From contig NZ_FXBL01000004.1 of assembly GCF_900177325.1 (NCBI RefSeq), forward strand, positions 4,340,001 to 4,404,000: a DNA stretch of 64,000 bases. Reading direction: 5' to 3'. The notes beneath the pieces were generated by a model that saw nothing but the letters and a program-made list of their open reading frames with translations, was not told the DNA's origin and searched no databases. Below, piece by piece: positions 1-64,000 of this stretch. This stretch comes from Mesorhizobium australicum (GTDB taxonomy: Bacteria > Pseudomonadota > Alphaproteobacteria > Rhizobiales > Rhizobiaceae). Within the stretch, counting starts at the first letter, position 1; each line of letters begins with the position of its first letter. The position numbers and the translations under genes were made by a program.

Positions 1-376
1 CGAAGGGCGCGCGCGACATGCTCTCGACGCCGCCCGCGATCATCAGCTCCGCCTCGCCGGCCTTGATCGCACGCGCGGCGATGCCGACCGCGTCCATGCC
101 CGAGCCGCAGAGGCGGTTGACCGTCGAGCCGGGGATCTCCTTCGGCAGGCCGGCGAGCAGCACCGCCATGCGCGCGACGTTGCGGTTGTCCTCGCCCGCC
201 TGGTTGGCGCAGCCGTAGATCGCATCGTCCACCGCGCCCCAGTCCATGCCCGGATTGCGCTCCACCAGCGCCTTCAGCGGCACCGCCGCCAGATCGTCCG
301 CGCGCACCGACGACAGCGACCCGCCAAAGCGGCCGATCGGCGTGCGGATGTAGTCGCAGATATAGGCTTCGGTCAT
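1..376 (-). CDS. pcaF: 3-oxoadipyl-CoA thiolase, N-terminal part (cut by window edge)
   Basis: The product would cleave beta-ketoadipyl-CoA into succinyl-CoA and acetyl-CoA, the last step of the beta-ketoadipate pathway. Only the first ~125 residues are in the window; translation begins MTEAYICDYIRTPIGRFGG. The thiolase active-site stretch NRLCGSGMDAVGIAARAI is visible and contains the acyl-accepting Cys. It is followed by the family motif AGGVESMSRAPF at the window edge. The gene starts 4 bp after the pcaJ stop on the same strand, so pcaI-pcaJ-pcaF form one operon. Acetyl-CoA acetyltransferases look similar at the N-terminus, but the pcaIJ context favours PcaF. Confidence 0.9.
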   Translation of the reverse strand, partial: MTEAYICDYIRTPIGRFGGSLSSVRADDLAAVPLKALVERNPGMDWGAVDDAIYGCANQAGEDNRNVARMAVLLAGLPKEIPGSTVNRLCGSGMDAVGIAARAIKAGEAELMIAGGVESMSRAPF

Positions 377-380
377 GGTC

Positions 381-1049
381 TCACAGCTCCGGAACGTTCA
401 GGTCTTTAACAGTGCCATCGGCCACCAGCGTCGCCCCGGTCAAGGCCTGCAACTCGTCGAGGCTCATGCCGGGCAGCTTTTCACGAAGGTGAAACTGGCC
501 GCCGACGATGTCGACGACGGCAAGGCTGGTGAAAACGGTCGTCACGCAGCCGACGCCTGTCAGCGGCAGGCGGCACTGCTTGAGCAGCTTCGGCTTGCCG
601 TCCTTGGTGACATGGTCGGTGACCACCCAGACCTGCTTGGCGCCGTGCACGAGGTCCATCGCGCCGCCGACGGCGGGCACCGAGCCGGGGCCCGTGCTCC
701 AGTTGGCGAGGTCGCCGTTCTCGGCCACTTCGTAGGCGCCGAGCACGGCCACGTCGAGATGGCCGCCGCGCACCATCGCGAAGGAATCCGCATGGTGAAA
801 GAAGGATGCGCCCGGATTGAGCGTCACCGCCTTCTTGCCGGCATTGATCAGGTCCCAGTCCTCCTCGCCAACCGGCGGCGCCTCGCCGAAGTCGAGAATG
901 CCGTTCTCCGTGTGGTAGACCACCTCGCGCCCCGCGGGCTTGAACTTGGCGATCATCTCGGGGAAGCCGATGCCGAGATTGACATAGGCGCCGTCCGGCA
1001 GGTCCTGCGCCGCGCGCCAGGCGATCTGGGCGTTGGAGAGCTTCTTCAT
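381..1049 (-). CDS. pcaJ: 3-oxoadipate CoA-transferase subunit B
   Basis: This beta subunit of succinyl-CoA:3-oxoadipate CoA-transferase activates beta-ketoadipate in the catabolism of protocatechuate and catechol. The 222-residue length fits the family. The HTENGILDFG segment near residues 46-55 carries the glutamate that forms the CoA-thioester intermediate in this family, and GGAMDLVHGAKQVWV is a typical later block. The start overlaps the pcaI stop by 4 bp, which suggests translational coupling of the two subunits. Paralogous acetoacetate CoA-transferases are hard to separate by sequence alone. The neighbouring pcaF and IclR regulator support the assignment. Confidence 0.93.
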   Translation of the reverse strand: MKKLSNAQIAWRAAQDLPDGAYVNLGIGFPEMIAKFKPAGREVVYHTENGILDFGEAPPVGEEDWDLINAGKKAVTLNPGASFFHHADSFAMVRGGHLDVAVLGAYEVAENGDLANWSTGPGSVPAVGGAMDLVHGAKQVWVVTDHVTKDGKPKLLKQCRLPLTGVGCVTTVFTSLAVVDIVGGQFHLREKLPGMSLDELQALTGATLVADGTVKDLNVPEL

Positions 1050-1765
1050 GCCTTCGCTCCCGCGCGCAGCAGTGCCTCTTCCTGGGCGGGGTGAGCCACC
1101 TCGACGATCCTGTTGACGAAGATGCCCGGCGTCACGACATGCTCCGGATCGATGCCGCCTGGCTCGACCACGCGGCTCGCCTGCACGATCGTCGTCTTCG
1201 CCGCCATCGCCATCAGCGGCGAGAAATTGCGCGCCGCCTTGCTGTAGGTAAGGTTGCCCTTGCGGTCCGCCAGCTCGGCCTTGATGATTGCGACATCCGC
1301 CTTCAGCCAGCGCTCCTGCACATACATCCGCCCGTCGAACTCGGCCTGCGGCTTGCCCTCGGCGATCTGCGTGCCGTAGCTCGTCGGCGTGTAGAAAGCC
1401 GGAATGCCCGCGCCGCCGGCGCGGATGCGTTCGGCCAGCGTCCCCTGCGGCACCAGCTCCAGCCCGATCTTGCCGGCGAGATAGGCATCGGTGAACGCCT
1501 TGGGGTCGGACGAGCGCGGGAACGAGCAGACCATCTTCGCGACCATGCCGGCATAGATCATCGCCGCGATGCCGACGGCGCCGTTGCCGGCATTGTTGTT
1601 GATCACCGTCAGGCCGCCGGGGGAACCCGTCCGCCTGTAGCGGTCCACCAGCGCGTGGATCAGCTCGATCGGCGCCCCCGCGCCGCCGAACCCGCCGATC
1701 ATCACCGACATGCCGTCCTGGATGCAGTCGAGCGCATCCTCGATGCTGGAATAGACCCTGCTCAT
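1046..1765 (-). CDS. pcaI: 3-oxoadipate CoA-transferase subunit A
   Basis: This alpha subunit pairs with PcaJ. The chosen start gives MSRVYSSIEDALDCIQDGM and about 239 residues. It has a GGAGCGAGG ribosome-binding site directly upstream, whereas an upstream in-frame ATG at 1804 has none and would place the operator palindrome against the start. The family glycine-rich block VMIGGFGGAGAPIELIHAL lies near residues 20-40, and INNNAGNGAVGIAAMI follows. It is the first gene of a leftward operon (pcaI-pcaJ-pcaF), controlled from the intergenic region shared with the IclR gene at 2174. Confidence 0.93.
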   Translation of the reverse strand: MSRVYSSIEDALDCIQDGMSVMIGGFGGAGAPIELIHALVDRYRRTGSPGGLTVINNNAGNGAVGIAAMIYAGMVAKMVCSFPRSSDPKAFTDAYLAGKIGLELVPQGTLAERIRAGGAGIPAFYTPTSYGTQIAEGKPQAEFDGRMYVQERWLKADVAIIKAELADRKGNLTYSKAARNFSPLMAMAAKTTIVQASRVVEPGGIDPEHVVTPGIFVNRIVEVAHPAQEEALLRAGAKA

Positions 1766-1805
1766 CCTCGCTCCAGACTCATTCGTAGTGGACCGATCTT
1801 CCAAG

Positions 1806-1826
1806 AAAGTTCGTATTGCGAACTTT
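1806..1826. promoter_or_regulatory. Perfect palindrome upstream of pcaI, candidate IclR operator
   Basis: The sequence reads AAAGTTCG-N5-CGAACTTT, two perfect 8-bp arms around TATTG, centred about 50 bp upstream of the pcaI start. Operators of IclR-type regulators of aromatic catabolism (PcaU, PobR, PcaR) are short palindromes of this general size. The pca-type IclR gene is divergently oriented about 350 bp away. That PcaR binds here is inference. Confidence 0.6.
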
Positions 1827-1948
1827 TGTTTGATATGCGATACTTCTTATGACATGATCTTCATTAAGTCAAATCCCGGAAGCACCCGGCGCCTCCTCTC
1901 CCCGTCGCACAGGCCGAGAGGCGTTTGCCGACGACCGCTCTCTCCCCT

Positions 1949-2070
1949 CGCCGTCATCCTCGGGCTTGTCCCGAGGATCTGCGATCCTAGGCCAGTCCAT
2001 CGCGACCCCGGCCATATTCCCAGATCTGGTCGGCAGGCAGATCCTCGGGACAAGCCCGAGGATGACGGCG
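1949..2070. repeat. 34-bp perfect inverted repeat flanking a 54-bp loop
   Basis: Bases 1949-1982 and 2037-2070 are exact reverse complements. Each arm is itself palindromic around its core (ATCCTCGGG-N5-CCCGAGGAT). This type of sequence recurs between genes in many rhizobial genomes as a REP-like palindromic element. Translation in either direction gives the familiar spurious VILGLVPRI / RDKPEDD peptides, so the short open frames here are not genes. It lies between the pcaI operator and the IclR gene, in a 408-bp stretch without a supported gene. Confidence 0.85.
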
Positions 2071-2173
2071 CAGAAGGCTGTCCCGCCTCTGCCGGTTCTC
2101 GCAACATGCTCAGGTTCCACCGACCGGGGAGTCCGTGGGCGCCCGCTGAAACGGCGGCCGGCGGAGATACCCG

Positions 2174-2944
2174 ATGACGGCGACCCAAGACCGCGACCAT
2201 GTCGGCTCGCTCGAAAAGGGCCTGGGCGTGATGGAGATCCTCGCCGCCCATCCGGACGGCATGACGCTCACGGAGATGGCCGAGGCGGCGGGGCTCACCC
2301 GCGCCGGCGCGCGGCGCTTCCTGCTGACGCTGGTCGCTTCCGGCTATGCGCTGCAGGACGGCCGTGTGTTCCGCCTGTCGCCCCGCCTGCTGTCGGTGGC
2401 CCGTAGCTGGATCGGCGGCGCCTCGCTCTGGACCTTTGCCGAGCCCTACATGCGCGAGGTGTCCGGACGGCTCAACGAATCCTGCTCGGCCGCCGTACTC
2501 TCCGACCTCGATGTGGTTTATGTCGCCCGCGTCGGCTCGACCCGCATCCTCTCGGTCGCCCTGCATGTCGGCACCCGCCTGCCTGCATGGTGCACCTCGA
2601 TGGGCCGCGTGCTCGCGGCGGGGCTGCCGGACACGGAGATTGACGCCTTCGCCGCACGCTCCGCCCCCTCCCCCCTCACCCCGAAGTCGATCACCGCCCC
2701 CGACCGCCTCGCCGCCGCCATCCGGACGGCGCGCGTCGAAGGTCACGCGCTCGTCGACGAGGAACTCGAACTCGGCCTGCGCTCCATCGCCGTCCCGATC
2801 CGCGACCGCAGCGGCCGCACCGTCGCTGCGATCAACGTCTCGACCCAGGCGGCCCGCCACACGGTCGAAGAAATGCGCCGCGACATGCTGCCGGCCCTAC
2901 GTCAGGCGGCGGACCGGATCGAGGCCTATTTCGTCGTGCAGTAG
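2174..2944 (+). CDS. pcaR: IclR-family transcriptional regulator of the pca genes
   Basis: This 256-residue protein has the IclR layout. An N-terminal winged helix-turn-helix (residues ~11-70, SLEKGLGVMEILAAHPDGMT followed by LTEMAEAAGLTRAGARRFL) precedes an effector-binding domain with the block VALHVGTRLPAWCTSMGRVL and the C-terminal motif DEELELGLRSIAVPIRD. Divergence from pcaI-pcaJ-pcaF matches the arrangement in Sinorhizobium meliloti, where the IclR protein PcaR activates pcaIJF with beta-ketoadipate as inducer. PobR and PcaU are close relatives, so the specific name rests on context. Confidence 0.88.
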   Translation: MTATQDRDHVGSLEKGLGVMEILAAHPDGMTLTEMAEAAGLTRAGARRFLLTLVASGYALQDGRVFRLSPRLLSVARSWIGGASLWTFAEPYMREVSGRLNESCSAAVLSDLDVVYVARVGSTRILSVALHVGTRLPAWCTSMGRVLAAGLPDTEIDAFAARSAPSPLTPKSITAPDRLAAAIRTARVEGHALVDEELELGLRSIAVPIRDRSGRTVAAINVSTQAARHTVEEMRRDMLPALRQAADRIEAYFVVQ

Positions 2945-2950
2945 CGCCGT

Positions 2951-3137
2951 CCTTCTCCCCTTGCGGGAGAAGGTGGCCGAACCGACGCGCAGCGGAGGCG
3001 AGGTCGGATGAGGGGTGTTGGACGGAGCGCGAGGTAGCAAAAGTCCGGCGTCGCTGATCCTCAAGGCTTCCTTTCGCCCAGCACGCTCATCCGTCGCCCT
3101 TCGTCCGAGTCGCCTCCCCCTGTCGGAGAACGACAGG
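2951..3137. repeat. Gene-free stretch with two hairpin repeats
   Basis: The 310 bp between the IclR gene and the gene at 3255 hold no convincing coding sequence. A perfect hairpin lies at 2951-2973 (CCTTCTCCC-N5-GGGAGAAGG), with a second at 3119-3137 (CCTGTCG-N5-CGACAGG). The first belongs to a repeat common between rhizobial genes. It lacks a following T tract, so it is not a typical intrinsic terminator, though it may end or stabilise the regulator transcript. Confidence 0.55.
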
Positions 3138-3254
3138 CGTGGACGGATTTCTCTCGAAACGGCCATCAATCCCGAGATCCGCTCGCGATTTGCAGATTCT
3201 TTATCCACGCCCCATCCGGCATCCGCCATCATGACCGCGCGAAAGGAGGCGGCG

Positions 3255-3698
3255 ATGGGTTGGACTGCGCGGGGCAGGAAGAAATGGGACATTATCGACG
3301 GCATCGCCATGATGCTGCTCTCGCTTGCCCATCTCGCCGAGCGCGCGGCCGGCGCGTCGCACCACGCCCGCTGCACGGCGCTGTGGGCCCTTCAGCGGGC
3401 CGACGGCATCGTCAGGGACTTCGTCGCCGATTCAGCGTGGGAGCTGGCGGGCGAGCACTGGACGCCTGCCGTGCCGGAAATCGACTACGGCTTCGAGCCC
3501 GACGATGCGATGGCGCTGGCAAGCTCCCTTCGAGCCCTTGCCCTCGCCGTTCTTGCCATCGCGCAACTCCGCCGCTGGATGAATCCACCCGAGGCTGACA
3601 GCGGTAGCCATAAAAGTCGATCGAACCCGGCCGACGGCGGGTCCGCCCAGCGGCGCGGCGCGGCGTTTCTTCGGGTCCAGTTCTGCGACACGTCGTAA
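3255..3698 (+). CDS. Hypothetical protein with two hydrophobic helices
   Basis: I do not recognise the family. The start is well supported by an AAAGGAGG Shine-Dalgarno sequence a few bases upstream. The 147-residue product begins MGWTARGRKKWDIIDGIAMM. It has a hydrophobic segment at residues ~14-27 and another (LRALALAVLAIAQL) at ~96-109, with an acidic stretch EIDYGFEPDDAMA between them. The C-terminal ~35 residues are Ser/Arg/Gly-rich and low in complexity. It stands alone between the pca and uxu genes. A peripheral or small membrane protein is possible; no function can be assigned. Confidence 0.6.
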   Translation: MGWTARGRKKWDIIDGIAMMLLSLAHLAERAAGASHHARCTALWALQRADGIVRDFVADSAWELAGEHWTPAVPEIDYGFEPDDAMALASSLRALALAVLAIAQLRRWMNPPEADSGSHKSRSNPADGGSAQRRGAAFLRVQFCDTS

Positions 3699-3795
3699 GC
3701 GCGACCAGGACGATGAAGACAATCCAATTCTTCGCGCCCGCGCAATCCCTTCCGTGGCGACGCCCTTCTGCGTCCAAAAGCAGCTGTCCCGCCGC

Positions 3796-5283
3796 TTACC
3801 CTCTGGCCTCGCTCTCGATCGCCCTGCGCATGCCGTCGGCCAGCATCGTCTCCAGCCGCGACTGCACTGCGCGCCGCCACTCCGGGGCGGCGGCAAGTTC
3901 ATGCGGAAACAGGCCGGGCAGTGCGAGCAGGCGGTCGACGATCGAGGCGGAATCGTCGTCCAGTCCGCCCAGAAGGGCGGCAATCTCCGCCTCGCGCGGG
4001 TCGCGCAGCGCATATCTCTGGCCCGTCTCGTCCATGCCCAGACAATACCGCATCCACGCGGCCGCGGCGAAGGCATAGGCATCCAGCGATCCGCCGGCAC
4101 GCAGTGTGGCGATTGCCGGTTCGATCAGCCGCTGGGGCAATTTTTGCGTCCCGTCCATGGCGATCTGATACGTCTGGTGGGCGATAGCCGGGTTGGCGAA
4201 TCGCGACAAAAGGTCGGCCTTGTAGGCTTCGAGATCGACACCCGGCACCGGATCGAGCGTCCGCGCCGCCGCATCCATGTGCCGCGCCACGAGCCGGGCG
4301 AGTGCCGCATCCCGCATCACATCGCGGACATATTGATGCCCGGCGATGTAGCCCGAATAGGCGAGCATGGAATGCGCGCCGTTGAGCATCCGAAGCTTCA
4401 TCTTCTCGTAAGGCGCCACGTCCGTCGCGAAGATCGCGCCGCCGGCTTCCCAGGCCGGCCGGCCGGCGACGAAATCGTCCTCGATCACCCATTGCGTGAA
4501 CGGCTCGGTCTCCACCGCCGCCCGGTCCTCGAAGCCCGTCAGCCTCTCCGCCTCCGCTAAGGTCGCCTCGGTGCTGGCCGGCGTGATGCGGTCGACCATC
4601 GTCGAGGGAAAGGTCACATTGGCCGCAATCCATTCGCCAAGCTCGGCATCGACCGCCGCCGCGAACTCGCCGACAAGCCTCTTCAGCACCTTGCCGTTGT
4701 GGGGAAGGTTGTCGCAGCACAGCGCCGTGAACGGCGCGACGCCGCGCGCCCGCCGCAGCCGCAGCGCCTCGACGATCAGGCCGACCGCGCCCGCCGGCCG
4801 GCGCGGGTCGGCGAGATCCGGCGCGACCGAGGCGTGCGCGCGGTCGAGCCCGCCGGTCTTCGGGTCGAGACCGTAGCCCTTCTCGGTAATCGTCAGGCTG
4901 ACGATCTTCGTTTCCGGCGCCGTCAGCGCCGCCATCACCGCCTGCGGCTCGCGCGGCGCGACCAGCACCTTTGCGATGGAGCCCACCACCCGCGCCGACA
5001 CGCCCTCGGCCCCGCGCACCACCAGCGTATAGAGCCCGTCCTGCGGATTGAGAGCGTCGGCGACATCGGGCGAGCGCAGCGAGACGCCGGCGATCATCCA
5101 GTCTCCACCCGCCGCCAGCGCGTCGTCGGTATAGACCGCCTGATGCGCCTTGTGGAACGCCCCCGTGCCAAGATGCACGATGCCGGTTTTTCGGGCAGCG
5201 CGGTCGTAGGCGGGAGCATGGGTGGAGGGGGGAAGAATGGACGAAGCGGAGAGGCGGGTCGCTCGCGCCGAACTCACAACCAT
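3796..5283 (-). CDS. uxuB: Fructuronate reductase / mannitol dehydrogenase family
   Basis: This NAD(P)-dependent polyol dehydrogenase interconverts D-fructuronate and D-mannonate in hexuronate catabolism. The product has 495 residues, normal for the long-chain mannitol dehydrogenase family. Near the N-terminus GIVHLGTGAFHKAHQA is the family's Rossmann-type motif. Later blocks include CCDNLPHNG, VDRITPAS and KLRMLNGAHSMLAYSG, where the KxxxxNGxH pattern carries the catalytic Lys. The start ATG overlaps the uxuA stop by one base (TGATG), so the two are translated together. Mannitol or arabinitol dehydrogenase would be possible by sequence alone, but the uxuA partner makes fructuronate reductase most likely. 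Confidence 0.88.
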   Translation of the reverse strand: MVVSSARATRLSASSILPPSTHAPAYDRAARKTGIVHLGTGAFHKAHQAVYTDDALAAGGDWMIAGVSLRSPDVADALNPQDGLYTLVVRGAEGVSARVVGSIAKVLVAPREPQAVMAALTAPETKIVSLTITEKGYGLDPKTGGLDRAHASVAPDLADPRRPAGAVGLIVEALRLRRARGVAPFTALCCDNLPHNGKVLKRLVGEFAAAVDAELGEWIAANVTFPSTMVDRITPASTEATLAEAERLTGFEDRAAVETEPFTQWVIEDDFVAGRPAWEAGGAIFATDVAPYEKMKLRMLNGAHSMLAYSGYIAGHQYVRDVMRDAALARLVARHMDAAARTLDPVPGVDLEAYKADLLSRFANPAIAHQTYQIAMDGTQKLPQRLIEPAIATLRAGGSLDAYAFAAAAWMRYCLGMDETGQRYALRDPREAEIAALLGGLDDDSASIVDRLLALPGLFPHELAAAPEWRRAVQSRLETMLADGMRRAIESEARG

Positions 5284-6497
5284 CACCCTCTCCCCGCCAC
5301 CGGATGCCCCAGCGCCGCCATCACGCCGCGCAGTTCCGCCAGTCCCTTCAGCCGGCCGATCGCCGGATAACCGGGCTGGGCGCCGCGCGTCAGGTCGTCG
5401 AGTATCTCCTGGCCGTGGTCGGGCCGCATCGGGATGACCGCATCCGCCCTGCCCGCCTCGCGCCGCCGCTTCTCCTCCGCCAGCAGTTCGGCCACCACCG
5501 CCACCATGTCGGTCTGACCCGCCAGATGCTCGTCCTCGAAGAAGGAGCACGGCACCTCCTCCGTGTCGCGCCGCACATTGCGCAGGTGGACGAAGTGGAT
5601 CCGGTCCGCCAGCGCCCGCGCCATCGCCGGCAGGTCGTTATCCGGCCGCGCACCGAGCGAGCCGGTGCAGAGCGTCGCGCCGTTCGCCGGCACATCCACC
5701 CCATCCAGCACCGCACGATAATCCGCCTCGGTCGACATGATGCGCGGCAGCCCGAGCAGCGGGAACGGCGGATCGTCGGGATGGCAGCAGAGCCTCACCC
5801 CGAGCTCCTGCGCCACAGGCGCGACCTTGGCAAGGAAGTCGATCAGGTTCTGCCTCAGCCGCTCCGGCGAGACGCCGTCATAGGTGGCAAGATGCGCCGA
5901 CAGTTCCGGCAGCGACCAGCTTTCCACCGCGCCGGGCAGGCCTGCGGTGACGTTCGCGGCGAGCTCCTTCTTCCCCGCCTCGCTCATACCGGCAAAGCGC
6001 CGCGCCGCCTCCTCCACGACGTGCGTGGGAAAACTCGCCGCCGCGCCCCTGCGCTTCAGGATATGGATGTCGAAGGCGGCGAAATCGGCAAGGTCGAACC
6101 GCATCGCCCGCCCGCCATGCCCGACACGCCAGGCGAGGTCCGTGCGGGTCCAGTCCAGCACCGGCATGAAGTTGTAGCAGACCACCTCGATGCCGGCGCG
6201 CGCGAGGTTGGCGAGGCTCGCTTTGTAGTGCTCGACATGCGCCTTGAAGTGCCCCGTCTGGGTCTTGATCGCCTCCGACACCGGCAGGCTCTCGACCACC
6301 TCCCATTTGAGGCCGCTCATCGACCCGTCGGGCAGGAAGGCGACCTCGCGCTGCCGCTGCTCTATCTCCTCGGCGCGCCACACCTCGCCGGTCGGCACGT
6401 GGTGCAGCGCTGTGACGATGCCCTCGACGCCGGCCTGGCGCGCATCCTCGACGGACACCTTGTCCTTCGGTCCGAACCACCGCCAGGTCTGCCGCAT
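5283..6497 (-). CDS. uxuA: D-mannonate dehydratase
   Basis: The enzyme dehydrates D-mannonate to 2-keto-3-deoxygluconate. The protein starts MRQTWRWFGPKDKVSVEDAR, which matches UxuA N-termini, and is 404 residues long. A strong GGAGGAGA site sits 4 bp before this ATG, so an in-frame ATG seven codons upstream is not preferred. The metal-site region RLCCHPDDPP and the segments VCYNFMPVLDWTRTDL and HFVHLRNVRRD are characteristic. It is first in a two-gene operon with uxuB. An imperfect inverted repeat lies just upstream of the ribosome-binding site. Confidence 0.94.
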   Translation of the reverse strand: MRQTWRWFGPKDKVSVEDARQAGVEGIVTALHHVPTGEVWRAEEIEQRQREVAFLPDGSMSGLKWEVVESLPVSEAIKTQTGHFKAHVEHYKASLANLARAGIEVVCYNFMPVLDWTRTDLAWRVGHGGRAMRFDLADFAAFDIHILKRRGAAASFPTHVVEEAARRFAGMSEAGKKELAANVTAGLPGAVESWSLPELSAHLATYDGVSPERLRQNLIDFLAKVAPVAQELGVRLCCHPDDPPFPLLGLPRIMSTEADYRAVLDGVDVPANGATLCTGSLGARPDNDLPAMARALADRIHFVHLRNVRRDTEEVPCSFFEDEHLAGQTDMVAVVAELLAEEKRRREAGRADAVIPMRPDHGQEILDDLTRGAQPGYPAIGRLKGLAELRGVMAALGHPVAGRG

Positions 6498-6510
6498 CGT
6501 TCTCCTCCAT

Positions 6511-6540
6511 TCGCGCAAACTTGTATGGTAGTTCGCGCGA
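6511..6540. promoter_or_regulatory. Inverted repeat upstream of uxuA, candidate operator
   Basis: Arms TCGCGCAAACT (6511-6521) and AGTTCGCGCGA (6530-6540) are complementary at 10 of 11 positions around an 8-bp spacer. The repeat ends 13 bp upstream of the uxuA start, next to its Shine-Dalgarno sequence, so a bound repressor would block expression. Hexuronate genes are often controlled by GntR- or LacI-type repressors. No such regulator gene is adjacent here. Confidence 0.45.
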
Positions 6541-6629
6541 GTGGGTCAAGGCGGCTGTCGACCGCCTGACAAAATCTCATTTCGCCGCTTGCGTTGCGTC
6601 CGTCCGCGATGTTATCCGGCGTCCATTCG

Positions 6630-6717
6630 ACAGGGGTGCTCCGTAATGCCGGGGCTGAGATGCGGGCGACATGTCCGTGGACCCTCAAGCTGATCTGGTT
6701 AATGCCAGCGGAGCGAG
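6630..6717 (+). promoter_or_regulatory. TPP riboswitch (thi box)
   Basis: The conserved thi-box elements appear in order: CAGGGGTGCTCC (P1/P2 5' side), GGGGCTGAGATG (6651-6662, the pyrimidine-sensing CTGAGA loop), ACCCT (6681-6685), and CTGATCTGGTTAATGCCAGC (pyrophosphate-sensing helix), closed by GGAGCG. The aptamer's 3' end is only about 6 bp from the ykoF start, so ligand binding probably hides the ribosome-binding site and acts on translation. This ties the downstream ykoFEDC genes to thiamine status. Confidence 0.93.
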
Positions 6718-6722
6718 GCGAG

Positions 6723-7331
6723 ATGTTCTCAGGCGCGCAGATTTCCCTGTATCCCATGTCCGACGACTTCGTCGGCATCATCCTCGGCGCGCTTCATGCG
6801 CTCGATCCCTACCGATCCGACTTCCGCATCGAGACCGACGACGTCTCGACCCTGATCGTCGGGCCGCCGGAACAGCTCTTCCCCGCCATGCGCGACCTCT
6901 TCGCCGCCGCGGCGCGAACGGGCACGCACTGCGTCCTCCACGCCACCGTCTCGCGCGGCTGCCCCGGCGAGCCGGACGATCCGATCTGCACGCCGCTCTC
7001 CGGGGCCGGCGTCCGCGGCGATCTGGCCGGACGGATCGCGCAGGCACGCAACGTAGTCGCCGCCGCGGAACTGGCGGGACAGACCGTCGCCGCGCAGTTC
7101 TCGCTCTATCCGCTCGGCGCCGTCCAGCACATGGACGAGATCTATGGCTGCATCGACTTCCTCAAGACGTCGGGTGTCTTCGATCGTTCGAAGAACTTCT
7201 GCACCAAGCTCAGGGGCGACGCCGGCCCCCTCTTCGCCACGTTGGGCGAAGCCTTCCTGCGCTTCGGCGCGCCGGAAGGACACGTGGCCATGGACCTGAC
7301 GGTTTCGGCCAACAGCCCGTCCAAGATCTGA
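6723..7331 (+). CDS. ykoF: YkoF-family thiamine/HMP-binding protein
   Basis: YkoF binds thiamine or its hydroxymethylpyrimidine (HMP) moiety and accompanies the YkoEDC importer. The 202-residue product has the family's internal duplication: SLYPMSDDFVGIILGALHAL near the N-terminus and SLYPLGAVQHMDEIYGCIDF near residue 120 are equivalent halves of two ACT-like domains. The start at 6723 lies immediately after the riboswitch. Longer in-frame starts would lie inside the aptamer and are rejected. No signal peptide is seen, so it is probably cytoplasmic. Confidence 0.92.
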   Translation: MFSGAQISLYPMSDDFVGIILGALHALDPYRSDFRIETDDVSTLIVGPPEQLFPAMRDLFAAAARTGTHCVLHATVSRGCPGEPDDPICTPLSGAGVRGDLAGRIAQARNVVAAAELAGQTVAAQFSLYPLGAVQHMDEIYGCIDFLKTSGVFDRSKNFCTKLRGDAGPLFATLGEAFLRFGAPEGHVAMDLTVSANSPSKI

Positions 7332-7388
7332 CGGCCTTTCCCGCCGGCGGCCTGCGCCGGCACCTTTCCCATGTCTGGAGATATCGAG

Positions 7389-7970
7389 ATGAACCAGTAC
7401 GGCTGGACCTTGCGTGAAATCCTGATCGTCGCCGTGCTCGGCGCGGTATTCGGCGTGCTCTACCTCGCCTGGGTGCAGGTGTGGCTGATCGCGCAGGCGA
7501 TCTTCGGCCCGGTGACGATGGACGTGGTGATGGGCTTCTGGTTCATCGTCTCGATCATCGCCGGCGCGATCATCCGCAAGCCGGGAGCGGCGCTGCTGTC
7601 GGAACTGCTGGCAGCACTCGTGCAGGTTCTGCTCGGCAGTCCGGCCGGCCTTCTGCTGCTCGTCACCGGCCTAGTCCAGGGCGCAGGCGCGGAGGCCGTG
7701 TTCGCCGCGACGCGCTGGAAGAATTACCGCCTGCCGGTGCTGATGGCGGCCGGCGTCGGGGCGGCCGTGTTCTCGTTCGTCTACACCTGGATCCGCTTCG
7801 ACTACGGCGCACTCGCCCCCGGCCTGGTGGTCACGATGTTCGTCCTGCGCTGCCTCAGCGGCGCGCTGCTCGGCGGCCTGGCCGGCCACCTCATCACCGA
7901 GGCGCTCTACAAGACCGGCGTGCTCTCCGGCCTTGCGATCGACCGCGACCGCCGGTCCGGACATGCCTGA
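7389..7970 (+). CDS. ykoE: Thiamine/HMP ECF transporter S component
   Basis: This is the membrane substrate-binding (S) subunit of an energy-coupling-factor importer. The 193-residue protein is almost entirely hydrophobic, with about five to six predicted membrane helices, such as EILIVAVLGAVFGVLYLAW near the N-terminus and the glycine-rich CLSGALLGGLAGHLI near the C-terminus. GGAG nine bases before the ATG at 7389 supports this start over one six codons earlier. The gene overlaps ykoD by 8 bp. The order ykoF-E-D-C matches Bacillus ykoFEDC. Confidence 0.92.
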   Translation: MNQYGWTLREILIVAVLGAVFGVLYLAWVQVWLIAQAIFGPVTMDVVMGFWFIVSIIAGAIIRKPGAALLSELLAALVQVLLGSPAGLLLLVTGLVQGAGAEAVFAATRWKNYRLPVLMAAGVGAAVFSFVYTWIRFDYGALAPGLVVTMFVLRCLSGALLGGLAGHLITEALYKTGVLSGLAIDRDRRSGHA

Positions 7971-9618
7971 CGATCTCGTCGCGTGGCGCGACCTGGCCGT
8001 CCGCTATCCCTATCAGGAACGCGACGCGGTCGGTCCGGTCACGTTGTCGCTACGGCGCGGCGAGAGGTTGCTTCTGCTCGGCCCATCCGGCGCGGGCAAG
8101 TCGACGCTGCTCGCCACCGTCAACGGCCTCGTGCCGAACGCCATCCCGGCGACGGTGGCCGGCAGCGTCAAACTGGCGGGCCGCGACGCAACCTCGCGCT
8201 CGCCGGCCGAATGGTCGGACACGATCGCCTGGCTGCATCAGGACGCCGAGCAGACGCTCTGCGGCATGAGCGTCGCCGACGAGATCGCCTTCGCGCTGGA
8301 GAACCGCCGCCTGCCGGAAGACGAGATCGGCCGGCGGGTCGAGGACGCGATGCAGCGCACCGGCATTCCCGTCGCCTGGCACGACCGCCGCACGGCCACC
8401 TTGTCGGGCGGCGAACGGCAGCTCGTCGCGCTGGCGGCCACGCTGGCGCAGGATGCGCCGCTGTTCATCGCCGACGAGCCGACCGCCCACCTCGCCCCGG
8501 AGGCCGCCGCGCGACTGCGGACGCTGCTGCTCGAACCGCGCGACGACCGCGGCGTGCTGGTCGTCGACCACCGGCTCGACGGCCTGATCGGCGACATCGA
8601 CCGGGTGGCGGTGCTCGACGCCGCCGGACGGTTGTTCGCTGAGGATGCGCCGCGCAGGCTGTTCCGCACCCATGGCGCGGACCTCGCCGCCCGCGGCATC
8701 TGGCGGCCGGCGGCGTCGGGACTGGATGAAGAACTCTCCAGAGCGGGCATCACGCTCGATGTGCCACCGCTGTCGGTCGACGAGGCCCTGCGCGCCGTCG
8801 ATGCATTGGGCAAGACCCAGCGGATCGCGGCGGCTAGCGCCATTCGATCCTTCGTTGCGGGCCGATGCATCTCCCCTGCCCCGGTAATGGGCAACGAACC
8901 GCTCGTGCGTCTGACAGACGCAGCCTGCGCGCCGCTGTTCGGCCCGGTCGTGTTGCGGGGCATTACGCTGGAGGTGAGAAGCGGCGAGTGCCTCGCCATC
9001 CTTGGCCGCAACGGCGCAGGCAAGTCGACGCTGAGTGCGACGCTGGCCGGTCTGCTGCGGCTGCTCGCTGGGCGCCGCGACGGCCCGCCCGGCGGCATGG
9101 CCTTCCAGAACCCCGAGAGCCAGCTGATGGCCGGCTCGGTGCGCGAAGAGATCGCGGACGCGCTCGGCCGGACGGTCGCGAAGGAGAAGCGGTTCGCGCA
9201 AGCGGATCAGCTGCTCGCGGACTGGGGGCTCGCCGGTCTCGAGCGGCGTCATCCGTTCGAGTTGTCGGCGGGCCAGAAGCGCCGGCTTGCGTTGCTCGCT
9301 CTGGTCGCCGCCGACCGCTGGCCGCTGTTGGTGCTGGACGAACCGACCGCCGGCCTCGACGCGGCAGGCGTCGAGGCCCTGTCGCGCCGGCTGCACTTCC
9401 TCGCGCAGGGCGGGCGGGCTCTGGCCGTCGTCACCCACGACATGGATTTCGCGCTGAAGACCTGCACGCGTGCGGTGCTTGTCGGCGACGGAGGCATTCT
9501 CGGCGACCGGCCGATGATCGAGCTCGCCCGCGATGCCGCCCTGCTCCGGCAGGCCGGACTGGAGGAGCCGGCGACGATGCCGGCCCTGCGTTGGCTGGAG
9601 GAACATGCACCATGCTGA
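7963..9618 (+). CDS. ykoD: ECF transporter ATP-binding protein with two ATPase domains
   Basis: This is the duplicated ATPase of the thiamine/HMP importer, about 551 residues. Domain 1 has Walker A GPSGAGKST, signature LSGGERQ and Walker B LFIADEPT. Domain 2 (from about residue 310) has Walker A GRNGAGKST, signature LSAGQKRR and Walker B LLVLDEPT. It corresponds to EcfA and EcfA' fused in one chain, as in Bacillus YkoD. The ATG at 7963 overlaps the ykoE stop. The gene's own stop overlaps the ykoC start by 7 bp. Confidence 0.93.
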   Translation: MPDDLVAWRDLAVRYPYQERDAVGPVTLSLRRGERLLLLGPSGAGKSTLLATVNGLVPNAIPATVAGSVKLAGRDATSRSPAEWSDTIAWLHQDAEQTLCGMSVADEIAFALENRRLPEDEIGRRVEDAMQRTGIPVAWHDRRTATLSGGERQLVALAATLAQDAPLFIADEPTAHLAPEAAARLRTLLLEPRDDRGVLVVDHRLDGLIGDIDRVAVLDAAGRLFAEDAPRRLFRTHGADLAARGIWRPAASGLDEELSRAGITLDVPPLSVDEALRAVDALGKTQRIAAASAIRSFVAGRCISPAPVMGNEPLVRLTDAACAPLFGPVVLRGITLEVRSGECLAILGRNGAGKSTLSATLAGLLRLLAGRRDGPPGGMAFQNPESQLMAGSVREEIADALGRTVAKEKRFAQADQLLADWGLAGLERRHPFELSAGQKRRLALLALVAADRWPLLVLDEPTAGLDAAGVEALSRRLHFLAQGGRALAVVTHDMDFALKTCTRAVLVGDGGILGDRPMIELARDAALLRQAGLEEPATMPALRWLEEHAPC

Positions 9619-10340
9619 GCCGGCTCCATCCGCTGCCCAAGCTCCTTGTCTGCCTCGCCTGGGTGAGCGCCTCGATCCTGGTCTTCGACGCGCGTTTCCA
9701 GGCGGCCATCGTACTCGTCGCGGCCGCGGCGCTGATCCTGCTCGAACGCAAACCGCCGCTCGTCGTGGCGGCGCTTATGGTCCCGTTCGCCCTATTCGGC
9801 TTCGGCTTCCTCACCACCAGCGTTCTGTTCCGAGAAGAGAGCGACTTCGCGCTGCGCATGGCGGGCGAGTCGCCGTTCGGCTCGGCGGCGTTCTCGGCCG
9901 GGATCGTGCTGTTCCTGCGCGCGGTGGCCTGCGGCATGGTGTCGGCGCTGTTCGCGCTGACCACCGATCCGGGCGGCTTCATCAAGGCGCTGATGGCGAA
10001 CTGGCGGCTGTCGCCGCGCATCGGCTACGCGCTGTTCTCCGCACTGCACCTTGTGCCCGACCTCGCGGCGCAAGCGCAGCAGATCCGCCTCGCGCGCGCC
10101 ATGCGCAGCGGCCGCCCGCCGCGCCGCATCCCCGGCCCGTTCGAAACTGCGTCCCTCGTCGTGCCGCTGCTCGCCTACGCCATCCGCCGCGCCAGCCGCG
10201 CGGCGATCGCGATGGAGGTGCGCGGCCTCGACGGCGGCCCCCGCACGATCACCGCCGCGCCACGGCTTGAGCGAGCGGATGGATGGTTCGTCGTGAGTGC
10301 TGTCGGCCTTCTTGGCGTGCTGGTTGTCACAGCGAGCTAA
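9612..10340 (+). CDS. ykoC: ECF transporter T component
   Basis: This transmembrane coupling subunit links YkoE to the YkoD ATPase. The 242-residue protein has several hydrophobic helices (LLVCLAWVSASILVFDA, AAIVLVAAAALILLE, GIVLFLRAVACGMVSALFAL). In its cytoplasmic part LARAMRSGR is the Ala-Arg-rich coupling motif, with a second possible one at AIAMEVRGLD. It is last in the riboswitch-controlled operon. Only 9 bp separate its stop from the convergent xylA stop, so the two transcripts must terminate close together or overlap. Confidence 0.9.
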   Translation: MLSRLHPLPKLLVCLAWVSASILVFDARFQAAIVLVAAAALILLERKPPLVVAALMVPFALFGFGFLTTSVLFREESDFALRMAGESPFGSAAFSAGIVLFLRAVACGMVSALFALTTDPGGFIKALMANWRLSPRIGYALFSALHLVPDLAAQAQQIRLARAMRSGRPPRRIPGPFETASLVVPLLAYAIRRASRAAIAMEVRGLDGGPRTITAAPRLERADGWFVVSAVGLLGVLVVTAS

Positions 10341-10349
10341 GGCCTAGCC

Positions 10350-11656
<1,307 letters not shown>

Positions 11657-11660
<4 letters not shown>

Positions 11661-13111
11661 GTCGTTGCTCCCTTGATGGCAGGATAAAGACCGCGCCAGC
11701 GCGTCCACGCGTCCTCATAGGACGGAAGGAGGCGGGCGTCGGGTTCGATGGTGGCGGAGGTCGCCGGCGGTGTACAGACGGCGAGCGGATCGGCGGAGGT
11801 GGCAGCGATGAGGCCAAGGCGGGCAGCGCCGAACGCTGCGCCGAAATCGCCATCGGCCGGGATTTCGACCGCGAGACCGAGCGCATCGGCGATGATCCCG
11901 AGCCAGTAGCGCGAACGCGAGCCGCCACCGATCGCGGTCACGCGGGCGAGTTCCGTGCCGGCCGCCCGTAGCGCCTCCAGATTGTCGCGCAGTGCGAAGG
12001 CGACGCCTTCAAGCACCGCCTGCGTCAAGGCCGCCCGCCCGCTCTCATGGCCGAGGCCCGCAAAGGCGCCGCGGATCGCGGCGTCGTTGTGTGGGGTACG
12101 CTCGCCGGAGAGGTAGGGGAGGAACGTGACCTTGCCAGGACCCTTTGGCACATCGCCAAGTTCGGCAGTGAGTTCCTGCGCGTCGCGGCCGGTGATCTCG
12201 CAGAGCCAGTTGAGCGAATCCGTTGCCGACAGGATGACACCCATCTGATGCCAGGTGTCCGGCAGGGCGTGGCAGAAGGTGTGGACCGCGCTTTCGGGGT
12301 TCGGCAGGTAGGAGGCGTTGGCGGCGAACAGCACGCCCGACGTGCCGAGGGAGACGAAGGCGCGGCCTTCCGCGACCGTGCCCATGCCGATCGCCGAGGC
12401 CGCATTGTCCCCTGCCCCGCCGGCGACCACGACATTGCCACCCATGCCCCAGCGCGCCGCGACAGAGCCGCGCAGGATGCCGCCGGGAGCGGTGCCCTCG
12501 ACCAGCGACGGCATGTGCTCCTCGCCCAGATCCGTCGCTGCGAGCAGTTCCGGCGACCAGCGGCGCCCGCCTGTGTCGAGCCAGGACGTGCCGGCCGAAT
12601 CCGACATTTCTGAAATATGCTCACCGGTCAGCCAAAGCCTGAGATAGTCCTTCGGCAGCAGTACCTTGCGCACCTGCGCGAAGATCTTCGGCTCGTTCGC
12701 CTTCACCCACGCGAGCTTCGGCGCGGTGAAGCCCGGGAAGACAATGTTGCCCGAGATCTTTCGGAACCTTGGATCAGCATCGAGCGCGGCCGCTTCCCTG
12801 AAGCTGCGCGTATCGTTCCACAGGATGCAGGGCCGCAGCACCTCATCACCGGCGCCGAGCAGCGTCGCGCCATGCATCTGGCCGGAGAGACCGATGCCTT
12901 TGACCGCCGCGATCTCCCTGGAATGGCTGGCCTTCAGCGCGTGAAGGGCTTCCTCGGTTGCCCGCACCCAGTCGGCCGGCTCCTGCTCGGACCACCCAGG
13001 ATGCGGCCGCGAGACGTCGAGATGTCCGTTAGCCGAGGCGACAACGCGCTGGTCCCCGTCGATCAGCAGCGCCTTGACGCCGGACGTTCCGAGATCGAGA
13101 CCGAGATACAT
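11657..13111 (-). CDS. xylB: Xylulokinase
   Basis: This FGGY-family kinase phosphorylates D-xylulose to xylulose 5-phosphate. The start [19 protein letters not shown] gives 484 residues, typical for XylB, and provides the phosphate-binding loop. [12 protein letters not shown] is the sugar-binding motif, and [15 protein letters not shown] contains the region of the catalytic Asp. A longer open frame upstream has no family similarity and is rejected. It is the first gene of the xylB-xylA unit, with a short palindrome about 135 bp upstream. Confidence 0.95.
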
Positions 13112-13245
13112 GTTCCGCTTCCTCCCGGCCGGTCGCGCGTGCTCGTGCACGTCTCTTGGGTTCCGGCCAGACGCGATCGCGTCGACTCTCCCATACCAGA
13201 AGCGGCGCGAATTTGAACCGATTTTTTTCGCATCCCGGATTAATT

Positions 13246-13258
13246 CTGGTCGGACCAG
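13246..13258. promoter_or_regulatory. Short perfect palindrome between xylB and the lipoprotein gene
   Basis: CTGGTC-G-GACCAG is a perfect 13-bp palindrome in the 214-bp divergent intergenic region. It sits about 135 bp before xylB and 70 bp before the lipoprotein gene. It could be an operator for either direction; nothing else links it to a regulator. Confidence 0.25.
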
Positions 13259-13325
13259 CATTCGACGCTGTTTACGGGCCGCAATCCTTCAACCTAGACT
13301 AGCTGCCAGGTTGGGGGACTCCAAT

Positions 13326-13664
13326 GTGAGAAGAATTACGACATTGCTCGCGCTGAGCTTGGCCGTCGGTGCCTGCACCACGAGCGAAGATGGCTACGCG
13401 CGCCTTCAGAGGGCCGTCAAAAACCCCGATATCGGACGCGAGGCGCATTCAGAATGCACTGAGATCGTCGGGATGAAATCCCAAAAGGTGCGTAAACAGC
13501 TTGCCGAAGCCATTGGGGTATCGCGGGCGATGGCGCCGAGCATCTACTGCAAGCGCGTTTTTGACGGCGTGACGTCTGGTCGTCTGACACGTGCCGACTG
13601 GGATTCCTTGGACAGCGGCAGGCCTACCGAGAACCTGATCAGGGTTGTCAGGGGCCGAGGCTGA
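13326..13664 (+). CDS. Small lipoprotein, paralogue 1
   Basis: This is a 112-residue protein of unknown function with a GTG start and a purine-rich GGGGGA ribosome-binding region. The N-terminus RRITTLLALSLAVGACTTSE is a lipoprotein signal ending in lipobox VGAC, so the mature protein would be an acylated envelope protein of about 95 residues. Two further Cys, in SECTEIVG and SIYCKRVF, and the endings SGRLTRADWDSL and NLIRVVRGRG are shared with the next gene, showing tandem duplication. The two Cys could form a periplasmic disulfide. A possible promoter is TTTACG-N18-TAGACT at 13271-13300. Confidence 0.75.
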   Translation: MRRITTLLALSLAVGACTTSEDGYARLQRAVKNPDIGREAHSECTEIVGMKSQKVRKQLAEAIGVSRAMAPSIYCKRVFDGVTSGRLTRADWDSLDSGRPTENLIRVVRGRG

Positions 13665-13770
13665 TCACAGCCTCCGTCAGCTTCTGCGCTTCGCCGCATC
13701 AGCCATGTCCCCTTGCACTCCGCGGTTGGGTGTGTAGCCTGATATTCAACAACTGCGCGGTGGGGGAAGT

Positions 13771-14112
13771 ATGATGCATCGTACTGCGACTATGGCACTT
13801 GTCGTTCTGACGTTAGGCGGGTGCAGTACCAGCGGAAATCTTAGTTACAGCGATGGTCAGGCGGCGATGCGCCAGAATGACAAGATTCGCACAGATGCCA
13901 TCACGATCTGTATTCGTGAATGGCAGAAAGAGTCTAGGGCGGAGCAGGAACAGATGGCGGCCTTCGCAGGCACCTCGGTGGCCGCCATGCCCCGGACGGT
14001 CTGCACTCGCGTGCTCAATGCTTGGAAAAGCGGACGACTGACAGAACAGGATATGAATTCAGCATTGCGAGGAAATCCGACTCCTAAGACGATCAGGGTC
14101 ATACGGGGGTAA
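13771..14112 (+). CDS. Small lipoprotein, paralogue 2
   Basis: This 113-residue paralogue of the preceding gene has N-terminus MMHRTATMALVVLTLGGCST, a lipoprotein signal with lipobox LGGC. It shares with its neighbour the spaced Cys pair (TICIREW and TVCTRVLN), the block SGRLTEQDMNSAL and the C-terminal KTIRVIRG. Function is unknown. A possible promoter TTGCAC-N16-TAGCCT lies at 13713-13740, so it may be transcribed separately from the first copy. Its last 14 bases overlap the 3' end of the convergent TPR gene. Confidence 0.72.
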   Translation: MMHRTATMALVVLTLGGCSTSGNLSYSDGQAAMRQNDKIRTDAITICIREWQKESRAEQEQMAAFAGTSVAAMPRTVCTRVLNAWKSGRLTEQDMNSALRGNPTPKTIRVIRG

Positions 14113-15418
14113 GGTCGCGAGCTCGGCTTTGGAATAATTTCGACAGTGGACTGTGAGGCCGCGCGACCATGCGTTCTTCCGTGAGTCTCTGTGCCCTCGC
14201 GGCATCTCCCGAGCGGATGGCGGCCTCGATCAGCGTCAGGTCGATCACGTCGCGCTGGGCGTGGCTGCCGCCGAAGCGATGGGCGATTGCGCGAATCGGA
14301 CCGAGCAGTTCGACCGCAGTGCGGTAGTCGCCATTCTCGAAGGCGAGGATGCCTCGCGTCGCCGGCAGGCCGATGGCGCGGGTGAAGCCGGCATTGTCGC
14401 CGCCCCCCTCGACGGCCGCTTCCTGCGTCGCCAGCAAGGTCCGCGCCGCATCCGTCCGGCCGGCGGCGGCGAAGGCCATCATCGCATGCATATCGTTGAA
14501 AGCGTAGTTGCCGTCGCCGGCGAGCGGCGTCCAGTTGTCCGCCAGCACCTGCCAACGCTCGCCAGCCTCCACGCCGCCGAGATGCAGCCGCCACAGGAGC
14601 GCGGCCGCGTCGACCATGTTGAGCGCCAGCGTCGAGTGGTCGCCATAGATAGGCCCGTCATAGAGCGAGAATATCTCATCGTGCTCGCCGAGATCGTAAT
14701 GGAACAGCGCGAGGTGCCACCAGTTGTGCACCTTCATGAAGCTGTCGTCCGCCCCGTTGGCGAAGGCCGTCTTCATCCAGCCGATGCCGTCGGCCTGGCG
14801 GCACTGCATTTCCATGACATGGGCCACCGCGTGCTGGCCCCATCCGTCGTGCGGCTCAAGCTCGACCGCTTTTCGGCCCGCAGCCTCTGCGGCGGTGTAG
14901 TCGCCCGTCTCTTCGAGACCGAAGGCATGGGCAGCAAGCAAGGCGTGATAGCCCGGCATCGCATGATCCCAGTGCGGCAGCGCGCCAGCGATCCGGTCGC
15001 GCAGCATCGGCGCGTTGCCGGTGAAGAAGTCGATCTGGTGCCCGGCCTGGAGCGCCAGCGCGTCACGCGGGAAGTCGCGCGCGACCGCCGCAAGGGTCTC
15101 GCCCGCGCCGTTCCATTCGCCGCCGACGAGGCGGCCGAGCGCGGCGACATGGCCGGCCTCGCGCGCGGTCATCGGCAGGTTCTTGACTGTCGCGTGGATT
15201 TGCCGCGCGACGTCCATCGCCGCCTTGTCGGTCGACAGGCCGTAGAGCCATGCCTTCAGCATCTGGGCCATGACGAAGCCGGGCGATTCCGCGATCGCCG
15301 CATTGGCGGAGGCCACCGGATCGCCGGTGAAGGTCTGCAATTGGCGCAGGCCCCGCTCGTAATGTTCGAGCGACGCCGCGTTCGCGCCGGTGACGATGTT
15401 GCCCAGTCTGTCGCGCAT
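14099..15418 (-). CDS. TPR-repeat protein (TTC38-like)
   Basis: The 439-residue protein is made of helical repeats, visible as periodic A-x2-G/A-x3 helices such as GDYTAAEAAGRKAVELEPHDG. It resembles the tetratricopeptide repeat protein 38 family found in bacteria and eukaryotes, whose function is not established. His-rich conserved segments WGQHAVAHVMEMQ and HNWWHLALFHYDLGEH are typical of that family. The start is supported by a GAAGAGA site before MRDRLGNIVTGANAASLEHY. No signal peptide is seen, so it is probably cytoplasmic. Confidence 0.75.
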   Translation of the reverse strand: MRDRLGNIVTGANAASLEHYERGLRQLQTFTGDPVASANAAIAESPGFVMAQMLKAWLYGLSTDKAAMDVARQIHATVKNLPMTAREAGHVAALGRLVGGEWNGAGETLAAVARDFPRDALALQAGHQIDFFTGNAPMLRDRIAGALPHWDHAMPGYHALLAAHAFGLEETGDYTAAEAAGRKAVELEPHDGWGQHAVAHVMEMQCRQADGIGWMKTAFANGADDSFMKVHNWWHLALFHYDLGEHDEIFSLYDGPIYGDHSTLALNMVDAAALLWRLHLGGVEAGERWQVLADNWTPLAGDGNYAFNDMHAMMAFAAAGRTDAARTLLATQEAAVEGGGDNAGFTRAIGLPATRGILAFENGDYRTAVELLGPIRAIAHRFGGSHAQRDVIDLTLIEAAIRSGDAARAQRLTEERMVARPHSPLSKLFQSRARDLTPV

Positions 15419-15509
15419 AGTCTCTTCGCCGATTGCCCGCGACAACCATAGACCCACCATCCGCGCCGGTCGAGAACGGGATCGACGCGGCGAAAGTGTC
15501 GCGGGGAAT

Positions 15510-16133
15510 CTATTGCCCCTGCCGTATCGCCACCGTCGCGACACCGGCGCCGACGAGCAGCGAGCCGCCGGTGCGGTTGAAGATGCGGATGGCGCGTTCG
15601 CTGGCGAAGACGCTGCGGGCGCGCGCGGCGATCAGCGCGTAGCCGAAGGCGTTGCAGAAAGCGAGCACGAGGAACGTCGCCTCGAAGATCGCCATCTGGG
15701 GCCAGAAGTCGGCGTGGCGGTCGAGGAACTGCGGCAGGAAGGCGACGAAGAAGGTGATGCTCTTGGGGTTGAGCGCCGTGACCAGCCAGGCATGCGCCAG
15801 CATCTTCGCAGCGCTCGCGACATCGCGCCGCGGCTCCGCCCCGAGCGTGCCGCCAGCCCGGAAGAGCTTTACCCCCAGCCAGATGAGGTAGGCCGCGCCG
15901 ATCCACTTCAGCACGGTGAACAGTGTCGCCGAGGCCATCAGCAGCGCGCCGATGCCGAGCATCGACAGCGTCATGGCGGTGAAGTCGCCGAGCGCAACGC
16001 CGACCGCCATCGGCAGCGCAGTGCGCCAGCCCTGGCCGAGCGCATAGGAGACCACGAGCAGGATCGTCGGGCCGGGAATGACCAGCAGCACCGCCGAGGC
16101 GGCGGCGAAGGCGAGCCAGGTTTCGAAAGTCAT
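15510..16133 (-). CDS. LysE/RhtB-family amino-acid exporter
   Basis: This is a predicted inner-membrane exporter of amino acids or homoserine lactone-type metabolites. Its 207 residues form about six hydrophobic helices. The family motif PGPTILLVVSYALGQGWRTA lies near residues 20-40 and ALNPKSITFFVAFLPQFL near residue 120. GAGGAGC precedes the ATG. It is a single gene in the same direction as the flanking TPR and MBL genes. The exact substrate cannot be read from the sequence. Confidence 0.88.
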   Translation of the reverse strand: MTFETWLAFAAASAVLLVIPGPTILLVVSYALGQGWRTALPMAVGVALGDFTAMTLSMLGIGALLMASATLFTVLKWIGAAYLIWLGVKLFRAGGTLGAEPRRDVASAAKMLAHAWLVTALNPKSITFFVAFLPQFLDRHADFWPQMAIFEATFLVLAFCNAFGYALIAARARSVFASERAIRIFNRTGGSLLVGAGVATVAIRQGQ

Positions 16134-16205
16134 GGGAATGCTCCTCGCGTTGAAAGCAAGGATAAATCCCTCGGCCGGGAAGGATGTAAAGCGGAATTGT
16201 TTGGC

Positions 16206-16931
16206 TCAGACGCCGCTGCCGTTTTCCAGATAATTCCGCGCGATCTCGCGCATCCGCGCACCATCGAACGGTTCGCCGTGGCCGCCAAAGACCACCTTCG
16301 CATCGACCTCCTCGATCAGACGGCGCATCGTGGCGCGGTAGGCAACCTTGTCGCTGCAGGGCATGTCGTCGAGAAGCAGGTCGTCATAGATCGCGTCGCC
16401 CGCGAACAGCACGCCGTTGGCCTCGTCGAACAGCGCGATGCAGGGCGAATGGCCGGGCAGTTCAAGCACGGCAAACGAGCGGTCGCCGAGGTCGACCCGG
16501 TCGCCTTCCTGCAGCGGAAGCGTCAAGGGGGCCGGCTGGAGGCGATAGTCGGTGATCTTCCATCCTGGCATGGGCAACCGCGTCACGGGCGCCTCGCGCT
16601 CGCGATACTCCTCGGCATATGTCGCCTCGTCGGGCATCGTCTCGTAGAGCTCTGTTTCGGCGGCAAGGCCGGCGCGATCAGCAAACTCGTGCAGAGCGCC
16701 GACGTGGTCGACATGGACATGTGTGGCAAGCGCGAGGACCGGCTTGCCCTGGGTCAGCGGCAGCACGGGCTTAAGCGGCAGGATGCCCATGCCTGCGTCG
16801 ACCAGGAGGTCACGGTCGCGGCCGCGCACGAAATAGAGGTTGGCGCTGTAATAGGGATCGACATAAGGCTCGGTGAGGCGGGTAACGCCGTGGCCCGCAT
16901 CCGACAGGTGGTACCATTCGTCCGGCGTCAC
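16206..16931 (-). CDS. MBL-fold metallo-hydrolase
   Basis: This metallo-beta-lactamase-fold hydrolase has 241 residues. The metal-binding motif HVHVDHVGALHEF lies at about residues 73-85, followed by PGHSPCIALF, FAGDAIYDD and the C-terminal His of FGGHGEPF. A GTG start overlaps the stop of the sulfite-oxidase-like gene by 4 bp, so the two are co-translated. The substrate is unknown; glyoxalase II-like or sulfur-compound hydrolysis would fit the fold, and the coupled molybdoenzyme hints at oxidative sulfur chemistry. Confidence 0.85.
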   Translation of the reverse strand: MTPDEWYHLSDAGHGVTRLTEPYVDPYYSANLYFVRGRDRDLLVDAGMGILPLKPVLPLTQGKPVLALATHVHVDHVGALHEFADRAGLAAETELYETMPDEATYAEEYREREAPVTRLPMPGWKITDYRLQPAPLTLPLQEGDRVDLGDRSFAVLELPGHSPCIALFDEANGVLFAGDAIYDDLLLDDMPCSDKVAYRATMRRLIEEVDAKVVFGGHGEPFDGARMREIARNYLENGSGV

Positions 16932-17578
16932 GAATAGCGCTCCTCGTTCCAGGGGTCGCCGCGGTCATGATAGCCATTTCGCTCCCAAAAGCCGGGCTTG
17001 TTGCGGTCGAGGAAATGGACGCGGTTGATCCACTTCGCACTCTTCCAGAAATAGAGATGCGGCACGACCAGTCGCACCGGACCGCCATGGTCGCGCGTCA
17101 GCGGTTTGCCTTCCCAGCTGTGCGCAACGATCGCGTCTTCCGCTGCGAAGTCCTCGATCGTCAGGTTGGTCGTGTAGCCGTCGCTGGAATACAGCTCGAC
17201 GAAGCGCGCCTCCGGGCGCGGCATGACGACGTCCAGGAGATCGCGCGTCGATACGCCGTCCCAGCGGTTGTCGTAGCGCGACCAGGTGGTCACGCAGTGG
17301 ATGTCGGTAACGAAGCTCGTCTGCGGCTGGGCCTTGAACTGCGAAAAATTCCAACTGACCGGGTGTTCAACCGCGCCGATGACGTCGAGCCGAAACGATT
17401 GCTCCGACACTTGCGGCGTCATGCCGAGGTCGAGGATCGGCCAGTCGCGCACGAGATGCTGGCCTGGCGGCAGGCGCTCATGCTCGCCGCGGACGACCTT
17501 TCCCGTCAGGAACTTCCCTTCGGCCGCCCATTTGCGCTTGGTTCGGGTGAGCTTGGTCTCGTCGGTCGGTTCAGTCAT
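16928..17578 (-). CDS. Sulfite-oxidase-like molybdopterin oxidoreductase
   Basis: This is a single-domain molybdopterin-binding protein of the sulfite oxidase/YedY superfamily, 216 residues. The segment TSFVTDIHCVTTWSRYDNRW contains the conserved Cys that ligates molybdenum. VELYSSDGYTTNL and GGPVRLVVPHLYFWKSAKWI are later cofactor-domain motifs. There is no Tat signal, unlike YedY (MsrP), so it is probably cytoplasmic. It overlaps the downstream MBL gene by 4 bp. The open frame continues far upstream, but the MTEPTDETKLTRTKRKW start with a GGAG-type site matches family N-termini. Confidence 0.85.
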   Translation of the reverse strand: MTEPTDETKLTRTKRKWAAEGKFLTGKVVRGEHERLPPGQHLVRDWPILDLGMTPQVSEQSFRLDVIGAVEHPVSWNFSQFKAQPQTSFVTDIHCVTTWSRYDNRWDGVSTRDLLDVVMPRPEARFVELYSSDGYTTNLTIEDFAAEDAIVAHSWEGKPLTRDHGGPVRLVVPHLYFWKSAKWINRVHFLDRNKPGFWERNGYHDRGDPWNEERYS

Positions 17579-17672
17579 CGTGGCATCTCCTTCACCCAAG
17601 GTAGTCCCACGGATATCCGACGCAAGACCTATCGCGGCAGGGTGATCTCGCGCAGCACGATGAACCGTTCGC

Positions 17673-18419
17673 TCATCCGGCGCGTCTGCGCACCACCGGC
17701 CGGACATCGGCCGCGACATAGCCCAGTCGGCGAAGGCAGGCCATGGCGAGCGCCGAATTGCTGTCGAAGATCGCCAGCCCTGCGCCATCGACCTCCCGCG
17801 ACATGACGGAGAGCTCGGTGCAGGCGAGGATCGCGGCCTCGATACCGGCCTGGCGACACGCGGCGAGCGCATTTCCGAGCGCAACGCCCGCGCTGGCGAG
17901 GTCGCCTGCCTTGACGTCGGCAATCGCGCGATTGACGTCCTGCTGGAAATCGGCGGCGGAGGGCACGCAAACCTCATATCCGGCGGCGAGCAGCCTGTCC
18001 TGATAGAAGCCGGACGATAGCGTGCCGGGGGTTGCAAGCACCGCGACGCGCCGCCCGGTGAAGCTGTGTCCCATCTCCTCGACGACACTGTCGACGATGT
18101 GAACCAGATCGGCCGAGGTTTCCGCGGCGAGGCGTTCGAACCAGTGATGCGCCGTGTTGCACGGCATGGCGATGCTTTCCACGCCCAGCGAATCCAGCAT
18201 GCGGACCGCGACGAGCAGCTGCTTCAGCACCGCGTCCGACCCGCTGAGGATCGCTTCGGTGCGATCGGGAAGCTGCGGGATGCTGAGCAACACCAGTGGC
18301 AGGTGGTCGGTGTCGACCCGGGCCGGCGTGAGTTCGGTGAGCTTGCGGTAGAAGTCGGCCGAGGCAAGCGGGCCGAGCCCGCCGATGATGCCCAGCCGAA
18401 ACTCGAGCCGCTCCGTCAC
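17673..18419 (-). CDS. Asp/Glu racemase-family protein
   Basis: This cofactor-independent racemase has 248 residues. The catalytic Cys pair is in MPCNTAHHW (about residue 85) and LACTELSVM (about 197), and the N-terminal GIIGGLGPLASADFYRKL is typical. The GTG start overlaps the symporter stop by 4 bp (GTGA). Family members racemise aspartate, glutamate or hydantoins. Its cotranscription with an amino-acid-type binding protein and a DAACS symporter suggests that an imported acidic amino acid is the substrate, which is inference. Confidence 0.86.
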   Translation of the reverse strand: MTERLEFRLGIIGGLGPLASADFYRKLTELTPARVDTDHLPLVLLSIPQLPDRTEAILSGSDAVLKQLLVAVRMLDSLGVESIAMPCNTAHHWFERLAAETSADLVHIVDSVVEEMGHSFTGRRVAVLATPGTLSSGFYQDRLLAAGYEVCVPSAADFQQDVNRAIADVKAGDLASAGVALGNALAACRQAGIEAAILACTELSVMSREVDGAGLAIFDSNSALAMACLRRLGYVAADVRPVVRRRAG

Positions 18420-19786
18420 GCCGGCTGCTCCGCGCCTGCCGGCTCCTCCATCGCCACCTCCCCGGCATGCGCGTCCGGCACTTCCCTTGTGTGCGGCGCG
18501 ATCGCCGCGGTCGTCGCCGTGACTGTGCAGACGCTGGAGAGCGTCATGAACGTGTCGGACACGGCGTCGACCGCGACGAACAGGACGAAGGCGGCCTCGA
18601 AGGGCAGCTTCAGGTAGCCGCACAGGATCGACATCTGCGAAAGGATCACGAGGCCTGCCATGCCGGTGGTCGTGAGCGCGAGCAGCGACGAGGACACGCC
18701 GATCAGGGCGAGGTCGCCGAGGGAAAGCGTGCGCCCGTAGAGCTGGGCAATGAAGATCACCCCGCTGACATAGAGGAATATCGCGCCCGTCCGCAGCAGC
18801 GCCACGTTCAATGGCGCGAGAAGCTCGACAACGACCTGATTGAACCTGAGCCGTTCCACCAGCAGGTTGATGACCCAGGGAAGCGCTGCGACCGAGGACC
18901 GTGTCGTGATGACCACCATGAGCAGCGGCTGGAAGGCCTTGACCGTCGTCCAGTAGCCTTGCCTCGAACGCATAGCGACAATGCCGAACGCGACAAGCAT
19001 TACCGCGAGGGTGGACAGCCCCATCACCAGCAGGAACCCGCCCATCAGTGTCAGCGGGTCCGGCCCCATCGTCGCCGTCTGCTCGGCGATCAGGATGAAC
19101 GTCGCGAAGGGAAGCGCCCAGATGAACCAGTTGGTGAGGATGATGCAGGCGCGGTAGACCGCGTCGAGCACCCTCGCCAGGCTCATCGACGACTGCTGCG
19201 GCACCTGGCCGACGGCGAGGCCGAACAGGAGACAGAACAGCAGGACCTGGATCGCATCGCCCTTGGCAAGCGAGCCGAACACGTTGCTCGGCACCAGGCC
19301 AAGGATGATGGACACCGGGCCTACCGTCTCTTCCACATTGGCCGGTGGTGTCAGAGGAAGCTGCAGGTCCGTCGAGACCGCACCTTGCGAATTGATGAAC
19401 CGGCCGAGTTCGATGCGCGACTGCGGATCGGAGATTTCTCCCGGCTGCAGGATCAGCGACAGCGTCCCGCTCAGCGCCACGCCCAGCACCGAGACGACGA
19501 GCACCGCCAACGCGATGCGCGGCAGGTAGCGCACGGACTGTGGATCCTGGACCATCGAGGTGATCGAGAAGATCACCGCCGAGATGAGGAACGGCAGCAC
19601 CACCATCTTGAGGAGGTTGAGATAGGCGTTGGCGATCGGGCTCAGCGCATGGGCCACATCCGGCGCATACATGCCGCACAGGATGCCGAGGCCGATCAGC
19701 GCCAGCGTGGTGAAGGGCGAGCGCAGGATGCGCTTCACCAGCGTCAACATATCGAAGCGACGCCCGGCGGCTTCCGAGGCCGGCAT
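18416..19786 (-). CDS. DAACS-family dicarboxylate/amino acid:cation symporter
   Basis: This inner-membrane symporter of the DctA/GltP type has 456 residues and eight or more hydrophobic helices. The family's core appears as LNLLKMVVLPFLISAVIFSI, the serine-rich stretch ITTRSSVAALPWVI, and FVAVDAVSDTFMTLSSVCTV in the substrate-binding region. It starts 2 bp after the upstream solute-binding protein gene stops, and its stop overlaps the racemase start. Tight coupling of a secondary symporter to a periplasmic binding protein is uncommon. The acidic, Ala/Glu-rich C-terminal tail (residues ~435-456) is atypical. Confidence 0.9.
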   Translation of the reverse strand: MPASEAAGRRFDMLTLVKRILRSPFTTLALIGLGILCGMYAPDVAHALSPIANAYLNLLKMVVLPFLISAVIFSITSMVQDPQSVRYLPRIALAVLVVSVLGVALSGTLSLILQPGEISDPQSRIELGRFINSQGAVSTDLQLPLTPPANVEETVGPVSIILGLVPSNVFGSLAKGDAIQVLLFCLLFGLAVGQVPQQSSMSLARVLDAVYRACIILTNWFIWALPFATFILIAEQTATMGPDPLTLMGGFLLVMGLSTLAVMLVAFGIVAMRSRQGYWTTVKAFQPLLMVVITTRSSVAALPWVINLLVERLRFNQVVVELLAPLNVALLRTGAIFLYVSGVIFIAQLYGRTLSLGDLALIGVSSSLLALTTTGMAGLVILSQMSILCGYLKLPFEAAFVLFVAVDAVSDTFMTLSSVCTVTATTAAIAPHTREVPDAHAGEVAMEEPAGAEQPA

Positions 19787-19788
19787 CG

Positions 19789-20643
19789 TCAGGCGCCCCG
19801 CGCGGCGCGATAGCGCGCGATGATGGTGTCGGTCTTCATCATCTCGTCGCCCCGCGTGAGGTCGAGGAAAAGGTCGGCGAAGGAGGCGAGATGCGCCATG
19901 TCCGGCCGAACGCCGATCGCCAGCGTATCGGTGCGGTCGGTCAGCGTGATCGAGCGCGCGACGACCGTCAGCGAGGGGTCGTCGACCATGAGCTTCTTGA
20001 TCTCGAAATCGTCGCGGTAGGCCATGTCGATCTCTTCGCGACGCACGGCGTCGACCATGGCCGCCCAGTCGGAATATTCGCGGACCTTGGCGTTCGGGAA
20101 GCTCGTCGCCGCGAATTCGGCGAAGGAAGAGTGGGCGATCACGCCAAGGTCGCCGCGGAAATCACGCACCACGTCGTCGGCCAGATGGCCGGCCGCAAGC
20201 CTCGCGAAACGGACGCGGTTGGTGATCAGGCCGTGGTTCAGCACGGCATAAGGCCGGGAATAGAGGATGAGGCGGCCTCGCCGCACGGTGCGGCTCAGCT
20301 TGCAGACGGCGAGGTCCGCGTCGCCGCGCGCGATCTGCTCGACCGCCTCGTCAAACGTCGTGGCGGAGCGATCGAAGACCAGTTCGAGGTCGAGCGCATG
20401 TGCCACGGCACGGGCCATATCGACGTCGATACCGGCGTCGGGGTCGCCAGCCTTCTCGAAGAAGGGTGGAGATCCGAAGCGGGGCATGGCGACTCGCAGC
20501 AGGCGCTGGCCTTCAGGGTGGGAAAGATCGCTCAGGAAACCGGTTTGCTGCGCGAAGGCAGGCCGGGTGACGACAAGGGCCGCCGCCCCGCCGATCACGG
20601 CGCGGCGCGATGGCCTGATGTCCGTTCCTGCCGCCATAGCCAC
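19789..20643 (-). CDS. Periplasmic solute-binding protein, family 3
   Basis: This extracellular amino-acid-type binding protein has 284 residues. The N-terminal RPSRRAVIGGAAALVVTRPAFA carries a twin-arginine-like export signal with cleavage after AFA. The mature chain contains the family pattern FEKAGDPDAGIDVDMARAVA and later VREYSDWAAMVDAVRREEID. No ABC permease follows; the next gene, 2 bp away, is a DAACS symporter, so the binding protein may feed or regulate that carrier. It is the first gene of the unit. Confidence 0.86.
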   Translation of the reverse strand: MAMAAGTDIRPSRRAVIGGAAALVVTRPAFAQQTGFLSDLSHPEGQRLLRVAMPRFGSPPFFEKAGDPDAGIDVDMARAVAHALDLELVFDRSATTFDEAVEQIARGDADLAVCKLSRTVRRGRLILYSRPYAVLNHGLITNRVRFARLAAGHLADDVVRDFRGDLGVIAHSSFAEFAATSFPNAKVREYSDWAAMVDAVRREEIDMAYRDDFEIKKLMVDDPSLTVVARSITLTDRTDTLAIGVRPDMAHLASFADLFLDLTRGDEMMKTDTIIARYRAARGA

Positions 20644-20751
20644 CCCAAAATCGGTCCGAGCTCGGTCGCGGGAATCCCGACCGGAGGTCGAGTGGTAGTA
20701 TTTATAGACGACCGGTTAAGAAAATCATCTGCCGATTCAATCCGGCCTCAA

Positions 20752-21918
20752 CTACGCCTGGCCGACGCTGTTCGAGCGCGCGTCGATCGAGAGGTGGCGC
20801 GGTGGTTCGTCGCGCGCGAGCAGCAGCAGCCCGCCGGAGAGATTGGCGACCGGACAGGAATGGTTGGGCAGGATGAGCACCGGCGTGCCGATCGGCAGGC
20901 TGCGGCCAGCGAGCCGCAGAAAGGCGTGCTCTTCCGACAGCTTTTCAACCGTGAACGGCGTTTCCTCGCCTCCGGCCCAGGCCTCGCCATAGCTGGAGGT
21001 GCCCGAGGTGCCATGCGCGCCGAGATCGGACGAAAGCGTCTTGGAGCCGACACCGGCGATGGCGTATGTGCCGTTCGCCGAGACGATACGGGCTGCGATG
21101 CCGAGCGCAACGTCGTCGCGCGTGGCGATGCCAAGTCGGACGGCGGTAAGGTCGAGGAACGCGTAGTTTCCGGGTCGCACCTCATCCACGCCGTCGAAGC
21201 CGGCATTGGCGATCAGCGTTGGCGTGCTGCCGACGGAAATGATCGGCACTTCGATTCCGGCTCGCCGAAGACTGTCGCGCAGCTTCGCCATCAAGGCGAG
21301 TTCCTGCCGAGCGACCACGCGAATGCCGTCCGGATCGCCCGCGCCATAGGCGTGGCCCGCATGGGACAGCAGGCCCGCGAAGAAGAGATGCGAGGCATCG
21401 TCGATCTGCCGCGCCAGCGCATGCGCCGCCTCGCTATGCGGATCGACGCCGCAGCGGTGCAGGCCAACGTCGACCTTGACGAAGACCTTCGTTCGCCGAC
21501 CGGCATCGGCTGCGGCGCGGGCGAGCGCCGACACACCCTGCGGGCTGTCGGCGATGAAGCGAAGCTCTCCTTCCCCCACGCGTTCGAGCAGGCGCCGAGC
21601 CTCCGCCGGCTCGATCATCGGATAGGCAAGCGTCACCGGCCCCAGGCCGGCGCGCAGGATCATCTCTGCTTCGTTGGCACGCGCGGTGGTGAACCCGGCC
21701 GCGCCTGCCTCGCGCTGCATCGCGGCGACGGCGAGGCTCTTGTGTGTCTTCACATGCGGATGCAGCGCCGCCTTGCCATGCGTGATCTGCGCCATCCGCG
21801 CGATGTTGCCGGCGAGCGCTTCGGCATCGACCACCACCTGCGGCGTCGGGCAGGCGTCAAAGCCGGGGAAACGGCGCGACAGGTCGAGCGGATGCCCGGA
21901 CTTGGAGAGCGAAGACAT
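20752..21918 (-). CDS. D-threonine aldolase/D-serine dehydratase-family PLP enzyme
   Basis: This is a fold type III (alanine-racemase-like) PLP enzyme of 388 residues. HPHVKTHKS near residue 54 contains the PLP lysine. The C-terminal PNHSCPVANL supplies the His and Cys zinc ligands seen in D-serine dehydratases of this family. It is the last gene of an eight-gene operon with an ABC importer, a carbamoylase-like nitrilase and an adenine-deaminase-like enzyme. It probably breaks down a D-amino or hydroxy-amino acid released by the other enzymes; the precise substrate is not readable. Confidence 0.87.
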   Translation of the reverse strand: MSSLSKSGHPLDLSRRFPGFDACPTPQVVVDAEALAGNIARMAQITHGKAALHPHVKTHKSLAVAAMQREAGAAGFTTARANEAEMILRAGLGPVTLAYPMIEPAEARRLLERVGEGELRFIADSPQGVSALARAAADAGRRTKVFVKVDVGLHRCGVDPHSEAAHALARQIDDASHLFFAGLLSHAGHAYGAGDPDGIRVVARQELALMAKLRDSLRRAGIEVPIISVGSTPTLIANAGFDGVDEVRPGNYAFLDLTAVRLGIATRDDVALGIAARIVSANGTYAIAGVGSKTLSSDLGAHGTSGTSSYGEAWAGGEETPFTVEKLSEEHAFLRLAGRSLPIGTPVLILPNHSCPVANLSGGLLLLARDEPPRHLSIDARSNSVGQA

Positions 21919-21929
21919 GGCATGCTTTC

Positions 21930-23795
21930 TTAGAAGACCACCGGATGGGTCTGGCCGGTCTGGACGTTGACCAGGCCTTGCGGCGCATAGTCGCTCGGCG
22001 CGACGAGCACCCAGCGCCACGGTGCACAGGTAAGCGTCGCGAAGGCGAGGCGTTCGGGGAAGCCGGGAAACCAGCGCGGCTGGAAGGTCGGCTCGTACAT
22101 CCAATCCACCTTGGCGCCCTCGGCGTAGAGATGCTGCATCTCTTCATGCAGCGCCTCGGCCGGCCGGCACGACATCAGTCCGGCAACCTCGTAGCGCACG
22201 CGGGCGACCACCTCGCCGCCGCGCACCAGCGCCCACCCGCCGTCGTTTTCGGCGAGCGCGTTGACCGCCGTCGCCATCGCCTCATCCGAAGAGCCGACGC
22301 ACCAGATGTTGTGCTTGTCATGCGCCATCGAGCAGGCGAGCGCGGTGTCGGGCGTGCGTGGACCGCAGCCGAGCCAGAACATCTTCGACACCGCGCCCGT
22401 GCCGGAGAAGCGGTCGACGATCGAGAACTTGGTGATGTTGCGGCTCTCGTCGCGCTGCACCAGCCCGTCCTTCACCGGCAGGTCGAAGGTGAGAAAGTCG
22501 TCGGTCCAGTGGAAGGGACGGAGCACAGCCGCCTGCATCGTCGCGCGGCCGGGCTCGGCGGCAATGGCGAAGTCGGACGCTTCGAGCCGCCGGCCGATGT
22601 TGATCGTCTTCGTCGCCCATTCGGGCCAGTCGATCCGCGGCACGGCGGGCAGGTAGGTCTTTCCGTCCGAGACCTGCGCACCATCCGCCCAGACCTTGGC
22701 GATCTCGAATTCGGCAACGTTCGACAGAAGCACGATGTCGGCATAACGGCCGGGCGCGATCGAACCCACCCACGGCGTCAGCCGCATGTGGCGCGCCGGG
22801 TTGATCGTCACGCACTGGATCGCGATCTCCGGTGCCAGCCCGGCCTTGATCGCCAGCCGGACATTATGGTCGGTCGCGCCAAGCTCCAGCGTATCGGAGG
22901 CCGAGCGGTCATCGGTTGTCAGCGCGATCTGAGACCAGTCAGCAAGGCCCTTCTCCAACAGCCCGGCGATCACTTCCGGCAGGCTATGCGGGCGCAGTTC
23001 CATGAACAGGCCGCGTGACAGCTTTTCCCAGAACTCCTCGACCGTCCACGCCTCGTGGTCGGAGGCGAGGCCGGCGGCGGCAAACGCATTGATGGTGGGA
23101 ATGTCGCGGATACCCGCCGCATGTCCCTCAACAACACCGCGTTGTTCGAAGGTGGCGCGGATCATGCCCCAGAGCCGGTCGTAGGACGGGTTTTGAGGAT
23201 TCCAGACGGCCGGCCAGTCCATCACCTCGTCGAGGCCGGCCACCATCAGGCTCTCGCGCAGGAAATCGCGCTGCTCGTCATAGCCAAGCCAGCCGCCGCC
23301 GTGCTCGTAGCCGGTGGGCGGCACGGCCGACCCCGGCAGGGGGAAGATCTTCAGCGGCGAGCCAGCTGCGCGGGCCTTGAGCCAGAATTCGAGGGTCTTG
23401 CCGCCATTGACGTTGGAGAATTCATGGCTCGCCTCGCAGGTCCAGGTGTTGCCGCGCGGCAGCACCAGCGCAGCCTCCCATTCGGGCGTGAGATGCGAAC
23501 TCTCGATGTGCTTGTGCACCTCGCCCAGCCCGGGCACAGCGGCAAGATCGGGCTCATGCACGCGCCGGCCGACCTCGCCGGGATAGGAGCCGGCATTACC
23601 GACATAGGCGATGCGCCGGCCCTTGATGACGATCTCCTGATCCTCGCGCCAGGTGCGGGTGGAGACGTCGAGCAGGCGGCCGACCCTGAGCGCCACGTCG
23701 GCCGGACGCTTGCCGAGCGCCACGAGCGTCAGGTCCTGACGGATTGCAATCTCGGTCTTCGCGTCCAGCGCGATGTCTTCGGCAGGCGAGGTCAT
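21930..23795 (-). CDS. Divergent adenine-deaminase-like amidohydrolase
   Basis: This is a COG1001-type amidohydrolase of 621 residues. The metal site is kept: HKHIESS (residues 94-100), SHEFSNV near 123, SDHEAW near 250 and TTDDRSASD. It departs from canonical adenine deaminases, however: the usual PGLIDxHxHIESS is PGLGEVHKHIESS, and the segment after it (LPRGNTWTCEASHEF) lacks the normal GTTT motif. A canonical paralogue is present at 48524. The gene overlaps the XRE-cupin regulator by 4 bp. The location beside a carbamoylase and a D-amino-acid enzyme suggests an altered substrate. Confidence 0.85.
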   Translation of the reverse strand: MTSPAEDIALDAKTEIAIRQDLTLVALGKRPADVALRVGRLLDVSTRTWREDQEIVIKGRRIAYVGNAGSYPGEVGRRVHEPDLAAVPGLGEVHKHIESSHLTPEWEAALVLPRGNTWTCEASHEFSNVNGGKTLEFWLKARAAGSPLKIFPLPGSAVPPTGYEHGGGWLGYDEQRDFLRESLMVAGLDEVMDWPAVWNPQNPSYDRLWGMIRATFEQRGVVEGHAAGIRDIPTINAFAAAGLASDHEAWTVEEFWEKLSRGLFMELRPHSLPEVIAGLLEKGLADWSQIALTTDDRSASDTLELGATDHNVRLAIKAGLAPEIAIQCVTINPARHMRLTPWVGSIAPGRYADIVLLSNVAEFEIAKVWADGAQVSDGKTYLPAVPRIDWPEWATKTINIGRRLEASDFAIAAEPGRATMQAAVLRPFHWTDDFLTFDLPVKDGLVQRDESRNITKFSIVDRFSGTGAVSKMFWLGCGPRTPDTALACSMAHDKHNIWCVGSSDEAMATAVNALAENDGGWALVRGGEVVARVRYEVAGLMSCRPAEALHEEMQHLYAEGAKVDWMYEPTFQPRWFPGFPERLAFATLTCAPWRWVLVAPSDYAPQGLVNVQTGQTHPVVF

Positions 23796-24454
23796 TTGGC
23801 TGGACTCCCGCTCAAACGGTCCTGGCCGACGTCGCCCCGGCCGACGAGGCAGACCGACAGGATTCGCGCCGGGCGCTCGCTGGTCGAGGAGAAGCCGTGC
23901 GAGGACGAGCCGTCGAAATAGATCGAATCGCCCTGCGACAACCTGAGCGGCGAATAGGGTTCCATCTGGAAGACCACCTCGCCCTCCAGCACGTAGACGA
24001 ACTCCTCGCCGCGATGCTTCGAGCGCACTGGCGCAGTCCCGGCGGCGCGGAACGGTATCTCGATAATCATCGGCTCCAGCGACTTGGCCGCGAGGTCCGT
24101 CGCCAGGGCCTCGTAGACGCCCATGTCGGTGGCGTAGCGCCGGCCTTCGCTGCGTCGCGTCACGACGCGCGCAGCGGTGGCGAAGCGCTCGCTCGGCGTG
24201 CCGAGAAAGTCGACGAAGTCGATGCCCAGCCCCTCGGCAAGCCGCACCAGCACACTGTAGGCCGGCGACGATACGTTGTTCTCGATCTTCGACAGGGCCG
24301 AGACGGACACGCCCGTGCGCTTCGATACGTCGGCCAGCGTCCACTTGTTCTCGAAACGCAGCTTGGCCAGCATCTGTCCGACCGGGTTCTCGGTCGGCCG
24401 CTCGGTGGCGGGCTTGATCTCCTCGATGGCGGCGCTGTTCTTCGTCATGCTCAT
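23792..24454 (-). CDS. XRE-family regulator with C-terminal cupin domain
   Basis: This small-molecule-sensing repressor or activator has 220 residues. A helix-turn-helix lies at about residues 28-80 (WTLADVSKRTGVSVSALSKI, then NNVSSPAYSVLVRLAEGLGI). A cupin domain follows (about 140-205; HRGEEFVYVLEGEVVFQMEP, then GDSIYFDGSSSHGF). This HTH-cupin layout is common in regulators of amine and amino-acid catabolism, such as PuuR. It sits inside the operon it likely controls, between the carbamoylase-like and adenine-deaminase-like genes. Confidence 0.9.
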   Translation of the reverse strand: MSMTKNSAAIEEIKPATERPTENPVGQMLAKLRFENKWTLADVSKRTGVSVSALSKIENNVSSPAYSVLVRLAEGLGIDFVDFLGTPSERFATAARVVTRRSEGRRYATDMGVYEALATDLAAKSLEPMIIEIPFRAAGTAPVRSKHRGEEFVYVLEGEVVFQMEPYSPLRLSQGDSIYFDGSSSHGFSSTSERPARILSVCLVGRGDVGQDRLSGSPAK

Positions 24455-24461
24455 TCGCCCC

Positions 24462-25400
24462 TCACTCCGGCAGAATCGGACCCTTGCGTTCGACGATCAG
24501 GCCATAATGGGCCGGCTCCCGATGGCGCGCAAAGTCGAAGATCGTCCGCTTGTAGAGCGCCCCCATCTCAAGGTCGCAGCGCGCCGAGATCAGCTCGTCG
24601 CCGGTGGTCGTCGCCATGGTGGCGATCTGACCCGATGGAGCGACGATCATCGACAGGCCGATCATGTTCGACCCTTCCTCGTTGCCGGCCTTGGCGGCGG
24701 CTGCGACCCAGGTGGCGTTCTGGTAGGCGCCGGCCTGGAGCGAAAGCTGGTGGTGGAAGCCGGTCAACTGGTCGAAATCGAACACACCGGTATGGTCGTC
24801 GGGCGTGTTGTAACCGACGAAGACGATCTCGGCGCCCTGCAGCGCCATCACGCGGTAGGTCTCGGGCCAGCGGCGGTCGTTGCAGATGCACATGCCCGCG
24901 ATGCCGCCCAGCGTGCGCCAGACCGGAAAGCCGAGATTGCCCGGTTCGAAATAGCGCTTCTCGAGATGCTGCGCATCGCGCCCCGGCACCGGCTCGGCAT
25001 GGCCGGGCAAGTGGATCTTACGGTATTTTCCGACGATCGCGCCGGTCCTGTCGACGATGATCGAGGTGTTGAAATGCCGCCGAAGGCCATCCTCGACCGC
25101 GAGCTCCGCATAGCCGATGTAGAAGCCGATACCGAGCTCGGCCGCAGCTTCGAACAGCGGTTGCGTCTCAGGTCCCGGCATCTCGGTCTCGAAATAGAAA
25201 TCGATCTCGGTCTGGTCTTCGATCAGCCAGCGGGGGAAGAAGGTCGTGAAGGCAAGCTCGGGGAAGACGACGAACTCGACGCCCCTGCCCTTCGCCTCGC
25301 GCAGCAGTTCGACTTGGCGTTTCACCACCCGCGCCCGGGTGTCCGCCTTGGCGATCGGCCCCATCTGCGCGCAGCCGACGATGACATTGCGGTGGGTCAT
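24462..25400 (-). CDS. N-carbamoyl-D-amino-acid hydrolase-like nitrilase-family enzyme
   Basis: This carbon-nitrogen hydrolase of 312 residues resembles the D-carbamoylase used in hydantoin breakdown. The catalytic triad is visible: Glu in VFPELAFTTFFPRW, Lys in KYRKIHLPGHAE, and Cys in CICNDRRWPE. The substrate-loop blocks HLEKRYFEPGNLGFPV and FHHQLSLQAGAYQNATW are close to that family. It follows the ABC importer ATPase by one base and precedes the XRE gene by 7 bp. A related N-carbamoyl or amide substrate is possible; no hydantoinase is in the window. Confidence 0.88.
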   Translation of the reverse strand: MTHRNVIVGCAQMGPIAKADTRARVVKRQVELLREAKGRGVEFVVFPELAFTTFFPRWLIEDQTEIDFYFETEMPGPETQPLFEAAAELGIGFYIGYAELAVEDGLRRHFNTSIIVDRTGAIVGKYRKIHLPGHAEPVPGRDAQHLEKRYFEPGNLGFPVWRTLGGIAGMCICNDRRWPETYRVMALQGAEIVFVGYNTPDDHTGVFDFDQLTGFHHQLSLQAGAYQNATWVAAAAKAGNEEGSNMIGLSMIVAPSGQIATMATTTGDELISARCDLEMGALYKRTIFDFARHREPAHYGLIVERKGPILPE

Positions 25401-25401
25401 C

Positions 25402-26490
25402 TCAGATATCCTCTTCGGTTCTTGCAAGCGTCTCGAACGGCAGGATCGCGCTCTGCGCGGGGTTGATCGACAGATGTGCAACCTGGCCGGGCGACTGAGG
25501 CGCCTCGGCGTCTCCATGCGCGATGAGCGTACCCGTCCCACCGGCGCAATGATACTGGTAGGCGCGGCCGAGATAGGTCCTGAGGCCAAGTGTTACAGGA
25601 ATCGCCCCGCCCGGCGTGCCGCCAAGCAATAGGCCCTCGGGCCGCGCCGCGAGCAGCGCCTTGTCGGGGATCGGACCGAACTCCTTCTCCGACATGGCGA
25701 TCTCGGTGCCGTCCGACAGCCGCACCGTTGCCTCGCTCCCGTCGCGGGCGACAACCTCGATCGGCAGAATGTTCTCGAAGCCGACGAAGCGGGCGACGAA
25801 GGCGTTGGCGGGCCGCTTGTAGAGCACTTCCGGCGCGTCGAGCTGGACGATGCGGCCGGCATTCATGATCGCAACGCGGTCGGAGATCGAGAACGCCTCC
25901 TCCTGGTCGTGGGTGACGTAGAGCGCGGTGCGCTCGCCGGCCTGCTGCAGCCGGCGGATCTGAACCCGCATATCGATGCGCAGCTTGGCGTCGAGATTCG
26001 ACAGCGGCTCGTCGAACATCATCAGCGGCGGATCGATGACCAGCGCACGCGCCAGTGCCACGCGCTGCTTCTGCCCGCCCGACAGCGCAGCCGGCAGGCG
26101 GTCGACAAAGCGGGTCAATCCGACGATCTCGATCATCTCGATCGCCTTGCTGCGGCGCAGGTCGGACGCCATGCCGCGCTGCTTCAAGCCGAACATGACA
26201 TTCTCCAACACCGAGAGGTGCGGCAGCAGCGCATAGTTCTGGAAGACGAGGCCGATATCGCGCTTGTGGATCGGCAGGTGCGTAAGGTCGCGGCCGCCGA
26301 GCCGAACCTTGCCCTCGCTCGGCGTCATGAAACCGGCGACTACTCGCAGTGTCGTGGTCTTCCCGCAGCCGGACGCGCCGAGCAGCGATACGAGTTCGCC
26401 GGCTCCGACCTCGATGTTGAGATCGTCCAGGACCTTGGTCGGACCGTGATGGGCGGAGATACCCGACAGGGAGAGCGGAACGCTGCTCAT
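25402..26490 (-). CDS. Polyamine-type ABC importer ATP-binding protein
   Basis: This is the PotA-like ATPase of the importer at 25402-29191, 362 residues. It has Walker A GASGCGKTT, Q-loop FQNYALLPH, signature LSGGQKQR and Walker B LMMFDEPLSNLD. The C-terminal TOBE-like domain (from about residue 280) is present. It is the fourth gene of the operon, spaced 3 bp after the second permease gene and 1 bp before the nitrilase-family gene. Substrate assignment to spermidine/putrescine rests on family only. Confidence 0.92.
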   Translation of the reverse strand: MSSVPLSLSGISAHHGPTKVLDDLNIEVGAGELVSLLGASGCGKTTTLRVVAGFMTPSEGKVRLGGRDLTHLPIHKRDIGLVFQNYALLPHLSVLENVMFGLKQRGMASDLRRSKAIEMIEIVGLTRFVDRLPAALSGGQKQRVALARALVIDPPLMMFDEPLSNLDAKLRIDMRVQIRRLQQAGERTALYVTHDQEEAFSISDRVAIMNAGRIVQLDAPEVLYKRPANAFVARFVGFENILPIEVVARDGSEATVRLSDGTEIAMSEKEFGPIPDKALLAARPEGLLLGGTPGGAIPVTLGLRTYLGRAYQYHCAGGTGTLIAHGDAEAPQSPGQVAHLSINPAQSAILPFETLARTEEDI

Positions 26491-26493
26491 GAC

Positions 26494-27282
26494 CTACCTC
26501 ATGACCGCGGACAGGCCGAGGCTGCGCTCGACGATCACCATCACAGCGACGGTCAACAGCATCAGGAGCACGGAGACGGCGGCGACGGAGGGATCGAAAT
26601 ACTGCTCGACATAGGTGAACAGCTCGATCGGCAGCGTGCTGATGCCCGGGCCTGTCAGGAACAGGGAAATCGACACGTCGTTGAGCGACGTGATGAAGGC
26701 GAGGATGAAGGCCGCCACAATGCCCGAAGCGATGTTGGGCAGGATGACGACGAAGAAGCTCTTCAGCGGCGAGCAGCCGAGGCTGACGGCTGCCTCGTCG
26801 GCGCTGAAGTCGAATGTGGCGAGGCTCGCGCCGACGACGCGCACAGCATAGGGGGTCGCGAGGATCGTGTGGCCGATCAGCAGCGCCGCCATCACAGGCA
26901 GCTCGAGCGCGACGATCACGGTTTTCAAAAGCGCGAAGCCGAACACGATTTCCGGCACCAGCACCGGCAGGAAGAAGATCGAGCCATACCAAGACGGCAG
27001 GCCGGACCGGTAGCGCGCCAGCGCATAGGCGACTGGCACGCCTAGCAGCAGCGCGAAGGTGGTGCCGAGCGTCGCGACGATCAGGCTGGTCTGGAAGGCG
27101 GCCAGGAAGCTCTCCTTGCCGAGCACATTGTCGAACCAGCGGAGCGACAGGCCCTGCGGCGGGAAGGTGAGATAGGTCGTATCGCTGAAGGCGGCACCGA
27201 AGATGATGACCAGCGGCGCGAGCAGAAACAGGAACACGCCTGCCGCCACGATGCCGACGAAGGGGTGGAGGGGCTTGCGCAT
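26494..27282 (-). CDS. Polyamine-type ABC importer permease (PotC-like)
   Basis: This is an inner-membrane permease of 262 residues with six predicted helices. The EAA-type coupling loop appears as SADEAAVSLGCSPLKSFFVV near residue 158. It starts 5 bp after the other permease gene and is co-expressed with the carbamoylase and deaminase genes further along. Confidence 0.9.
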   Translation of the reverse strand: MRKPLHPFVGIVAAGVFLFLLAPLVIIFGAAFSDTTYLTFPPQGLSLRWFDNVLGKESFLAAFQTSLIVATLGTTFALLLGVPVAYALARYRSGLPSWYGSIFFLPVLVPEIVFGFALLKTVIVALELPVMAALLIGHTILATPYAVRVVGASLATFDFSADEAAVSLGCSPLKSFFVVILPNIASGIVAAFILAFITSLNDVSISLFLTGPGISTLPIELFTYVEQYFDPSVAAVSVLLMLLTVAVMVIVERSLGLSAVMR

Positions 27283-27287
27283 GCCTA

Positions 27288-28139
27288 TCAGCCCATCGCC
27301 GGATTGAAGCGCCGCGCGACGCGGTTCGCGACGAGGATGATGACCAGCGTCATGGCGACCATGATCACGGCGATGGTGCTGGCGCTCGTCCAGTCGAACG
27401 AGACCATCGCCTTTTCGTGCAGCAGCGTGGGCAGGATCATCTGCGCCTCGCCGCCGAGCAGCCGGGCGGTGGCGAAAGCCGCGAGGCTGCCGGTGAACAC
27501 CAGCACTCCGCCGACGATGAGGCCGGGGATCGCGAGCGGCAGGGTGACCTGGAAGAACACTCTGAGCGGGCTCGCGCCGAGCGACGAGGAGGCCTCGAGC
27601 ACGCTCTCGTCGATGGCGTCGAGCACGCCCACCAGCGACAGGATCGCCAGTGGCGTGAACAGGTAGACGAGGCCGATCACCATCGACGTGCGGGAGAAGA
27701 GCAGCGGCACGGGCTCGTCGACCAGAGCGGAGAGCATCAGCGCCTCGTTGACCATGCCGTTGCGGCCGAGAATGACCATCCAGGCGAAGGAGCGGACGAT
27801 CGCCCCGGTGAGGAGAGGAAACACCGAGGCGATCATGAGCACCTGGCGCAAGACGCCGCGGCTGCGCGAAATCGCCGTCGCTGCGAAGAAGCCGAGCGTC
27901 AGCGAGATCAGCGTCGTCATGGCGGCGACGCCGAGGGTGCGGTTCAGCACCAGCAGATTGTATTCGCTGGAAAAGAACGCGACGTAGTTGGCGAGCCGGC
28001 CGCCCTTCGGACCGATGGTCTCGGAAAACGTGTCGCCGATCGGGGCCACCAGCAGCAGCACGACTGCCAGCGTTCCCGGCAGAACCAGGAGCAGCGGGGC
28101 CAGCCGTGCGAACTGGCGGCGGAGGATCGGAGAGAACAC
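27288..28139 (-). CDS. Polyamine-type ABC importer permease (PotB-like)
   Basis: This partner permease has 283 residues. Hydrophobic helices include LAPLLLVLPGTLAVVLLLVA at the N-terminus. The coupling motif ESVLEASSSLGASPLRVFFQ lies near residue 180. It is the second gene of the operon, 17 bp after the binding-protein gene. Confidence 0.9.
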   Translation of the reverse strand: MFSPILRRQFARLAPLLLVLPGTLAVVLLLVAPIGDTFSETIGPKGGRLANYVAFFSSEYNLLVLNRTLGVAAMTTLISLTLGFFAATAISRSRGVLRQVLMIASVFPLLTGAIVRSFAWMVILGRNGMVNEALMLSALVDEPVPLLFSRTSMVIGLVYLFTPLAILSLVGVLDAIDESVLEASSSLGASPLRVFFQVTLPLAIPGLIVGGVLVFTGSLAAFATARLLGGEAQMILPTLLHEKAMVSFDWTSASTIAVIMVAMTLVIILVANRVARRFNPAMG

Positions 28140-28156
28140 GGCCGGCTGCCCTCAGC

Positions 28157-29191
28157 TCACTGACCGAAGATCAGGTTCCAGCGCTTGGACCAGTCTTCCT
28201 TGGCGTCGAGCAGCTTACGGTAGTCGGGCTTGCGCAGCGACGCGATCGCTTCGGCGCCGTAGGCGGCGGATTTTGCCTCTTCAGGCGTCAGCTCGACCTT
28301 CTTGTTCACCACGCCGTCGCCGACCGCGATGGCGAGATCCTTCTGCACCTTCGGGTCGAGGCGGAAATTGATGAAGGCATGTGCAAGGTCCTTGTTCTCG
28401 GACTTCGCGGCGATGTTCATCGTGTTGAAGATCACGAAGTTGCCCTCATCGAGCGGCGCCCACTTTGCGGTCGGGATCGCGGCCTGGATTGCAGGCACGG
28501 CGAAGTCTTGCAGCGCGCCGACGATCACCTCGCCGGTCGAGAACAGGTTCACCAGCTCGGAGCCGGAATTGTAGGTCTTGACGATGTTCGGCTTGAGTTC
28601 GGCAAGACTGGCGAAGGCGGCGTCCGGATTCGCGAAGGCGTCGACGCCGACCCGGTCACCGGCGACGATGACGGTCATCGGGCCCGACGTGGTATTGAAG
28701 CCGGGCATCGCCACCTTGCCCTTGAACTCCTCGCGCCACAGATCCTTCCACGAGGTGATCGGGGCGCTGACCTTCGCGCTGTCATAGATGATGCCGTAGC
28801 GTCCGACCGTGTAGCCGGGGCCGAACTTCTCGCCCTGCGGCGCCTTGGCGATGTCGTAGAGGTCGGTGAGGTTCGGCAGCAGTGCCGGGTCGATCTCGGC
28901 GAAGGCGCCTGAATCGATGCCCTGTTGCGAGAAGGCGTCCGTCAGCCAGATCACGTCCACGCCGCCGCGGATCTTCAGCTTGTTGAGACGATCAGGATTG
29001 TTGCCGCTCTCGATGACGACCTTGGCGTTGAACTGTTTTTCGAACGGCTTGTAGAGGAACTCCTGAAGCTTCTCCGCGCCATAGCCCCATTCCGACACGA
29101 CGAGCGTGCGGGGCTCCTGCGCTGCGAGCGGGGTTGTGATCACGGAGGCCAGCACCATCGTGGCGAAGCCTCGCATCTTGAAGGACAGCAT
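28157..29191 (-). CDS. Polyamine-type ABC importer solute-binding protein
   Basis: This periplasmic receptor of the importer has 344 residues. The signal peptide MLSFKMRGFATMVLASVITT ends near LAAQ. The mature part shows family-1 binding-protein features (KPFEKQFNAKVVIESGNNPD; GRYGIIYDSAKV; ITSWKDLWREEFKGKVAMPG). The chosen start has GAAAGG upstream; an in-frame ATG 24 codons earlier lacks one. It is the first gene of an eight-gene operon running to 20752. Confidence 0.9.
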   Translation of the reverse strand: MLSFKMRGFATMVLASVITTPLAAQEPRTLVVSEWGYGAEKLQEFLYKPFEKQFNAKVVIESGNNPDRLNKLKIRGGVDVIWLTDAFSQQGIDSGAFAEIDPALLPNLTDLYDIAKAPQGEKFGPGYTVGRYGIIYDSAKVSAPITSWKDLWREEFKGKVAMPGFNTTSGPMTVIVAGDRVGVDAFANPDAAFASLAELKPNIVKTYNSGSELVNLFSTGEVIVGALQDFAVPAIQAAIPTAKWAPLDEGNFVIFNTMNIAAKSENKDLAHAFINFRLDPKVQKDLAIAVGDGVVNKKVELTPEEAKSAAYGAEAIASLRKPDYRKLLDAKEDWSKRWNLIFGQ

Positions 29192-29241
29192 GTCGGGATA
29201 CCTTTCGGATCGAGGAAAACGGGCGTCCTGCCTAATCTTTA

Positions 29242-29256
29242 TGCAATCTCGTTGCA
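29242..29256. promoter_or_regulatory. Palindrome upstream of the binding-protein gene
   Basis: TGCAA-N5-TTGCA is a perfect 15-bp palindrome in the AT-rich 229-bp region between the divergent binding-protein gene (starting at 29191) and the nucleoside hydrolase gene (29421). Position and symmetry fit an operator. The same TTGCA/TGCAA half-sites, in opposite arrangement, occur in the palindrome at 46789. Confidence 0.35.
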
Positions 29257-29420
29257 GCACCAAATGTTAATCAGATATCGTTTTTCTGGCAACAAATTTT
29301 TCTTCTAGAAAATTCTGATAGACACAGAAACCTCAATGCGCGGGAGTCTGGACCAACGGATGGCGCTTGAACGGTGAACCGCCCACGTTAGGGAAGATGG
29401 ACGCGAGACGGAGCATGCAT

Positions 29421-30395
29421 ATGCACAAGGTGATCTTCGATACCGATCCCGGCATCGACGATGCGATGGCGCTGCTGTTCCTGCACCATCATCCCGACGT
29501 CGAACTGGTCGGCATCACCACCGTCTTCGGCAACGGCACGATCGAAGAAACCACCCGCAATGCGCTCTACCTAAAGGAAGCGTGGGGCATCGCCGCGCCG
29601 GTGGCGCGAGGCGCGGCCGCGCCGATCGACCCGGCACGGACCCGGGGCACCCCGCCGCGTATCGTTCACGGCGACAACGCGCTCGGCAATTTCCCCCTGC
29701 CCGACCGCATCGCGGCGCAGCCCGATCCGCGCCCGGCGCATCACTTCATCATCGACGCCGTGCGGGCCGACCCCGGCAATGTCAGCATCGTCGCCGTCGG
29801 CCGGATGACCAACCTGGCGCTGGCGATCGCCGAGGCGCCCGACATCGCGAGCAAGGTCAGGCAGGTCGTGCTGATGGGCGGCGCATTCGCAGTTCCCGGC
29901 AATGTCAGCCCCGTCGCCGAAGCCAACATCATGGGCGACCCCGAGGCGGCCGACATCGTGATGACCGCGCCGTGGAAACTGGCGGTTATTGGCCTCGACG
30001 TGACGATGAGGACGGTGATGACGCGCTCGCACCTCGCCGAACTCGCACGGCGCGGCGGCGAGCGCGTGCAGTTCCTGTCGAGCATCTCGCAGCACTACTT
30101 CGACTTCTATTCGCGCTTCCTCGAAGACGGCATGGCGGTCCACGACAGCTGCGCCTGCGCCTATCTCGTCGCGCCCGGGCTCTTCACGATGCGCAGCGGT
30201 CCGATCCGCGTCGTCGCCTCGGGTATAGCGGACGGCCAGACGATCCAGAAGCCGGACGGACGGCGCTTTCCGCCGAACGCATGGGACGGCAAGCCGAGCC
30301 AGCTCGCCTGCATCGACATCGACGCCGAGGGCGTTCTCGATCTCATCGGCGACACCCTCGTCGGTGTGCCGTCCGACCTGGCGAAAGCAGTCTGA
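29421..30395 (+). CDS. Inosine-uridine-type nucleoside hydrolase
   Basis: This enzyme hydrolyses the N-glycosidic bond of nucleosides to free base and ribose. The N-terminal VIFDTDPGIDDAMALLF is the calcium-binding DTDPGxDD motif, and the conserved VGRMTNLALA, LMGGAF and EANIMGDPEAA blocks follow. The start at 29421 gives 324 residues, with GGAG seven bases upstream; earlier in-frame ATGs lack a good site. It stands between two divergent polyamine-type importers and would supply nucleobases to the deaminases further along. Purine versus pyrimidine preference is not readable. Confidence 0.93.
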   Translation: MHKVIFDTDPGIDDAMALLFLHHHPDVELVGITTVFGNGTIEETTRNALYLKEAWGIAAPVARGAAAPIDPARTRGTPPRIVHGDNALGNFPLPDRIAAQPDPRPAHHFIIDAVRADPGNVSIVAVGRMTNLALAIAEAPDIASKVRQVVLMGGAFAVPGNVSPVAEANIMGDPEAADIVMTAPWKLAVIGLDVTMRTVMTRSHLAELARRGGERVQFLSSISQHYFDFYSRFLEDGMAVHDSCACAYLVAPGLFTMRSGPIRVVASGIADGQTIQKPDGRRFPPNAWDGKPSQLACIDIDAEGVLDLIGDTLVGVPSDLAKAV

Positions 30396-30542
30396 GCTCG
30401 TCGACACCGATCTAAGGTTCGTATCCGCGCGCGGAAACCACCTCGCTGGCGCCGTAGCCACACGCTGTCTCCAACGAACACGGCGGCAGATTGCGCGCAT
30501 GCACCGTTCGCGGCCATGTCGATAAAAATACTTGATCGATCG

Positions 30543-30559
30543 AATTCCGATTTGGAATT
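30543..30559. promoter_or_regulatory. Palindrome upstream of the DUF3830 gene
   Basis: AATTCC-N5-GGAATT is a perfect 17-bp palindrome about 57 bp before the DUF3830 start, in a 220-bp region that probably holds the promoter of the second importer operon. The regulator could be the LysR protein encoded at the operon's end, which is inference. Confidence 0.35.
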
Positions 30560-30615
30560 GGACAATTCGCTGGCAGTGCCTGGAAATATGGCATCTTCAA
30601 TGTATGGGAAGACCA

Positions 30616-31092
30616 ATGCCGGATCGGAAACTCTACCTCAAATTCGTGGACAGCGACGTCACGGGCATCATAACTCTTTATTGGGACAACGCTCCCGAGA
30701 CTTGCAAGGCGCTTTGGGGCGCGCTGGAAAAGCCGATCCGCTGGCCCGCCACGCACGCCATGTTCTCCGGTCCGGAGATCATGATGGGCCTGCCGGAAGA
30801 GAACCGGAATTTCGACCCGACCAAGCTGCCGCCGGAGAACCAGACGGTCCTGCCGGATCCGGGCGAGTTGCTGTGGTTCTACCAGCCCAAGAACTTCTTC
30901 AAGATCGATCCGACCGAGTTCTGGGAAATCGGTCTGTTCTACGCCGCCGGCGGGCGCACCTTCGGCCCGACGGGCTGGATTCCCTGCACCTATTTCGGCC
31001 GCATGACCGAGAATCTCGACGGCATCGCGGCGCAGTGCCGCCTGATCCGCACCGAAGGCGCCAAGGTCGTCGAAATCGGCCGTCTTTCCTAG
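30616..31092 (+). CDS. DUF3830 protein (cyclophilin-like fold)
   Basis: This 158-residue protein matches the pattern of DUF3830, a family known structurally to have a cyclophilin-like fold but without an established function. Typical blocks are the N-terminal FVDSDVTGIITLYWDNAPET, PLP-like EKPIRWPATHAMFSGPEI, and PGELLWFYQP. GGGAAG lies 4 bp before this ATG. It is 29 bp upstream of the importer binding protein and likely cotranscribed, so a role in handling the imported compound is plausible. No prolyl-isomerase activity should be assumed. Confidence 0.8.
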   Translation: MPDRKLYLKFVDSDVTGIITLYWDNAPETCKALWGALEKPIRWPATHAMFSGPEIMMGLPEENRNFDPTKLPPENQTVLPDPGELLWFYQPKNFFKIDPTEFWEIGLFYAAGGRTFGPTGWIPCTYFGRMTENLDGIAAQCRLIRTEGAKVVEIGRLS

Positions 31093-31121
31093 ATACGATA
31101 GAAGCAAGAAAGGGGAATTTC

Positions 31122-32162
31122 ATGACTTCAGCATTCAAGACCACCATTCTCGGCGTGTCGGCTATCGCTCTCACCGCCGGTGCGGCGCTTGCCCAGGACA
31201 AGACGCTGACCATCAACTCCTTCGGCGGCGCCTATGAGGAAGCGCACAAGAAGTGCGTCATCGGCCCGTTCGAGCAGGAGACCGGCGCGAAGGTCCAGAT
31301 CGTCACCGCCTATTCGGCCGACGCCTTCGCCCAGTTGCGCGCCCAGAAGGAAGCGCCGCAGTTCGACGTCATCAACTTCTCCGGCGGACAGGAGATCGTC
31401 GGCGCGGCGGAAGGCCTGCTCGCCCCGATCGATGCGGCGAAGCTGACCAACGCCGCCGACCTCTACGACTTCGCCAAGGCCAACCTCGCCGGCGGCGAAG
31501 GCCCAGCCTATTCGATCGCGGCGATCGGCCTGGTCTACAATTCCGAGAAGTCGCCGAAGGCGCCGTCGAGCTGGAAAGACCTGCTCGATCCGGCCATCGG
31601 CGAGCACTTGGTGCTGACCGACATCTCGAACGGCTATGGCATGCTGGGCTTCCTGATGCTCAATCAGGTGGAAGGCGGCGACCTGACCAACATCCAACCC
31701 GGTCTGGACGCGGTGAAGAAGCTGATCGACGGCGGCGCGGTCGTCGTGTCGAAGTCGCCGGAGATCCAGCAGGAATTCGCGCAGAACGACGCCTGGGTCG
31801 CGCCCTATGCATCGGACTATGCCTTCACGCTGCGCAAGGCCGGCCTTCCGGCCAAGTTCGTGCAAGGCACCGAAGGCACGCCTGCCAGCTACATCACCAC
31901 CAACCTGGTGGCGAACCGGCCGAATACCGACCTGGCGCTGAAGTTCATCGACATCTCGATCTCGCCGGCAGCACAGGCATGCTTCGCCGAGGCATTGCGC
32001 TACACGCCTACCAACGCCAAGGTCGAGCTGGCCCCTGAAGTGGCGGCGGACGTTGCCTATGGCGCCGACAGCGTCAAGGGTCTGATCCGTTTCGATCCCA
32101 AGGCGATCGAGGCGAATCGCGCGGCCTGGGTCGAAGCCTGGAAGAAGACCATCGCACAGTAA
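31122..32162 (+). CDS. Second polyamine-type ABC importer solute-binding protein
   Basis: This PotD-like periplasmic receptor has 346 residues. The signal peptide MTSAFKTTILGVSAIALTAG ends at GAALAQ. The mature chain starts DKTLTINSFGGAYEEAHKKC, a pattern of this family. Contacts such as SYITTNLVANRPNTDLALKF follow. AAAGGGG precedes the ATG. It is the first transport gene of a rightward operon with two permeases and an ATPase. Confidence 0.92.
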   Translation: MTSAFKTTILGVSAIALTAGAALAQDKTLTINSFGGAYEEAHKKCVIGPFEQETGAKVQIVTAYSADAFAQLRAQKEAPQFDVINFSGGQEIVGAAEGLLAPIDAAKLTNAADLYDFAKANLAGGEGPAYSIAAIGLVYNSEKSPKAPSSWKDLLDPAIGEHLVLTDISNGYGMLGFLMLNQVEGGDLTNIQPGLDAVKKLIDGGAVVVSKSPEIQQEFAQNDAWVAPYASDYAFTLRKAGLPAKFVQGTEGTPASYITTNLVANRPNTDLALKFIDISISPAAQACFAEALRYTPTNAKVELAPEVAADVAYGADSVKGLIRFDPKAIEANRAAWVEAWKKTIAQ

Positions 32163-32186
32163 GCGATCGAGAAGGAGCCCGGACGG

Positions 32187-33008
32187 GTGAGCGACCGTAC
32201 TGAAAACCTGCTGCTCATCCTGCCCGGGCTCCTGCTTCTGGCGTTGGTGTTCTTCCTGCCGATCTTCCAGATGCTCGCACTCAGCATCTCCGGGCCGGAC
32301 GGCCCGACGCTGCAGCACTTCGCCCGCTTCCTGGGCGATCCCTACTATCTCGGCATCCTGTGGCGCACCGTGCGCCTGTCGCTGGTCATCACGCTGATCT
32401 GCGCGCTCATCGGCTTTCCCCTCGCCTACATCATGGCGCGCGTCGGGCCGCGGCTCAGGCTTTGGCTGATCGTCATCGTCATCCTGCCGCTGATGACCAG
32501 CGTCGTCGTGCGCACCTTCGGCTGGATGGTCCTGCTCTCGCGCTCCGGACTGATCCCAGAGCTGCTGCGCGACCTCGGCCTCGTGAAACGCAACTTCGCG
32601 CTGATGCAGACCGAAACGGCAATCGTCATCGGCATGGTGCAAGTGCTGCTACCATTCATGGCCCTGTCGATCCTCGGAGTGATCACCCGCATCGACCCGC
32701 GGCTGGAAGAAGCGGCGCGCACGATGGGCTGCTCGTTCCTCCAGACGCTGCGGACGGTGATCCTGCCGCTGTCGCTGCCAGGCATCGTCGCCGGCTCGCT
32801 GCTCGCCTTCACCCTGTCCGCGAGTTCCTTCGTGACGCCCAGCCTGCTCGGCGGCTCGCGCATCGAGGTGCTCGCGGCGTCGATCTACGGTTCGGTCACG
32901 CAGACGCTGGACTGGCCGTTCGCGGCGGCGCAGGCGGTCATCCTGTTCGTCGGCGTTCTTCTGGTGCTGGTCCCCTACATCAAGGTTACAGGACGCGCCC
33001 ATGGTTAG
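32187..33008 (+). CDS. Second ABC importer permease (PotB-like)
   Basis: This inner-membrane permease has 273 residues, a GTG start and an AAGGAG site. Its coupling loop ARTMGCSFLQTLRTVILPLS lies near residue 178, and the N-terminal helix is LLLILPGLLLLALVFFLPIF. It overlaps the next permease gene by 8 bp. Confidence 0.91.
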   Translation: MSDRTENLLLILPGLLLLALVFFLPIFQMLALSISGPDGPTLQHFARFLGDPYYLGILWRTVRLSLVITLICALIGFPLAYIMARVGPRLRLWLIVIVILPLMTSVVVRTFGWMVLLSRSGLIPELLRDLGLVKRNFALMQTETAIVIGMVQVLLPFMALSILGVITRIDPRLEEAARTMGCSFLQTLRTVILPLSLPGIVAGSLLAFTLSASSFVTPSLLGGSRIEVLAASIYGSVTQTLDWPFAAAQAVILFVGVLLVLVPYIKVTGRAHG

Positions 33009-33804
33009 GGCTGTTCCCACCTGGTTGCGCGTTGTCGCGGTCATCTTCGTGGTGCTCACCGCGTTGCTGCTTCTGGCACCGCTCGTGGTGGTCGCCGGCG
33101 CATCGCTGAATGCCAGCCAGTTCGTGCAGTTCCCGCCCGACGGCCTGTCGCTCGAATGGTATCGGAAGGTGCTGTCCTCGTCGGAATACCTGTCGGCTGG
33201 CTGGACGAGCCTGCAGATCGCGCTGCTGGTCACTGTCAGCGCCACGTTGATCGGCGGCGCTGCGGCGATCGCCATTCACCGGGACCAGTTGCCGGGCTCG
33301 CAGGCGCTGTCGGCGCTCTTCCTGTCACCGCTGGTGTTGCCGACCATCATCTACGCCATCGGCATGCTGATGCTGTGGAGCTCCGTCTTCGGGCCGGTGA
33401 CGTTCCTGACGCTCTGGATCGGCCACACCGTTGTCGCTATCCCCTACGTCGTGCGCACCACGCTCGCCGTCCTGTCGGAGTCCGACCCGTTCCTGGAGGA
33501 GGCAGCGCGCACCATGGGCGCACGGCGGTTGCAGCGCCTTTGGCTGGTGGTGGTGCCGCAATGCGCGCCGGGTCTGGCGGCCGGTGCCTTCTTCGCCTTC
33601 AACGTCTCATTCGACGAGGCGGTGCTGTCGCTGTTCCTGCGCAAGCCGGGACTCACGACCCTTCCCGTCCAGATCTACGGCCAGCTGGAATTCAGCCCGG
33701 ACCCCTCGGTCGCGGCCGTCTCGACCATCATGATTGCGATCACCATCATCTTGATTTTCTGCATAGATCGCCTGCTCGGCATCAAGAATTTCGCGGAGAC
33801 CTGA
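33001..33804 (+). CDS. Second ABC importer permease (PotC-like)
   Basis: This partner permease has 267 residues and six predicted helices. The coupling motif EEAARTMGARRLQRLWLVVV lies near residue 165. Its start lies inside the upstream permease gene, which suggests coupled translation. Confidence 0.91.
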   Translation: MVRAVPTWLRVVAVIFVVLTALLLLAPLVVVAGASLNASQFVQFPPDGLSLEWYRKVLSSSEYLSAGWTSLQIALLVTVSATLIGGAAAIAIHRDQLPGSQALSALFLSPLVLPTIIYAIGMLMLWSSVFGPVTFLTLWIGHTVVAIPYVVRTTLAVLSESDPFLEEAARTMGARRLQRLWLVVVPQCAPGLAAGAFFAFNVSFDEAVLSLFLRKPGLTTLPVQIYGQLEFSPDPSVAAVSTIMIAITIILIFCIDRLLGIKNFAET

Positions 33805-33807
33805 CCC

Positions 33808-34848
33808 TTGCCCGCGGTGAAACTCGACACGATCCGGAAATCCTTCGGCAAGGTGGCCGTGCTGCACGGCATCACGCTCGACATCGAGCCGGGTGAATTC
33901 ATCAGCCTGCTCGGCGCCTCCGGCTGCGGCAAGACCACCTTGCTGCGCATCGTCGCCGGTCTGGAGAGCGCGACTGCCGGCAGCGTCCACATCGACGGGC
34001 AGGACGTGACGGACCTGCCGCCGGAGGACCGCGACATCGCGATGATGTTCCAGTCCTATGCGCTGCTGCCGCATCTCTCGGTCTCCGAAAATGTCCGCTT
34101 CCCCTTGCGCATGCGCCGCATCGGCGCGCGCGACGAGCAGCACGAGCGGGTGAGGAAGGCTCTAGAGACCGTCCAACTCGGCAATCTGGCCGACCGCAAG
34201 CCGCGCCAGCTCTCCGGCGGCCAGCAGCAGCGTGTGGCGCTGGCACGCGCCATCGTCTCCAATCCCAAGGTGCTGCTGCTCGACGAGCCGCTGTCCAACC
34301 TCGATGCGCGGCTGCGCGAGGACATGCAGGTCGAGCTGATAGAGATCCACAAGCGGCTGGGGCTGACGACGATTTTCGTCACCCATGACCAGGAGGAGGC
34401 ACTGAGCCTTTCCGACCGCATCGTGCTGCTCAATGCCGGCCGCGTCGAACAGGAAGGCGCGCCGGCCGCGATCTATGCCAAGCCGGCGACAGAGTTTGCA
34501 TCCAATTTCCTCGGCTCGGCAAACATCCTGCCGGCAACGGTCGAGGCGACGGGCGCGGGTCCGGTCGCCGTGCTCGCCGACGGTCAGCGCCTGCCGCTGA
34601 CGAAGGACGAACCGGCCCGTGGCAGCGTTCGGCTCGCCCTGCGGCAGGAGGACATTCGCCTGGCGCAAGGAGACGGTCTCGCGGCCGAGGTGCGCACGCG
34701 TGTCTATCTCGGCGCGCGCAGCCGCTACGTGCTGTCACTGGCCGGCCAGCCGGTACGGGTGCTCGCCTCCAACGACACACTCTTCGAGCCGGGCCAGCGC
34801 GTCGCGCTCGCCATCGCACCCGACAGGGTCCGAGTGATCCCCAGCTAA
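33808..34848 (+). CDS. Second ABC importer ATP-binding protein
   Basis: This PotA-like ATPase has 346 residues. It has Walker A GASGCGKTT, Q-loop FQSYALLPH, signature LSGGQQQR and Walker B LLLDEPLSNLD. A C-terminal TOBE-like domain follows. The probable start is TTG (33808), with GGAG at 33795-33798; a GTG three codons later is the alternative. It closes the importer operon just before a LysR gene in the same direction. Confidence 0.92.
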   Translation: MPAVKLDTIRKSFGKVAVLHGITLDIEPGEFISLLGASGCGKTTLLRIVAGLESATAGSVHIDGQDVTDLPPEDRDIAMMFQSYALLPHLSVSENVRFPLRMRRIGARDEQHERVRKALETVQLGNLADRKPRQLSGGQQQRVALARAIVSNPKVLLLDEPLSNLDARLREDMQVELIEIHKRLGLTTIFVTHDQEEALSLSDRIVLLNAGRVEQEGAPAAIYAKPATEFASNFLGSANILPATVEATGAGPVAVLADGQRLPLTKDEPARGSVRLALRQEDIRLAQGDGLAAEVRTRVYLGARSRYVLSLAGQPVRVLASNDTLFEPGQRVALAIAPDRVRVIPS

Positions 34849-34913
34849 CGCCACGGTGCCGCATGACCGGCAAGGTACTGCGCCGGAAGAGAGTTGCTGC
34901 TAGAGCGTCGATC

Positions 34914-35834
34914 ATGCGAACGCTCGACATGGTGACGTTTCTCGTGCTTGCCCGGAACCGGCATTTCGGCCGCACCGCGCAGGAGCTCAACACGACGCAG
35001 CCGGCGATCTCTTCGCGCCTCTCGCAGCTCGAATCCGAGTATGGCTGCAAGCTCGTCCACCGCAGCGACCGCGAGTTTCGTCTCACGCCTGAAGGCGAGC
35101 GCGTGCTGGAGGTCTTTCAACGCGTGGTCGAGAGCCTGCAGGATCTCGAGACCGAGCTCAAAGCCGGCTATGTCGGCGCGGTCGCCAATGTGCGCATCGG
35201 CGCGATCGACTCTGTCGCCTCGACCTGGATGCCGCACCTGATCGAGACCCTGCGCGACATCGCGCCCAACCTGCGCATCGAGCTGACGGTCGACGGCACC
35301 AAGGACCTGGTGCACGACATGGGCAAGGGCAAGTTCGACCTGATCTTCTGCCTCGACCCGGCGATCGGCGACGGCTTCCGCAGCTTCGTCGCCTGCGTAT
35401 GGCAGATGATCTGGGCCGGTTCGCCGAAGCTGGTCGACGCGCGCGCCGAATACACGGTCGATGAACTCGCGCGGATGCCGATCATCACCTTTCCGCGCGA
35501 CACTCCGCCGTATCGCCAGATCGCGCCCTACTTCCAGGACGAGCGGGTTCTGGCCTCGAAGATGACGAGCTCCAACTCGCTCTTCGCGATCATCAACCTG
35601 GTGATCGACGGTTTCGGCGTGGCAGCGCTGCCGACGGTGACGATCGACCGAGAGCTCAACACCGGGCTGCTCTTGCCGATGAACGTGTCGAAGTGGTTCC
35701 CTCCGATGCCGATCGTCGCGACCTATCAGTCCTCGACGCACCAGAAGATCATCCAGCTCGTGGCCGACCAGGCCCGCGAAAGCGCCCGCGCCTTCTGCGA
35801 GCGCGCCAAGACGGGCGCGGCCTGGACGATCTGA
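34914..35834 (+). CDS. LysR-family transcriptional regulator
   Basis: The product is 306 residues from MRTLDMVTFLVLARNRHFGR. The N-terminal helix-turn-helix includes RTAQELNTTQPAISSRLSQL, and the LysR effector domain follows (VANVRIGAIDSVASTWMPHL; FGVAALPTV). An in-frame ATG at 34863 would add 17 basic residues outside the normal LysR N-terminus, so the later start is preferred, though neither has a strong ribosome-binding site. It is placed between the importer operon and the convergent guanine deaminase gene. Its target is unknown, with the operator at 30543 one candidate. Confidence 0.88.
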   Translation: MRTLDMVTFLVLARNRHFGRTAQELNTTQPAISSRLSQLESEYGCKLVHRSDREFRLTPEGERVLEVFQRVVESLQDLETELKAGYVGAVANVRIGAIDSVASTWMPHLIETLRDIAPNLRIELTVDGTKDLVHDMGKGKFDLIFCLDPAIGDGFRSFVACVWQMIWAGSPKLVDARAEYTVDELARMPIITFPRDTPPYRQIAPYFQDERVLASKMTSSNSLFAIINLVIDGFGVAALPTVTIDRELNTGLLLPMNVSKWFPPMPIVATYQSSTHQKIIQLVADQARESARAFCERAKTGAAWTI

Positions 35835-35854
35835 CGGCCGCGATGTTGCAACCG

Positions 35855-37225
35855 TCAGGCGACGTGAGCGCCGCCGACCCAGACGCCAGCGATATTCGGC
35901 TTCGAGGCGGTGTAGAGGATCGTCTCCAGCAGCATCTCGTCGTTGGCCTCGACGTCCCAGAGCCGGATCGTGCCATCTTCCGCGGCAGGGTCGATGGCGA
36001 GGGCGTCGAAATGGCAGCCGGGGGCGAAACGGCCGACCGGCAGGTTGAGCGCATCGCCGCCGCCCGCCGTCGCGAGATGGAAGGCCTCGCGAAAATCGAT
36101 GCGCGCATCGACCATGGCTGAACGCTGGCGCGGCGGCAGCGCCGGATCGACACCGCTTTCCAGCATGCGCGACACCATCACGGCGGCGCGCATCGCGTCG
36201 AGGATCGAGCTGATCGGCCCGCCGGATATGTCGGTGCCGAGGCCAACGCGCACGCCCTTCTCCAGCGCGGCGCGCAGCGGAAAGACCGCACCGGCGAAAT
36301 AGGCGTTGGACACCGGGCAATGCGCTACCGCCGCCTGTCGCGCGGCAAGCAGGTCCATGTCGTCGGCGGTGAGGAAATTGCTGTGCGCCAGCACGCTTCC
36401 CGCGCCGAGCAGGCCGAAACGGTCGAGGCTCGCCGCATCGGTCATGCCGTGCCGGGCAAGCACATAGCCGTGCGCCCAGTCGCTCTCGGAACAATGGGTC
36501 TGCACATGGCAGCCACAATCGCGCGCGAGCTCGCCAAGGCCTTGCAGCGTCGCGTTCGTGCAGGAGGGAATGAAGCGCGGCGTCACCACCGGGCGCACCC
36601 TGCCGTCGCGATTGGCCGGATGCGATCGAATATGATCGATCACCTCCCATGTGCCGGCGATTGCAGCCTCGGGGGATGCGTCGCGGTAGTAGTCCGGGCA
36701 AGACTGTGGATCGTCCATCGCCACCTTGCCGACCAGTGCACGTTGCCCCTCTTCCAGACAGATGTCCGCCAGGATGCGCGTCGCCTCGACATGGACGGTC
36801 GCGAAGTAGAGCGCCGTCGTCGTGCCGGTTGCGAGCAGGTCGGCCACAAGCCGCCGATAGACGCGCCGGGCAAAGGCGGCATCGGCGTAGCGCGCCTCCA
36901 GCGGGAATGTGTATTTGTGCAGCCAGACTTCGAGCGGGACATCGAGCGCGCGGCCGAGCTGCGGATATTGCGGCGCGTGAACATGGAGGTCGACGAAGCC
37001 CGGAAGCAGCAACATGCCATCGGGCAAGGTCGAAAGCACTCCGGTTTCGCGGGCCGTGGCCAGAGCCCGCTCATAGTCCTCCTCGCCTGGCCGTGTGACC
37101 GTCCGGATCACACCGTCTTCGCCGATGGCGATCAGGACCTCGTGCAAGGCATCGATGTCGCCGCGTTCGGGCGCATGAAAGCCGGAGGCCAGCAGGGTGC
37201 GTCCGCGAAGGCCGAGCCCTTGCAT
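35855..37225 (-). CDS. guaD: Guanine deaminase
   Basis: This amidohydrolase converts guanine to xanthine. At 456 residues it has typical length. The family marker PGFVDLHVHAPQYPQLG is followed by EVWLHKYTFPLEARYAD, a stretch specific to guanine deaminases. Further zinc-site and catalytic segments are VQTHCSESDWAH, LAHSNFL, VAHCPVSN and GLGTDISGGP. It is the last gene of the long leftward operon, 2 bp after an amidohydrolase gene. It would act on imported guanine or on products of the upstream enzymes. Confidence 0.9.
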   Translation of the reverse strand: MQGLGLRGRTLLASGFHAPERGDIDALHEVLIAIGEDGVIRTVTRPGEEDYERALATARETGVLSTLPDGMLLLPGFVDLHVHAPQYPQLGRALDVPLEVWLHKYTFPLEARYADAAFARRVYRRLVADLLATGTTTALYFATVHVEATRILADICLEEGQRALVGKVAMDDPQSCPDYYRDASPEAAIAGTWEVIDHIRSHPANRDGRVRPVVTPRFIPSCTNATLQGLGELARDCGCHVQTHCSESDWAHGYVLARHGMTDAASLDRFGLLGAGSVLAHSNFLTADDMDLLAARQAAVAHCPVSNAYFAGAVFPLRAALEKGVRVGLGTDISGGPISSILDAMRAAVMVSRMLESGVDPALPPRQRSAMVDARIDFREAFHLATAGGGDALNLPVGRFAPGCHFDALAIDPAAEDGTIRLWDVEANDEMLLETILYTASKPNIAGVWVGGAHVA

Positions 37226-37227
37226 GG

Positions 37228-38562
37228 CTACAGGCTGCGATCGCGCAGCGCGAGCGCCTTCTCGCGGAATTTGGCCCGGATCTCCGCCTCGTCGATGCCC
37301 ACAAGCACACGGTCCTCCATGACGATCCGGCCGTCGGCGATGGTGGTGACCACGTCGTCGGCGCGCGCCGAATAGACCAGCGCCGCTGCCTCGTCATAGA
37401 CGGGCAGGCAGTGCAGGCGGTCGAGATCGACGATGATGACGTCGGCCTTCATGCCGGGCGCGAGGATGCCGGTCTCAGGACGGTTCATGGCAATCGCCGA
37501 TCCGGCGGTCGCCATCTCCAGCAGCTCGTTCGTCTTCAGGAATTCGACGTCGTTCGTCTTGTCCTTGTGGATCATGCCGGCGAACTTCATCTCCTGGAAC
37601 ATGTCGAGCGCGTTGTGGCTGGCAGGCCCGTCGGTCGCGAGACCGACCGGAACACCCGCTGCGCGCAAGTCGCGCAGGCGCGCCGTGCCCGAATTGAGCT
37701 TGGCATTGCAGCACGGGCAGTGTCCGATGCGCGTGCCCGTCTCGGCCATGATGGCGATGTCGTCATCGGTGAGCTGCGTGCAGTGGGCGGCAGTGACGTC
37801 GGGGCCCAGGAAGCCGAGGGAATGGACCCATTTGACCGGCGTCGTGCCGTAGGTGTCGGCGACGTAGGCGACTTCCTGCGGCCCTTCGGCGAGGTGGGTA
37901 TGGATTGCAACCTTCTCCGCGTCGGCTACCTCGCGTACCAGCCGGAACATCTCCGCGCCACATGAATAGGGCGCGTGCGGCGAGAGCGCGAGATGAACCC
38001 GATCTCCGCCGGAGCGATGATGCTTCTTTACGAGGTCGCCGAAGGTCTCCAGCGTCTTCCACGACCAGTCCGTGATCGAGGCGTAGATGCCCCGGTCGGC
38101 GAAACCGTAGCCGAGCGTAGCGCGCAGCGGGATACGATGAAGCGCCTCGATCTCAGGCTCGACCGCATAGGCATCGAAATGCTCGTTGAAGGTAGTGATA
38201 CCCGCCTTGGCCATTTCCGCGAGCCCGGCGAGACTTGCCCAGTAGAGCGTGTCCGGGTCGAAATTGCGCTTCAGGCGCCACATCGTCGACAGCCATTCGA
38301 AAAGCTGCACGTCTTCCAGCAGGCCGCGCAGCAGCATGTTGGAGGCAATGTGCGTGTGGCTGTTGACGAAGCCGGGCATCACGACGCGGCCGTTCGCGTC
38401 GATGATCTTCTTCGCCCCGTCGGTCCCGACCGCATCCGCCGTGCCGACCTCCCGGATCGCATTGCCCTTGATGGTTACGACACCACGCGCGATCTTCGCC
38501 GCCCCGCCCATCGGCAGGACGACAGCGTTGACGATGGCGATGTCAGGCCCTTCGACGGTCAT
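37228..38562 (-). CDS. ATZ/TRZ-type amidohydrolase (SAH/MTA-deaminase-like)
   Basis: This metal-dependent deaminase has 444 residues, starting MTVEGPDIAIVNAVVLPMGG. Zinc-site segments are PGFVNSHTHIASNMLLRG, HTHLAEGPQEV, AAHCTQLTD and GLATDGPASHNALD. Relatives deaminate S-adenosylhomocysteine, methylthioadenosine or triazines, so an aminopurine-like substrate is likely. Its ATG overlaps the stop of the Rieske-less oxygenase gene by 4 bp (ATGA), so the two are translated together. The precise substrate is unknown. Confidence 0.87.
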   Translation of the reverse strand: MTVEGPDIAIVNAVVLPMGGAAKIARGVVTIKGNAIREVGTADAVGTDGAKKIIDANGRVVMPGFVNSHTHIASNMLLRGLLEDVQLFEWLSTMWRLKRNFDPDTLYWASLAGLAEMAKAGITTFNEHFDAYAVEPEIEALHRIPLRATLGYGFADRGIYASITDWSWKTLETFGDLVKKHHRSGGDRVHLALSPHAPYSCGAEMFRLVREVADAEKVAIHTHLAEGPQEVAYVADTYGTTPVKWVHSLGFLGPDVTAAHCTQLTDDDIAIMAETGTRIGHCPCCNAKLNSGTARLRDLRAAGVPVGLATDGPASHNALDMFQEMKFAGMIHKDKTNDVEFLKTNELLEMATAGSAIAMNRPETGILAPGMKADVIIVDLDRLHCLPVYDEAAALVYSARADDVVTTIADGRIVMEDRVLVGIDEAEIRAKFREKALALRDRSL

Positions 38563-39419
38563 GCCGCCTGCGCCGTCGTGCCGTAAACAATGCCTTTCTC
38601 CTTCAGCCAACGACGGTAGGCGACGGAGGAAGCGTCGGCGCGCGTCGGGATTTCGGCGCGTGGCTCGAGCGGTAGAAGCACCGGCCGCTGGTTCTCCAGG
38701 ATGATGCGGTCCTGCAGGAAGATGACCTGTTGGAAAGCGACGAGCTCGCTGACGGTCGAAACCTCATCGATGAGAAACATGACCGGATGCGCGCGGCAGC
38801 GGCCGGGGTCGAGCGGCTGGACAAAGAGACAGATCACGTCCCAGCGGTTGGCCGAGTTCGGGCATGTCTTGTAGAGCATTACCGCGAAGGGGTTGGTGAC
38901 CCTGTACATGTATTGGGTCATGATTCCCCCGGTTGCCGAAAGCGCGGCCTGCGGCTGGAAGAACTCGCAATTCGTGGCCCAGACCTCGTCGACGTCGCGG
39001 CGGATCTCGGTCGTGTAGTGCCGCACCTCCGTATGCGGTTCCGCGCCGAGGATGTCGGTGTGGACGAATGGGAAATGCGCCATGTCGAGGAAATTCTCCA
39101 CGACGCGAGGACCGGAGGCCTTGACCGAAATGGCCCCGCAGACGACGAGCCGCCGATCGGGCTCATGCGCTTCGGGGATGGACGGAATGTCGCCGGCCGG
39201 CTCGCCGAGGCTCGCCCAGAGATAGCCGTAACCCGTCTTCGCTCGCACGACGGCGCCCGTGTCGGTCCGGGAAACGGAGATCGCCCCGTCCGCGGCGCGG
39301 GTCACATTCAGGTCGTAGCCGAGAAGTCGGTTGGAGCTTTCGCCGACCGGAACGTCATCCAGCGCATCGATACAGTACCACTGGTCGAGGGCTGCCTTTT
39401 CCGCAGGCTTCATCGTCAT
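38559..39419 (-). CDS. Rieske-less ring-hydroxylating/N-demethylating oxygenase, copy A
   Basis: This is the catalytic domain of a Rieske non-heme-iron oxygenase without the [2Fe-2S] cluster, 286 residues. The mononuclear iron motif D-x2-H-x4-H is intact (D112, H115, H120 in ENFLDMAHFPFVHTDILG). The third acidic ligand is probably D237 in FLQDRIILENQRP. At the N-terminus the flank WYCIDALDD...LLGYDLNVTRAADG runs straight into GYGYLWASLGEPAGDIP, omitting the usual CxH...CxxH segment of about 70 residues. NdmC of caffeine degradation has the same architecture and borrows electrons from a Rieske domain on another protein. The start has GAGGAG seven bases upstream. It is coupled to an amidohydrolase. 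Confidence 0.88.
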   Translation of the reverse strand: MTMKPAEKAALDQWYCIDALDDVPVGESSNRLLGYDLNVTRAADGAISVSRTDTGAVVRAKTGYGYLWASLGEPAGDIPSIPEAHEPDRRLVVCGAISVKASGPRVVENFLDMAHFPFVHTDILGAEPHTEVRHYTTEIRRDVDEVWATNCEFFQPQAALSATGGIMTQYMYRVTNPFAVMLYKTCPNSANRWDVICLFVQPLDPGRCRAHPVMFLIDEVSTVSELVAFQQVIFLQDRIILENQRPVLLPLEPRAEIPTRADASSVAYRRWLKEKGIVYGTTAQAA

Positions 39420-39430
39420 GACGTCGCTCC

Positions 39431-40831
39431 TCATTGCTCGTAGACACGGTCCATGGTCGCCGCGTGCTCGGCGAGCGCGGCTTCCACGTCGAAGGCGCGG
39501 AACAGGCCCTTGCCGATGATCTCGCGGCCGTTGATGTAGGAATAGTCCACCTTGAACGGGCCGCAAAGCACCAGCGCGGCCAATGGATCGCGCTGCGTAC
39601 CGGAGAGGCCGATCTGGTCGCGCTTCACCGCGATGAAGTCCGCGCTCATGCCGGGCGCCAGATAACCGATATCGTCGCGTCCAAGCAGGGCCGCGCCACC
39701 GCGCGTCGCCATCTCAAGCGCCTCACGCGCCGACAATGCGCTCGGCGTGCCGCCGAAGCCGCCCCGGCCGCCGGGCTTCTCGGAAAGGTAGTGGTGCGGC
39801 GCGACGCGCTGGAGCATCAGTGCCAGCCTTGCCTCCATGAACATGTTCGACGTGTCGTTGGAGGCCGAGCCGTCGACGCCGAGCCCCACCTTCACGCCCT
39901 TGTCGAGCATCTCGCGGACCTTGGCGATCCCCTGGCCGCAGCGCATATTGGCCGACGGGCAATGCGCCACGCCCGTGCCCGTCGCAGCGAAACGGTCGAT
40001 CTCGGCGCTGGTCATGAAGATCGAGTGCGCAAACCAGACGTCATTGCCGAGCCAGCCCACGGACTCGGCGAACTCGACCGGCCGCATGCCGTAGATCTCA
40101 TGGCAGTACTTCTCCTCGAACAATTCCTCGGCAAGATGGGAATGCAGGTTCACGCCGGGATGCCGCCGAGCAAGCGCTGCTGCATTGCGCATCAGGTCGG
40201 GCGTCACCGAGAAGGGCGAGCACGGCGCCAGGATGATCCGGCTCATCGAATGGCGGGAATTGTCGTGGTAGGCACCGATCAGCCGCTCGGCGTCCTTGAG
40301 GATGGCATCTTCGTTCTCGACGCAACTGTCCGGCGGCAGGCCGCCTTGGCTCTCGCCGCGGGACATCGCCCCACGCGCGGCGTGGAAACGCAGGCCGAGC
40401 TCGCGCGCAGCCATGATGGTCGCGTCCAGCGTGCAGTTGTTCGGCAGGATATAGAGATGGTCCGAGCTGGTGGTGCAGCCAGAGTGGATCAGCTCGGCCA
40501 TCGCGACGCGCGCCGATATCCGGATCGCGTCGTCGTCCAGCCGGGCCCAGATCGGGTAGAGCGTCTTCAACCAGACGAGCAGCTCGTCGTCCTGCACCAT
40601 GACGCGGGTCAGGTTCTGGTACATGTGGTGATGCGTGTTCACCATGCCCGGCATGACGACATGGCCGGAGAGATCGAGCACCTCGTCCGCCCCGCTCGCC
40701 GCGAACTCCGCCGTCGTGCCGACCGCCTCGATGGCATTGTCGCGCACCAGCATCGCGCCGTCGGCGATCTCGCGGCGCCCGTCATCGAACGTGGCAAGGA
40801 GATCGATGTTCCTGACCAGAAGTGTCGTCAT
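39431..40831 (-). CDS. 8-oxoguanine deaminase
   Basis: This amidohydrolase is predicted to deaminate 8-oxoguanine to urate (466 residues). The zinc-site start PGMVNTHHHMYQNLTR and the specificity region LYPIWARLDDDAIRISARVA, SGCTTSSDHLYILPN and GAMSRGESQGGLPPDS are characteristic of the experimentally defined 8-oxoguanine deaminase group. HSHLAEE, FAHSIFM, HCPSANMR and GVDGSASND complete the active site. It lies 11 bp before the Rieske-less oxygenase gene and 10 bp after a purine-type permease gene. A related 8-substituted purine is possible. Confidence 0.88.
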   Translation of the reverse strand: MTTLLVRNIDLLATFDDGRREIADGAMLVRDNAIEAVGTTAEFAASGADEVLDLSGHVVMPGMVNTHHHMYQNLTRVMVQDDELLVWLKTLYPIWARLDDDAIRISARVAMAELIHSGCTTSSDHLYILPNNCTLDATIMAARELGLRFHAARGAMSRGESQGGLPPDSCVENEDAILKDAERLIGAYHDNSRHSMSRIILAPCSPFSVTPDLMRNAAALARRHPGVNLHSHLAEELFEEKYCHEIYGMRPVEFAESVGWLGNDVWFAHSIFMTSAEIDRFAATGTGVAHCPSANMRCGQGIAKVREMLDKGVKVGLGVDGSASNDTSNMFMEARLALMLQRVAPHHYLSEKPGGRGGFGGTPSALSAREALEMATRGGAALLGRDDIGYLAPGMSADFIAVKRDQIGLSGTQRDPLAALVLCGPFKVDYSYINGREIIGKGLFRAFDVEAALAEHAATMDRVYEQ

Positions 40832-40841
40832 CCCGATCGCC

Positions 40842-41777
40842 TCAGCGCACGTCGCGGAAATAGGGTTCGCCGAGTGCCGCGGGCGCCGCCATCATCCGCC
40901 GCACCTTCTGCCAGGCGAGGACCGGCACGATGATGAGCGCGATGGTGCCGAGATAGGGCAGCATGGAGAGCACGGGAGCGGCGATCGGCCAGTTGCGCGC
41001 CTGGCCGACGAAACCGAGGGAGGTGATGAGGCCGAAGAGAAGCGCGGCGAGCACCGCGTTGAGCGGCCGGTAGCCCGCGAAGATGACGAGCGCCACCGCG
41101 ATCCAGCCGCGGCCGGCCACCACGCCCTCCGACCAGGAGGGCACGAAGGCAAGCGTGAGATAGGCCCCAGCGCCAGCAGCAAGCGCCGCACCGGCGGAGA
41201 CATACCAGAAACGCATCCGCTGCACCGGTATGCCGGCCGCGTCAGCCGCGGCCGGGTTCTCGCCGACCGCCCGCATGTCGAGCCCGTGACGGGTGCGGAA
41301 CATGAGGTAGTGCAGCGCCACCGGCAGGATGATGTAGATCAGGTAGACGAGGATGTTCTGCGTGAACAGCGCGCGGCCGAGGAGCGGGATGTCGCTGAGC
41401 AGCGGGAGCGGGATCGGCGTGAAGGTAGCGGGCGCGGGCATGCCGGAATAGGCCTTGCCGATCGTGGCGGCGAGGCCGGTGCCCATCAGTGTCAGCGCCA
41501 GTCCGCACAGTACCTGGTTGGCCCGGATGTAGACCGTGGCTGCGGCGAAGACCATGCCGGCGAGGAGGCCGACGAGCAGCGCGAGGAAGAAGCCCAGCAT
41601 CGGGCTCGGCACGGCGACCACGGTTGCGATGCCGGTGATCGCGCCGACGGCCATCAGGCCCTCGACGCCGAGATTGACGACGCCGACGCGCTCGGCGAGC
41701 ACCTCGCCAAGGGCGGCAAGCGCCAGCACGCCGCCGGCAAGGATAGAGGTCTGGATCAGGCCGGCGATCAGGTCCAT
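40842..41777 (-). CDS. BMP-type nucleoside ABC importer permease 2
   Basis: This is an inner-membrane permease of 311 residues from the branched-chain-amino-acid/nucleoside permease superfamily. LAALGEVLAERVGVVNLGVE near the N-terminus is the diagnostic block. The coupling region includes GLDMRAVGENPAAADAAGIP near residue 165. It is the fifth gene of the leftward operon and works with the neighbouring permease, a double-domain ATPase and a BMP lipoprotein-like receptor. Confidence 0.92.
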   Translation of the reverse strand: MDLIAGLIQTSILAGGVLALAALGEVLAERVGVVNLGVEGLMAVGAITGIATVVAVPSPMLGFFLALLVGLLAGMVFAAATVYIRANQVLCGLALTLMGTGLAATIGKAYSGMPAPATFTPIPLPLLSDIPLLGRALFTQNILVYLIYIILPVALHYLMFRTRHGLDMRAVGENPAAADAAGIPVQRMRFWYVSAGAALAAGAGAYLTLAFVPSWSEGVVAGRGWIAVALVIFAGYRPLNAVLAALLFGLITSLGFVGQARNWPIAAPVLSMLPYLGTIALIIVPVLAWQKVRRMMAAPAALGEPYFRDVR

Positions 41778-41798
41778 CGCAAAACTCCGTCTGCTCGA

Positions 41799-42851
41799 TC
41801 AGCCATTCGCCGGCTCCGCGCGGGTGATGCGATAATGCGCCGCCTCGTCGCCGATCGCGGTGAAGAACAGGATCAGGCCGGTGATCGCAAGGACGGTCGA
41901 GACGTTGACGCCCTGGGTCTGCAGGATGATGCCGGAATTCAGGATCACGCCCATCAGCGCGGCGCCGGCCAGCACGCCGAGCGCCGAGCCGCGCGCCAGC
42001 ACCGCGACCATGATGCCGAGATAGCCGAAATTGTTGGAGATGCCGCCCTGCAGGCGGTGGACCGTTCCCGCCACCTCCAGCATCCCGGCGACGCCGGCGA
42101 TCGCGCCCGACAGGAGCATGACCGTGATGAGATGGCGTCGAAACGGCATGCCGGCATATTTCGCAGCACTTGGATTGGAGCCGGCGATGCGGACCTCATA
42201 GCCCCAGCGCGAGTAGTTGAGCGTGGCCGCGACGACGAAGGTCAGAAGAATCGCGATCGGAAAGCCCCAATGCACGATGCCCCACAACTCCGGCACCTCG
42301 TGCGGCAACTTGGCCGTCGTCGCAAGCGCGCGGCCGCTCGGATCGAGCCACGGGCCGGTCGCGACCCAGTAGACCAAAAGCGTCGCGACGAAGTTGAGGA
42401 GCAGCGTCGTGATCAGCTCGCTGACATCGGCATAGGCGCGCGCAAGCGTCGGAACGAGGATCCAGACCAGCCCTCCCAGCGCGCCGGCGACGAACATCAG
42501 CGGCAGGAGCAAAATCGTTGGCCCCGGGACGAATAGCGCGACGCCGGTCGCGGCAAAGGCGCCGGCATAGAATTGCCCCTCCGCGCCGATGTTCCAGGCG
42601 CCGATCTTCAGCGCAACGGCGACGGAGAGGCCAGTCAGGATCAGCGGCGTGACGAGCAGGCCGACATCCTCAAGCCCGAAGCTGTTGCCGAAGGTCGAGC
42701 GCACCACCTGCGTGGCAAGGCCGATGGGGTTGGCACCCGACGCGGCGAGCACGAGGCCGGCCACGACGAGCGCGAGCACGATGGCGATCGCGCGCGCGGC
42801 AAGCGCCACGGCGGGCTGGGCGGAGGGAACGCGCTGGATACGGAACGACAC
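41799..42851 (-). CDS. BMP-type nucleoside ABC importer permease 1
   Basis: This partner permease has 350 residues with about nine hydrophobic helices. The family block ALKIGAWNIGAEGQFYAGAF lies near residue 80 and YEVRIAGSNPSAAKYAGMPF near residue 222. It is spaced 2 bp after the ATPase gene. Confidence 0.92.
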   Translation of the reverse strand: MSFRIQRVPSAQPAVALAARAIAIVLALVVAGLVLAASGANPIGLATQVVRSTFGNSFGLEDVGLLVTPLILTGLSVAVALKIGAWNIGAEGQFYAGAFAATGVALFVPGPTILLLPLMFVAGALGGLVWILVPTLARAYADVSELITTLLLNFVATLLVYWVATGPWLDPSGRALATTAKLPHEVPELWGIVHWGFPIAILLTFVVAATLNYSRWGYEVRIAGSNPSAAKYAGMPFRRHLITVMLLSGAIAGVAGMLEVAGTVHRLQGGISNNFGYLGIMVAVLARGSALGVLAGAALMGVILNSGIILQTQGVNVSTVLAITGLILFFTAIGDEAAHYRITRAEPANG

Positions 42852-42853
42852 GC

Positions 42854-44452
<1,599 letters not shown>

Positions 44453-44466
44453 CCGGACTGTCGGGA

Positions 44467-45582
44467 TCAGAGGCCGCTGACGCCTTCGATCGACCAATCC
44501 CAGTTGTAGAGTTCCTCTTCGGTCATGCGGTGGCCGGCTGCCACCTTGACGTTGCCCTTGGCGTCCTTGATCTCGCCTTCGAACGGGCTCCAGCCGCCGA
44601 GGATCTTGTCGCGCACGGCATCGGCCTGCTTGGCGACCTCCGGCGGGACCGTCTCGCCCCAGGCGTCGCGGTCGACGCCGGCGCCCATGGCGAGCAGCGT
44701 TTCGCTCGGCGTCCACTTGCCCTCAAGGCGCATCCGCACCTGATCGACATAGTATTTCTTGAAGTCGATGACGATCGAGGAGACGTAGGCCTTCGGTCCA
44801 TAGCGGCGGATATCGGTGTTCCACATCACCGCCTTGGCGCCGCGCTGTTCTGCAACCTGCAGGTAGCCGGCCTCGTCCATGATGCCGAACAGCAGGTCGC
44901 AGCCATTGTCGAGCAGCGCGGTGCCGGCCTGGGTCGCGGCCTGCGGGTCGAACCAGGAGTTGATGACGATCGCCTGCATCGTGGCGTTCGGATTCACCGA
45001 GCGGGCGCCCATCAGGAATGCGTTGGTTCCCGAGTAGACGGACGGCACCGGGAAGGAAGCCACGTAGCCAAGCTTGCCGCTTTTGCTCATCAGGCCGGCG
45101 GCGACCCCGGTCACATAGGTCGGATACCAGTGCTGGAGGTAGTAGGTGCCGAGATTGGAAAGCGGATTGCGGCCGTCGCACTCGTAGAAGGCCACATCCG
45201 GCGAGCGGTTCGCCACGTCATAGAGGAAATCGCCGTAGTTGGAGGTCGCGAACACCATGTTGGCGCCCTCGGACACGAACTGGCGGAAGGTGCGGGTCGC
45301 GTCGGCTGAATAGGGAATGCTCTCGACGAAGAGCGTCTTCAGCTTCGGGAACGCCTCCTGGACCGCCTTCATGCCCTGGTCGTGGCTCCAGGTCCAACCC
45401 TCGTCGGTGACGGGGCCGGTGTGGCCGAAGGCGATGACGGCGTTCTCCTCGGCCACCGCCGGCAGCGGCTCCTGGGCGCGGGCCGGGGTGATCAGGCCGG
45501 TCTTGGGAAGGATCAGCGAAGCGCCCGCGGCGGCGCCGATGTTGAGGAAGCCGCGACGTGTCAGATGCGATAGCTTGAGCAT
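44467..45582 (-). CDS. BMP-family purine/nucleoside-binding protein
   Basis: This periplasmic receptor of the basic-membrane-protein (PnrA-like) family has 371 residues. It has a twin-arginine export signal (TRRGFLNIGAAAGASLIL, residues 8-25). The mature part shows GHTGPVTDEGWTWSHDQGMK, a family N-terminal block in which the aromatic residues stack on nucleobases, and later GCDLLFGIMDEAGYLQVAEQ. AAAGGA precedes the chosen ATG. The family typically binds purine nucleosides. The gene follows the adenosine-deaminase-family gene by 25 bp. Confidence 0.92.
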   Translation of the reverse strand: MLKLSHLTRRGFLNIGAAAGASLILPKTGLITPARAQEPLPAVAEENAVIAFGHTGPVTDEGWTWSHDQGMKAVQEAFPKLKTLFVESIPYSADATRTFRQFVSEGANMVFATSNYGDFLYDVANRSPDVAFYECDGRNPLSNLGTYYLQHWYPTYVTGVAAGLMSKSGKLGYVASFPVPSVYSGTNAFLMGARSVNPNATMQAIVINSWFDPQAATQAGTALLDNGCDLLFGIMDEAGYLQVAEQRGAKAVMWNTDIRRYGPKAYVSSIVIDFKKYYVDQVRMRLEGKWTPSETLLAMGAGVDRDAWGETVPPEVAKQADAVRDKILGGWSPFEGEIKDAKGNVKVAAGHRMTEEELYNWDWSIEGVSGL

Positions 45583-45607
45583 GTTGGTTCCTTTACGTCT
45601 TGTCGTG

Positions 45608-46648
45608 TCAGGCTTGGGAGGTGAGTTCGCTTGCAATGAGCCCGTCGATTTCGGCTGACCATTCGGACATCCACGTCCGCTTGGTCTCTGGATCGAGCCA
45701 GGAGGCCGCGAGGCCGGCGAGCGCGACCTCCTTCAGCCGAGCCGGCGACAGGCCGAAATTCTTGGCGATCAGCGCATATTCGCGATCGAGCGTCGTGCCG
45801 AACATCGGCGGATCGTCGGTGTGGATCGTAACGTTGAGTCCCGCGTCCATCATCCGCCGGATGGCGTGGTCGGGCGATGCAAGGTCGCGCCAGACTGTGG
45901 TGACGAGCGTGGTGCTGGGGCAGCAGGTGAACACGACGTCGAGTTCGCGACAGCGCTCCATCAGGGCCGGATCGTCGACGACGTGGTATCCGTGGTCGAC
46001 CCGCCGCAGGCCGAGTAGATCGACCGTATCGCGGACATAATCCGCCGGGCCATCCTCGCCCGCATGGTTGGTGACGTTGAGCCCCGCCGCCTTGGCGCGC
46101 TCGACAATGCCCAAGAACATGCCGGGCGGATTGGGCCGCTCGTCATAGTCGAAGCCGATGCCGATGATCTCCGCCGGACGTTCGGCGAGCACCATGTCGA
46201 GGAAGCGCTCGCCGCCCTCCGCGCCGAGCGGCTTGGCATGGGCCGGAATGAGCTTGGCGACGAGGCCGTACCGCTCCCTGGCGCGGCGGAAGCCGTCGAG
46301 AATGCCTTCGAGCATGGTCGAATAGGTCACGCCGTGTGCCAGATGCGCATGCGGGCTGAAGAACAGCTCGACATAGCGCGCACCGCCCAGCGCGCAGCGC
46401 TCCAGCGCTTCGAAGGTGATGCGCGAGAAGTCGTCGGCGCTTCGGACCGACGCGCAGACGAGATCATAGACCTTCAGGAAATCGAGCAGGTTCCCGTAGC
46501 TGTAGAGGTCTTCGGTGGGCTTGCCGTCGGGCAGCGCCACGCCATTCTGCGCCGCGAGTTCGGCGAAGGTCGAGGCAGACACGGCACCTTCCAGATGCAG
46601 GTGCAGTTCGGCCTTTGGTATGCGGCGAAAGAAACCCTCTAGCGACAT
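45608..46648 (-). CDS. Adenosine/adenine deaminase family protein
   Basis: This purine deaminase has 346 residues and is the first gene of the nine-gene leftward operon. Zinc ligands and catalytic residues appear in AELHLHLEGA (H16, H18), TNHAGEDGP (catalytic Glu), VDHGYHV and HTDDPPMF. The family includes adenosine deaminase and the related adenine and modified-purine deaminases; HTDDP with GIGFDYDERPNPP does not settle which. Placement ahead of a BMP nucleoside importer favours an imported aminopurine nucleoside or base. Confidence 0.88.
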   Translation of the reverse strand: MSLEGFFRRIPKAELHLHLEGAVSASTFAELAAQNGVALPDGKPTEDLYSYGNLLDFLKVYDLVCASVRSADDFSRITFEALERCALGGARYVELFFSPHAHLAHGVTYSTMLEGILDGFRRARERYGLVAKLIPAHAKPLGAEGGERFLDMVLAERPAEIIGIGFDYDERPNPPGMFLGIVERAKAAGLNVTNHAGEDGPADYVRDTVDLLGLRRVDHGYHVVDDPALMERCRELDVVFTCCPSTTLVTTVWRDLASPDHAIRRMMDAGLNVTIHTDDPPMFGTTLDREYALIAKNFGLSPARLKEVALAGLAASWLDPETKRTWMSEWSAEIDGLIASELTSQA

Positions 46649-46788
46649 AGCACCCTTTTGTCCCGAGCGGGAGTTGTTCGATATTCTGAACGTTTATCCC
46701 GCCACCTGTCCTTCCATACGCAACACATGTCAGGGAAAACAGGCTTGCACAAGTCGAAATTTGATGCCTAATTAGACAAGAAATCAAG

Positions 46789-46807
46789 TTGCACAATAAT
46801 TATGCAA
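46789..46807. promoter_or_regulatory. 19-bp near-perfect palindrome in the shared control region
   Basis: TTGCACAATAATTATGCAA is symmetric at 8 of 9 pairs around a central A. It lies in the 204-bp AT-rich region between the divergent deaminase gene (starting at 46648) and the acylphosphatase-like gene (46853), 45 bp before the latter. One bound regulator here could control both the leftward nine-gene operon and the rightward Rieske operon. The LysR protein encoded at 50374 is the obvious candidate, by inference. Confidence 0.55.
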
Positions 46808-46852
46808 AAAGTCACAAACCGGGCACGACATGATTGAGCGAAGGACGCAGCG

Positions 46853-47125
46853 ATGGCTGTGACGGAGACGGTGCGGATCTCCTTCACTGGTAGGTTTGTG
46901 CCGCCGAGCTTTCTGGACTTCGTCGACCGGCGCGCGGCGCGCCTCGATCTGGACGTCTCGATCACCAGCGCGGATCCCGCCCGAGTGGCCGTCGAGGTTT
47001 CGGGGCAGCCGGATCTCATCGACGCGTTCGAGATGGCGTGCAGTCTCGGTCCGCTGGACTGCATCGTCCTCGATTGCAACCGCGCAATTGTTCACACAGG
47101 CAGAATGGAGAATGGGCACCGATGA
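46853..47125 (+). CDS. Acylphosphatase-like small protein
   Basis: This 90-residue protein resembles the acylphosphatase fold, with VRISFTGRFVPPSFLDFVDR for the first strand and helix, then RVAVEVSGQPDLIDAFEMAC and LGPLDCIVLDC for the second half. The catalytic Arg of true acylphosphatases (FR in the GRVQGVxFR loop) is replaced (FVPPSFLDF) and the catalytic Asn is not evident, so enzyme activity is doubtful. GAAGGA precedes the ATG. Its stop overlaps the start of the Rieske gene by 4 bp, suggesting a role as an accessory or binding partner in the same complex or pathway. Confidence 0.68.
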   Translation: MAVTETVRISFTGRFVPPSFLDFVDRRAARLDLDVSITSADPARVAVEVSGQPDLIDAFEMACSLGPLDCIVLDCNRAIVHTGRMENGHR

Positions 47126-47841
47126 CCTTTGAAGGCTGGCACCCAGTAGCGCTTTCCTCGTCCATCGAGCCGGGAAGCTCGGCGGGCACCCATATCTCCG
47201 GAAAGGAATACGTGGTGTGGCGCGACAACAGCGGCGTCGCGCATGTCTGGGAGGACCGCTGCCCGCATCGCGGCATGAAGCTGTCCTTTGGCTTCGTGCG
47301 CGGCGACCACATCGCCTGCCTCTATCACGGCTGGCAGTACGACACCGGCGGTCGCTGCCGCTACATCCCCGCCCATCCTGCCCTCGAAGTGCCGGCGACG
47401 ATCACCGTGCCGGTCTTCTCCACATTCGAGGCCCTCGGCATGATCTGGACGAGCGCAGAGCCGGAGGCCACGCGCGCTCCGCCGCCGGCCGTTGCCGGAG
47501 AAACCGTGCCGGTACGCAGCCTCTACGTCGACAGTGATGCGGATCAGCTTCTCGAGGCGGTGCGCGCAAACCTCCCCTCGCCTTTTACGGGCGAAGGCAA
47601 CTCGACCATATCGCCCGCCGGCGGGAGCCTGTGGCGTATCTCGGCCGGCGACGACAGACTGCTCGTCGGGCTCCAGCGCGTCGCCGACGGCCGCGCCGCG
47701 CTGCACATCGTGATCGAAGGGCCGGCGTCGGTCTATGCCGGCGCGGGACAGGCGCATTTCCTCGGCTGGACGACCGATGTCCGCTACGCGCTGGAACACA
47801 GACCGGCGCTGATTCCCGCCGCCCGCGCGGAGGCCGTCTGA
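47122..47841 (+). CDS. Stand-alone Rieske [2Fe-2S] protein
   Basis: This 239-residue protein has an N-terminal Rieske domain (residues ~5-112). The cluster ligands are complete: C47-P-H49 in DRCPHRGMKL and C66-x2-H69 in CLYHGWQYD, with 16 residues between H49 and C66. The pattern WHPVALSSSIEPG and GRCRYIPAHP match oxygenase-type Rieske domains, not small ferredoxins. No D-x2-H-x4-H iron motif follows. The last ~125 residues are a domain I do not recognise (LWRISAGDDRLLVGLQRVAD; HFLGWTTDVRYALEHRPAL), reminiscent of a degenerate catalytic-domain remnant or docking module. It overlaps the acylphosphatase-like gene by 4 bp and the GST gene by 1 bp. It is the natural electron partner for the Rieske-less oxygenases at 38559 and 55507. 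Confidence 0.88.
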   Translation: MTFEGWHPVALSSSIEPGSSAGTHISGKEYVVWRDNSGVAHVWEDRCPHRGMKLSFGFVRGDHIACLYHGWQYDTGGRCRYIPAHPALEVPATITVPVFSTFEALGMIWTSAEPEATRAPPPAVAGETVPVRSLYVDSDADQLLEAVRANLPSPFTGEGNSTISPAGGSLWRISAGDDRLLVGLQRVADGRAALHIVIEGPASVYAGAGQAHFLGWTTDVRYALEHRPALIPAARAEAV

Positions 47842-48473
47842 TGTCCGGTCTCACGCTCTACAACTACGACCTCGACGAGAATTGTTACAAGGTCCGGGTA
47901 GCACTCTCCATGTTCGGGCTCGACTACAAGACGGTCGTCGTCAACGCCTTCCCCGGAAAGGAACATCTGACGCCGCGCTTCCTGGCCATGAACCCGGCCG
48001 GAAGCCTGCCCATCCTCGAAGACGGCGATCTCACCTTGTTCGGCTCGGAAGCCATCCTCGCGCACCTAGCCGCTTCACGGGACGAGGCGCGGACATGGCT
48101 GCCCGCCGGGGGTGCGGATTTCGCCCGCGTCATGCAGTGGCTCACCTTCTCCGCTGGCGAACTCTCCGTCGCTGTCGCAGCGAGAGCGCATGCTTTGCTC
48201 GACGCACCGGGCGACGAGGCCGCCCTTCGCGCCGGAGCGCGCAAGGCCTTGCGCGTCATGGATGATCACATGACGGCACGCGGCTTCGCGGGCGCGGACT
48301 GGTTCGCGACGGGTGGTCCCACTCTTGCCGACATCGCGCTCTTTCCGGCCTTCGCGCTGAGCCGTGATTTCGGCGTCGACCACGACGAATATCCCGCGCT
48401 GCGGCGTTGGGCGCGCCGCTTCCGCACCCTGCCGGGCTTCCTGACGATGCCGGGAATTCCAGACTATCATTGA
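47841..48473 (+). CDS. Glutathione S-transferase-like protein
   Basis: This 210-residue protein has an N-terminal thioredoxin-like GST domain ([20 protein letters not shown], then [16 protein letters not shown] and the SEAI glutathione-contact motif). A helical C-terminal domain follows ([20 protein letters not shown]). GGAGG lies seven bases before the ATG, which overlaps the Rieske stop (TGATG). In the NdmCDE caffeine N7-demethylase a GST-like protein (NdmE) is a structural partner that holds the Rieske-less oxygenase and the Rieske-bearing reductase together. The same role is plausible here. Ordinary glutathione transfer is the alternative. Confidence 0.87.
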
Positions 48474-48523
48474 CCAGCGATTCGTATGCCGCGCGACGTT
48501 CTATGCCGGCCATGGAGTTCAGA

Positions 48524-50323
48524 ATGGGTACACTGACGCGCTTTTCCGTACAGCCTCTCTCGGCCATGACACGCCGGCTCGCGGCAGTCGCCATGGGTTC
48601 GGCCGAGCCTGATCTGGTGATCGGCGGGGCGCGCGTGCTCTCGACCTATTCCGAACGCATCCTGCCCGACCGCGAGGTCTGGATCGCCGGCGGCCGCATC
48701 GCGGCCGTCAAGCCGGCGGGCAGCCACAAGGGCTCGGCGAAGCGCTACGATGCCAAGGGCGGTATCATCGCTCCCGGCCTTGTGGACCCGCACATCCATA
48801 TCGAATCGAGCATGGTCACCGCCTGCGCCTATGCGGAAGCGGCACTCCTGAACGGCACCACGACGATCTTCTGCGACAGCCACGAGATCGGCAACGTCAT
48901 GGACGTCGCCGGGGTCGAGGCGATGCTGGAAGACGCGCGCGAAGCGCCGCTGTCGATCTTCCTCACCGTGCCGAGCACGGTTCCCGCAACCTCGCCGCAA
49001 CTCGAGACGGCCGGCGGCGACCTGACCCCGGACAAGATCGGCGCGCTGTTCGACAAATGGCCAGAGGCGGTGGCACTGGGCGAGAAGATGGACTTCGTGC
49101 AGGTCGCCATGGGCGACGAGCGCAGCCACGCGATCCTCGCCGCGGCGCTGCAACGCGGGCGGCCCGTCTCCGGCCATGTCTACGGCCGCGAATTCGTCTC
49201 CGCCTATGCCGCGTCCGGCGTGACGGACACTCACGAGGCCATAGACCGCGAGATTGCTGACGACATGCTGGAAGCCGGCATCTGGCTCTTCCTGCGCGGC
49301 GGCCCGCCGACGACGCCGTGGCACAGCCTGCCGCAGGCGATCAGGACGATCACCGAACTCGGCGCCTCGCACAAGCGCATCGCCGTCTGCACCGACGACC
49401 GCGATGCCGACGACCTGCTCCTGTTCGGTCTCGACTGGGTGGTGCGCGAGGCGATCAAGGCCGGCATGAGCCCTGAAAAGGCCTGGAGCATGGGCTCGCT
49501 GCACGGCGCGACCCGGTTTGGGGCGGAAGGCGAGATCGGCGGTCTGGGCGGCGGCCGCCGCGCCGACCTCGTGCTGCTCGACGACGCCATGAAGCCGGTC
49601 AACACTTGGTACGGCGGCGAACTGGTGGTCGAGGGCGGGAAGATCACGCCGCTGCTCGATCGCGAACTGTCGACCCGCTATCGCTATCCCGAAGCGGCCT
49701 ATCACACGGTCAAGCTGCCCAAGGAATTGAAGCTGACGCCTGAGCTGCCGACGGAACCCGTGACCGTCAACGCAATAAGGACCGAACTGCCGGGCATCAC
49801 CCTAGGCCACGAGAAGATCCGGCTCGAACCCGCCAACGACTGGCAGAGCCATTTCGACCGCCACGGTCTCTGCTTCGTGACGGTGGTGGAGCGGCACGGC
49901 AAGTCGGACGGCAACGTCGCGCACGGGCTGCTCAGCAACTTTGCGCTCAAACGCGGCGCAGTCGCTTCATCGGTCGGCCACGACAGCCACAACATCATCA
50001 TCGCCGGCGTCAACGAGGCCGACATGCAGGTCGCACTGCGCGCGATCCAGGACACGCAGGGCGGGGTCTGCGTGGTCGTCGACGGCAAGGTAACCGCCAT
50101 GGTCGAATTGCCGATCGCCGGACTTCTCTCCGACAAGCGCGTGACCGAAGTGGCCGAGGAGATGAAGCTGCTGAAGAAGGAATGGGAGGCCGCCGGCTGC
50201 TCGATCCCGTATATGGGCTTCAACCTGATTCCGCTGTCGGTGATCCCGGAAATCCGCATCACCGACAAGGGACTGGTCCTGGTGCCACAGATGGAGATCG
50301 CGCCGTTGTTCGAGGACGCATAG
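48524..50323 (+). CDS. ade: Adenine deaminase
   Basis: This is canonical COG1001 adenine deaminase, converting adenine to hypoxanthine, 599 residues from [20 protein letters not shown]. The active site is typical: [14 protein letters not shown] (H90, H92), [20 protein letters not shown] (H120, E121), [10 protein letters not shown], and the C-terminal [18 protein letters not shown] six bases before the ATG at 48524 decides among three in-frame ATGs. It follows the GST gene by 50 bp and precedes a LysR gene by 50 bp, so it belongs to the rightward Rieske operon. Confidence 0.92.
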
Positions 50324-50373
50324 GACATGGCCGTCTTGGGAAGCCGGCGCCTACCTTTCGGGATTATGCTCTA

Positions 50374-51294
50374 GTGGACCTCTTTCGCTCGGGCCTCGTC
50401 TCGCCGCGCATCCACTACTTCCAGCTCGTGGCGCGATTGGGCTCGGTGCGCCAGACGGCACAGGTGCTGAACGTTGCGCCGTCCTCGATCAGCCGGGTCA
50501 TCAAGGGTCTTGAGGACGAGATCGGAACGCCACTCTTCGAGCGCGTGCGCCAGCGCCTCAAGCTCACCAGCGCTGGCGAGCTGTTGCTCTACCATGCGCG
50601 GCAGAGCAACACCGAGCTGACGCGCGCCTGGTCGGAGATCAACGACCTGCGAGGGCTGAACCGCGGCGCGGTGTCGGTGACCGTGGTGGAGAGTGCCGCG
50701 CGCGGCCTGATGACCGAGGCGCTGAAGACGTTCTGGGCGCGTCATCCGCTGATCACGGTGGACATCCGCGTAGCCGGCTCGCAGCAGGCGTGCGACGCGG
50801 TGGCGGAAGGCGAATGCGACATCGCATTGGCGTTCGACGTGCGTGTGCCGCGCAACGTGCGGCGGATCGCCGCCGCGGCCCTGCCGCTCGGCGTGATCGC
50901 CTCTCCCGAAAGCCGCTTCGCCGGCCGCAAGAACCTGAAACTGTTCGACCTTTCCGGCGAGCAGGTCATTCTGTCGGATGCAAGCCTGGCGCTCGGCCTT
51001 TCGGTGGACGATGCGATCAACCGCTCGATCATCGACCTGACGCGCCGTTCGCGCACCAATTCGATCGCCCTGATGGTCGAGCTCGCGCGCATGAACCTCG
51101 GCGTCGCGCTGCAGACGCGCATCGGGGTCGAGAACGAGCTCGCCGAAGGCAGCCTGATCTTCCTGCCGATCAACGACGCCAAGCTGCCGCCGCGCCGACT
51201 TATGCTGCTGACGCGCACCGAGCGCGAGATGTCCGAGGCGGCATCCGCGTTCGCCACCCTGCTCGCCCGAGCCATCGAGGATCTCGGCGACTAG
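50374..51294 (+). CDS. LysR-family transcriptional regulator
   Basis: This regulator has about 306 residues. The helix-turn-helix includes GSVRQTAQVLNVAPSSISRV, and the effector domain shows FWARHPLITVDIRVAGSQQA and ARMNLGVALQTRIG. No ATG is available in frame near the N-terminus; the best start is GTG at 50374, giving MDLFRSGLVSPRIHYFQLVA, without a clear ribosome-binding site. It closes the acylphosphatase-like/Rieske/GST/ade unit and precedes the third unit at 51386. It probably senses a purine-type compound and could act on the palindromes at 46789 and 51298; this is inference. Confidence 0.86.
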   Translation: MDLFRSGLVSPRIHYFQLVARLGSVRQTAQVLNVAPSSISRVIKGLEDEIGTPLFERVRQRLKLTSAGELLLYHARQSNTELTRAWSEINDLRGLNRGAVSVTVVESAARGLMTEALKTFWARHPLITVDIRVAGSQQACDAVAEGECDIALAFDVRVPRNVRRIAAAALPLGVIASPESRFAGRKNLKLFDLSGEQVILSDASLALGLSVDDAINRSIIDLTRRSRTNSIALMVELARMNLGVALQTRIGVENELAEGSLIFLPINDAKLPPRRLMLLTRTEREMSEAASAFATLLARAIEDLGD

Positions 51295-51297
51295 TTG

Positions 51298-51334
51298 TTG
51301 CATTTAGCGCACCGTCATGGCGCAAAATGATGCA
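51298..51334. promoter_or_regulatory. Interrupted inverted repeat before the decarboxylase operon
   Basis: TTGCATTTAGCGC (51298-51310) and GCGCAAAATGATGCA (51320-51334) form an imperfect inverted repeat with a core of TTTAGCGC/GCGCAAAA. It lies in the 91-bp gap between the LysR gene and the TPP-dependent decarboxylase gene. It begins with a TTGCA half-site like the palindrome at 46789. A regulator site or transcript hairpin are both possible. Confidence 0.4.
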
Positions 51335-51385
51335 CTATCCGGAACAACTTCGGTTTGCGAAATTGCTGTCTCACGGAGACGTCAC

Positions 51386-51886
51386 ATGAAGCAGAGCGCC
51401 GTCGAAGCGGTCATCAGGGGCTTGAAGAAAGCGGGGGTCAGCATCGTCTGCTACCTGCCGGATTCGCTGTTCAAGGAACTCTACCCGGCGCTCGACGCCG
51501 ACCCCGACATCCGCACCATCCGAGTCACCAACGAGGGCGAAGGCGCGGCGATCTGCGGCGGCGTCTTCCTGTCCGGCAAGCGCGCGGCGCTGGTGATGGA
51601 GAACTCCGGCCTGCGCGCATCGGTCGAACCGCTGGCACGCATGGGGCTGGGCGCCGGCATCCCGGTGGTCATGCTGATGAGCTATCGCGGCGAACTCGGC
51701 GAGAACAACTGGTGGGCGATCCCGCACGGCATCACGATGGAGCCGGTGCTGAACGCGCTGCGCATCCCCTATCGGGTCGTGCGTGAGGAAGACCAGATCG
51801 AGCAGTCGATCGTCGACGCCTACAATTGGTCCTACAACGCCTACTACCACTCGGCCATCGCGCTCGGCGGGAGCGTCGTTCGATGA
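51386..51886 (+). CDS. TPP-dependent decarboxylase, alpha (PYR) subunit
   Basis: This 166-residue protein is the pyrimidine-binding domain of a two-subunit thiamine-diphosphate decarboxylase, resembling the sulfopyruvate and phosphonopyruvate decarboxylase alpha subunits. IRVTNEGEGAAICGGVFLSG contains the catalytic Glu. It opens with VIRGLKKAGVSIVCYLPDSL, typical of the family. CGGAG precedes the ATG. The stop overlaps the beta-subunit start by 4 bp. No sulfolactate or phosphonate genes are nearby, so the 2-oxoacid substrate is unknown. Confidence 0.87.
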   Translation: MKQSAVEAVIRGLKKAGVSIVCYLPDSLFKELYPALDADPDIRTIRVTNEGEGAAICGGVFLSGKRAALVMENSGLRASVEPLARMGLGAGIPVVMLMSYRGELGENNWWAIPHGITMEPVLNALRIPYRVVREEDQIEQSIVDAYNWSYNAYYHSAIALGGSVVR

Positions 51887-52491
51887 AACGCTACGACTGC
51901 ATGAAACTCCTCGCCGCGCGTCTCAAGGACGAGTTGGTGATCCTGTCGCTCGGCGCGTCGGTGGACGAATGGTACAATGCCGCCCCGCATATGCGAGAGG
52001 CCAGCCTGTTCCAGCAGCAGCTCGGCTGCGTGACGCCGCAGGCCTTCGGCCTCGCCGCCGGCCTGCCGCACCGCCGCATCGTCTCGCTGGATACCGATGG
52101 CGGCATGATGTTCAACCTCGGCATCCTCGCCACGCTCGGCAACGAGCAGCCTAAGAACCTCTTCGTCGTCGTCTGGGACAACGAATGCTACCAGTCGATC
52201 GGTGGCCCGCCAACGCACACCGCCTTCGGACGCGTCGACATCGCCGCGATTGCGCGCGGCGCGGGCGTCGAGAACGCCTACACCGCGCGCACGCTGGAGG
52301 AATTCGAAGCCCATTGCGAGGCTGGCCTCAAGGCAGACGTTCCCTATGTCGTCGTCGCCAAGGTGGCGGGCACCGTCCAGCCCGACATCAAGCGCAAGCA
52401 CTCGGACGGCCGCGAGGACAAATACATCTTCGTGCGCCATGTCGAGGCGACGGAAGGGATCGTCATCATGGGGCCGAGCGAGCACAATTGA
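51883..52491 (+). CDS. TPP-dependent decarboxylase, beta (PP) subunit
   Basis: This diphosphate-binding partner has 202 residues. SLDTDGGMMFNLGILATLGN is the TPP/Mg-binding motif (GDGx~24N type), and VVWDNECYQSIGGPPTH is the following conserved loop. The N-terminus MKRYDCMKLLAARLKDELVI matches the beta subunits of sulfopyruvate-type decarboxylases. Eight bases separate its stop from the GMC oxidoreductase gene. The aldehyde produced could be oxidised by the aldehyde dehydrogenase at the end of the operon. Confidence 0.87.
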   Translation: MKRYDCMKLLAARLKDELVILSLGASVDEWYNAAPHMREASLFQQQLGCVTPQAFGLAAGLPHRRIVSLDTDGGMMFNLGILATLGNEQPKNLFVVVWDNECYQSIGGPPTHTAFGRVDIAAIARGAGVENAYTARTLEEFEAHCEAGLKADVPYVVVAKVAGTVQPDIKRKHSDGREDKYIFVRHVEATEGIVIMGPSEHN

Positions 52492-52498
52492 CGGTTTG

Positions 52499-54064
52499 AT
52501 GTCCTCCGAAGCCCCCACCCTCCCCGTCCGCGCCCTGAAAGGCGGCTACGACTATGTCGTGATCGGCTCGGGCTCGGGCGGTTGCGCGGTGACGCGGCGG
52601 CTGGTCGACGCCGGCGCGGACGTGCTGCTGATCGAGGCAGGCCCGCCGGGGATCGGCGTCAATGAGATCGACGACCCGGCAAAATGGGTTCCACTCGGAC
52701 GCAGCGCTTATGACTGGGGCTACGACTATGCGCCGACGCCCCGCGTCAATGGCCGCACCATCGGCATCCCGCGCGGCAAGGTGCTGGGCGGCTCTACCTC
52801 TACCAATGCGATGATGTGGTATCGTGGCCATCCGCTCGATTACGACGCATGGGAAAAGGCCGGCGCCAAGGGGTGGAGCTTCGCCGACTGCCTGCCCTAT
52901 TTCCGCCGCTGCGAAGATTGGGAAGGAGGAGCGAGCGAATGGCGCGGCGCGGGCGGCCCGCTGCGCATCGAACGTGCGCCCGACACCCATCCGGTCGCCC
53001 AGGCGCTGATCGACGGCGCCGCCTCGCTCGGCATCCCGGTGATCGACGATCCCAACGGCCCCGACAACGAAGGTGCTGCGCGCGCCAACTTCAACATATC
53101 TGGCGGCAGGCGCTGGAGTTCTGCGCGCGGCTATCTTCAGCCCATCTTCGACCGGCCGAACCTGACCATCCTGACCGGCTCTCTCGCCGTCGGACTGGTG
53201 CTCGACAACGGTCGCAGCGTCGCGGTGCGTCATCTCGTCGACGGAGCCGTCCGCGAGACCCGCGCGCACCAGAAGATCATCCTCGCGCTCGGCGCGATCG
53301 ACACGCCGCGGCTGCTGATGCTGTCCGGTATCGGCGATCCCACAGAGTTGGCGCGGCTGGATATAGCCGTCGCGCATGCGCTGCCGGGCGTCGGCCGGAA
53401 CCTGCAGGACCATCCGCTGGCGCAGGCCTGCGTCCTTCGGGCGAAACACCCGCTCGGACCCGTGACCGGCAATGGCGGCGGCTCGATGGTGAACTGGAAG
53501 TCTCGTGCCGGCCTGCCGCAGGCCGACATCCATGCGTTTCCCGTGCAGGGCAACAGCGCGGAATCGGCCATACGCGCACGCTACGACACGTCGGGCGATG
53601 TATTCTCCTTCGGCGCCGGCCTCATGCGCTCGAAAAGTGTCGGCTATCTCAGGCTTCTGGAGGCCAAGCCCGGCGGCTCGCTGGAGATCCAGCCCAACTT
53701 CCTTGCCGAGCCCGACGACGTCGACGCGATGATCACCGCGGTCGAGATGACAATCGAGATGGCCGCGGCGGATGCCAATGCCGATCTCTTCGGCGGCTTC
53801 GCTGCGCCCGACCGCCGGCTGACCCGCAGTGAGACCGTGGCTTTCCTGCGCGACGCCTGCTCGACCTTCTTCCACCTCAGCGGCACCTGCCGCATGGGCG
53901 AGGACGACGAAGCCGTGGTCGACAGCCGGCTGAAGGTGCATGGCCTGGAAGGACTGATGGTCGCGGACGCCTCGGTTATGCCCATCATCCCCTCATGTAA
54001 CACCCACGCGCCCACGACCATGATCGGCGAGCGCGCGGCGGATTTCGCGATGGGGTTGGTATGA
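52499..54064 (+). CDS. GMC-family FAD-dependent oxidoreductase
   Basis: This choline-dehydrogenase-like flavoenzyme has 521 residues. The FAD-binding motif VIGSGSGGCAVTRRL is at residues ~21-35. The GMC signature region IPRGKVLGGSTSTNAMMWYR follows, and the C-terminal catalytic segments are FFHLSGTCRMG and SCNTHAPTTMIGERA. It would oxidise an alcohol to an aldehyde. Family members act on choline, glucose, polyethylene glycol and others, so the substrate is open. It is the third gene of the decarboxylase-to-ALDH unit. Confidence 0.9.
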   Translation: MSSEAPTLPVRALKGGYDYVVIGSGSGGCAVTRRLVDAGADVLLIEAGPPGIGVNEIDDPAKWVPLGRSAYDWGYDYAPTPRVNGRTIGIPRGKVLGGSTSTNAMMWYRGHPLDYDAWEKAGAKGWSFADCLPYFRRCEDWEGGASEWRGAGGPLRIERAPDTHPVAQALIDGAASLGIPVIDDPNGPDNEGAARANFNISGGRRWSSARGYLQPIFDRPNLTILTGSLAVGLVLDNGRSVAVRHLVDGAVRETRAHQKIILALGAIDTPRLLMLSGIGDPTELARLDIAVAHALPGVGRNLQDHPLAQACVLRAKHPLGPVTGNGGGSMVNWKSRAGLPQADIHAFPVQGNSAESAIRARYDTSGDVFSFGAGLMRSKSVGYLRLLEAKPGGSLEIQPNFLAEPDDVDAMITAVEMTIEMAAADANADLFGGFAAPDRRLTRSETVAFLRDACSTFFHLSGTCRMGEDDEAVVDSRLKVHGLEGLMVADASVMPIIPSCNTHAPTTMIGERAADFAMGLV

Positions 54065-54107
54065 CAATTGCCTTTCCAATACGCATGTGCAAGCAGGAGA
54101 ATGGCCG

Positions 54108-55490
54108 ATGACGAATGGCGCACTTATCCTCGCCGCCGACGCTCTCCTGACCATGGATACGGCAAACACGACGCTGGCGGACGGGGCGGTCTTGATAGAC
54201 GGCGGACGCATCGCCGCGGTCGGCACGCTGGCAGAACTGAGCGCGGCGAATCCTGGGACACCGGTCAAGAAGATCGCCAATGCCGTATTGATGCCGGGGC
54301 TGGTCAACGCGCACGCCCATTCGGGCTTCCTGCGCGGCACGGCCGAGCATCTGCCGGTCTGGGACTGGCTGACGCTGCACATCAACCCGATGCACCGCAT
54401 GCTGGAGCCGCATGAGGCGGAGGCGGCCTCGTGGCTTTGCTATGCCGAGTCCGTTCTGGGCGGCACGACGACGGTCGTCGACATGTGGCGTTTCATGGAC
54501 GGTAGCGCCAAGGCAGCAGAGGCGGTCGGCAACCGGCTGGTCGCCGTTCCCTATGTCGGGGAGCATCCGGACTACGATTACTTCGACACACTCGACATGA
54601 ACGAGGCGCTGATCGAAACCTGGCATCGCAAGGCGGACGGCAGGGTTAATGTCTGGGTTGGGCTGGAGCATCTGTTCTACGCCGACGAGGCCGGCCAGCG
54701 GCGCGCCATCGAGCTGGCGAAGAAGTACGGCACCGGCTTCCACACCCATTGCAGCGAGGCCGAAATCGAGCTGGCCGAGTTCCAGAAACGCTATGGCAAG
54801 CGCCCGATGTTCGCGCTGGAGGAACTGGGCTTCTTCGAGAGCCCGCGCACCATGATCGCCCACGGCGTCTGGCTTGATTCCGCCGAGATCGAGCTGATCG
54901 CGAAATATCCCGTCTCGGTCGCGCACAATCCCGTCTCGAACATGAAGCTCGCCAGCGGCATCGCGCGCGTCGGCGAAATGCTCGCGGCGGGCGTGCCCGT
55001 CGGCATCGGCACCGACGGCGAGAAGGAGAACAACAATTTCGACATGTTCGAGGAGATGAAGGTCGCCTCGCTTGTCGGCAAACTGAAGGATCTCGACGCC
55101 GCCGCGATGGACAGCTGGGACGTGCTGAGGATGGCGACGATCACCGGCGCGAAGGCGATCGGACTGGACCATGAGATCGGATCGATCGAGGCAGGCAAGC
55201 GCGCGGACATCATCGCCGTGCGCACCGACACACCGCGCATGACGCCGTTCTTCGCCGACGGGCCGTATTTCAACCTGCACCACAACCTCGTCCACGCGGT
55301 GCGCGGGGGCGACGTGATGCTGACCATGGTGGAGGGGAACATCCTGGTCGAGGACGGCCAGTTAAAAACCGCCGACCTGAAGGACATCATCGCCGAAATC
55401 CATCGTGTCGCGCCCGGCCTTTTCGCCCGCAGAGCCGCGTGGCTGGCGCAGAATGCGGAAGGCACTATGCAGTGGACGAAGACATCGTGA
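54108..55490 (+). CDS. ATZ/TRZ-type amidohydrolase, second copy
   Basis: This metal-dependent deaminase or hydrolase has 460 residues. Zinc-site blocks are PGLVNAHAHSGFLRG, FHTHCSEAEIE, IAHGVWLDSAE, VAHNPVSNMKL and GIGTDGEKENNNFDMFEEMK. AGGAG lies 8 bp before the ATG. It is followed 16 bp later by Rieske-less oxygenase copy B, echoing the amidohydrolase-oxygenase pairing at 37228-39419. An aminopurine or other aminated N-heterocycle is a likely substrate. Confidence 0.87.
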   Translation: MTNGALILAADALLTMDTANTTLADGAVLIDGGRIAAVGTLAELSAANPGTPVKKIANAVLMPGLVNAHAHSGFLRGTAEHLPVWDWLTLHINPMHRMLEPHEAEAASWLCYAESVLGGTTTVVDMWRFMDGSAKAAEAVGNRLVAVPYVGEHPDYDYFDTLDMNEALIETWHRKADGRVNVWVGLEHLFYADEAGQRRAIELAKKYGTGFHTHCSEAEIELAEFQKRYGKRPMFALEELGFFESPRTMIAHGVWLDSAEIELIAKYPVSVAHNPVSNMKLASGIARVGEMLAAGVPVGIGTDGEKENNNFDMFEEMKVASLVGKLKDLDAAAMDSWDVLRMATITGAKAIGLDHEIGSIEAGKRADIIAVRTDTPRMTPFFADGPYFNLHHNLVHAVRGGDVMLTMVEGNILVEDGQLKTADLKDIIAEIHRVAPGLFARRAAWLAQNAEGTMQWTKTS

Positions 55491-55506
55491 CACGGAGACC
55501 CCGATC

Positions 55507-56373
55507 ATGAAAACGACGGACAGGGCTGCGCTGGATGATTGGTACGCGGTCGAGACCTCCACCGATCTGACCACCATGCCGCTGACGACGCGGCTGCTCG
55601 GCCAGGACATCGAGCTTCGGCGCGACGGGGAAGGCAGGCCGGTCGTGCGAGAGATCCTGGATGACGGCGCGCGCGGGCCGGCGCTGCCCGCGCAGGAGCG
55701 CTATGGCTGCATCTGGACGACGCTCGGCCATCCCAACCGGGACATATTCGACATTGCCGAGGCGCTAGAGACCGACCGCCGCTTCGTACCTTGCGGTTGG
55801 GTGAAGATGCGCGCATCGGGCCTGCGCGTGGTCGAGAATTTCCTCGACATGGCGCATTTCCCCTTCGTCCACACCGACATTCTCGGCTCCGAGCCGCACA
55901 CCGAAGTGCCGCAGTACCTGAGCGAGATCCGCCGCGACGTGGACGAGGTGTGGGCGACCAACTGCACCTTCTTCCAGCCGCGCATCGCCGCCACCGAGTC
56001 GAGCGGCGACTTCGTCCACCTGACCTACCGGGTTCCGAGCCCCTTCGTGGTCATGCTCTACCGGGTTTGCCCGACTGCGCCCGATAGGCTCGACGCTATC
56101 GCGCTCTTCATCCAGCCGATGGAGGAAGGCCTCTGCCGGGCGCAGCCGGTGATGTATCTGGTCGACAAGACTTCCACGCACACGGCGCTGCTGAATTTCG
56201 AGCAGGTGATCTTCCTGCAGGACCGCATCATCGTGGAAAACCAGCGCCCGCTGCTTTTGCCGCTCGAGCCGCGTGCGGAAATCCCCACGCGGGCCGATTC
56301 CTCCTCGATCGCCTACAGGCGCTGGCTGAAGGAAAAGGGCATCCGCTTTGGCACGACGATGGGAGCGGCATGA
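55507..56373 (+). CDS. Rieske-less oxygenase catalytic subunit, copy B
   Basis: This 288-residue paralogue of the protein at 38559 has the same missing Rieske cluster. The iron site is intact: D114, H117 and H122 in ENFLDMAHFPFVHTDILG, with D239 in FLQDRIIVENQRP as the probable third ligand. The N-terminal flank WYAVETSTDLTTMPLTTRLL joins directly to RYGCIWTTLGHPN without any CxH or CxxH. The C-terminal LEPRAEIPTRADSSSIAYRR is nearly identical to copy A. GGAG precedes the ATG, and the stop overlaps the molybdenum hydroxylase start by 4 bp. Electrons presumably come from the Rieske protein at 47122. Confidence 0.88.
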   Translation: MKTTDRAALDDWYAVETSTDLTTMPLTTRLLGQDIELRRDGEGRPVVREILDDGARGPALPAQERYGCIWTTLGHPNRDIFDIAEALETDRRFVPCGWVKMRASGLRVVENFLDMAHFPFVHTDILGSEPHTEVPQYLSEIRRDVDEVWATNCTFFQPRIAATESSGDFVHLTYRVPSPFVVMLYRVCPTAPDRLDAIALFIQPMEEGLCRAQPVMYLVDKTSTHTALLNFEQVIFLQDRIIVENQRPLLLPLEPRAEIPTRADSSSIAYRRWLKEKGIRFGTTMGAA

Positions 56374-59300
56374 CCACTGCGCCGCACAGGATGCGCGTAT
56401 TGCGGCCCGCGACGATCGCGGAAGCGCTGGAGCTGGCGACCGAGCCCGGCGCGCGCCTCGTCGCCAGCGGCACCGCACTGCAGCTCGACTGGGCAAAGGG
56501 CGCCGCGCAGCCGCGCATGCTGGTCGCGCTCGACCGGATCGCCGGCCTTGGCGACGTCTCGATGGCGGTGGGCAAAGTCCGCATCGGCGCGCTGACCACG
56601 CTCGGCGCGTTGGAGCGGGATGCCGCCATCTTATCGGCGCTGCCGCTGCTTCACGCCGCCATCCGCTCGACGGCCGGCCCGAGCGTACGCACTCTCGCGA
56701 CCATCGGCGGCAATGTCGCCGGCCGCGCCGGCTGCCTCCTGCCTGCGCTCCTGGCTCTCGACGCAGAGGTTATCGTATCGGATGGCTCCGGTGAAATGAC
56801 GCTTCCTCTCACGGACTGGCTGTCGGGGCAGGCGCACGAGCCCCAAATCGTCACGGCAATCGTGGTTCCCTTGCCCGCAAGCGGAAGCCTGTGGACGCAC
56901 CGCAAGATCGGCCTGCGCGCCGCCTTCACTCCGGGGGTGATCAGTGTTGCAGCAAGCCTCTGCTGCACGGGCGGTAGGATCGCATCCGCGCGCCTCGCGG
57001 TCGGCAGCGGCTTGGTCGAGCCGGCGCGACTTCATCAAGCGGAGGCGAGACTGACGGGTTCGGAGCTCGCCGGTGTCGATTGGAGCGGGCTCCACGACGC
57101 CATCGTACAGGAAACCGTCGCACCGGACGACGCGTTCCGCTCGGCGCGTTACCGCAGGCGCGTGGCCGCAAACGCACTCGTCCATGGCCTGGGTGGCGCT
57201 CTCCCCCACAGCGGGCGGGTGAAAACGGCGGCAGTCGCAACGCAGCCCGAACCGCTCGCCGGCGAAATCCGTCTTACGCGCGAGTCGGCAGGTGCGCGCT
57301 GGCACGTTCGGCCGGACGGGCCGCCGAAGATCGCCGGGCGTCTCGAATACCTGACCGACCCGCGCGAGCCGGGCATGCTGGTGGCGCGCATCCTGCGAGC
57401 CGGCGTTCCCCACGCGCGCATCCTGTCGATCGACATCTCCAGGGCTGAGGCGCTGCCAGGCGTCGCCGCGGTTGTCACACATAGCGATATCGCGGGATCG
57501 AACGCGTTCGGGATCGTAGTGCAGGACCAGCCGGCGTTCTGCTTCGATAAGGTGCGCTACGCAGGCGACGCGGTCGCCGCCGTCGCGGCCAAGGACGCGG
57601 AGACGGCCGCGCGGGCACTCGACCTCATCGACGTCTGCTACGAGCTCTTGCCAACCGTCTGCGATCCGCAGTCCGCGCTGCTTGCCGGTGCGGAGCCGAT
57701 CCATTCGACCGGCAATCTGCAAAGACGGCTGGAGTTCAGGCGCGGGGACACCGCCGAGGCTTTTCGGCGCGCTGCCCACGTCGTGGAGGCGACCTATGTG
57801 ACGCCGCGCCAGATGCATGGCTTCATGGAAACCGAAGGCGGCTTTGCGAGGGTGGAAGAGGACGGAACGCTGACGGTCTGCGCCGGCGGCCAGCACGGCA
57901 GCCGCGACCGCCTGCAGTTGTCCCGCATTCTCGGAATGCCGGAGGAGAGGATCAGGGTCGTGACCAGCCCGACGGGCGGCGCCTTCGGTGGCAAGGACGA
58001 GCTGACCGTGCAACCCGCGCTCGCCCTTCTGGCGCTGAAGACCGGCCGGCCGGTGCGCATCCAGCTCGACCGCGCCGAGTCGGTTCTGGCTGGCACCAAG
58101 CGCAACCCGATGCGCATTCGCATGCGCACTGCCTGTGACCGGGACGGCCTGCTGGTCGCGCAGGAAGTGGACCTCCTGGCCGACGCGGGCGCTTATGCAT
58201 CGCTCGGTCCCGGCGTGATGGAGACGGCGCTGGAACACGCCTGCGGCCCCTATCTGGTGCCGAACGTGCAGACCGAGGGGCGTCTCGCCTACACCAACAA
58301 TGGCGTCTGCGGCGCGTTTCGCGGCTTCGGCGCAAACCAGATGAGCTACGCGATCGAGTGCCAGATGGACCGGCTCGCGGGCATGTGTGGCCTCGACCGT
58401 TTCGAGATCCGCAGGCGCAATATGCGCCGGCCCGGCTCACGCGGTTATCTTGGCCAGCACGTCGCGCCCTCCGAACGATTGCTCGAAATGTTGCAGACAG
58501 CCGAAGCGGACCCGATATGGCGGCAGCAGCGCGGGCTGTCGGACGATGGCACCGAGCTGATCGGCACCGGGATGGCGATGAACTACCAGGGCAACGGGCT
58601 GGGCACGCTGCCGCCCGATCCCGGCGGCGGCGCATTGAGGCTGGCGCCCGATGGCGCTATCGAAGCGCTCTACGGGCTGGACGAGATGGGCCAGGGACTG
58701 CTCACCTCGGTCAGGAGCGCGGTCGCCACGGCGCTCGGCTGCGGGCGCGAGGACGTCCGTCCCGTCACCGGTGACACCGGCCGCGCCCCGGACTCCGGTT
58801 CGACGACCGCGAGCCGCGGCACCTATGTCGCATGGAGGGTGGCCGAGAGCACCGCGCCCGCCTTTGGCGCTGCTATCTGCAAGGCCGCCGGCAGGCTGCT
58901 CGGCCGCGAAGCCGAGGCGCTTGCGATCGTGCCGGGCGGCGTGGCCGAGCGAGGTTCGAACAGCGGCGAGATTCTCCTCACCTTCGCCGAGATCGCGCGG
59001 TCGATGCCCGAAGGTTCTCTGCCCTCCGTCGAGACCACCTTCGAATTCCCCAAGTCGGATTACATTGACGGCAATGCCCGGCTGATCTTCGCCTTCGGCG
59101 CGACGCTGGCGCGCGTGGCGGTGAGCCGCATCACCGGGCAGGTGCGCGTGCTCGACCTGCACCAGCATACGGCCGCCGGGCCGATGCTCGACCTCGCCGC
59201 CTATCTCGGCCAGATCGAGGGCGGCGGCGTGCAGGGCCTCGGCTTCACGCTGAGCGAGGACGCGCTGATGCAGGACGGTCGCCTCCTCACCACCAATCTC

Positions 59301-59531
59301 GACACGTACATGCTTCCCGGCATAGCCGATGCGCCCCAAACGCTCGCCAGCTTCGCGCTCGAGGACCTCGATGAGGGCGACCCATTCGGCCCGCGCGGCG
59401 CCGGCGAACTCGGCATCGGCGCGGTGACGCCGGCGATCGCCAATGCCGTGGCCGACGCGACCGGTTTCTGGCCCGAGACGACCCCGTTCAATCCGGAGCG
59501 GCTGCTGGACGTCGTCGGAGCTGCGGCATGA
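56370..59531 (+). CDS. Molybdenum hydroxylase with fused FAD and Mo domains
   Basis: This 1053-residue protein belongs to the xanthine dehydrogenase/CO dehydrogenase family. Residues ~1-285 are a FAD-binding domain (IGALTTLGALERDA; TLATIGGNVAGRAG). Residues ~315-1053 are the molybdopterin domain, with GGAFGGKDE, GAFRGFGANQ and the C-terminal GAGELGIGAV carrying the likely catalytic Glu. The FAD domain in front of the Mo domain on one chain is an uncommon order; these are normally separate subunits or follow a 2Fe-2S domain. The 2Fe-2S subunit overlaps downstream by 4 bp. It could hydroxylate a purine ring carbon or another N-heterocycle. Confidence 0.9.
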   Translation: MTTAPHRMRVLRPATIAEALELATEPGARLVASGTALQLDWAKGAAQPRMLVALDRIAGLGDVSMAVGKVRIGALTTLGALERDAAILSALPLLHAAIRSTAGPSVRTLATIGGNVAGRAGCLLPALLALDAEVIVSDGSGEMTLPLTDWLSGQAHEPQIVTAIVVPLPASGSLWTHRKIGLRAAFTPGVISVAASLCCTGGRIASARLAVGSGLVEPARLHQAEARLTGSELAGVDWSGLHDAIVQETVAPDDAFRSARYRRRVAANALVHGLGGALPHSGRVKTAAVATQPEPLAGEIRLTRESAGARWHVRPDGPPKIAGRLEYLTDPREPGMLVARILRAGVPHARILSIDISRAEALPGVAAVVTHSDIAGSNAFGIVVQDQPAFCFDKVRYAGDAVAAVAAKDAETAARALDLIDVCYELLPTVCDPQSALLAGAEPIHSTGNLQRRLEFRRGDTAEAFRRAAHVVEATYVTPRQMHGFMETEGGFARVEEDGTLTVCAGGQHGSRDRLQLSRILGMPEERIRVVTSPTGGAFGGKDELTVQPALALLALKTGRPVRIQLDRAESVLAGTKRNPMRIRMRTACDRDGLLVAQEVDLLADAGAYASLGPGVMETALEHACGPYLVPNVQTEGRLAYTNNGVCGAFRGFGANQMSYAIECQMDRLAGMCGLDRFEIRRRNMRRPGSRGYLGQHVAPSERLLEMLQTAEADPIWRQQRGLSDDGTELIGTGMAMNYQGNGLGTLPPDPGGGALRLAPDGAIEALYGLDEMGQGLLTSVRSAVATALGCGREDVRPVTGDTGRAPDSGSTTASRGTYVAWRVAESTAPAFGAAICKAAGRLLGREAEALAIVPGGVAERGSNSGEILLTFAEIARSMPEGSLPSVETTFEFPKSDYIDGNARLIFAFGATLARVAVSRITGQVRVLDLHQHTAAGPMLDLAAYLGQIEGGGVQGLGFTLSEDALMQDGRLLTTNLDTYMLPGIADAPQTLASFALEDLDEGDPFGPRGAGELGIGAVTPAIANAVADATGFWPETTPFNPERLLDVVGAAA

Positions 59532-60019
59532 CCGTTGCTTTCCGGCTCAACGGCGAAGCAAGGCAGGTCTCGGCGCCCGCGGAAAGGCGGCTGATCGACC
59601 TGCTGCGCGACGATCTCGGCCTGACCGCGGCCAAGAAGGCCTGCGGCATCGGCCGCTGCGGCAGCTGCATGGTGTTGCTCGACGGCCAGCCGGCCAATTC
59701 CTGCCTGCTCATGCTCTGGCAGCTCGACGGCCGCGACATCGTCACGCCCGAGGGCCTCGACGCGTTGCCCGAGGCCCGCGCGGTCCGTGCCGAGCTTGCG
59801 GCGGAGAACGCCTTCCAGTGCGGCTATTGCGCCCCGGGCTTCTCGATGACCCTCACCGCGCTGCTGCGTGCGGACCCGCAGGCCGGCGAGGCCGAGATCC
59901 GCGCAGCGCTCGAAGGCAACATCTGCCGCTGCACCGGCTATCATTCCATCATTCGCGGCGCTCTCGCGGCCGCCGAGGCACTGCGCAGGATGCGCAACCC
60001 TACCGGAGACAGGCCATGA
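59528..60019 (+). CDS. Molybdenum hydroxylase 2Fe-2S subunit
   Basis: This 163-residue electron-transfer subunit contains two [2Fe-2S] clusters. Plant-type ferredoxin ligands C39, C44, C47 (CGIGRCGSC) and C59 come first, then the helical-domain ligands in QCGYCAPG (C98, C101) and CRCTG (C133, C135). It is coupled by 4-bp overlaps to the FAD-Mo fusion upstream and the aldehyde dehydrogenase downstream. It completes a two-subunit molybdenum hydroxylase. Confidence 0.94.
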   Translation: MTVAFRLNGEARQVSAPAERRLIDLLRDDLGLTAAKKACGIGRCGSCMVLLDGQPANSCLLMLWQLDGRDIVTPEGLDALPEARAVRAELAAENAFQCGYCAPGFSMTLTALLRADPQAGEAEIRAALEGNICRCTGYHSIIRGALAAAEALRRMRNPTGDRP

Positions 60020-61518
60020 CGATCCTCGTCCGCACGCCCAAGCCCGGCGCGGAAGCGCACGCCTTCCTGTCGAGGCCGCGAAAGCAGCATCTGATCGCCG
60101 GCGAGTGGCGCGACGCCTCCGACACAGGCCTGCTGGACACGTTTGATCCCGCAACCGGCGACCTGCTGGCGCAGCTCGCAAGCGGCACCGCTTCGGACGT
60201 CGACGATGCCGTGGCCGCAGCAAGGAAGGCTTTCGAGAGCGATGCCTGGCGCGGCATGACGCCGTCGGCGCGCGGCAAGCTCTTGTGGCGCGTGGCCGAG
60301 CTGATCGACCGTCATGCCGACGAACTGTCCGAACTGGAGGTGCTGGATCAGGGCAAGTCGCTGAAAACCGCCCGCTTCGGCGAAATCCCGGCCTCCGCCG
60401 AGCAGTTCCGCTATTTCGCCGGTTTCGCCACCAAAATTCTCGGCACGACGATCCCCACCTCGATCGCGCACCAGCCCGCCGGGCGCAAGGTCTTCGCCTA
60501 CACCACGCGCGAGCCGATCGGCGTCGTCGCGGCGATCACACCGTGGAACTCGCCGCTGCTGATGGCCGCCATGAAGCTCGCCCCGGCGCTTGCCGCCGGC
60601 TGCACGGTGGTCCTGAAGCCCGCGGAGGAGACTTCGCTGACCGCGCTGCGGCTCGGTGAACTGCTGATCGAGGCGGGGCTGCCGGCGGGCGTCGTCAACA
60701 TCCTCACCGGGCTCGGCGAGACGGTGGGAGCCGCGCTTGCCGCACACGGCGACGTCGACAAGGTCGCATTCACCGGCTCGACCGAGGTCGGCAAGCTCAT
60801 CGTCACCGCGGCCACCGGAAACCTGAAGAAGCTGACGCTGGAGCTCGGCGGCAAGTCTCCGGCTATCGTCCTGCCGGACGCCGAGATGGACCTTGCCGTA
60901 CCCGGCGTCGCGCGCGGCATCTTCGCCAATGCAGGCCAGGTCTGCGTTGCTGGCTCCCGTGTCTACGCGCACCGCTCGATCTGCGACGAGCTCATCGAAG
61001 GACTGGCCGCCGAAGCTGCGAAGCTGCGGCTCGGCCATGGCCTCGACGCCGAGACGGACCTCGGCCCGCTGATCAGCGACCGGCAGGCGGAGCGGGTCGC
61101 GGCCTATGTCGCGGAAGGACAGGAAGCGGGCGCCGAAGTCGTCGCGGGCGGCGTTCGCGAGCATGCCTTCTACGCGCCGACGGTGGTGACGGGCGTAAGT
61201 CCGAATATGCGCATGATGCGCGAGGAGATCTTCGGGCCCGTGGTCGCCGTCACGCCCTTCGACGATGTTGGCGAGGCGCTGGCCTATGCCAACGATTCTC
61301 CCTACGGCCTGGCGTCCAGCGTCTGGACCCGCGACCTATCCGCCGCGCACCGCACCGCCGCCCGCATCCGCGCCGGCACGGTGTGGATCAACTGCCATTC
61401 CTACTTCTCGCCAGAGTTGCCCAAGGGCGGGCACAAGCAATCCGGCTGGGGCTACGAAAACGGCGCGCCAGGCCTGGAGAACTATCTCGAGACCAAGACG
61501 ATCTGCGCATTGATCTGA
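60016..61518 (+). CDS. NAD(P)-dependent aldehyde dehydrogenase
   Basis: This 500-residue aldehyde dehydrogenase has all catalytic elements: N178 in ITPWNSP, E276 in LELGGKSP and C310 in NAGQVCVAGSR. The NAD-binding FTGSTEVGK segment is at residues 252-260. It is the last gene of the decarboxylase/GMC/oxygenase unit and would oxidise the aldehyde formed by the GMC enzyme or the TPP-dependent decarboxylase. Formaldehyde from an N-demethylation is another possible source, though this family usually prefers larger aldehydes. Confidence 0.93.
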   Translation: MTILVRTPKPGAEAHAFLSRPRKQHLIAGEWRDASDTGLLDTFDPATGDLLAQLASGTASDVDDAVAAARKAFESDAWRGMTPSARGKLLWRVAELIDRHADELSELEVLDQGKSLKTARFGEIPASAEQFRYFAGFATKILGTTIPTSIAHQPAGRKVFAYTTREPIGVVAAITPWNSPLLMAAMKLAPALAAGCTVVLKPAEETSLTALRLGELLIEAGLPAGVVNILTGLGETVGAALAAHGDVDKVAFTGSTEVGKLIVTAATGNLKKLTLELGGKSPAIVLPDAEMDLAVPGVARGIFANAGQVCVAGSRVYAHRSICDELIEGLAAEAAKLRLGHGLDAETDLGPLISDRQAERVAAYVAEGQEAGAEVVAGGVREHAFYAPTVVTGVSPNMRMMREEIFGPVVAVTPFDDVGEALAYANDSPYGLASSVWTRDLSAAHRTAARIRAGTVWINCHSYFSPELPKGGHKQSGWGYENGAPGLENYLETKTICALI

Positions 61519-61585
61519 GGGCAGTGAGGTTGCAAGTCGATCAGGCCCGCATCGCGCTGATCAGACCGGCCGACGTTTGGGATCG

Positions 61586-61601
61586 CCGGTCGATCGACCG
61601 G
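61586..61601. repeat. 16-bp palindrome between convergent genes
   Basis: CCGGTCGATCGACCGG is a perfect palindrome in the 90-bp gap between the convergent aldehyde dehydrogenase and STAS genes. Without a loop or T tract it is not a standard terminator. A bidirectional terminator element or chance in GC-rich DNA are both possible. Confidence 0.3.
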
Positions 61602-61608
61602 GCCGCCG

Positions 61609-61911
61609 TCACGCGATCCTGAAGATCGTCGAGAACCCCGATATATCGAAAACCTCCCGGACGCTCGGCTGGAGACCGGACAGCGACAGGTCGCGTCCGA
61701 CCGCCTTGACCTGCTTGGCCGCTATCAGCAGCGAGCGCAACCCGGAACTCGCGACATAGTCCACGCCGGACATGTCGATGACGATGGCGGTCGCCGAGTC
61801 CCGGATCGTCTCGGAAATGTAGGTCTCGAAGCTCTTGGCATGGACCGTGTCGAGCCGGCCGACCACCTGCATGAGGATATGGTCCGGAAACTCTTCCTTG
61901 CTGATGTTCAT
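61609..61911 (-). CDS. STAS-domain anti-sigma factor antagonist (RsbV-like)
   Basis: This 100-residue STAS-domain protein has the phosphorylatable serine site in VDYVASSGLRSLL (S55/S56). AAGGA lies before the ATG at 61911; an in-frame GTG at 61926 would directly abut the kinase gene stop without a ribosome-binding site. Together with the upstream RsbW-like kinase it forms a partner switch. No sigma factor or RsbU phosphatase gene is adjacent, so the regulated output must be encoded elsewhere. Confidence 0.87.
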   Translation of the reverse strand: MNISKEEFPDHILMQVVGRLDTVHAKSFETYISETIRDSATAIVIDMSGVDYVASSGLRSLLIAAKQVKAVGRDLSLSGLQPSVREVFDISGFSTIFRIA

Positions 61912-61926
61912 GACGATGTCCTTCAC

Positions 61927-62397
61927 CTATGCCGGCGGAGACTGGTCTTCGCGGTCGAGACGGCGGCCGAGCGACAGGCGGTTGAGGCCATCGATCCGGC
62001 GATACGAAAACTCGTCCAGCATGCGCCGCATGAGACGGATGCCGTGCCCGCCAATGACCGCGCTCTCGATGGACAAAGGCAATGGTTTTTCTTCGAGCGA
62101 CGTCGGATCGAACGGCGTTCCGTTGTCTGTGACATGCAGCAGGATCATGTCCGGCTGCCTGGCGCAGTCTACTGAAAGGACCTGCGCCGAGGACGTCTCC
62201 TCGGTAAAACCGTGCATGATCACGTTCGTCAGCGCCTCTTCCAGGCTGAGCTGGAGGGCGAAACGGGTGCGCTCCGGCCAGCCGTCGCGCTCGGAAAGTG
62301 CTTCCAGCCAGGCGATCGCCCGCCCGACTTCGTCGAGCTGGACGGCCAGGCTGAGCGTCTCCGTCTCTCCCTCGAAGCCGCTGTCACGGCATGCCAT
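61927..62397 (-). CDS. Anti-sigma factor serine kinase (RsbW-like)
   Basis: This 156-residue GHKL ATPase-domain protein has an N-box EEALTNVIMHGF (N58), a G1 box TDNGTPFDP (D91) and a G2 box GGHGIRLMRR (116-125). It probably phosphorylates the STAS protein encoded 15 bp downstream. It has no transmembrane or receiver domains. Output could be control of a sigma factor or of another enzyme. Confidence 0.87.
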   Translation of the reverse strand: MACRDSGFEGETETLSLAVQLDEVGRAIAWLEALSERDGWPERTRFALQLSLEEALTNVIMHGFTEETSSAQVLSVDCARQPDMILLHVTDNGTPFDPTSLEEKPLPLSIESAVIGGHGIRLMRRMLDEFSYRRIDGLNRLSLGRRLDREDQSPPA

Positions 62398-62567
62398 TCT
62401 GTTGCACTCCGCAGTGTCTTATGGTCCGCCAGCACCAGGTCCGTTCCGTGACCGGGTGTACTTCGCTGCCCGGTGACACAACGATATGAAAAGCCCGCCG
62501 ATGGAGTCGACGCCAGCAATCCCATCGGCACCTAGCTTGCACGACAGGCAAACGATTATCACGCTTC

Positions 62568-62787
62568 ATGGTGAACGAACCATCAAGCACGGCGGCCACT
62601 CCCTCGTCCGCCGCCACGGAGACCGGTCGCACGACGGTTGATGAGCTGATCGAGGCGCTGGCGGAGATCGAACTGCTCTCCGCCGAACACGACGACCTGA
62701 AACTGCGGTACAAAACCACGGTCGAGCAGGGGCGAAGCGGTGGAGGAAGAGTTGGCCGAAAGCAACCTCGCGCTGCAGAAGACATAG
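62568..62787 (+). pseudogene. Frameshifted remnant resembling an adenylate cyclase N-terminus
   Basis: The frame from 62568 reads MVNEPSSTAATPSSAATETG and then a coiled-coil-like stretch VDELIEALAEIELLSAEHDD. Just after TTVEQG the coding pattern breaks. Skipping one base near 62733 restores EAVEEELAESNLALQKT, followed by a stop at 62785-62787. This order (ELIEAL, YKTTVE, EAVEEELAE) resembles the linker that precedes the catalytic domain in rhizobial adenylate cyclases, but the cyclase domain is absent. I read it as a decayed, truncated gene; the family link is from memory and moderate. Confidence 0.5.
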
Positions 62788-62883
62788 GCCCGGTCGGAGG
62801 TCGCGCCTAGGGCTGTGACCGGCACGCGTGACGGGGTTTACCGGCATGGAATTGCTGTTGTACTTTCCGGCCAAGGGCAGGCA

Positions 62884-64000
62884 GTGAGTCATGCGCATTC
62901 TCGCGCGGCGGCAATCCACGATGCGCCCGCGGAGTCGTCAAACGGAGCGATGCTCAAACTGGCCTTCCTGCTTGTCGGCCCCGAGGCGTTTCGCGCGCGC
63001 TGGTACGTGCTGGCCATTCTCGGCGGCCTCATCATGGCGCTGGCGGCATTGCTCGCCATCGACGCCGTGGATGGTGTGACCGCGGTCACGCAGGAGACGA
63101 TGGGCGGGGTGTTCGTGGTCAACGGCGTGCTCGCCCTCCTGGGGGTGCTGGGCGGCGGCGCGGAAAGTCGGCTGCGCAACCTTACCCTGGCGAAGGCTGC
63201 TGGGCTCATTGTGCTTGGCGGGCTGATCCTGGGATTCCCGTTCAGGACGGACATCGCGCTGGTCGTGCTGTTCAGCCTCACATTCGCTCTCGACGGAGCG
63301 GGGCGCATCACCACCGCCAATCTGGTGCGCTTTTCAGGCTGGCGAATGACCGTCGCGATCGGCATCGCCGAGCTGCTGGTGGCCGTCCTCATACTCACCG
63401 ACTGGCCGCTGCCCGACAACCGCGACATTCCCTTCTGCATCAGCCTGCTGATGGCGCTGACGGGCTGGCTTCTGGTGCGCGTGTCGCTGATGTTCCGAAC
63501 GCTGGAGAGCGAGGCGGCGATCCTGCTGCTGCCCATATTCGGCGGACGCGGCTGGTACGACAATGCGCCGGTGCTGATCGACACGGGCGAGGTCGTGACG
63601 GTCGAAAACCCGATGGTGGTCCATGTCTGGACGCCGGTCGGTTCGGCCTACGAGCCGGAACGACGGCTTCTGGTCGACCGCTACATCGCGGCGGTGGACG
63701 GTAACGGCGTGATCTCCACCGGCCATTCGGCGCTGGAGATGCTGCCGGACGTCTATATCAGCCACTATCCGGCCAATGAGGTGGAGCGCTCCGGCCGCGA
63801 CTTCATCCAGTCGCTGCGCGGCACCGCCGACAACGACCTGCCGGGCCGGTTCCTGCCTTCCTACGCATACGAGCGGGACTGGTGGTGCCCGGCCGATGCC
63901 CATGTGGAGTTACGCAACTTCAATCCGCGCCGGCTGCGGGCTTTCTGGATCGGCTACCGGCAGGACAGCACCTACAACCTGACCAACCGGAACTGCTCGG
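62884..64000 (+). CDS. HdeD-like (DUF308) membrane protein, cut by window end
   Basis: The product begins MLKLAFLLVGPEAFRARWYV from an ATG at 62950, or from a GTG at 62884 with AAGGG six bases upstream; I prefer the GTG because the ATG has GGAG only two bases away. About six hydrophobic helices occupy the first ~220 residues (VLAILGGLIMALAALLAIDA; GWRMTVAIGIAELLVAVLIL), arranged like HdeD-family acid-resistance membrane proteins. A soluble region follows (WYDNAPVLIDTGEVVTVENP) and continues past the window, resembling a papain-like or protease-associated extension that I cannot assign. Confidence 0.75.
   Translation, partial: MSHAHSRAAAIHDAPAESSNGAMLKLAFLLVGPEAFRARWYVLAILGGLIMALAALLAIDAVDGVTAVTQETMGGVFVVNGVLALLGVLGGGAESRLRNLTLAKAAGLIVLGGLILGFPFRTDIALVVLFSLTFALDGAGRITTANLVRFSGWRMTVAIGIAELLVAVLILTDWPLPDNRDIPFCISLLMALTGWLLVRVSLMFRTLESEAAILLLPIFGGRGWYDNAPVLIDTGEVVTVENPMVVHVWTPVGSAYEPERRLLVDRYIAAVDGNGVISTGHSALEMLPDVYISHYPANEVERSGRDFIQSLRGTADNDLPGRFLPSYAYERDWWCPADAHVELRNFNPRRLRAFWIGYRQDSTYNLTNRNCS

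What the first reader, a model, noticed from the sequence alone, without database searches (positions are those of the whole stretch)
38559..56373. Split Rieske oxygenase system in a purine-catabolic island
Seen directly: two paralogous oxygenase subunits (38559-39419 and 55507-56373) keep the mononuclear iron motif D-x2-H-x4-H but lack the CxH...CxxH Rieske cluster. A separate gene (47122-47841) encodes a Rieske domain with all four ligands and no iron motif. A GST-like protein is translationally coupled to that Rieske protein. Established: NdmC (Rieske-less N7-demethylase), NdmD (which carries an extra Rieske domain) and NdmE (GST-like) form the 7-methylxanthine demethylase of Pseudomonas putida CBB5. 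Inference: this window encodes an analogous split oxygenase complex, but with an isolated Rieske chain not fused to a reductase, two alternative catalytic subunits, and purine transport and deamination genes around it. It may demethylate or dealkylate modified purines.
Basis: partly seen in the sequence, partly recalled or inferred. Interest (0 to 1): 0.93.

Follow-up and report, generated by a model that had tools for sequence, protein, structure and literature searches.

The report
Split Rieske oxygenase with shared parts
The two iron centres that normally sit in one oxygenase protein are here on two separate proteins, inside a cluster of purine-recycling genes; this is an unfused cousin of the caffeine-degrading enzyme NdmCDE and probably strips small groups such as methyl from modified purines.

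Summary
Two 59%-identical oxygenase subunits (OxyA, minus strand; OxyB, plus strand) keep the mononuclear-iron motif and lack the Rieske cluster; a separate chain (Rsk) has the cluster and no iron motif; a GST overlaps Rsk by one base. They are homologous to NdmC (46%), the NdmD N-terminus (35%) and NdmE (41%). In 151 genomes of the window's family, 32 have the oxygenase and the same 32 the Rieske module; 119 have neither at the cut-offs used. The module is free-standing at 22 places and in an NdmD-length frame at 11. Trees put free and fused forms in two sister clades of moderate support. OxyA keeps a cluster-less Rieske shell; the second Rsk domain resembles an iron-less catalytic domain in a predicted model, without sequence support. 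In 17 of 32 genomes two oxygenases go with one Rieske chain. Best reading: Rsk passes electrons in trans to either catalytic chain, the GST holds the assembly, and it N-dealkylates modified purines. Shown: homology, motifs, linkage. Inferred: complex, electron transfer, substrate. The reductase was not found. An unfused variant of a known kind.

The parts
38559..39419 (-). OxyA: Rieske-less mononuclear-iron oxygenase subunit (NdmC family), 286 aa; residues 7-88 form a cluster-less Rieske shell in the predicted model
55507..56373 (+). OxyB: second Rieske-less oxygenase subunit, 288 aa, own clade (support 1.0), E instead of Q at the position aligned with NdmA N282
47122..47841 (+). Rsk: free-standing Rieske [2Fe-2S] chain, 239 aa; residues ~4-115 alpha-subunit-type Rieske domain, ~125-235 small domain resembling an iron-less catalytic domain in the predicted model
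47841..48473 (+). GST-like protein (NdmE homologue, 41%), start codon overlaps the Rsk stop codon
45608..46648 (-). adenosine deaminase (TIGR01430 above cut-off), first gene of the minus-strand purine run
44467..45591 (-). BMP/PnrA-type ABC transporter substrate-binding protein
42854..44458 (-). ABC transporter ATPase (ABC_tran, two stretches)
41799..42851 (-). ABC transporter permease 2 (by position and sequence reading; not family-scanned)
40842..41777 (-). ABC transporter permease 1 (BPD_transp_2)
39431..40831 (-). 8-oxoguanine deaminase (NF006055 615.6 bits, cut-off 532), directly upstream of OxyA
37228..38532 (-). AmhA: amidohydrolase of the TRZ/ATZ deaminase group, no listed equivalog above cut-off (start codon not settled)
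35855..37225 (-). guanine deaminase (TIGR02967 above cut-off)
48494..50323 (+). adenine deaminase-like (TIGR01178 354 bits, under its cut-off of 472.5; start not settled)
50398..51294 (+). LysR-type regulator
51386..52491 (+). enzyme pair like sulfopyruvate decarboxylase alpha and beta (below cut-offs)
52502..54064 (+). GMC-type (choline-dehydrogenase-like, below cut-off) oxidoreductase
54105..55490 (+). AmhB: amidohydrolase of the TRZ/ATZ deaminase group, directly upstream of OxyB
56370..60019 (+). molybdenum hydroxylase closest to xanthine dehydrogenase PucC+PucD (fused) and PucE (below cut-offs), overlapping the OxyB stop
60019..61518 (+). aldehyde dehydrogenase (open frame; start not settled)

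Best explanation
A split Rieske oxygenase of the NdmC family. OxyA or OxyB supplies the substrate pocket and mononuclear iron; the free-standing Rsk chain supplies the [2Fe-2S] cluster and hands electrons in trans to the iron through the conserved Asp of the DxxHxxxxH motif (D112, the bridging Asp by recall of known oxygenases); the GST-like protein, made in step with Rsk, holds Rsk and the catalytic chain together as NdmE is proposed to do. The two catalytic chains are interchangeable plug-ins for one Rsk-GST core and differ in purine recognition. Most likely reaction: oxidative N-demethylation (or dealkylation) of modified purines brought in by the BMP transporter; the product is deaminated by the guanine/8-oxoguanine/adenine deaminases and oxidised by the xanthine-dehydrogenase-like enzyme. 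Shown: genes, motifs, homology, matching genome distribution, conserved linkage and translational overlap. Inferred: complex, electron path, GST role, substrate. Open: which reductase feeds Rsk.
For: Homology to NdmC/NdmD-N/NdmE (reference cluster checked). Complementary motifs, 0/143 vs 143/143 and 97/97 vs 0/97. Oxy (E<=1e-40) in 32 of 151 family genomes, Rsk (E<=1e-20) in the same 32, neither in 119. Triad in 78 of the best 80 of 454 loci, the 2 misses lying near contig ends; Rsk divergent from Oxy in all 78; 76 of 78 Rsk/GST junctions overlap by 1-8 bases by an approximate calculation. D112, H115, H120, D237 are among columns at least 98% conserved in 129 oxygenases, L136 left out. Rsk matches alpha-subunit Rieske domains (SxtDIOX 1.4e-23, NdmA 2.5e-17) far better than Rieske ferredoxins (best 3.1e-5). 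One relative (G175, L136) has Rsk, Oxy, GST, a separate reductase, a BMP transporter and frmA (60%) in one locus; another (G258, L134) has fghA (47%) beside a fused set: formaldehyde genes point to demethylation. OxyA has the NdmC residue pair Q/F. 64 of 80 loci have at least one purine gene or BMP-transporter gene in the held flank.
Against: No experiment. No structure of the complex could be predicted here; the OxyA model failed in its catalytic domain (pLDDT 43.6). No NdmD-like reductase in the window or the 80 loci, and only three remote FNR-type matches (29-31%) in the own genome, one of them beside a full-length Rieske oxygenase; with the G175 reductase as query the own genome has none at 1e-20. 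No frmA/fghA in the window and only three weak frmA matches (25-27%) in the 80 loci, although frmA homologues (62%, 61%) lie elsewhere in the genome. 16 of 80 loci show no purine gene in the held flank. The nearest full-length relative by BLAST is a protein encoded beside hpxO, not an NdmA-like one. Tree supports are moderate (0.918, 0.844, 0.744) with only 5 full-length outgroups.
Confidence: 0.66

Rival explanations
1. Same split enzyme, but a ring hydroxylase: OxyA hydroxylates guanine (or another purine) at C8, like the molybdenum-free HpxD system, and the neighbouring deaminase turns 8-oxoguanine into urate.
For: 8-oxoguanine deaminase lies directly beside OxyA and is present at >=60% identity in 29 of 80 loci; the nearest full-length relative compared is encoded beside hpxO (31%, 1.7e-25, against 4.5e-16 for the best NdmA-like one), HpxD-like by my inference from position; best PDB matches are SxtDIOX/SxtT, which are hydroxylases (for OxyB); weaker plasmid hits are named HpxD.
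Against: Closest family is NdmC (46%) with the same Q/F pair; frmA and fghA beside two relatives; a xanthine-dehydrogenase-like enzyme is already in the OxyB run.
Confidence: 0.17
2. Same split enzyme, but it removes larger N6 groups from adenine derivatives such as plant cytokinins, OxyB (with Glu at the recognition site) being specific for amino-purines and the GMC/aldehyde dehydrogenases handling the side chain.
For: Adenine deaminase in the held flank of 51 of 80 loci; Q-to-E change in all 8 OxyB; GMC enzyme in L129-L131, L133, L140, L141 and aldehyde dehydrogenase in five of these six, not L130.
Against: The listing of the paper search for this link showed nothing relevant; no side-chain test possible; N-demethylation needs fewer assumptions.
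Confidence: 0.1
3. Rsk is an ordinary Rieske ferredoxin serving other enzymes, and OxyA/OxyB are inactive or partner with another oxygenase.
For: Rsk has no reductase beside it in this lineage.
Against: Rsk is closer to alpha-subunit Rieske domains than to ferredoxins; it is absent, at the cut-offs used, from the 119 family genomes without Oxy; iron-site residues at least 98% conserved; no full-length alpha subunit classified in the alphaproteobacterial loci.
Confidence: 0.05

Closest known systems
NdmCDE, 7-methylxanthine N7-demethylase of Pseudomonas putida CBB5
   Same: Rieske-less oxygenase, displaced Rieske module, required GST-like partner; all three parts homologous (46/35/41%); purine setting
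   Different: Here the Rieske module is its own gene, not fused to a reductase; no dedicated reductase nearby; two catalytic chains; BMP transporter and deaminases instead of a methylxanthine set; reaction unknown
NdmA/NdmB N1- and N3-demethylases
   Same: Catalytic-domain homology (24-28%), purine substrates
   Different: Full-length alpha subunits with their own Rieske cluster
HpxD-type xanthine hydroxylase and SxtT/GxtA hydroxylases
   Same: Nearest full-length relatives in BLAST (a protein beside hpxO) and in the PDB (SxtDIOX/SxtT)
   Different: Full-length alpha subunits; hydroxylation; no GST partner known to me (recall, not tested)
Rieske ferredoxins (BphA3, CarAc, NdoA type)
   Same: Small separate [2Fe-2S] protein
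   Different: Rsk has an alpha-subunit-type Rieske domain and an extra C-terminal domain, and in the family survey occurs only with a Rieske-less oxygenase

Membership tests
Rieske non-heme iron oxygenase, canonical alpha subunit | Rieske CxH...CxxH and mononuclear-iron motif in the same chain | tested here: not met
   0 of 143 oxygenase frames have the cluster motif, 0 of 97 Rsk have the iron motif
Rieske non-heme iron oxygenase, canonical alpha subunit | Catalytic domain homologous to known alpha subunits | tested here: met
   OxyB: SxtDIOX 2.2e-22, NdmA 6.5e-8; OxyA-family profile against a full-length set 9.6e-24 over residues 12-278
NdmCDE-type split N-demethylase | Rieske-less catalytic subunit homologous to NdmC | tested here: met
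   46% over 278 aa; one clade apart from 5 full-length relatives, support 0.918
NdmCDE-type split N-demethylase | GST-like partner homologous to NdmE | tested here: met
   41% over 205 aa; overlapping Rsk
NdmCDE-type split N-demethylase | Displaced Rieske module homologous to the NdmD N-terminus | tested here: met
   35% over 155 aa; free and fused modules form sister clades
NdmCDE-type split N-demethylase | That Rieske module fused to a flavin/NADH/plant-type-ferredoxin reductase | tested here: not met
   239-aa stand-alone chain; no NdmD-like reductase in the window or 80 loci
NdmCDE-type split N-demethylase | Stable three-protein complex | not testable with these tools
   no complex prediction or experiment available
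NdmCDE-type split N-demethylase | N7-demethylation of 7-methylxanthine with formaldehyde release | not testable with these tools
   only context: frmA in L136, fghA in L134; none close in the window or 80 loci
Rieske-type ferredoxin | Closest to stand-alone Rieske ferredoxins rather than to alpha subunits | tested here: not met
   SxtDIOX 1.4e-23 against best ferredoxin 3.1e-5

The most novel reading that the evidence does not exclude
OxyA/OxyB and Rsk are reciprocal remnants of one duplicated alpha subunit: each keeps the outline of both domains but only one metal centre. Together with the GST they form a modular oxygenase in which a single Rieske-GST core is shared by interchangeable catalytic chains with different purine-recognition residues (Q, E or M at one site), a pairing that arose at least twice, once in the free-Rieske and once in the fused lineage. 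It serves as a salvage system for damaged or modified nucleobases (for example 7-methylguanine beside 8-oxoguanine).
Probability: 0.38. Interest if true: 0.8.

Novelty: new variant of a known kind. Interest (0 to 1): 0.64.

Why it matters
A 2025 review describes each Rieske oxygenase alpha subunit as composed of both metal domains (PMC12445004, passages read), and the NdmCDE complex structure is stated to be unsolved in 2026 (PMC13237722, passages read). A naturally unfused version, with the Rieske cluster on a 239-aa chain, would let the two centres be prepared, reduced and mutated apart and then mixed, so that how electrons pass and are gated between them could be tested directly. It also gives a plausible function to a gene set in 32 of 151 sampled genomes of the window's family, whose oxygenase is usually annotated, in the records seen, only as a ring-hydroxylating dioxygenase subunit; named relatives include rhizobia.

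Tried and rejected
Structure of OxyA: the 13-sequence alignment was too shallow; only about residues 1-80 are usable.

Sequence proof that the Rsk C-terminal domain derives from a catalytic domain: profile comparison of that half gave nothing better than its reversed control (rskC/roC E 0.46, reversed 0.82; rskC/oxyC 0.086, reversed 0.011), and the whole-length profile match of Rsk stops at residue 116. That claim rests on the predicted model alone. For the OxyA N-terminal shell the same test was suggestive (4e-4 and 1e-4 against 0.3 and 0.08 reversed); the N-terminal piece of OxyB had only 2.2 bits.

Reductase search: NdmD-type reductase in the own genome gave only remote matches; the G175 reductase groups next to NdmD reductase domains with modest support (0.763). 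Class-wide survey: 1 of 114 genomes, the own one only, hence the family survey. In the motif test 9 of 10 long and 8 of 9 partial NdmD-class frames had the cluster motif, and 2 of the 9 partial frames also hit the iron pattern; these stop-to-stop frames were not examined further. A quick pattern test of the GST glutathione site left most of 101 sequences unmatched and was not used. Publications: the listings showed no description of the free-standing form; I read passages of three papers only; subscription journals and preprints are mostly not in that library, so this is weak. Locus tags of the S. meliloti 1021/2011 copies were not available. Three ORFs at 29571-32642 scanned matched no family and were dropped; the aldehyde dehydrogenase query was in a wrong frame and was corrected.
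Full report
What is there. The window (G000, contig C4 4340001-4404000) holds two facing gene runs. The minus-strand run reads adenosine deaminase, BMP-type ABC transporter (binding protein, ATPase, two permeases), 8-oxoguanine deaminase, OxyA, an amidohydrolase and guanine deaminase (46648 down to 35855). The plus-strand run reads Rsk, GST, adenine deaminase-like, LysR, a sulfopyruvate-decarboxylase-like pair, a GMC oxidoreductase, an amidohydrolase, OxyB, a PucC/D/E-like molybdenum hydroxylase and an aldehyde dehydrogenase (47122 to 61518). OxyA at 38559-39419 is on the minus strand, which the finding did not say.

The split is real. OxyA and OxyB match only catalytic-domain families, Rsk only PF00355. 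Aligned with full-length oxygenases, both lack the stretch with the two cluster-binding loops (alignment). In one search OxyB residues 56-283 match SxtDIOX 103-333 (4e-21 for that piece) while residues 1-44 pair with 1-45 at only 2.2 bits, which is not significant alone. Across the window and 130 fetched loci, 0 of 143 oxygenase frames carry CxH...CxxH and all 143 carry DxxHxxxxH; all 97 Rsk carry the cluster motif and none the iron motif (130 and 93 distinct). Some loci come from the same genomes, so the distinct counts are the safer ones.

It is homologous to NdmCDE. The P. putida MT178 plasmid cluster (L088) has an NdmB (PDB 6icl, 1e-235) and an NdmD whose last 87 residues match PDB 6icm_D (4.7e-47), so its neighbours were taken as NdmC and NdmE by position. 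OxyA is 46% identical to that NdmC, GST 41% to NdmE, Rsk 35% to the NdmD start; OxyA is only 24-28% identical to the NdmA/NdmB types. In a FastTree of 130 oxygenases and 5 full-length relatives (four NdmA/NdmB types and one protein beside hpxO, which did not form one group of their own) the Rieske-less ones form one clade (0.918); inside it a set of 102 (89 with free Rsk in the held stretch, 13 whose stretch does not include Rsk) and the fused set (28, with NdmC) are sisters (0.844 and 0.744). The Rieske modules give the same split: 93 free (0.862) and 17 fused (0.72). The trees do not say whether fusion or fission came first. The review PMC4408171 (passages read) reports NdmC without a Rieske cluster, the extra cluster on NdmD, the need for NdmE, and ndmCDE homologues of unknown function in 18 further organisms, with Sinorhizobium and Mesorhizobium prominent; so relatives in rhizobia were known, but the passages do not describe a free-standing form.

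The parts travel together. Of 454 loci found in named genomes, only the best 80 were returned; 78 have Oxy, Rsk and GST, and the two without (L058, L072) have Oxy near a contig end. Rsk and Oxy are divergent in all 78. By an approximate calculation the Rsk stop and GST start overlap by 1 base in 42, 4 in 15, 7 in 17 and 5 or 8 in 2 of 78; one has a 29-base gap and one value (-353) is unreliable. In 151 family genomes (completeness floor 95%) Oxy (E<=1e-40) is in 32 and Rsk (E<=1e-20) in the same 32, that is 24 of 99 genera for each; 119 have neither at these cut-offs (99 of the genomes without a match are counted but not listed by the tool). Of 33 Rsk places, 22 lie in open frames of 216-356 aa and 11 in frames of 595 aa or more; G258 has one of each. 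Each Rsk place is on the contig of an Oxy place and within 9 kb (read from the two tables).

One Rieske, two catalytic chains. In 17 of 32 genomes two Oxy go with one Rsk; G258 has three Oxy and two Rsk. Eight genomes, the window included, have the window's layout of OxyA - Rsk - OxyB. G121 and G259 have an OxyA type alone; G258 has OxyB with Rsk and GST but no OxyA at the cut-off. So neither chain seems to need the other. In the fused lineage a separate duplication put two Oxy beside one NdmD, if the moderate tree supports hold. At the columns of NdmA N282 and F286 (named as specificity residues from recall, not from a call) OxyA-type has Q/F (82 of 82), OxyB E/F (8 of 8), the R. leguminosarum type Q/F (11 of 11), the fused set Q/F (17) and M/F (11); NdmC is Q/F. 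This suggests, but does not show, different substrates.

Chemistry. Evidence for demethylation: the NdmC relation and the Q/F pair; in G175 (L136) Rsk, an Oxy whose match begins only at residue 68, GST, a separate reductase (closest to NADH oxidoreductase, flavohemoprotein and GbcB models, all below cut-offs), a BMP transporter and frmA (60% to the one in the ndm cluster) stand together; in G258 fghA (47%) stands beside the fused set. Against: no such genes near the triad in the 80 loci (three weak matches of 25-27% only). The own genome has frmA homologues elsewhere (62% and 61%). The C8-hydroxylase rival rests on the 8-oxoguanine deaminase neighbour (29 of 80 loci at 60% or more) and on the nearest full-length relative being encoded beside hpxO. 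Neighbours at the thresholds used: BMP protein 59, guanine deaminase 52, adenine deaminase 51 of 80; 16 of 80 have none of the purine or BMP genes in the held flank, of which L057, L071 and L072 are short contigs. The genome has an OHCU decarboxylase gene about 28 kb before the window and no Pfam uricase match.

The gap. No dedicated reductase was found. NdmD-type reductase gives only 29-31% matches in the own genome: one beside a glycine-betaine-monooxygenase-like gene, one in a fused pyridoxamine-oxidase-like protein, one in a MOSC-containing protein (the names are my reading of the sequences). Rsk may take electrons from a general ferredoxin or reductase.

Verdict. Confirmed observation, supported interpretation, new variant of a known kind.

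Noticed in passing
window 51386-52491 and L128, L130, L131, L133, L140, L141: The sulfopyruvate-decarboxylase-like pair in the OxyB run is 88-98% identical to the window's in these loci while its neighbours are about 60-89%; reason unknown.
   Followed up: no
L136 (G175) 8783-9472: The oxygenase match begins at residue 68 of OxyA, about 11 bases after the Rsk frame ends, so even the cluster-less Rieske shell seems to be gone.
   Followed up: partly
L084 12871-14626 (P. putida 1290 plasmid pPp1290): The NdmD-like gene is annotated as three separate pieces next to a GST gene and in the same cluster as hpxO. Described only.
   Followed up: no
L052, L053, L055-L057, L061, L065-L068, L071, L072, L074, L075, L078, L080: 16 of 80 loci have the oxygenase without any purine or BMP gene in the held flank; in L052, L056 and L061 a 318-aa protein that I read as a D-2-hydroxyacid dehydrogenase follows on the GST side.
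   Followed up: partly
window 25402-29263 and 30516-34848: Two ABC transporters resembling spermidine/putrescine (Pot) systems lie just before the purine island.
   Followed up: no
L083 2742-14401 (P. putida KF715 plasmid): An NdmCDE-type set shares a plasmid cluster with hpxO, a full-length oxygenase and two 2-oxoglutarate/iron oxygenases; I did not look for a description of its substrate.
   Followed up: no
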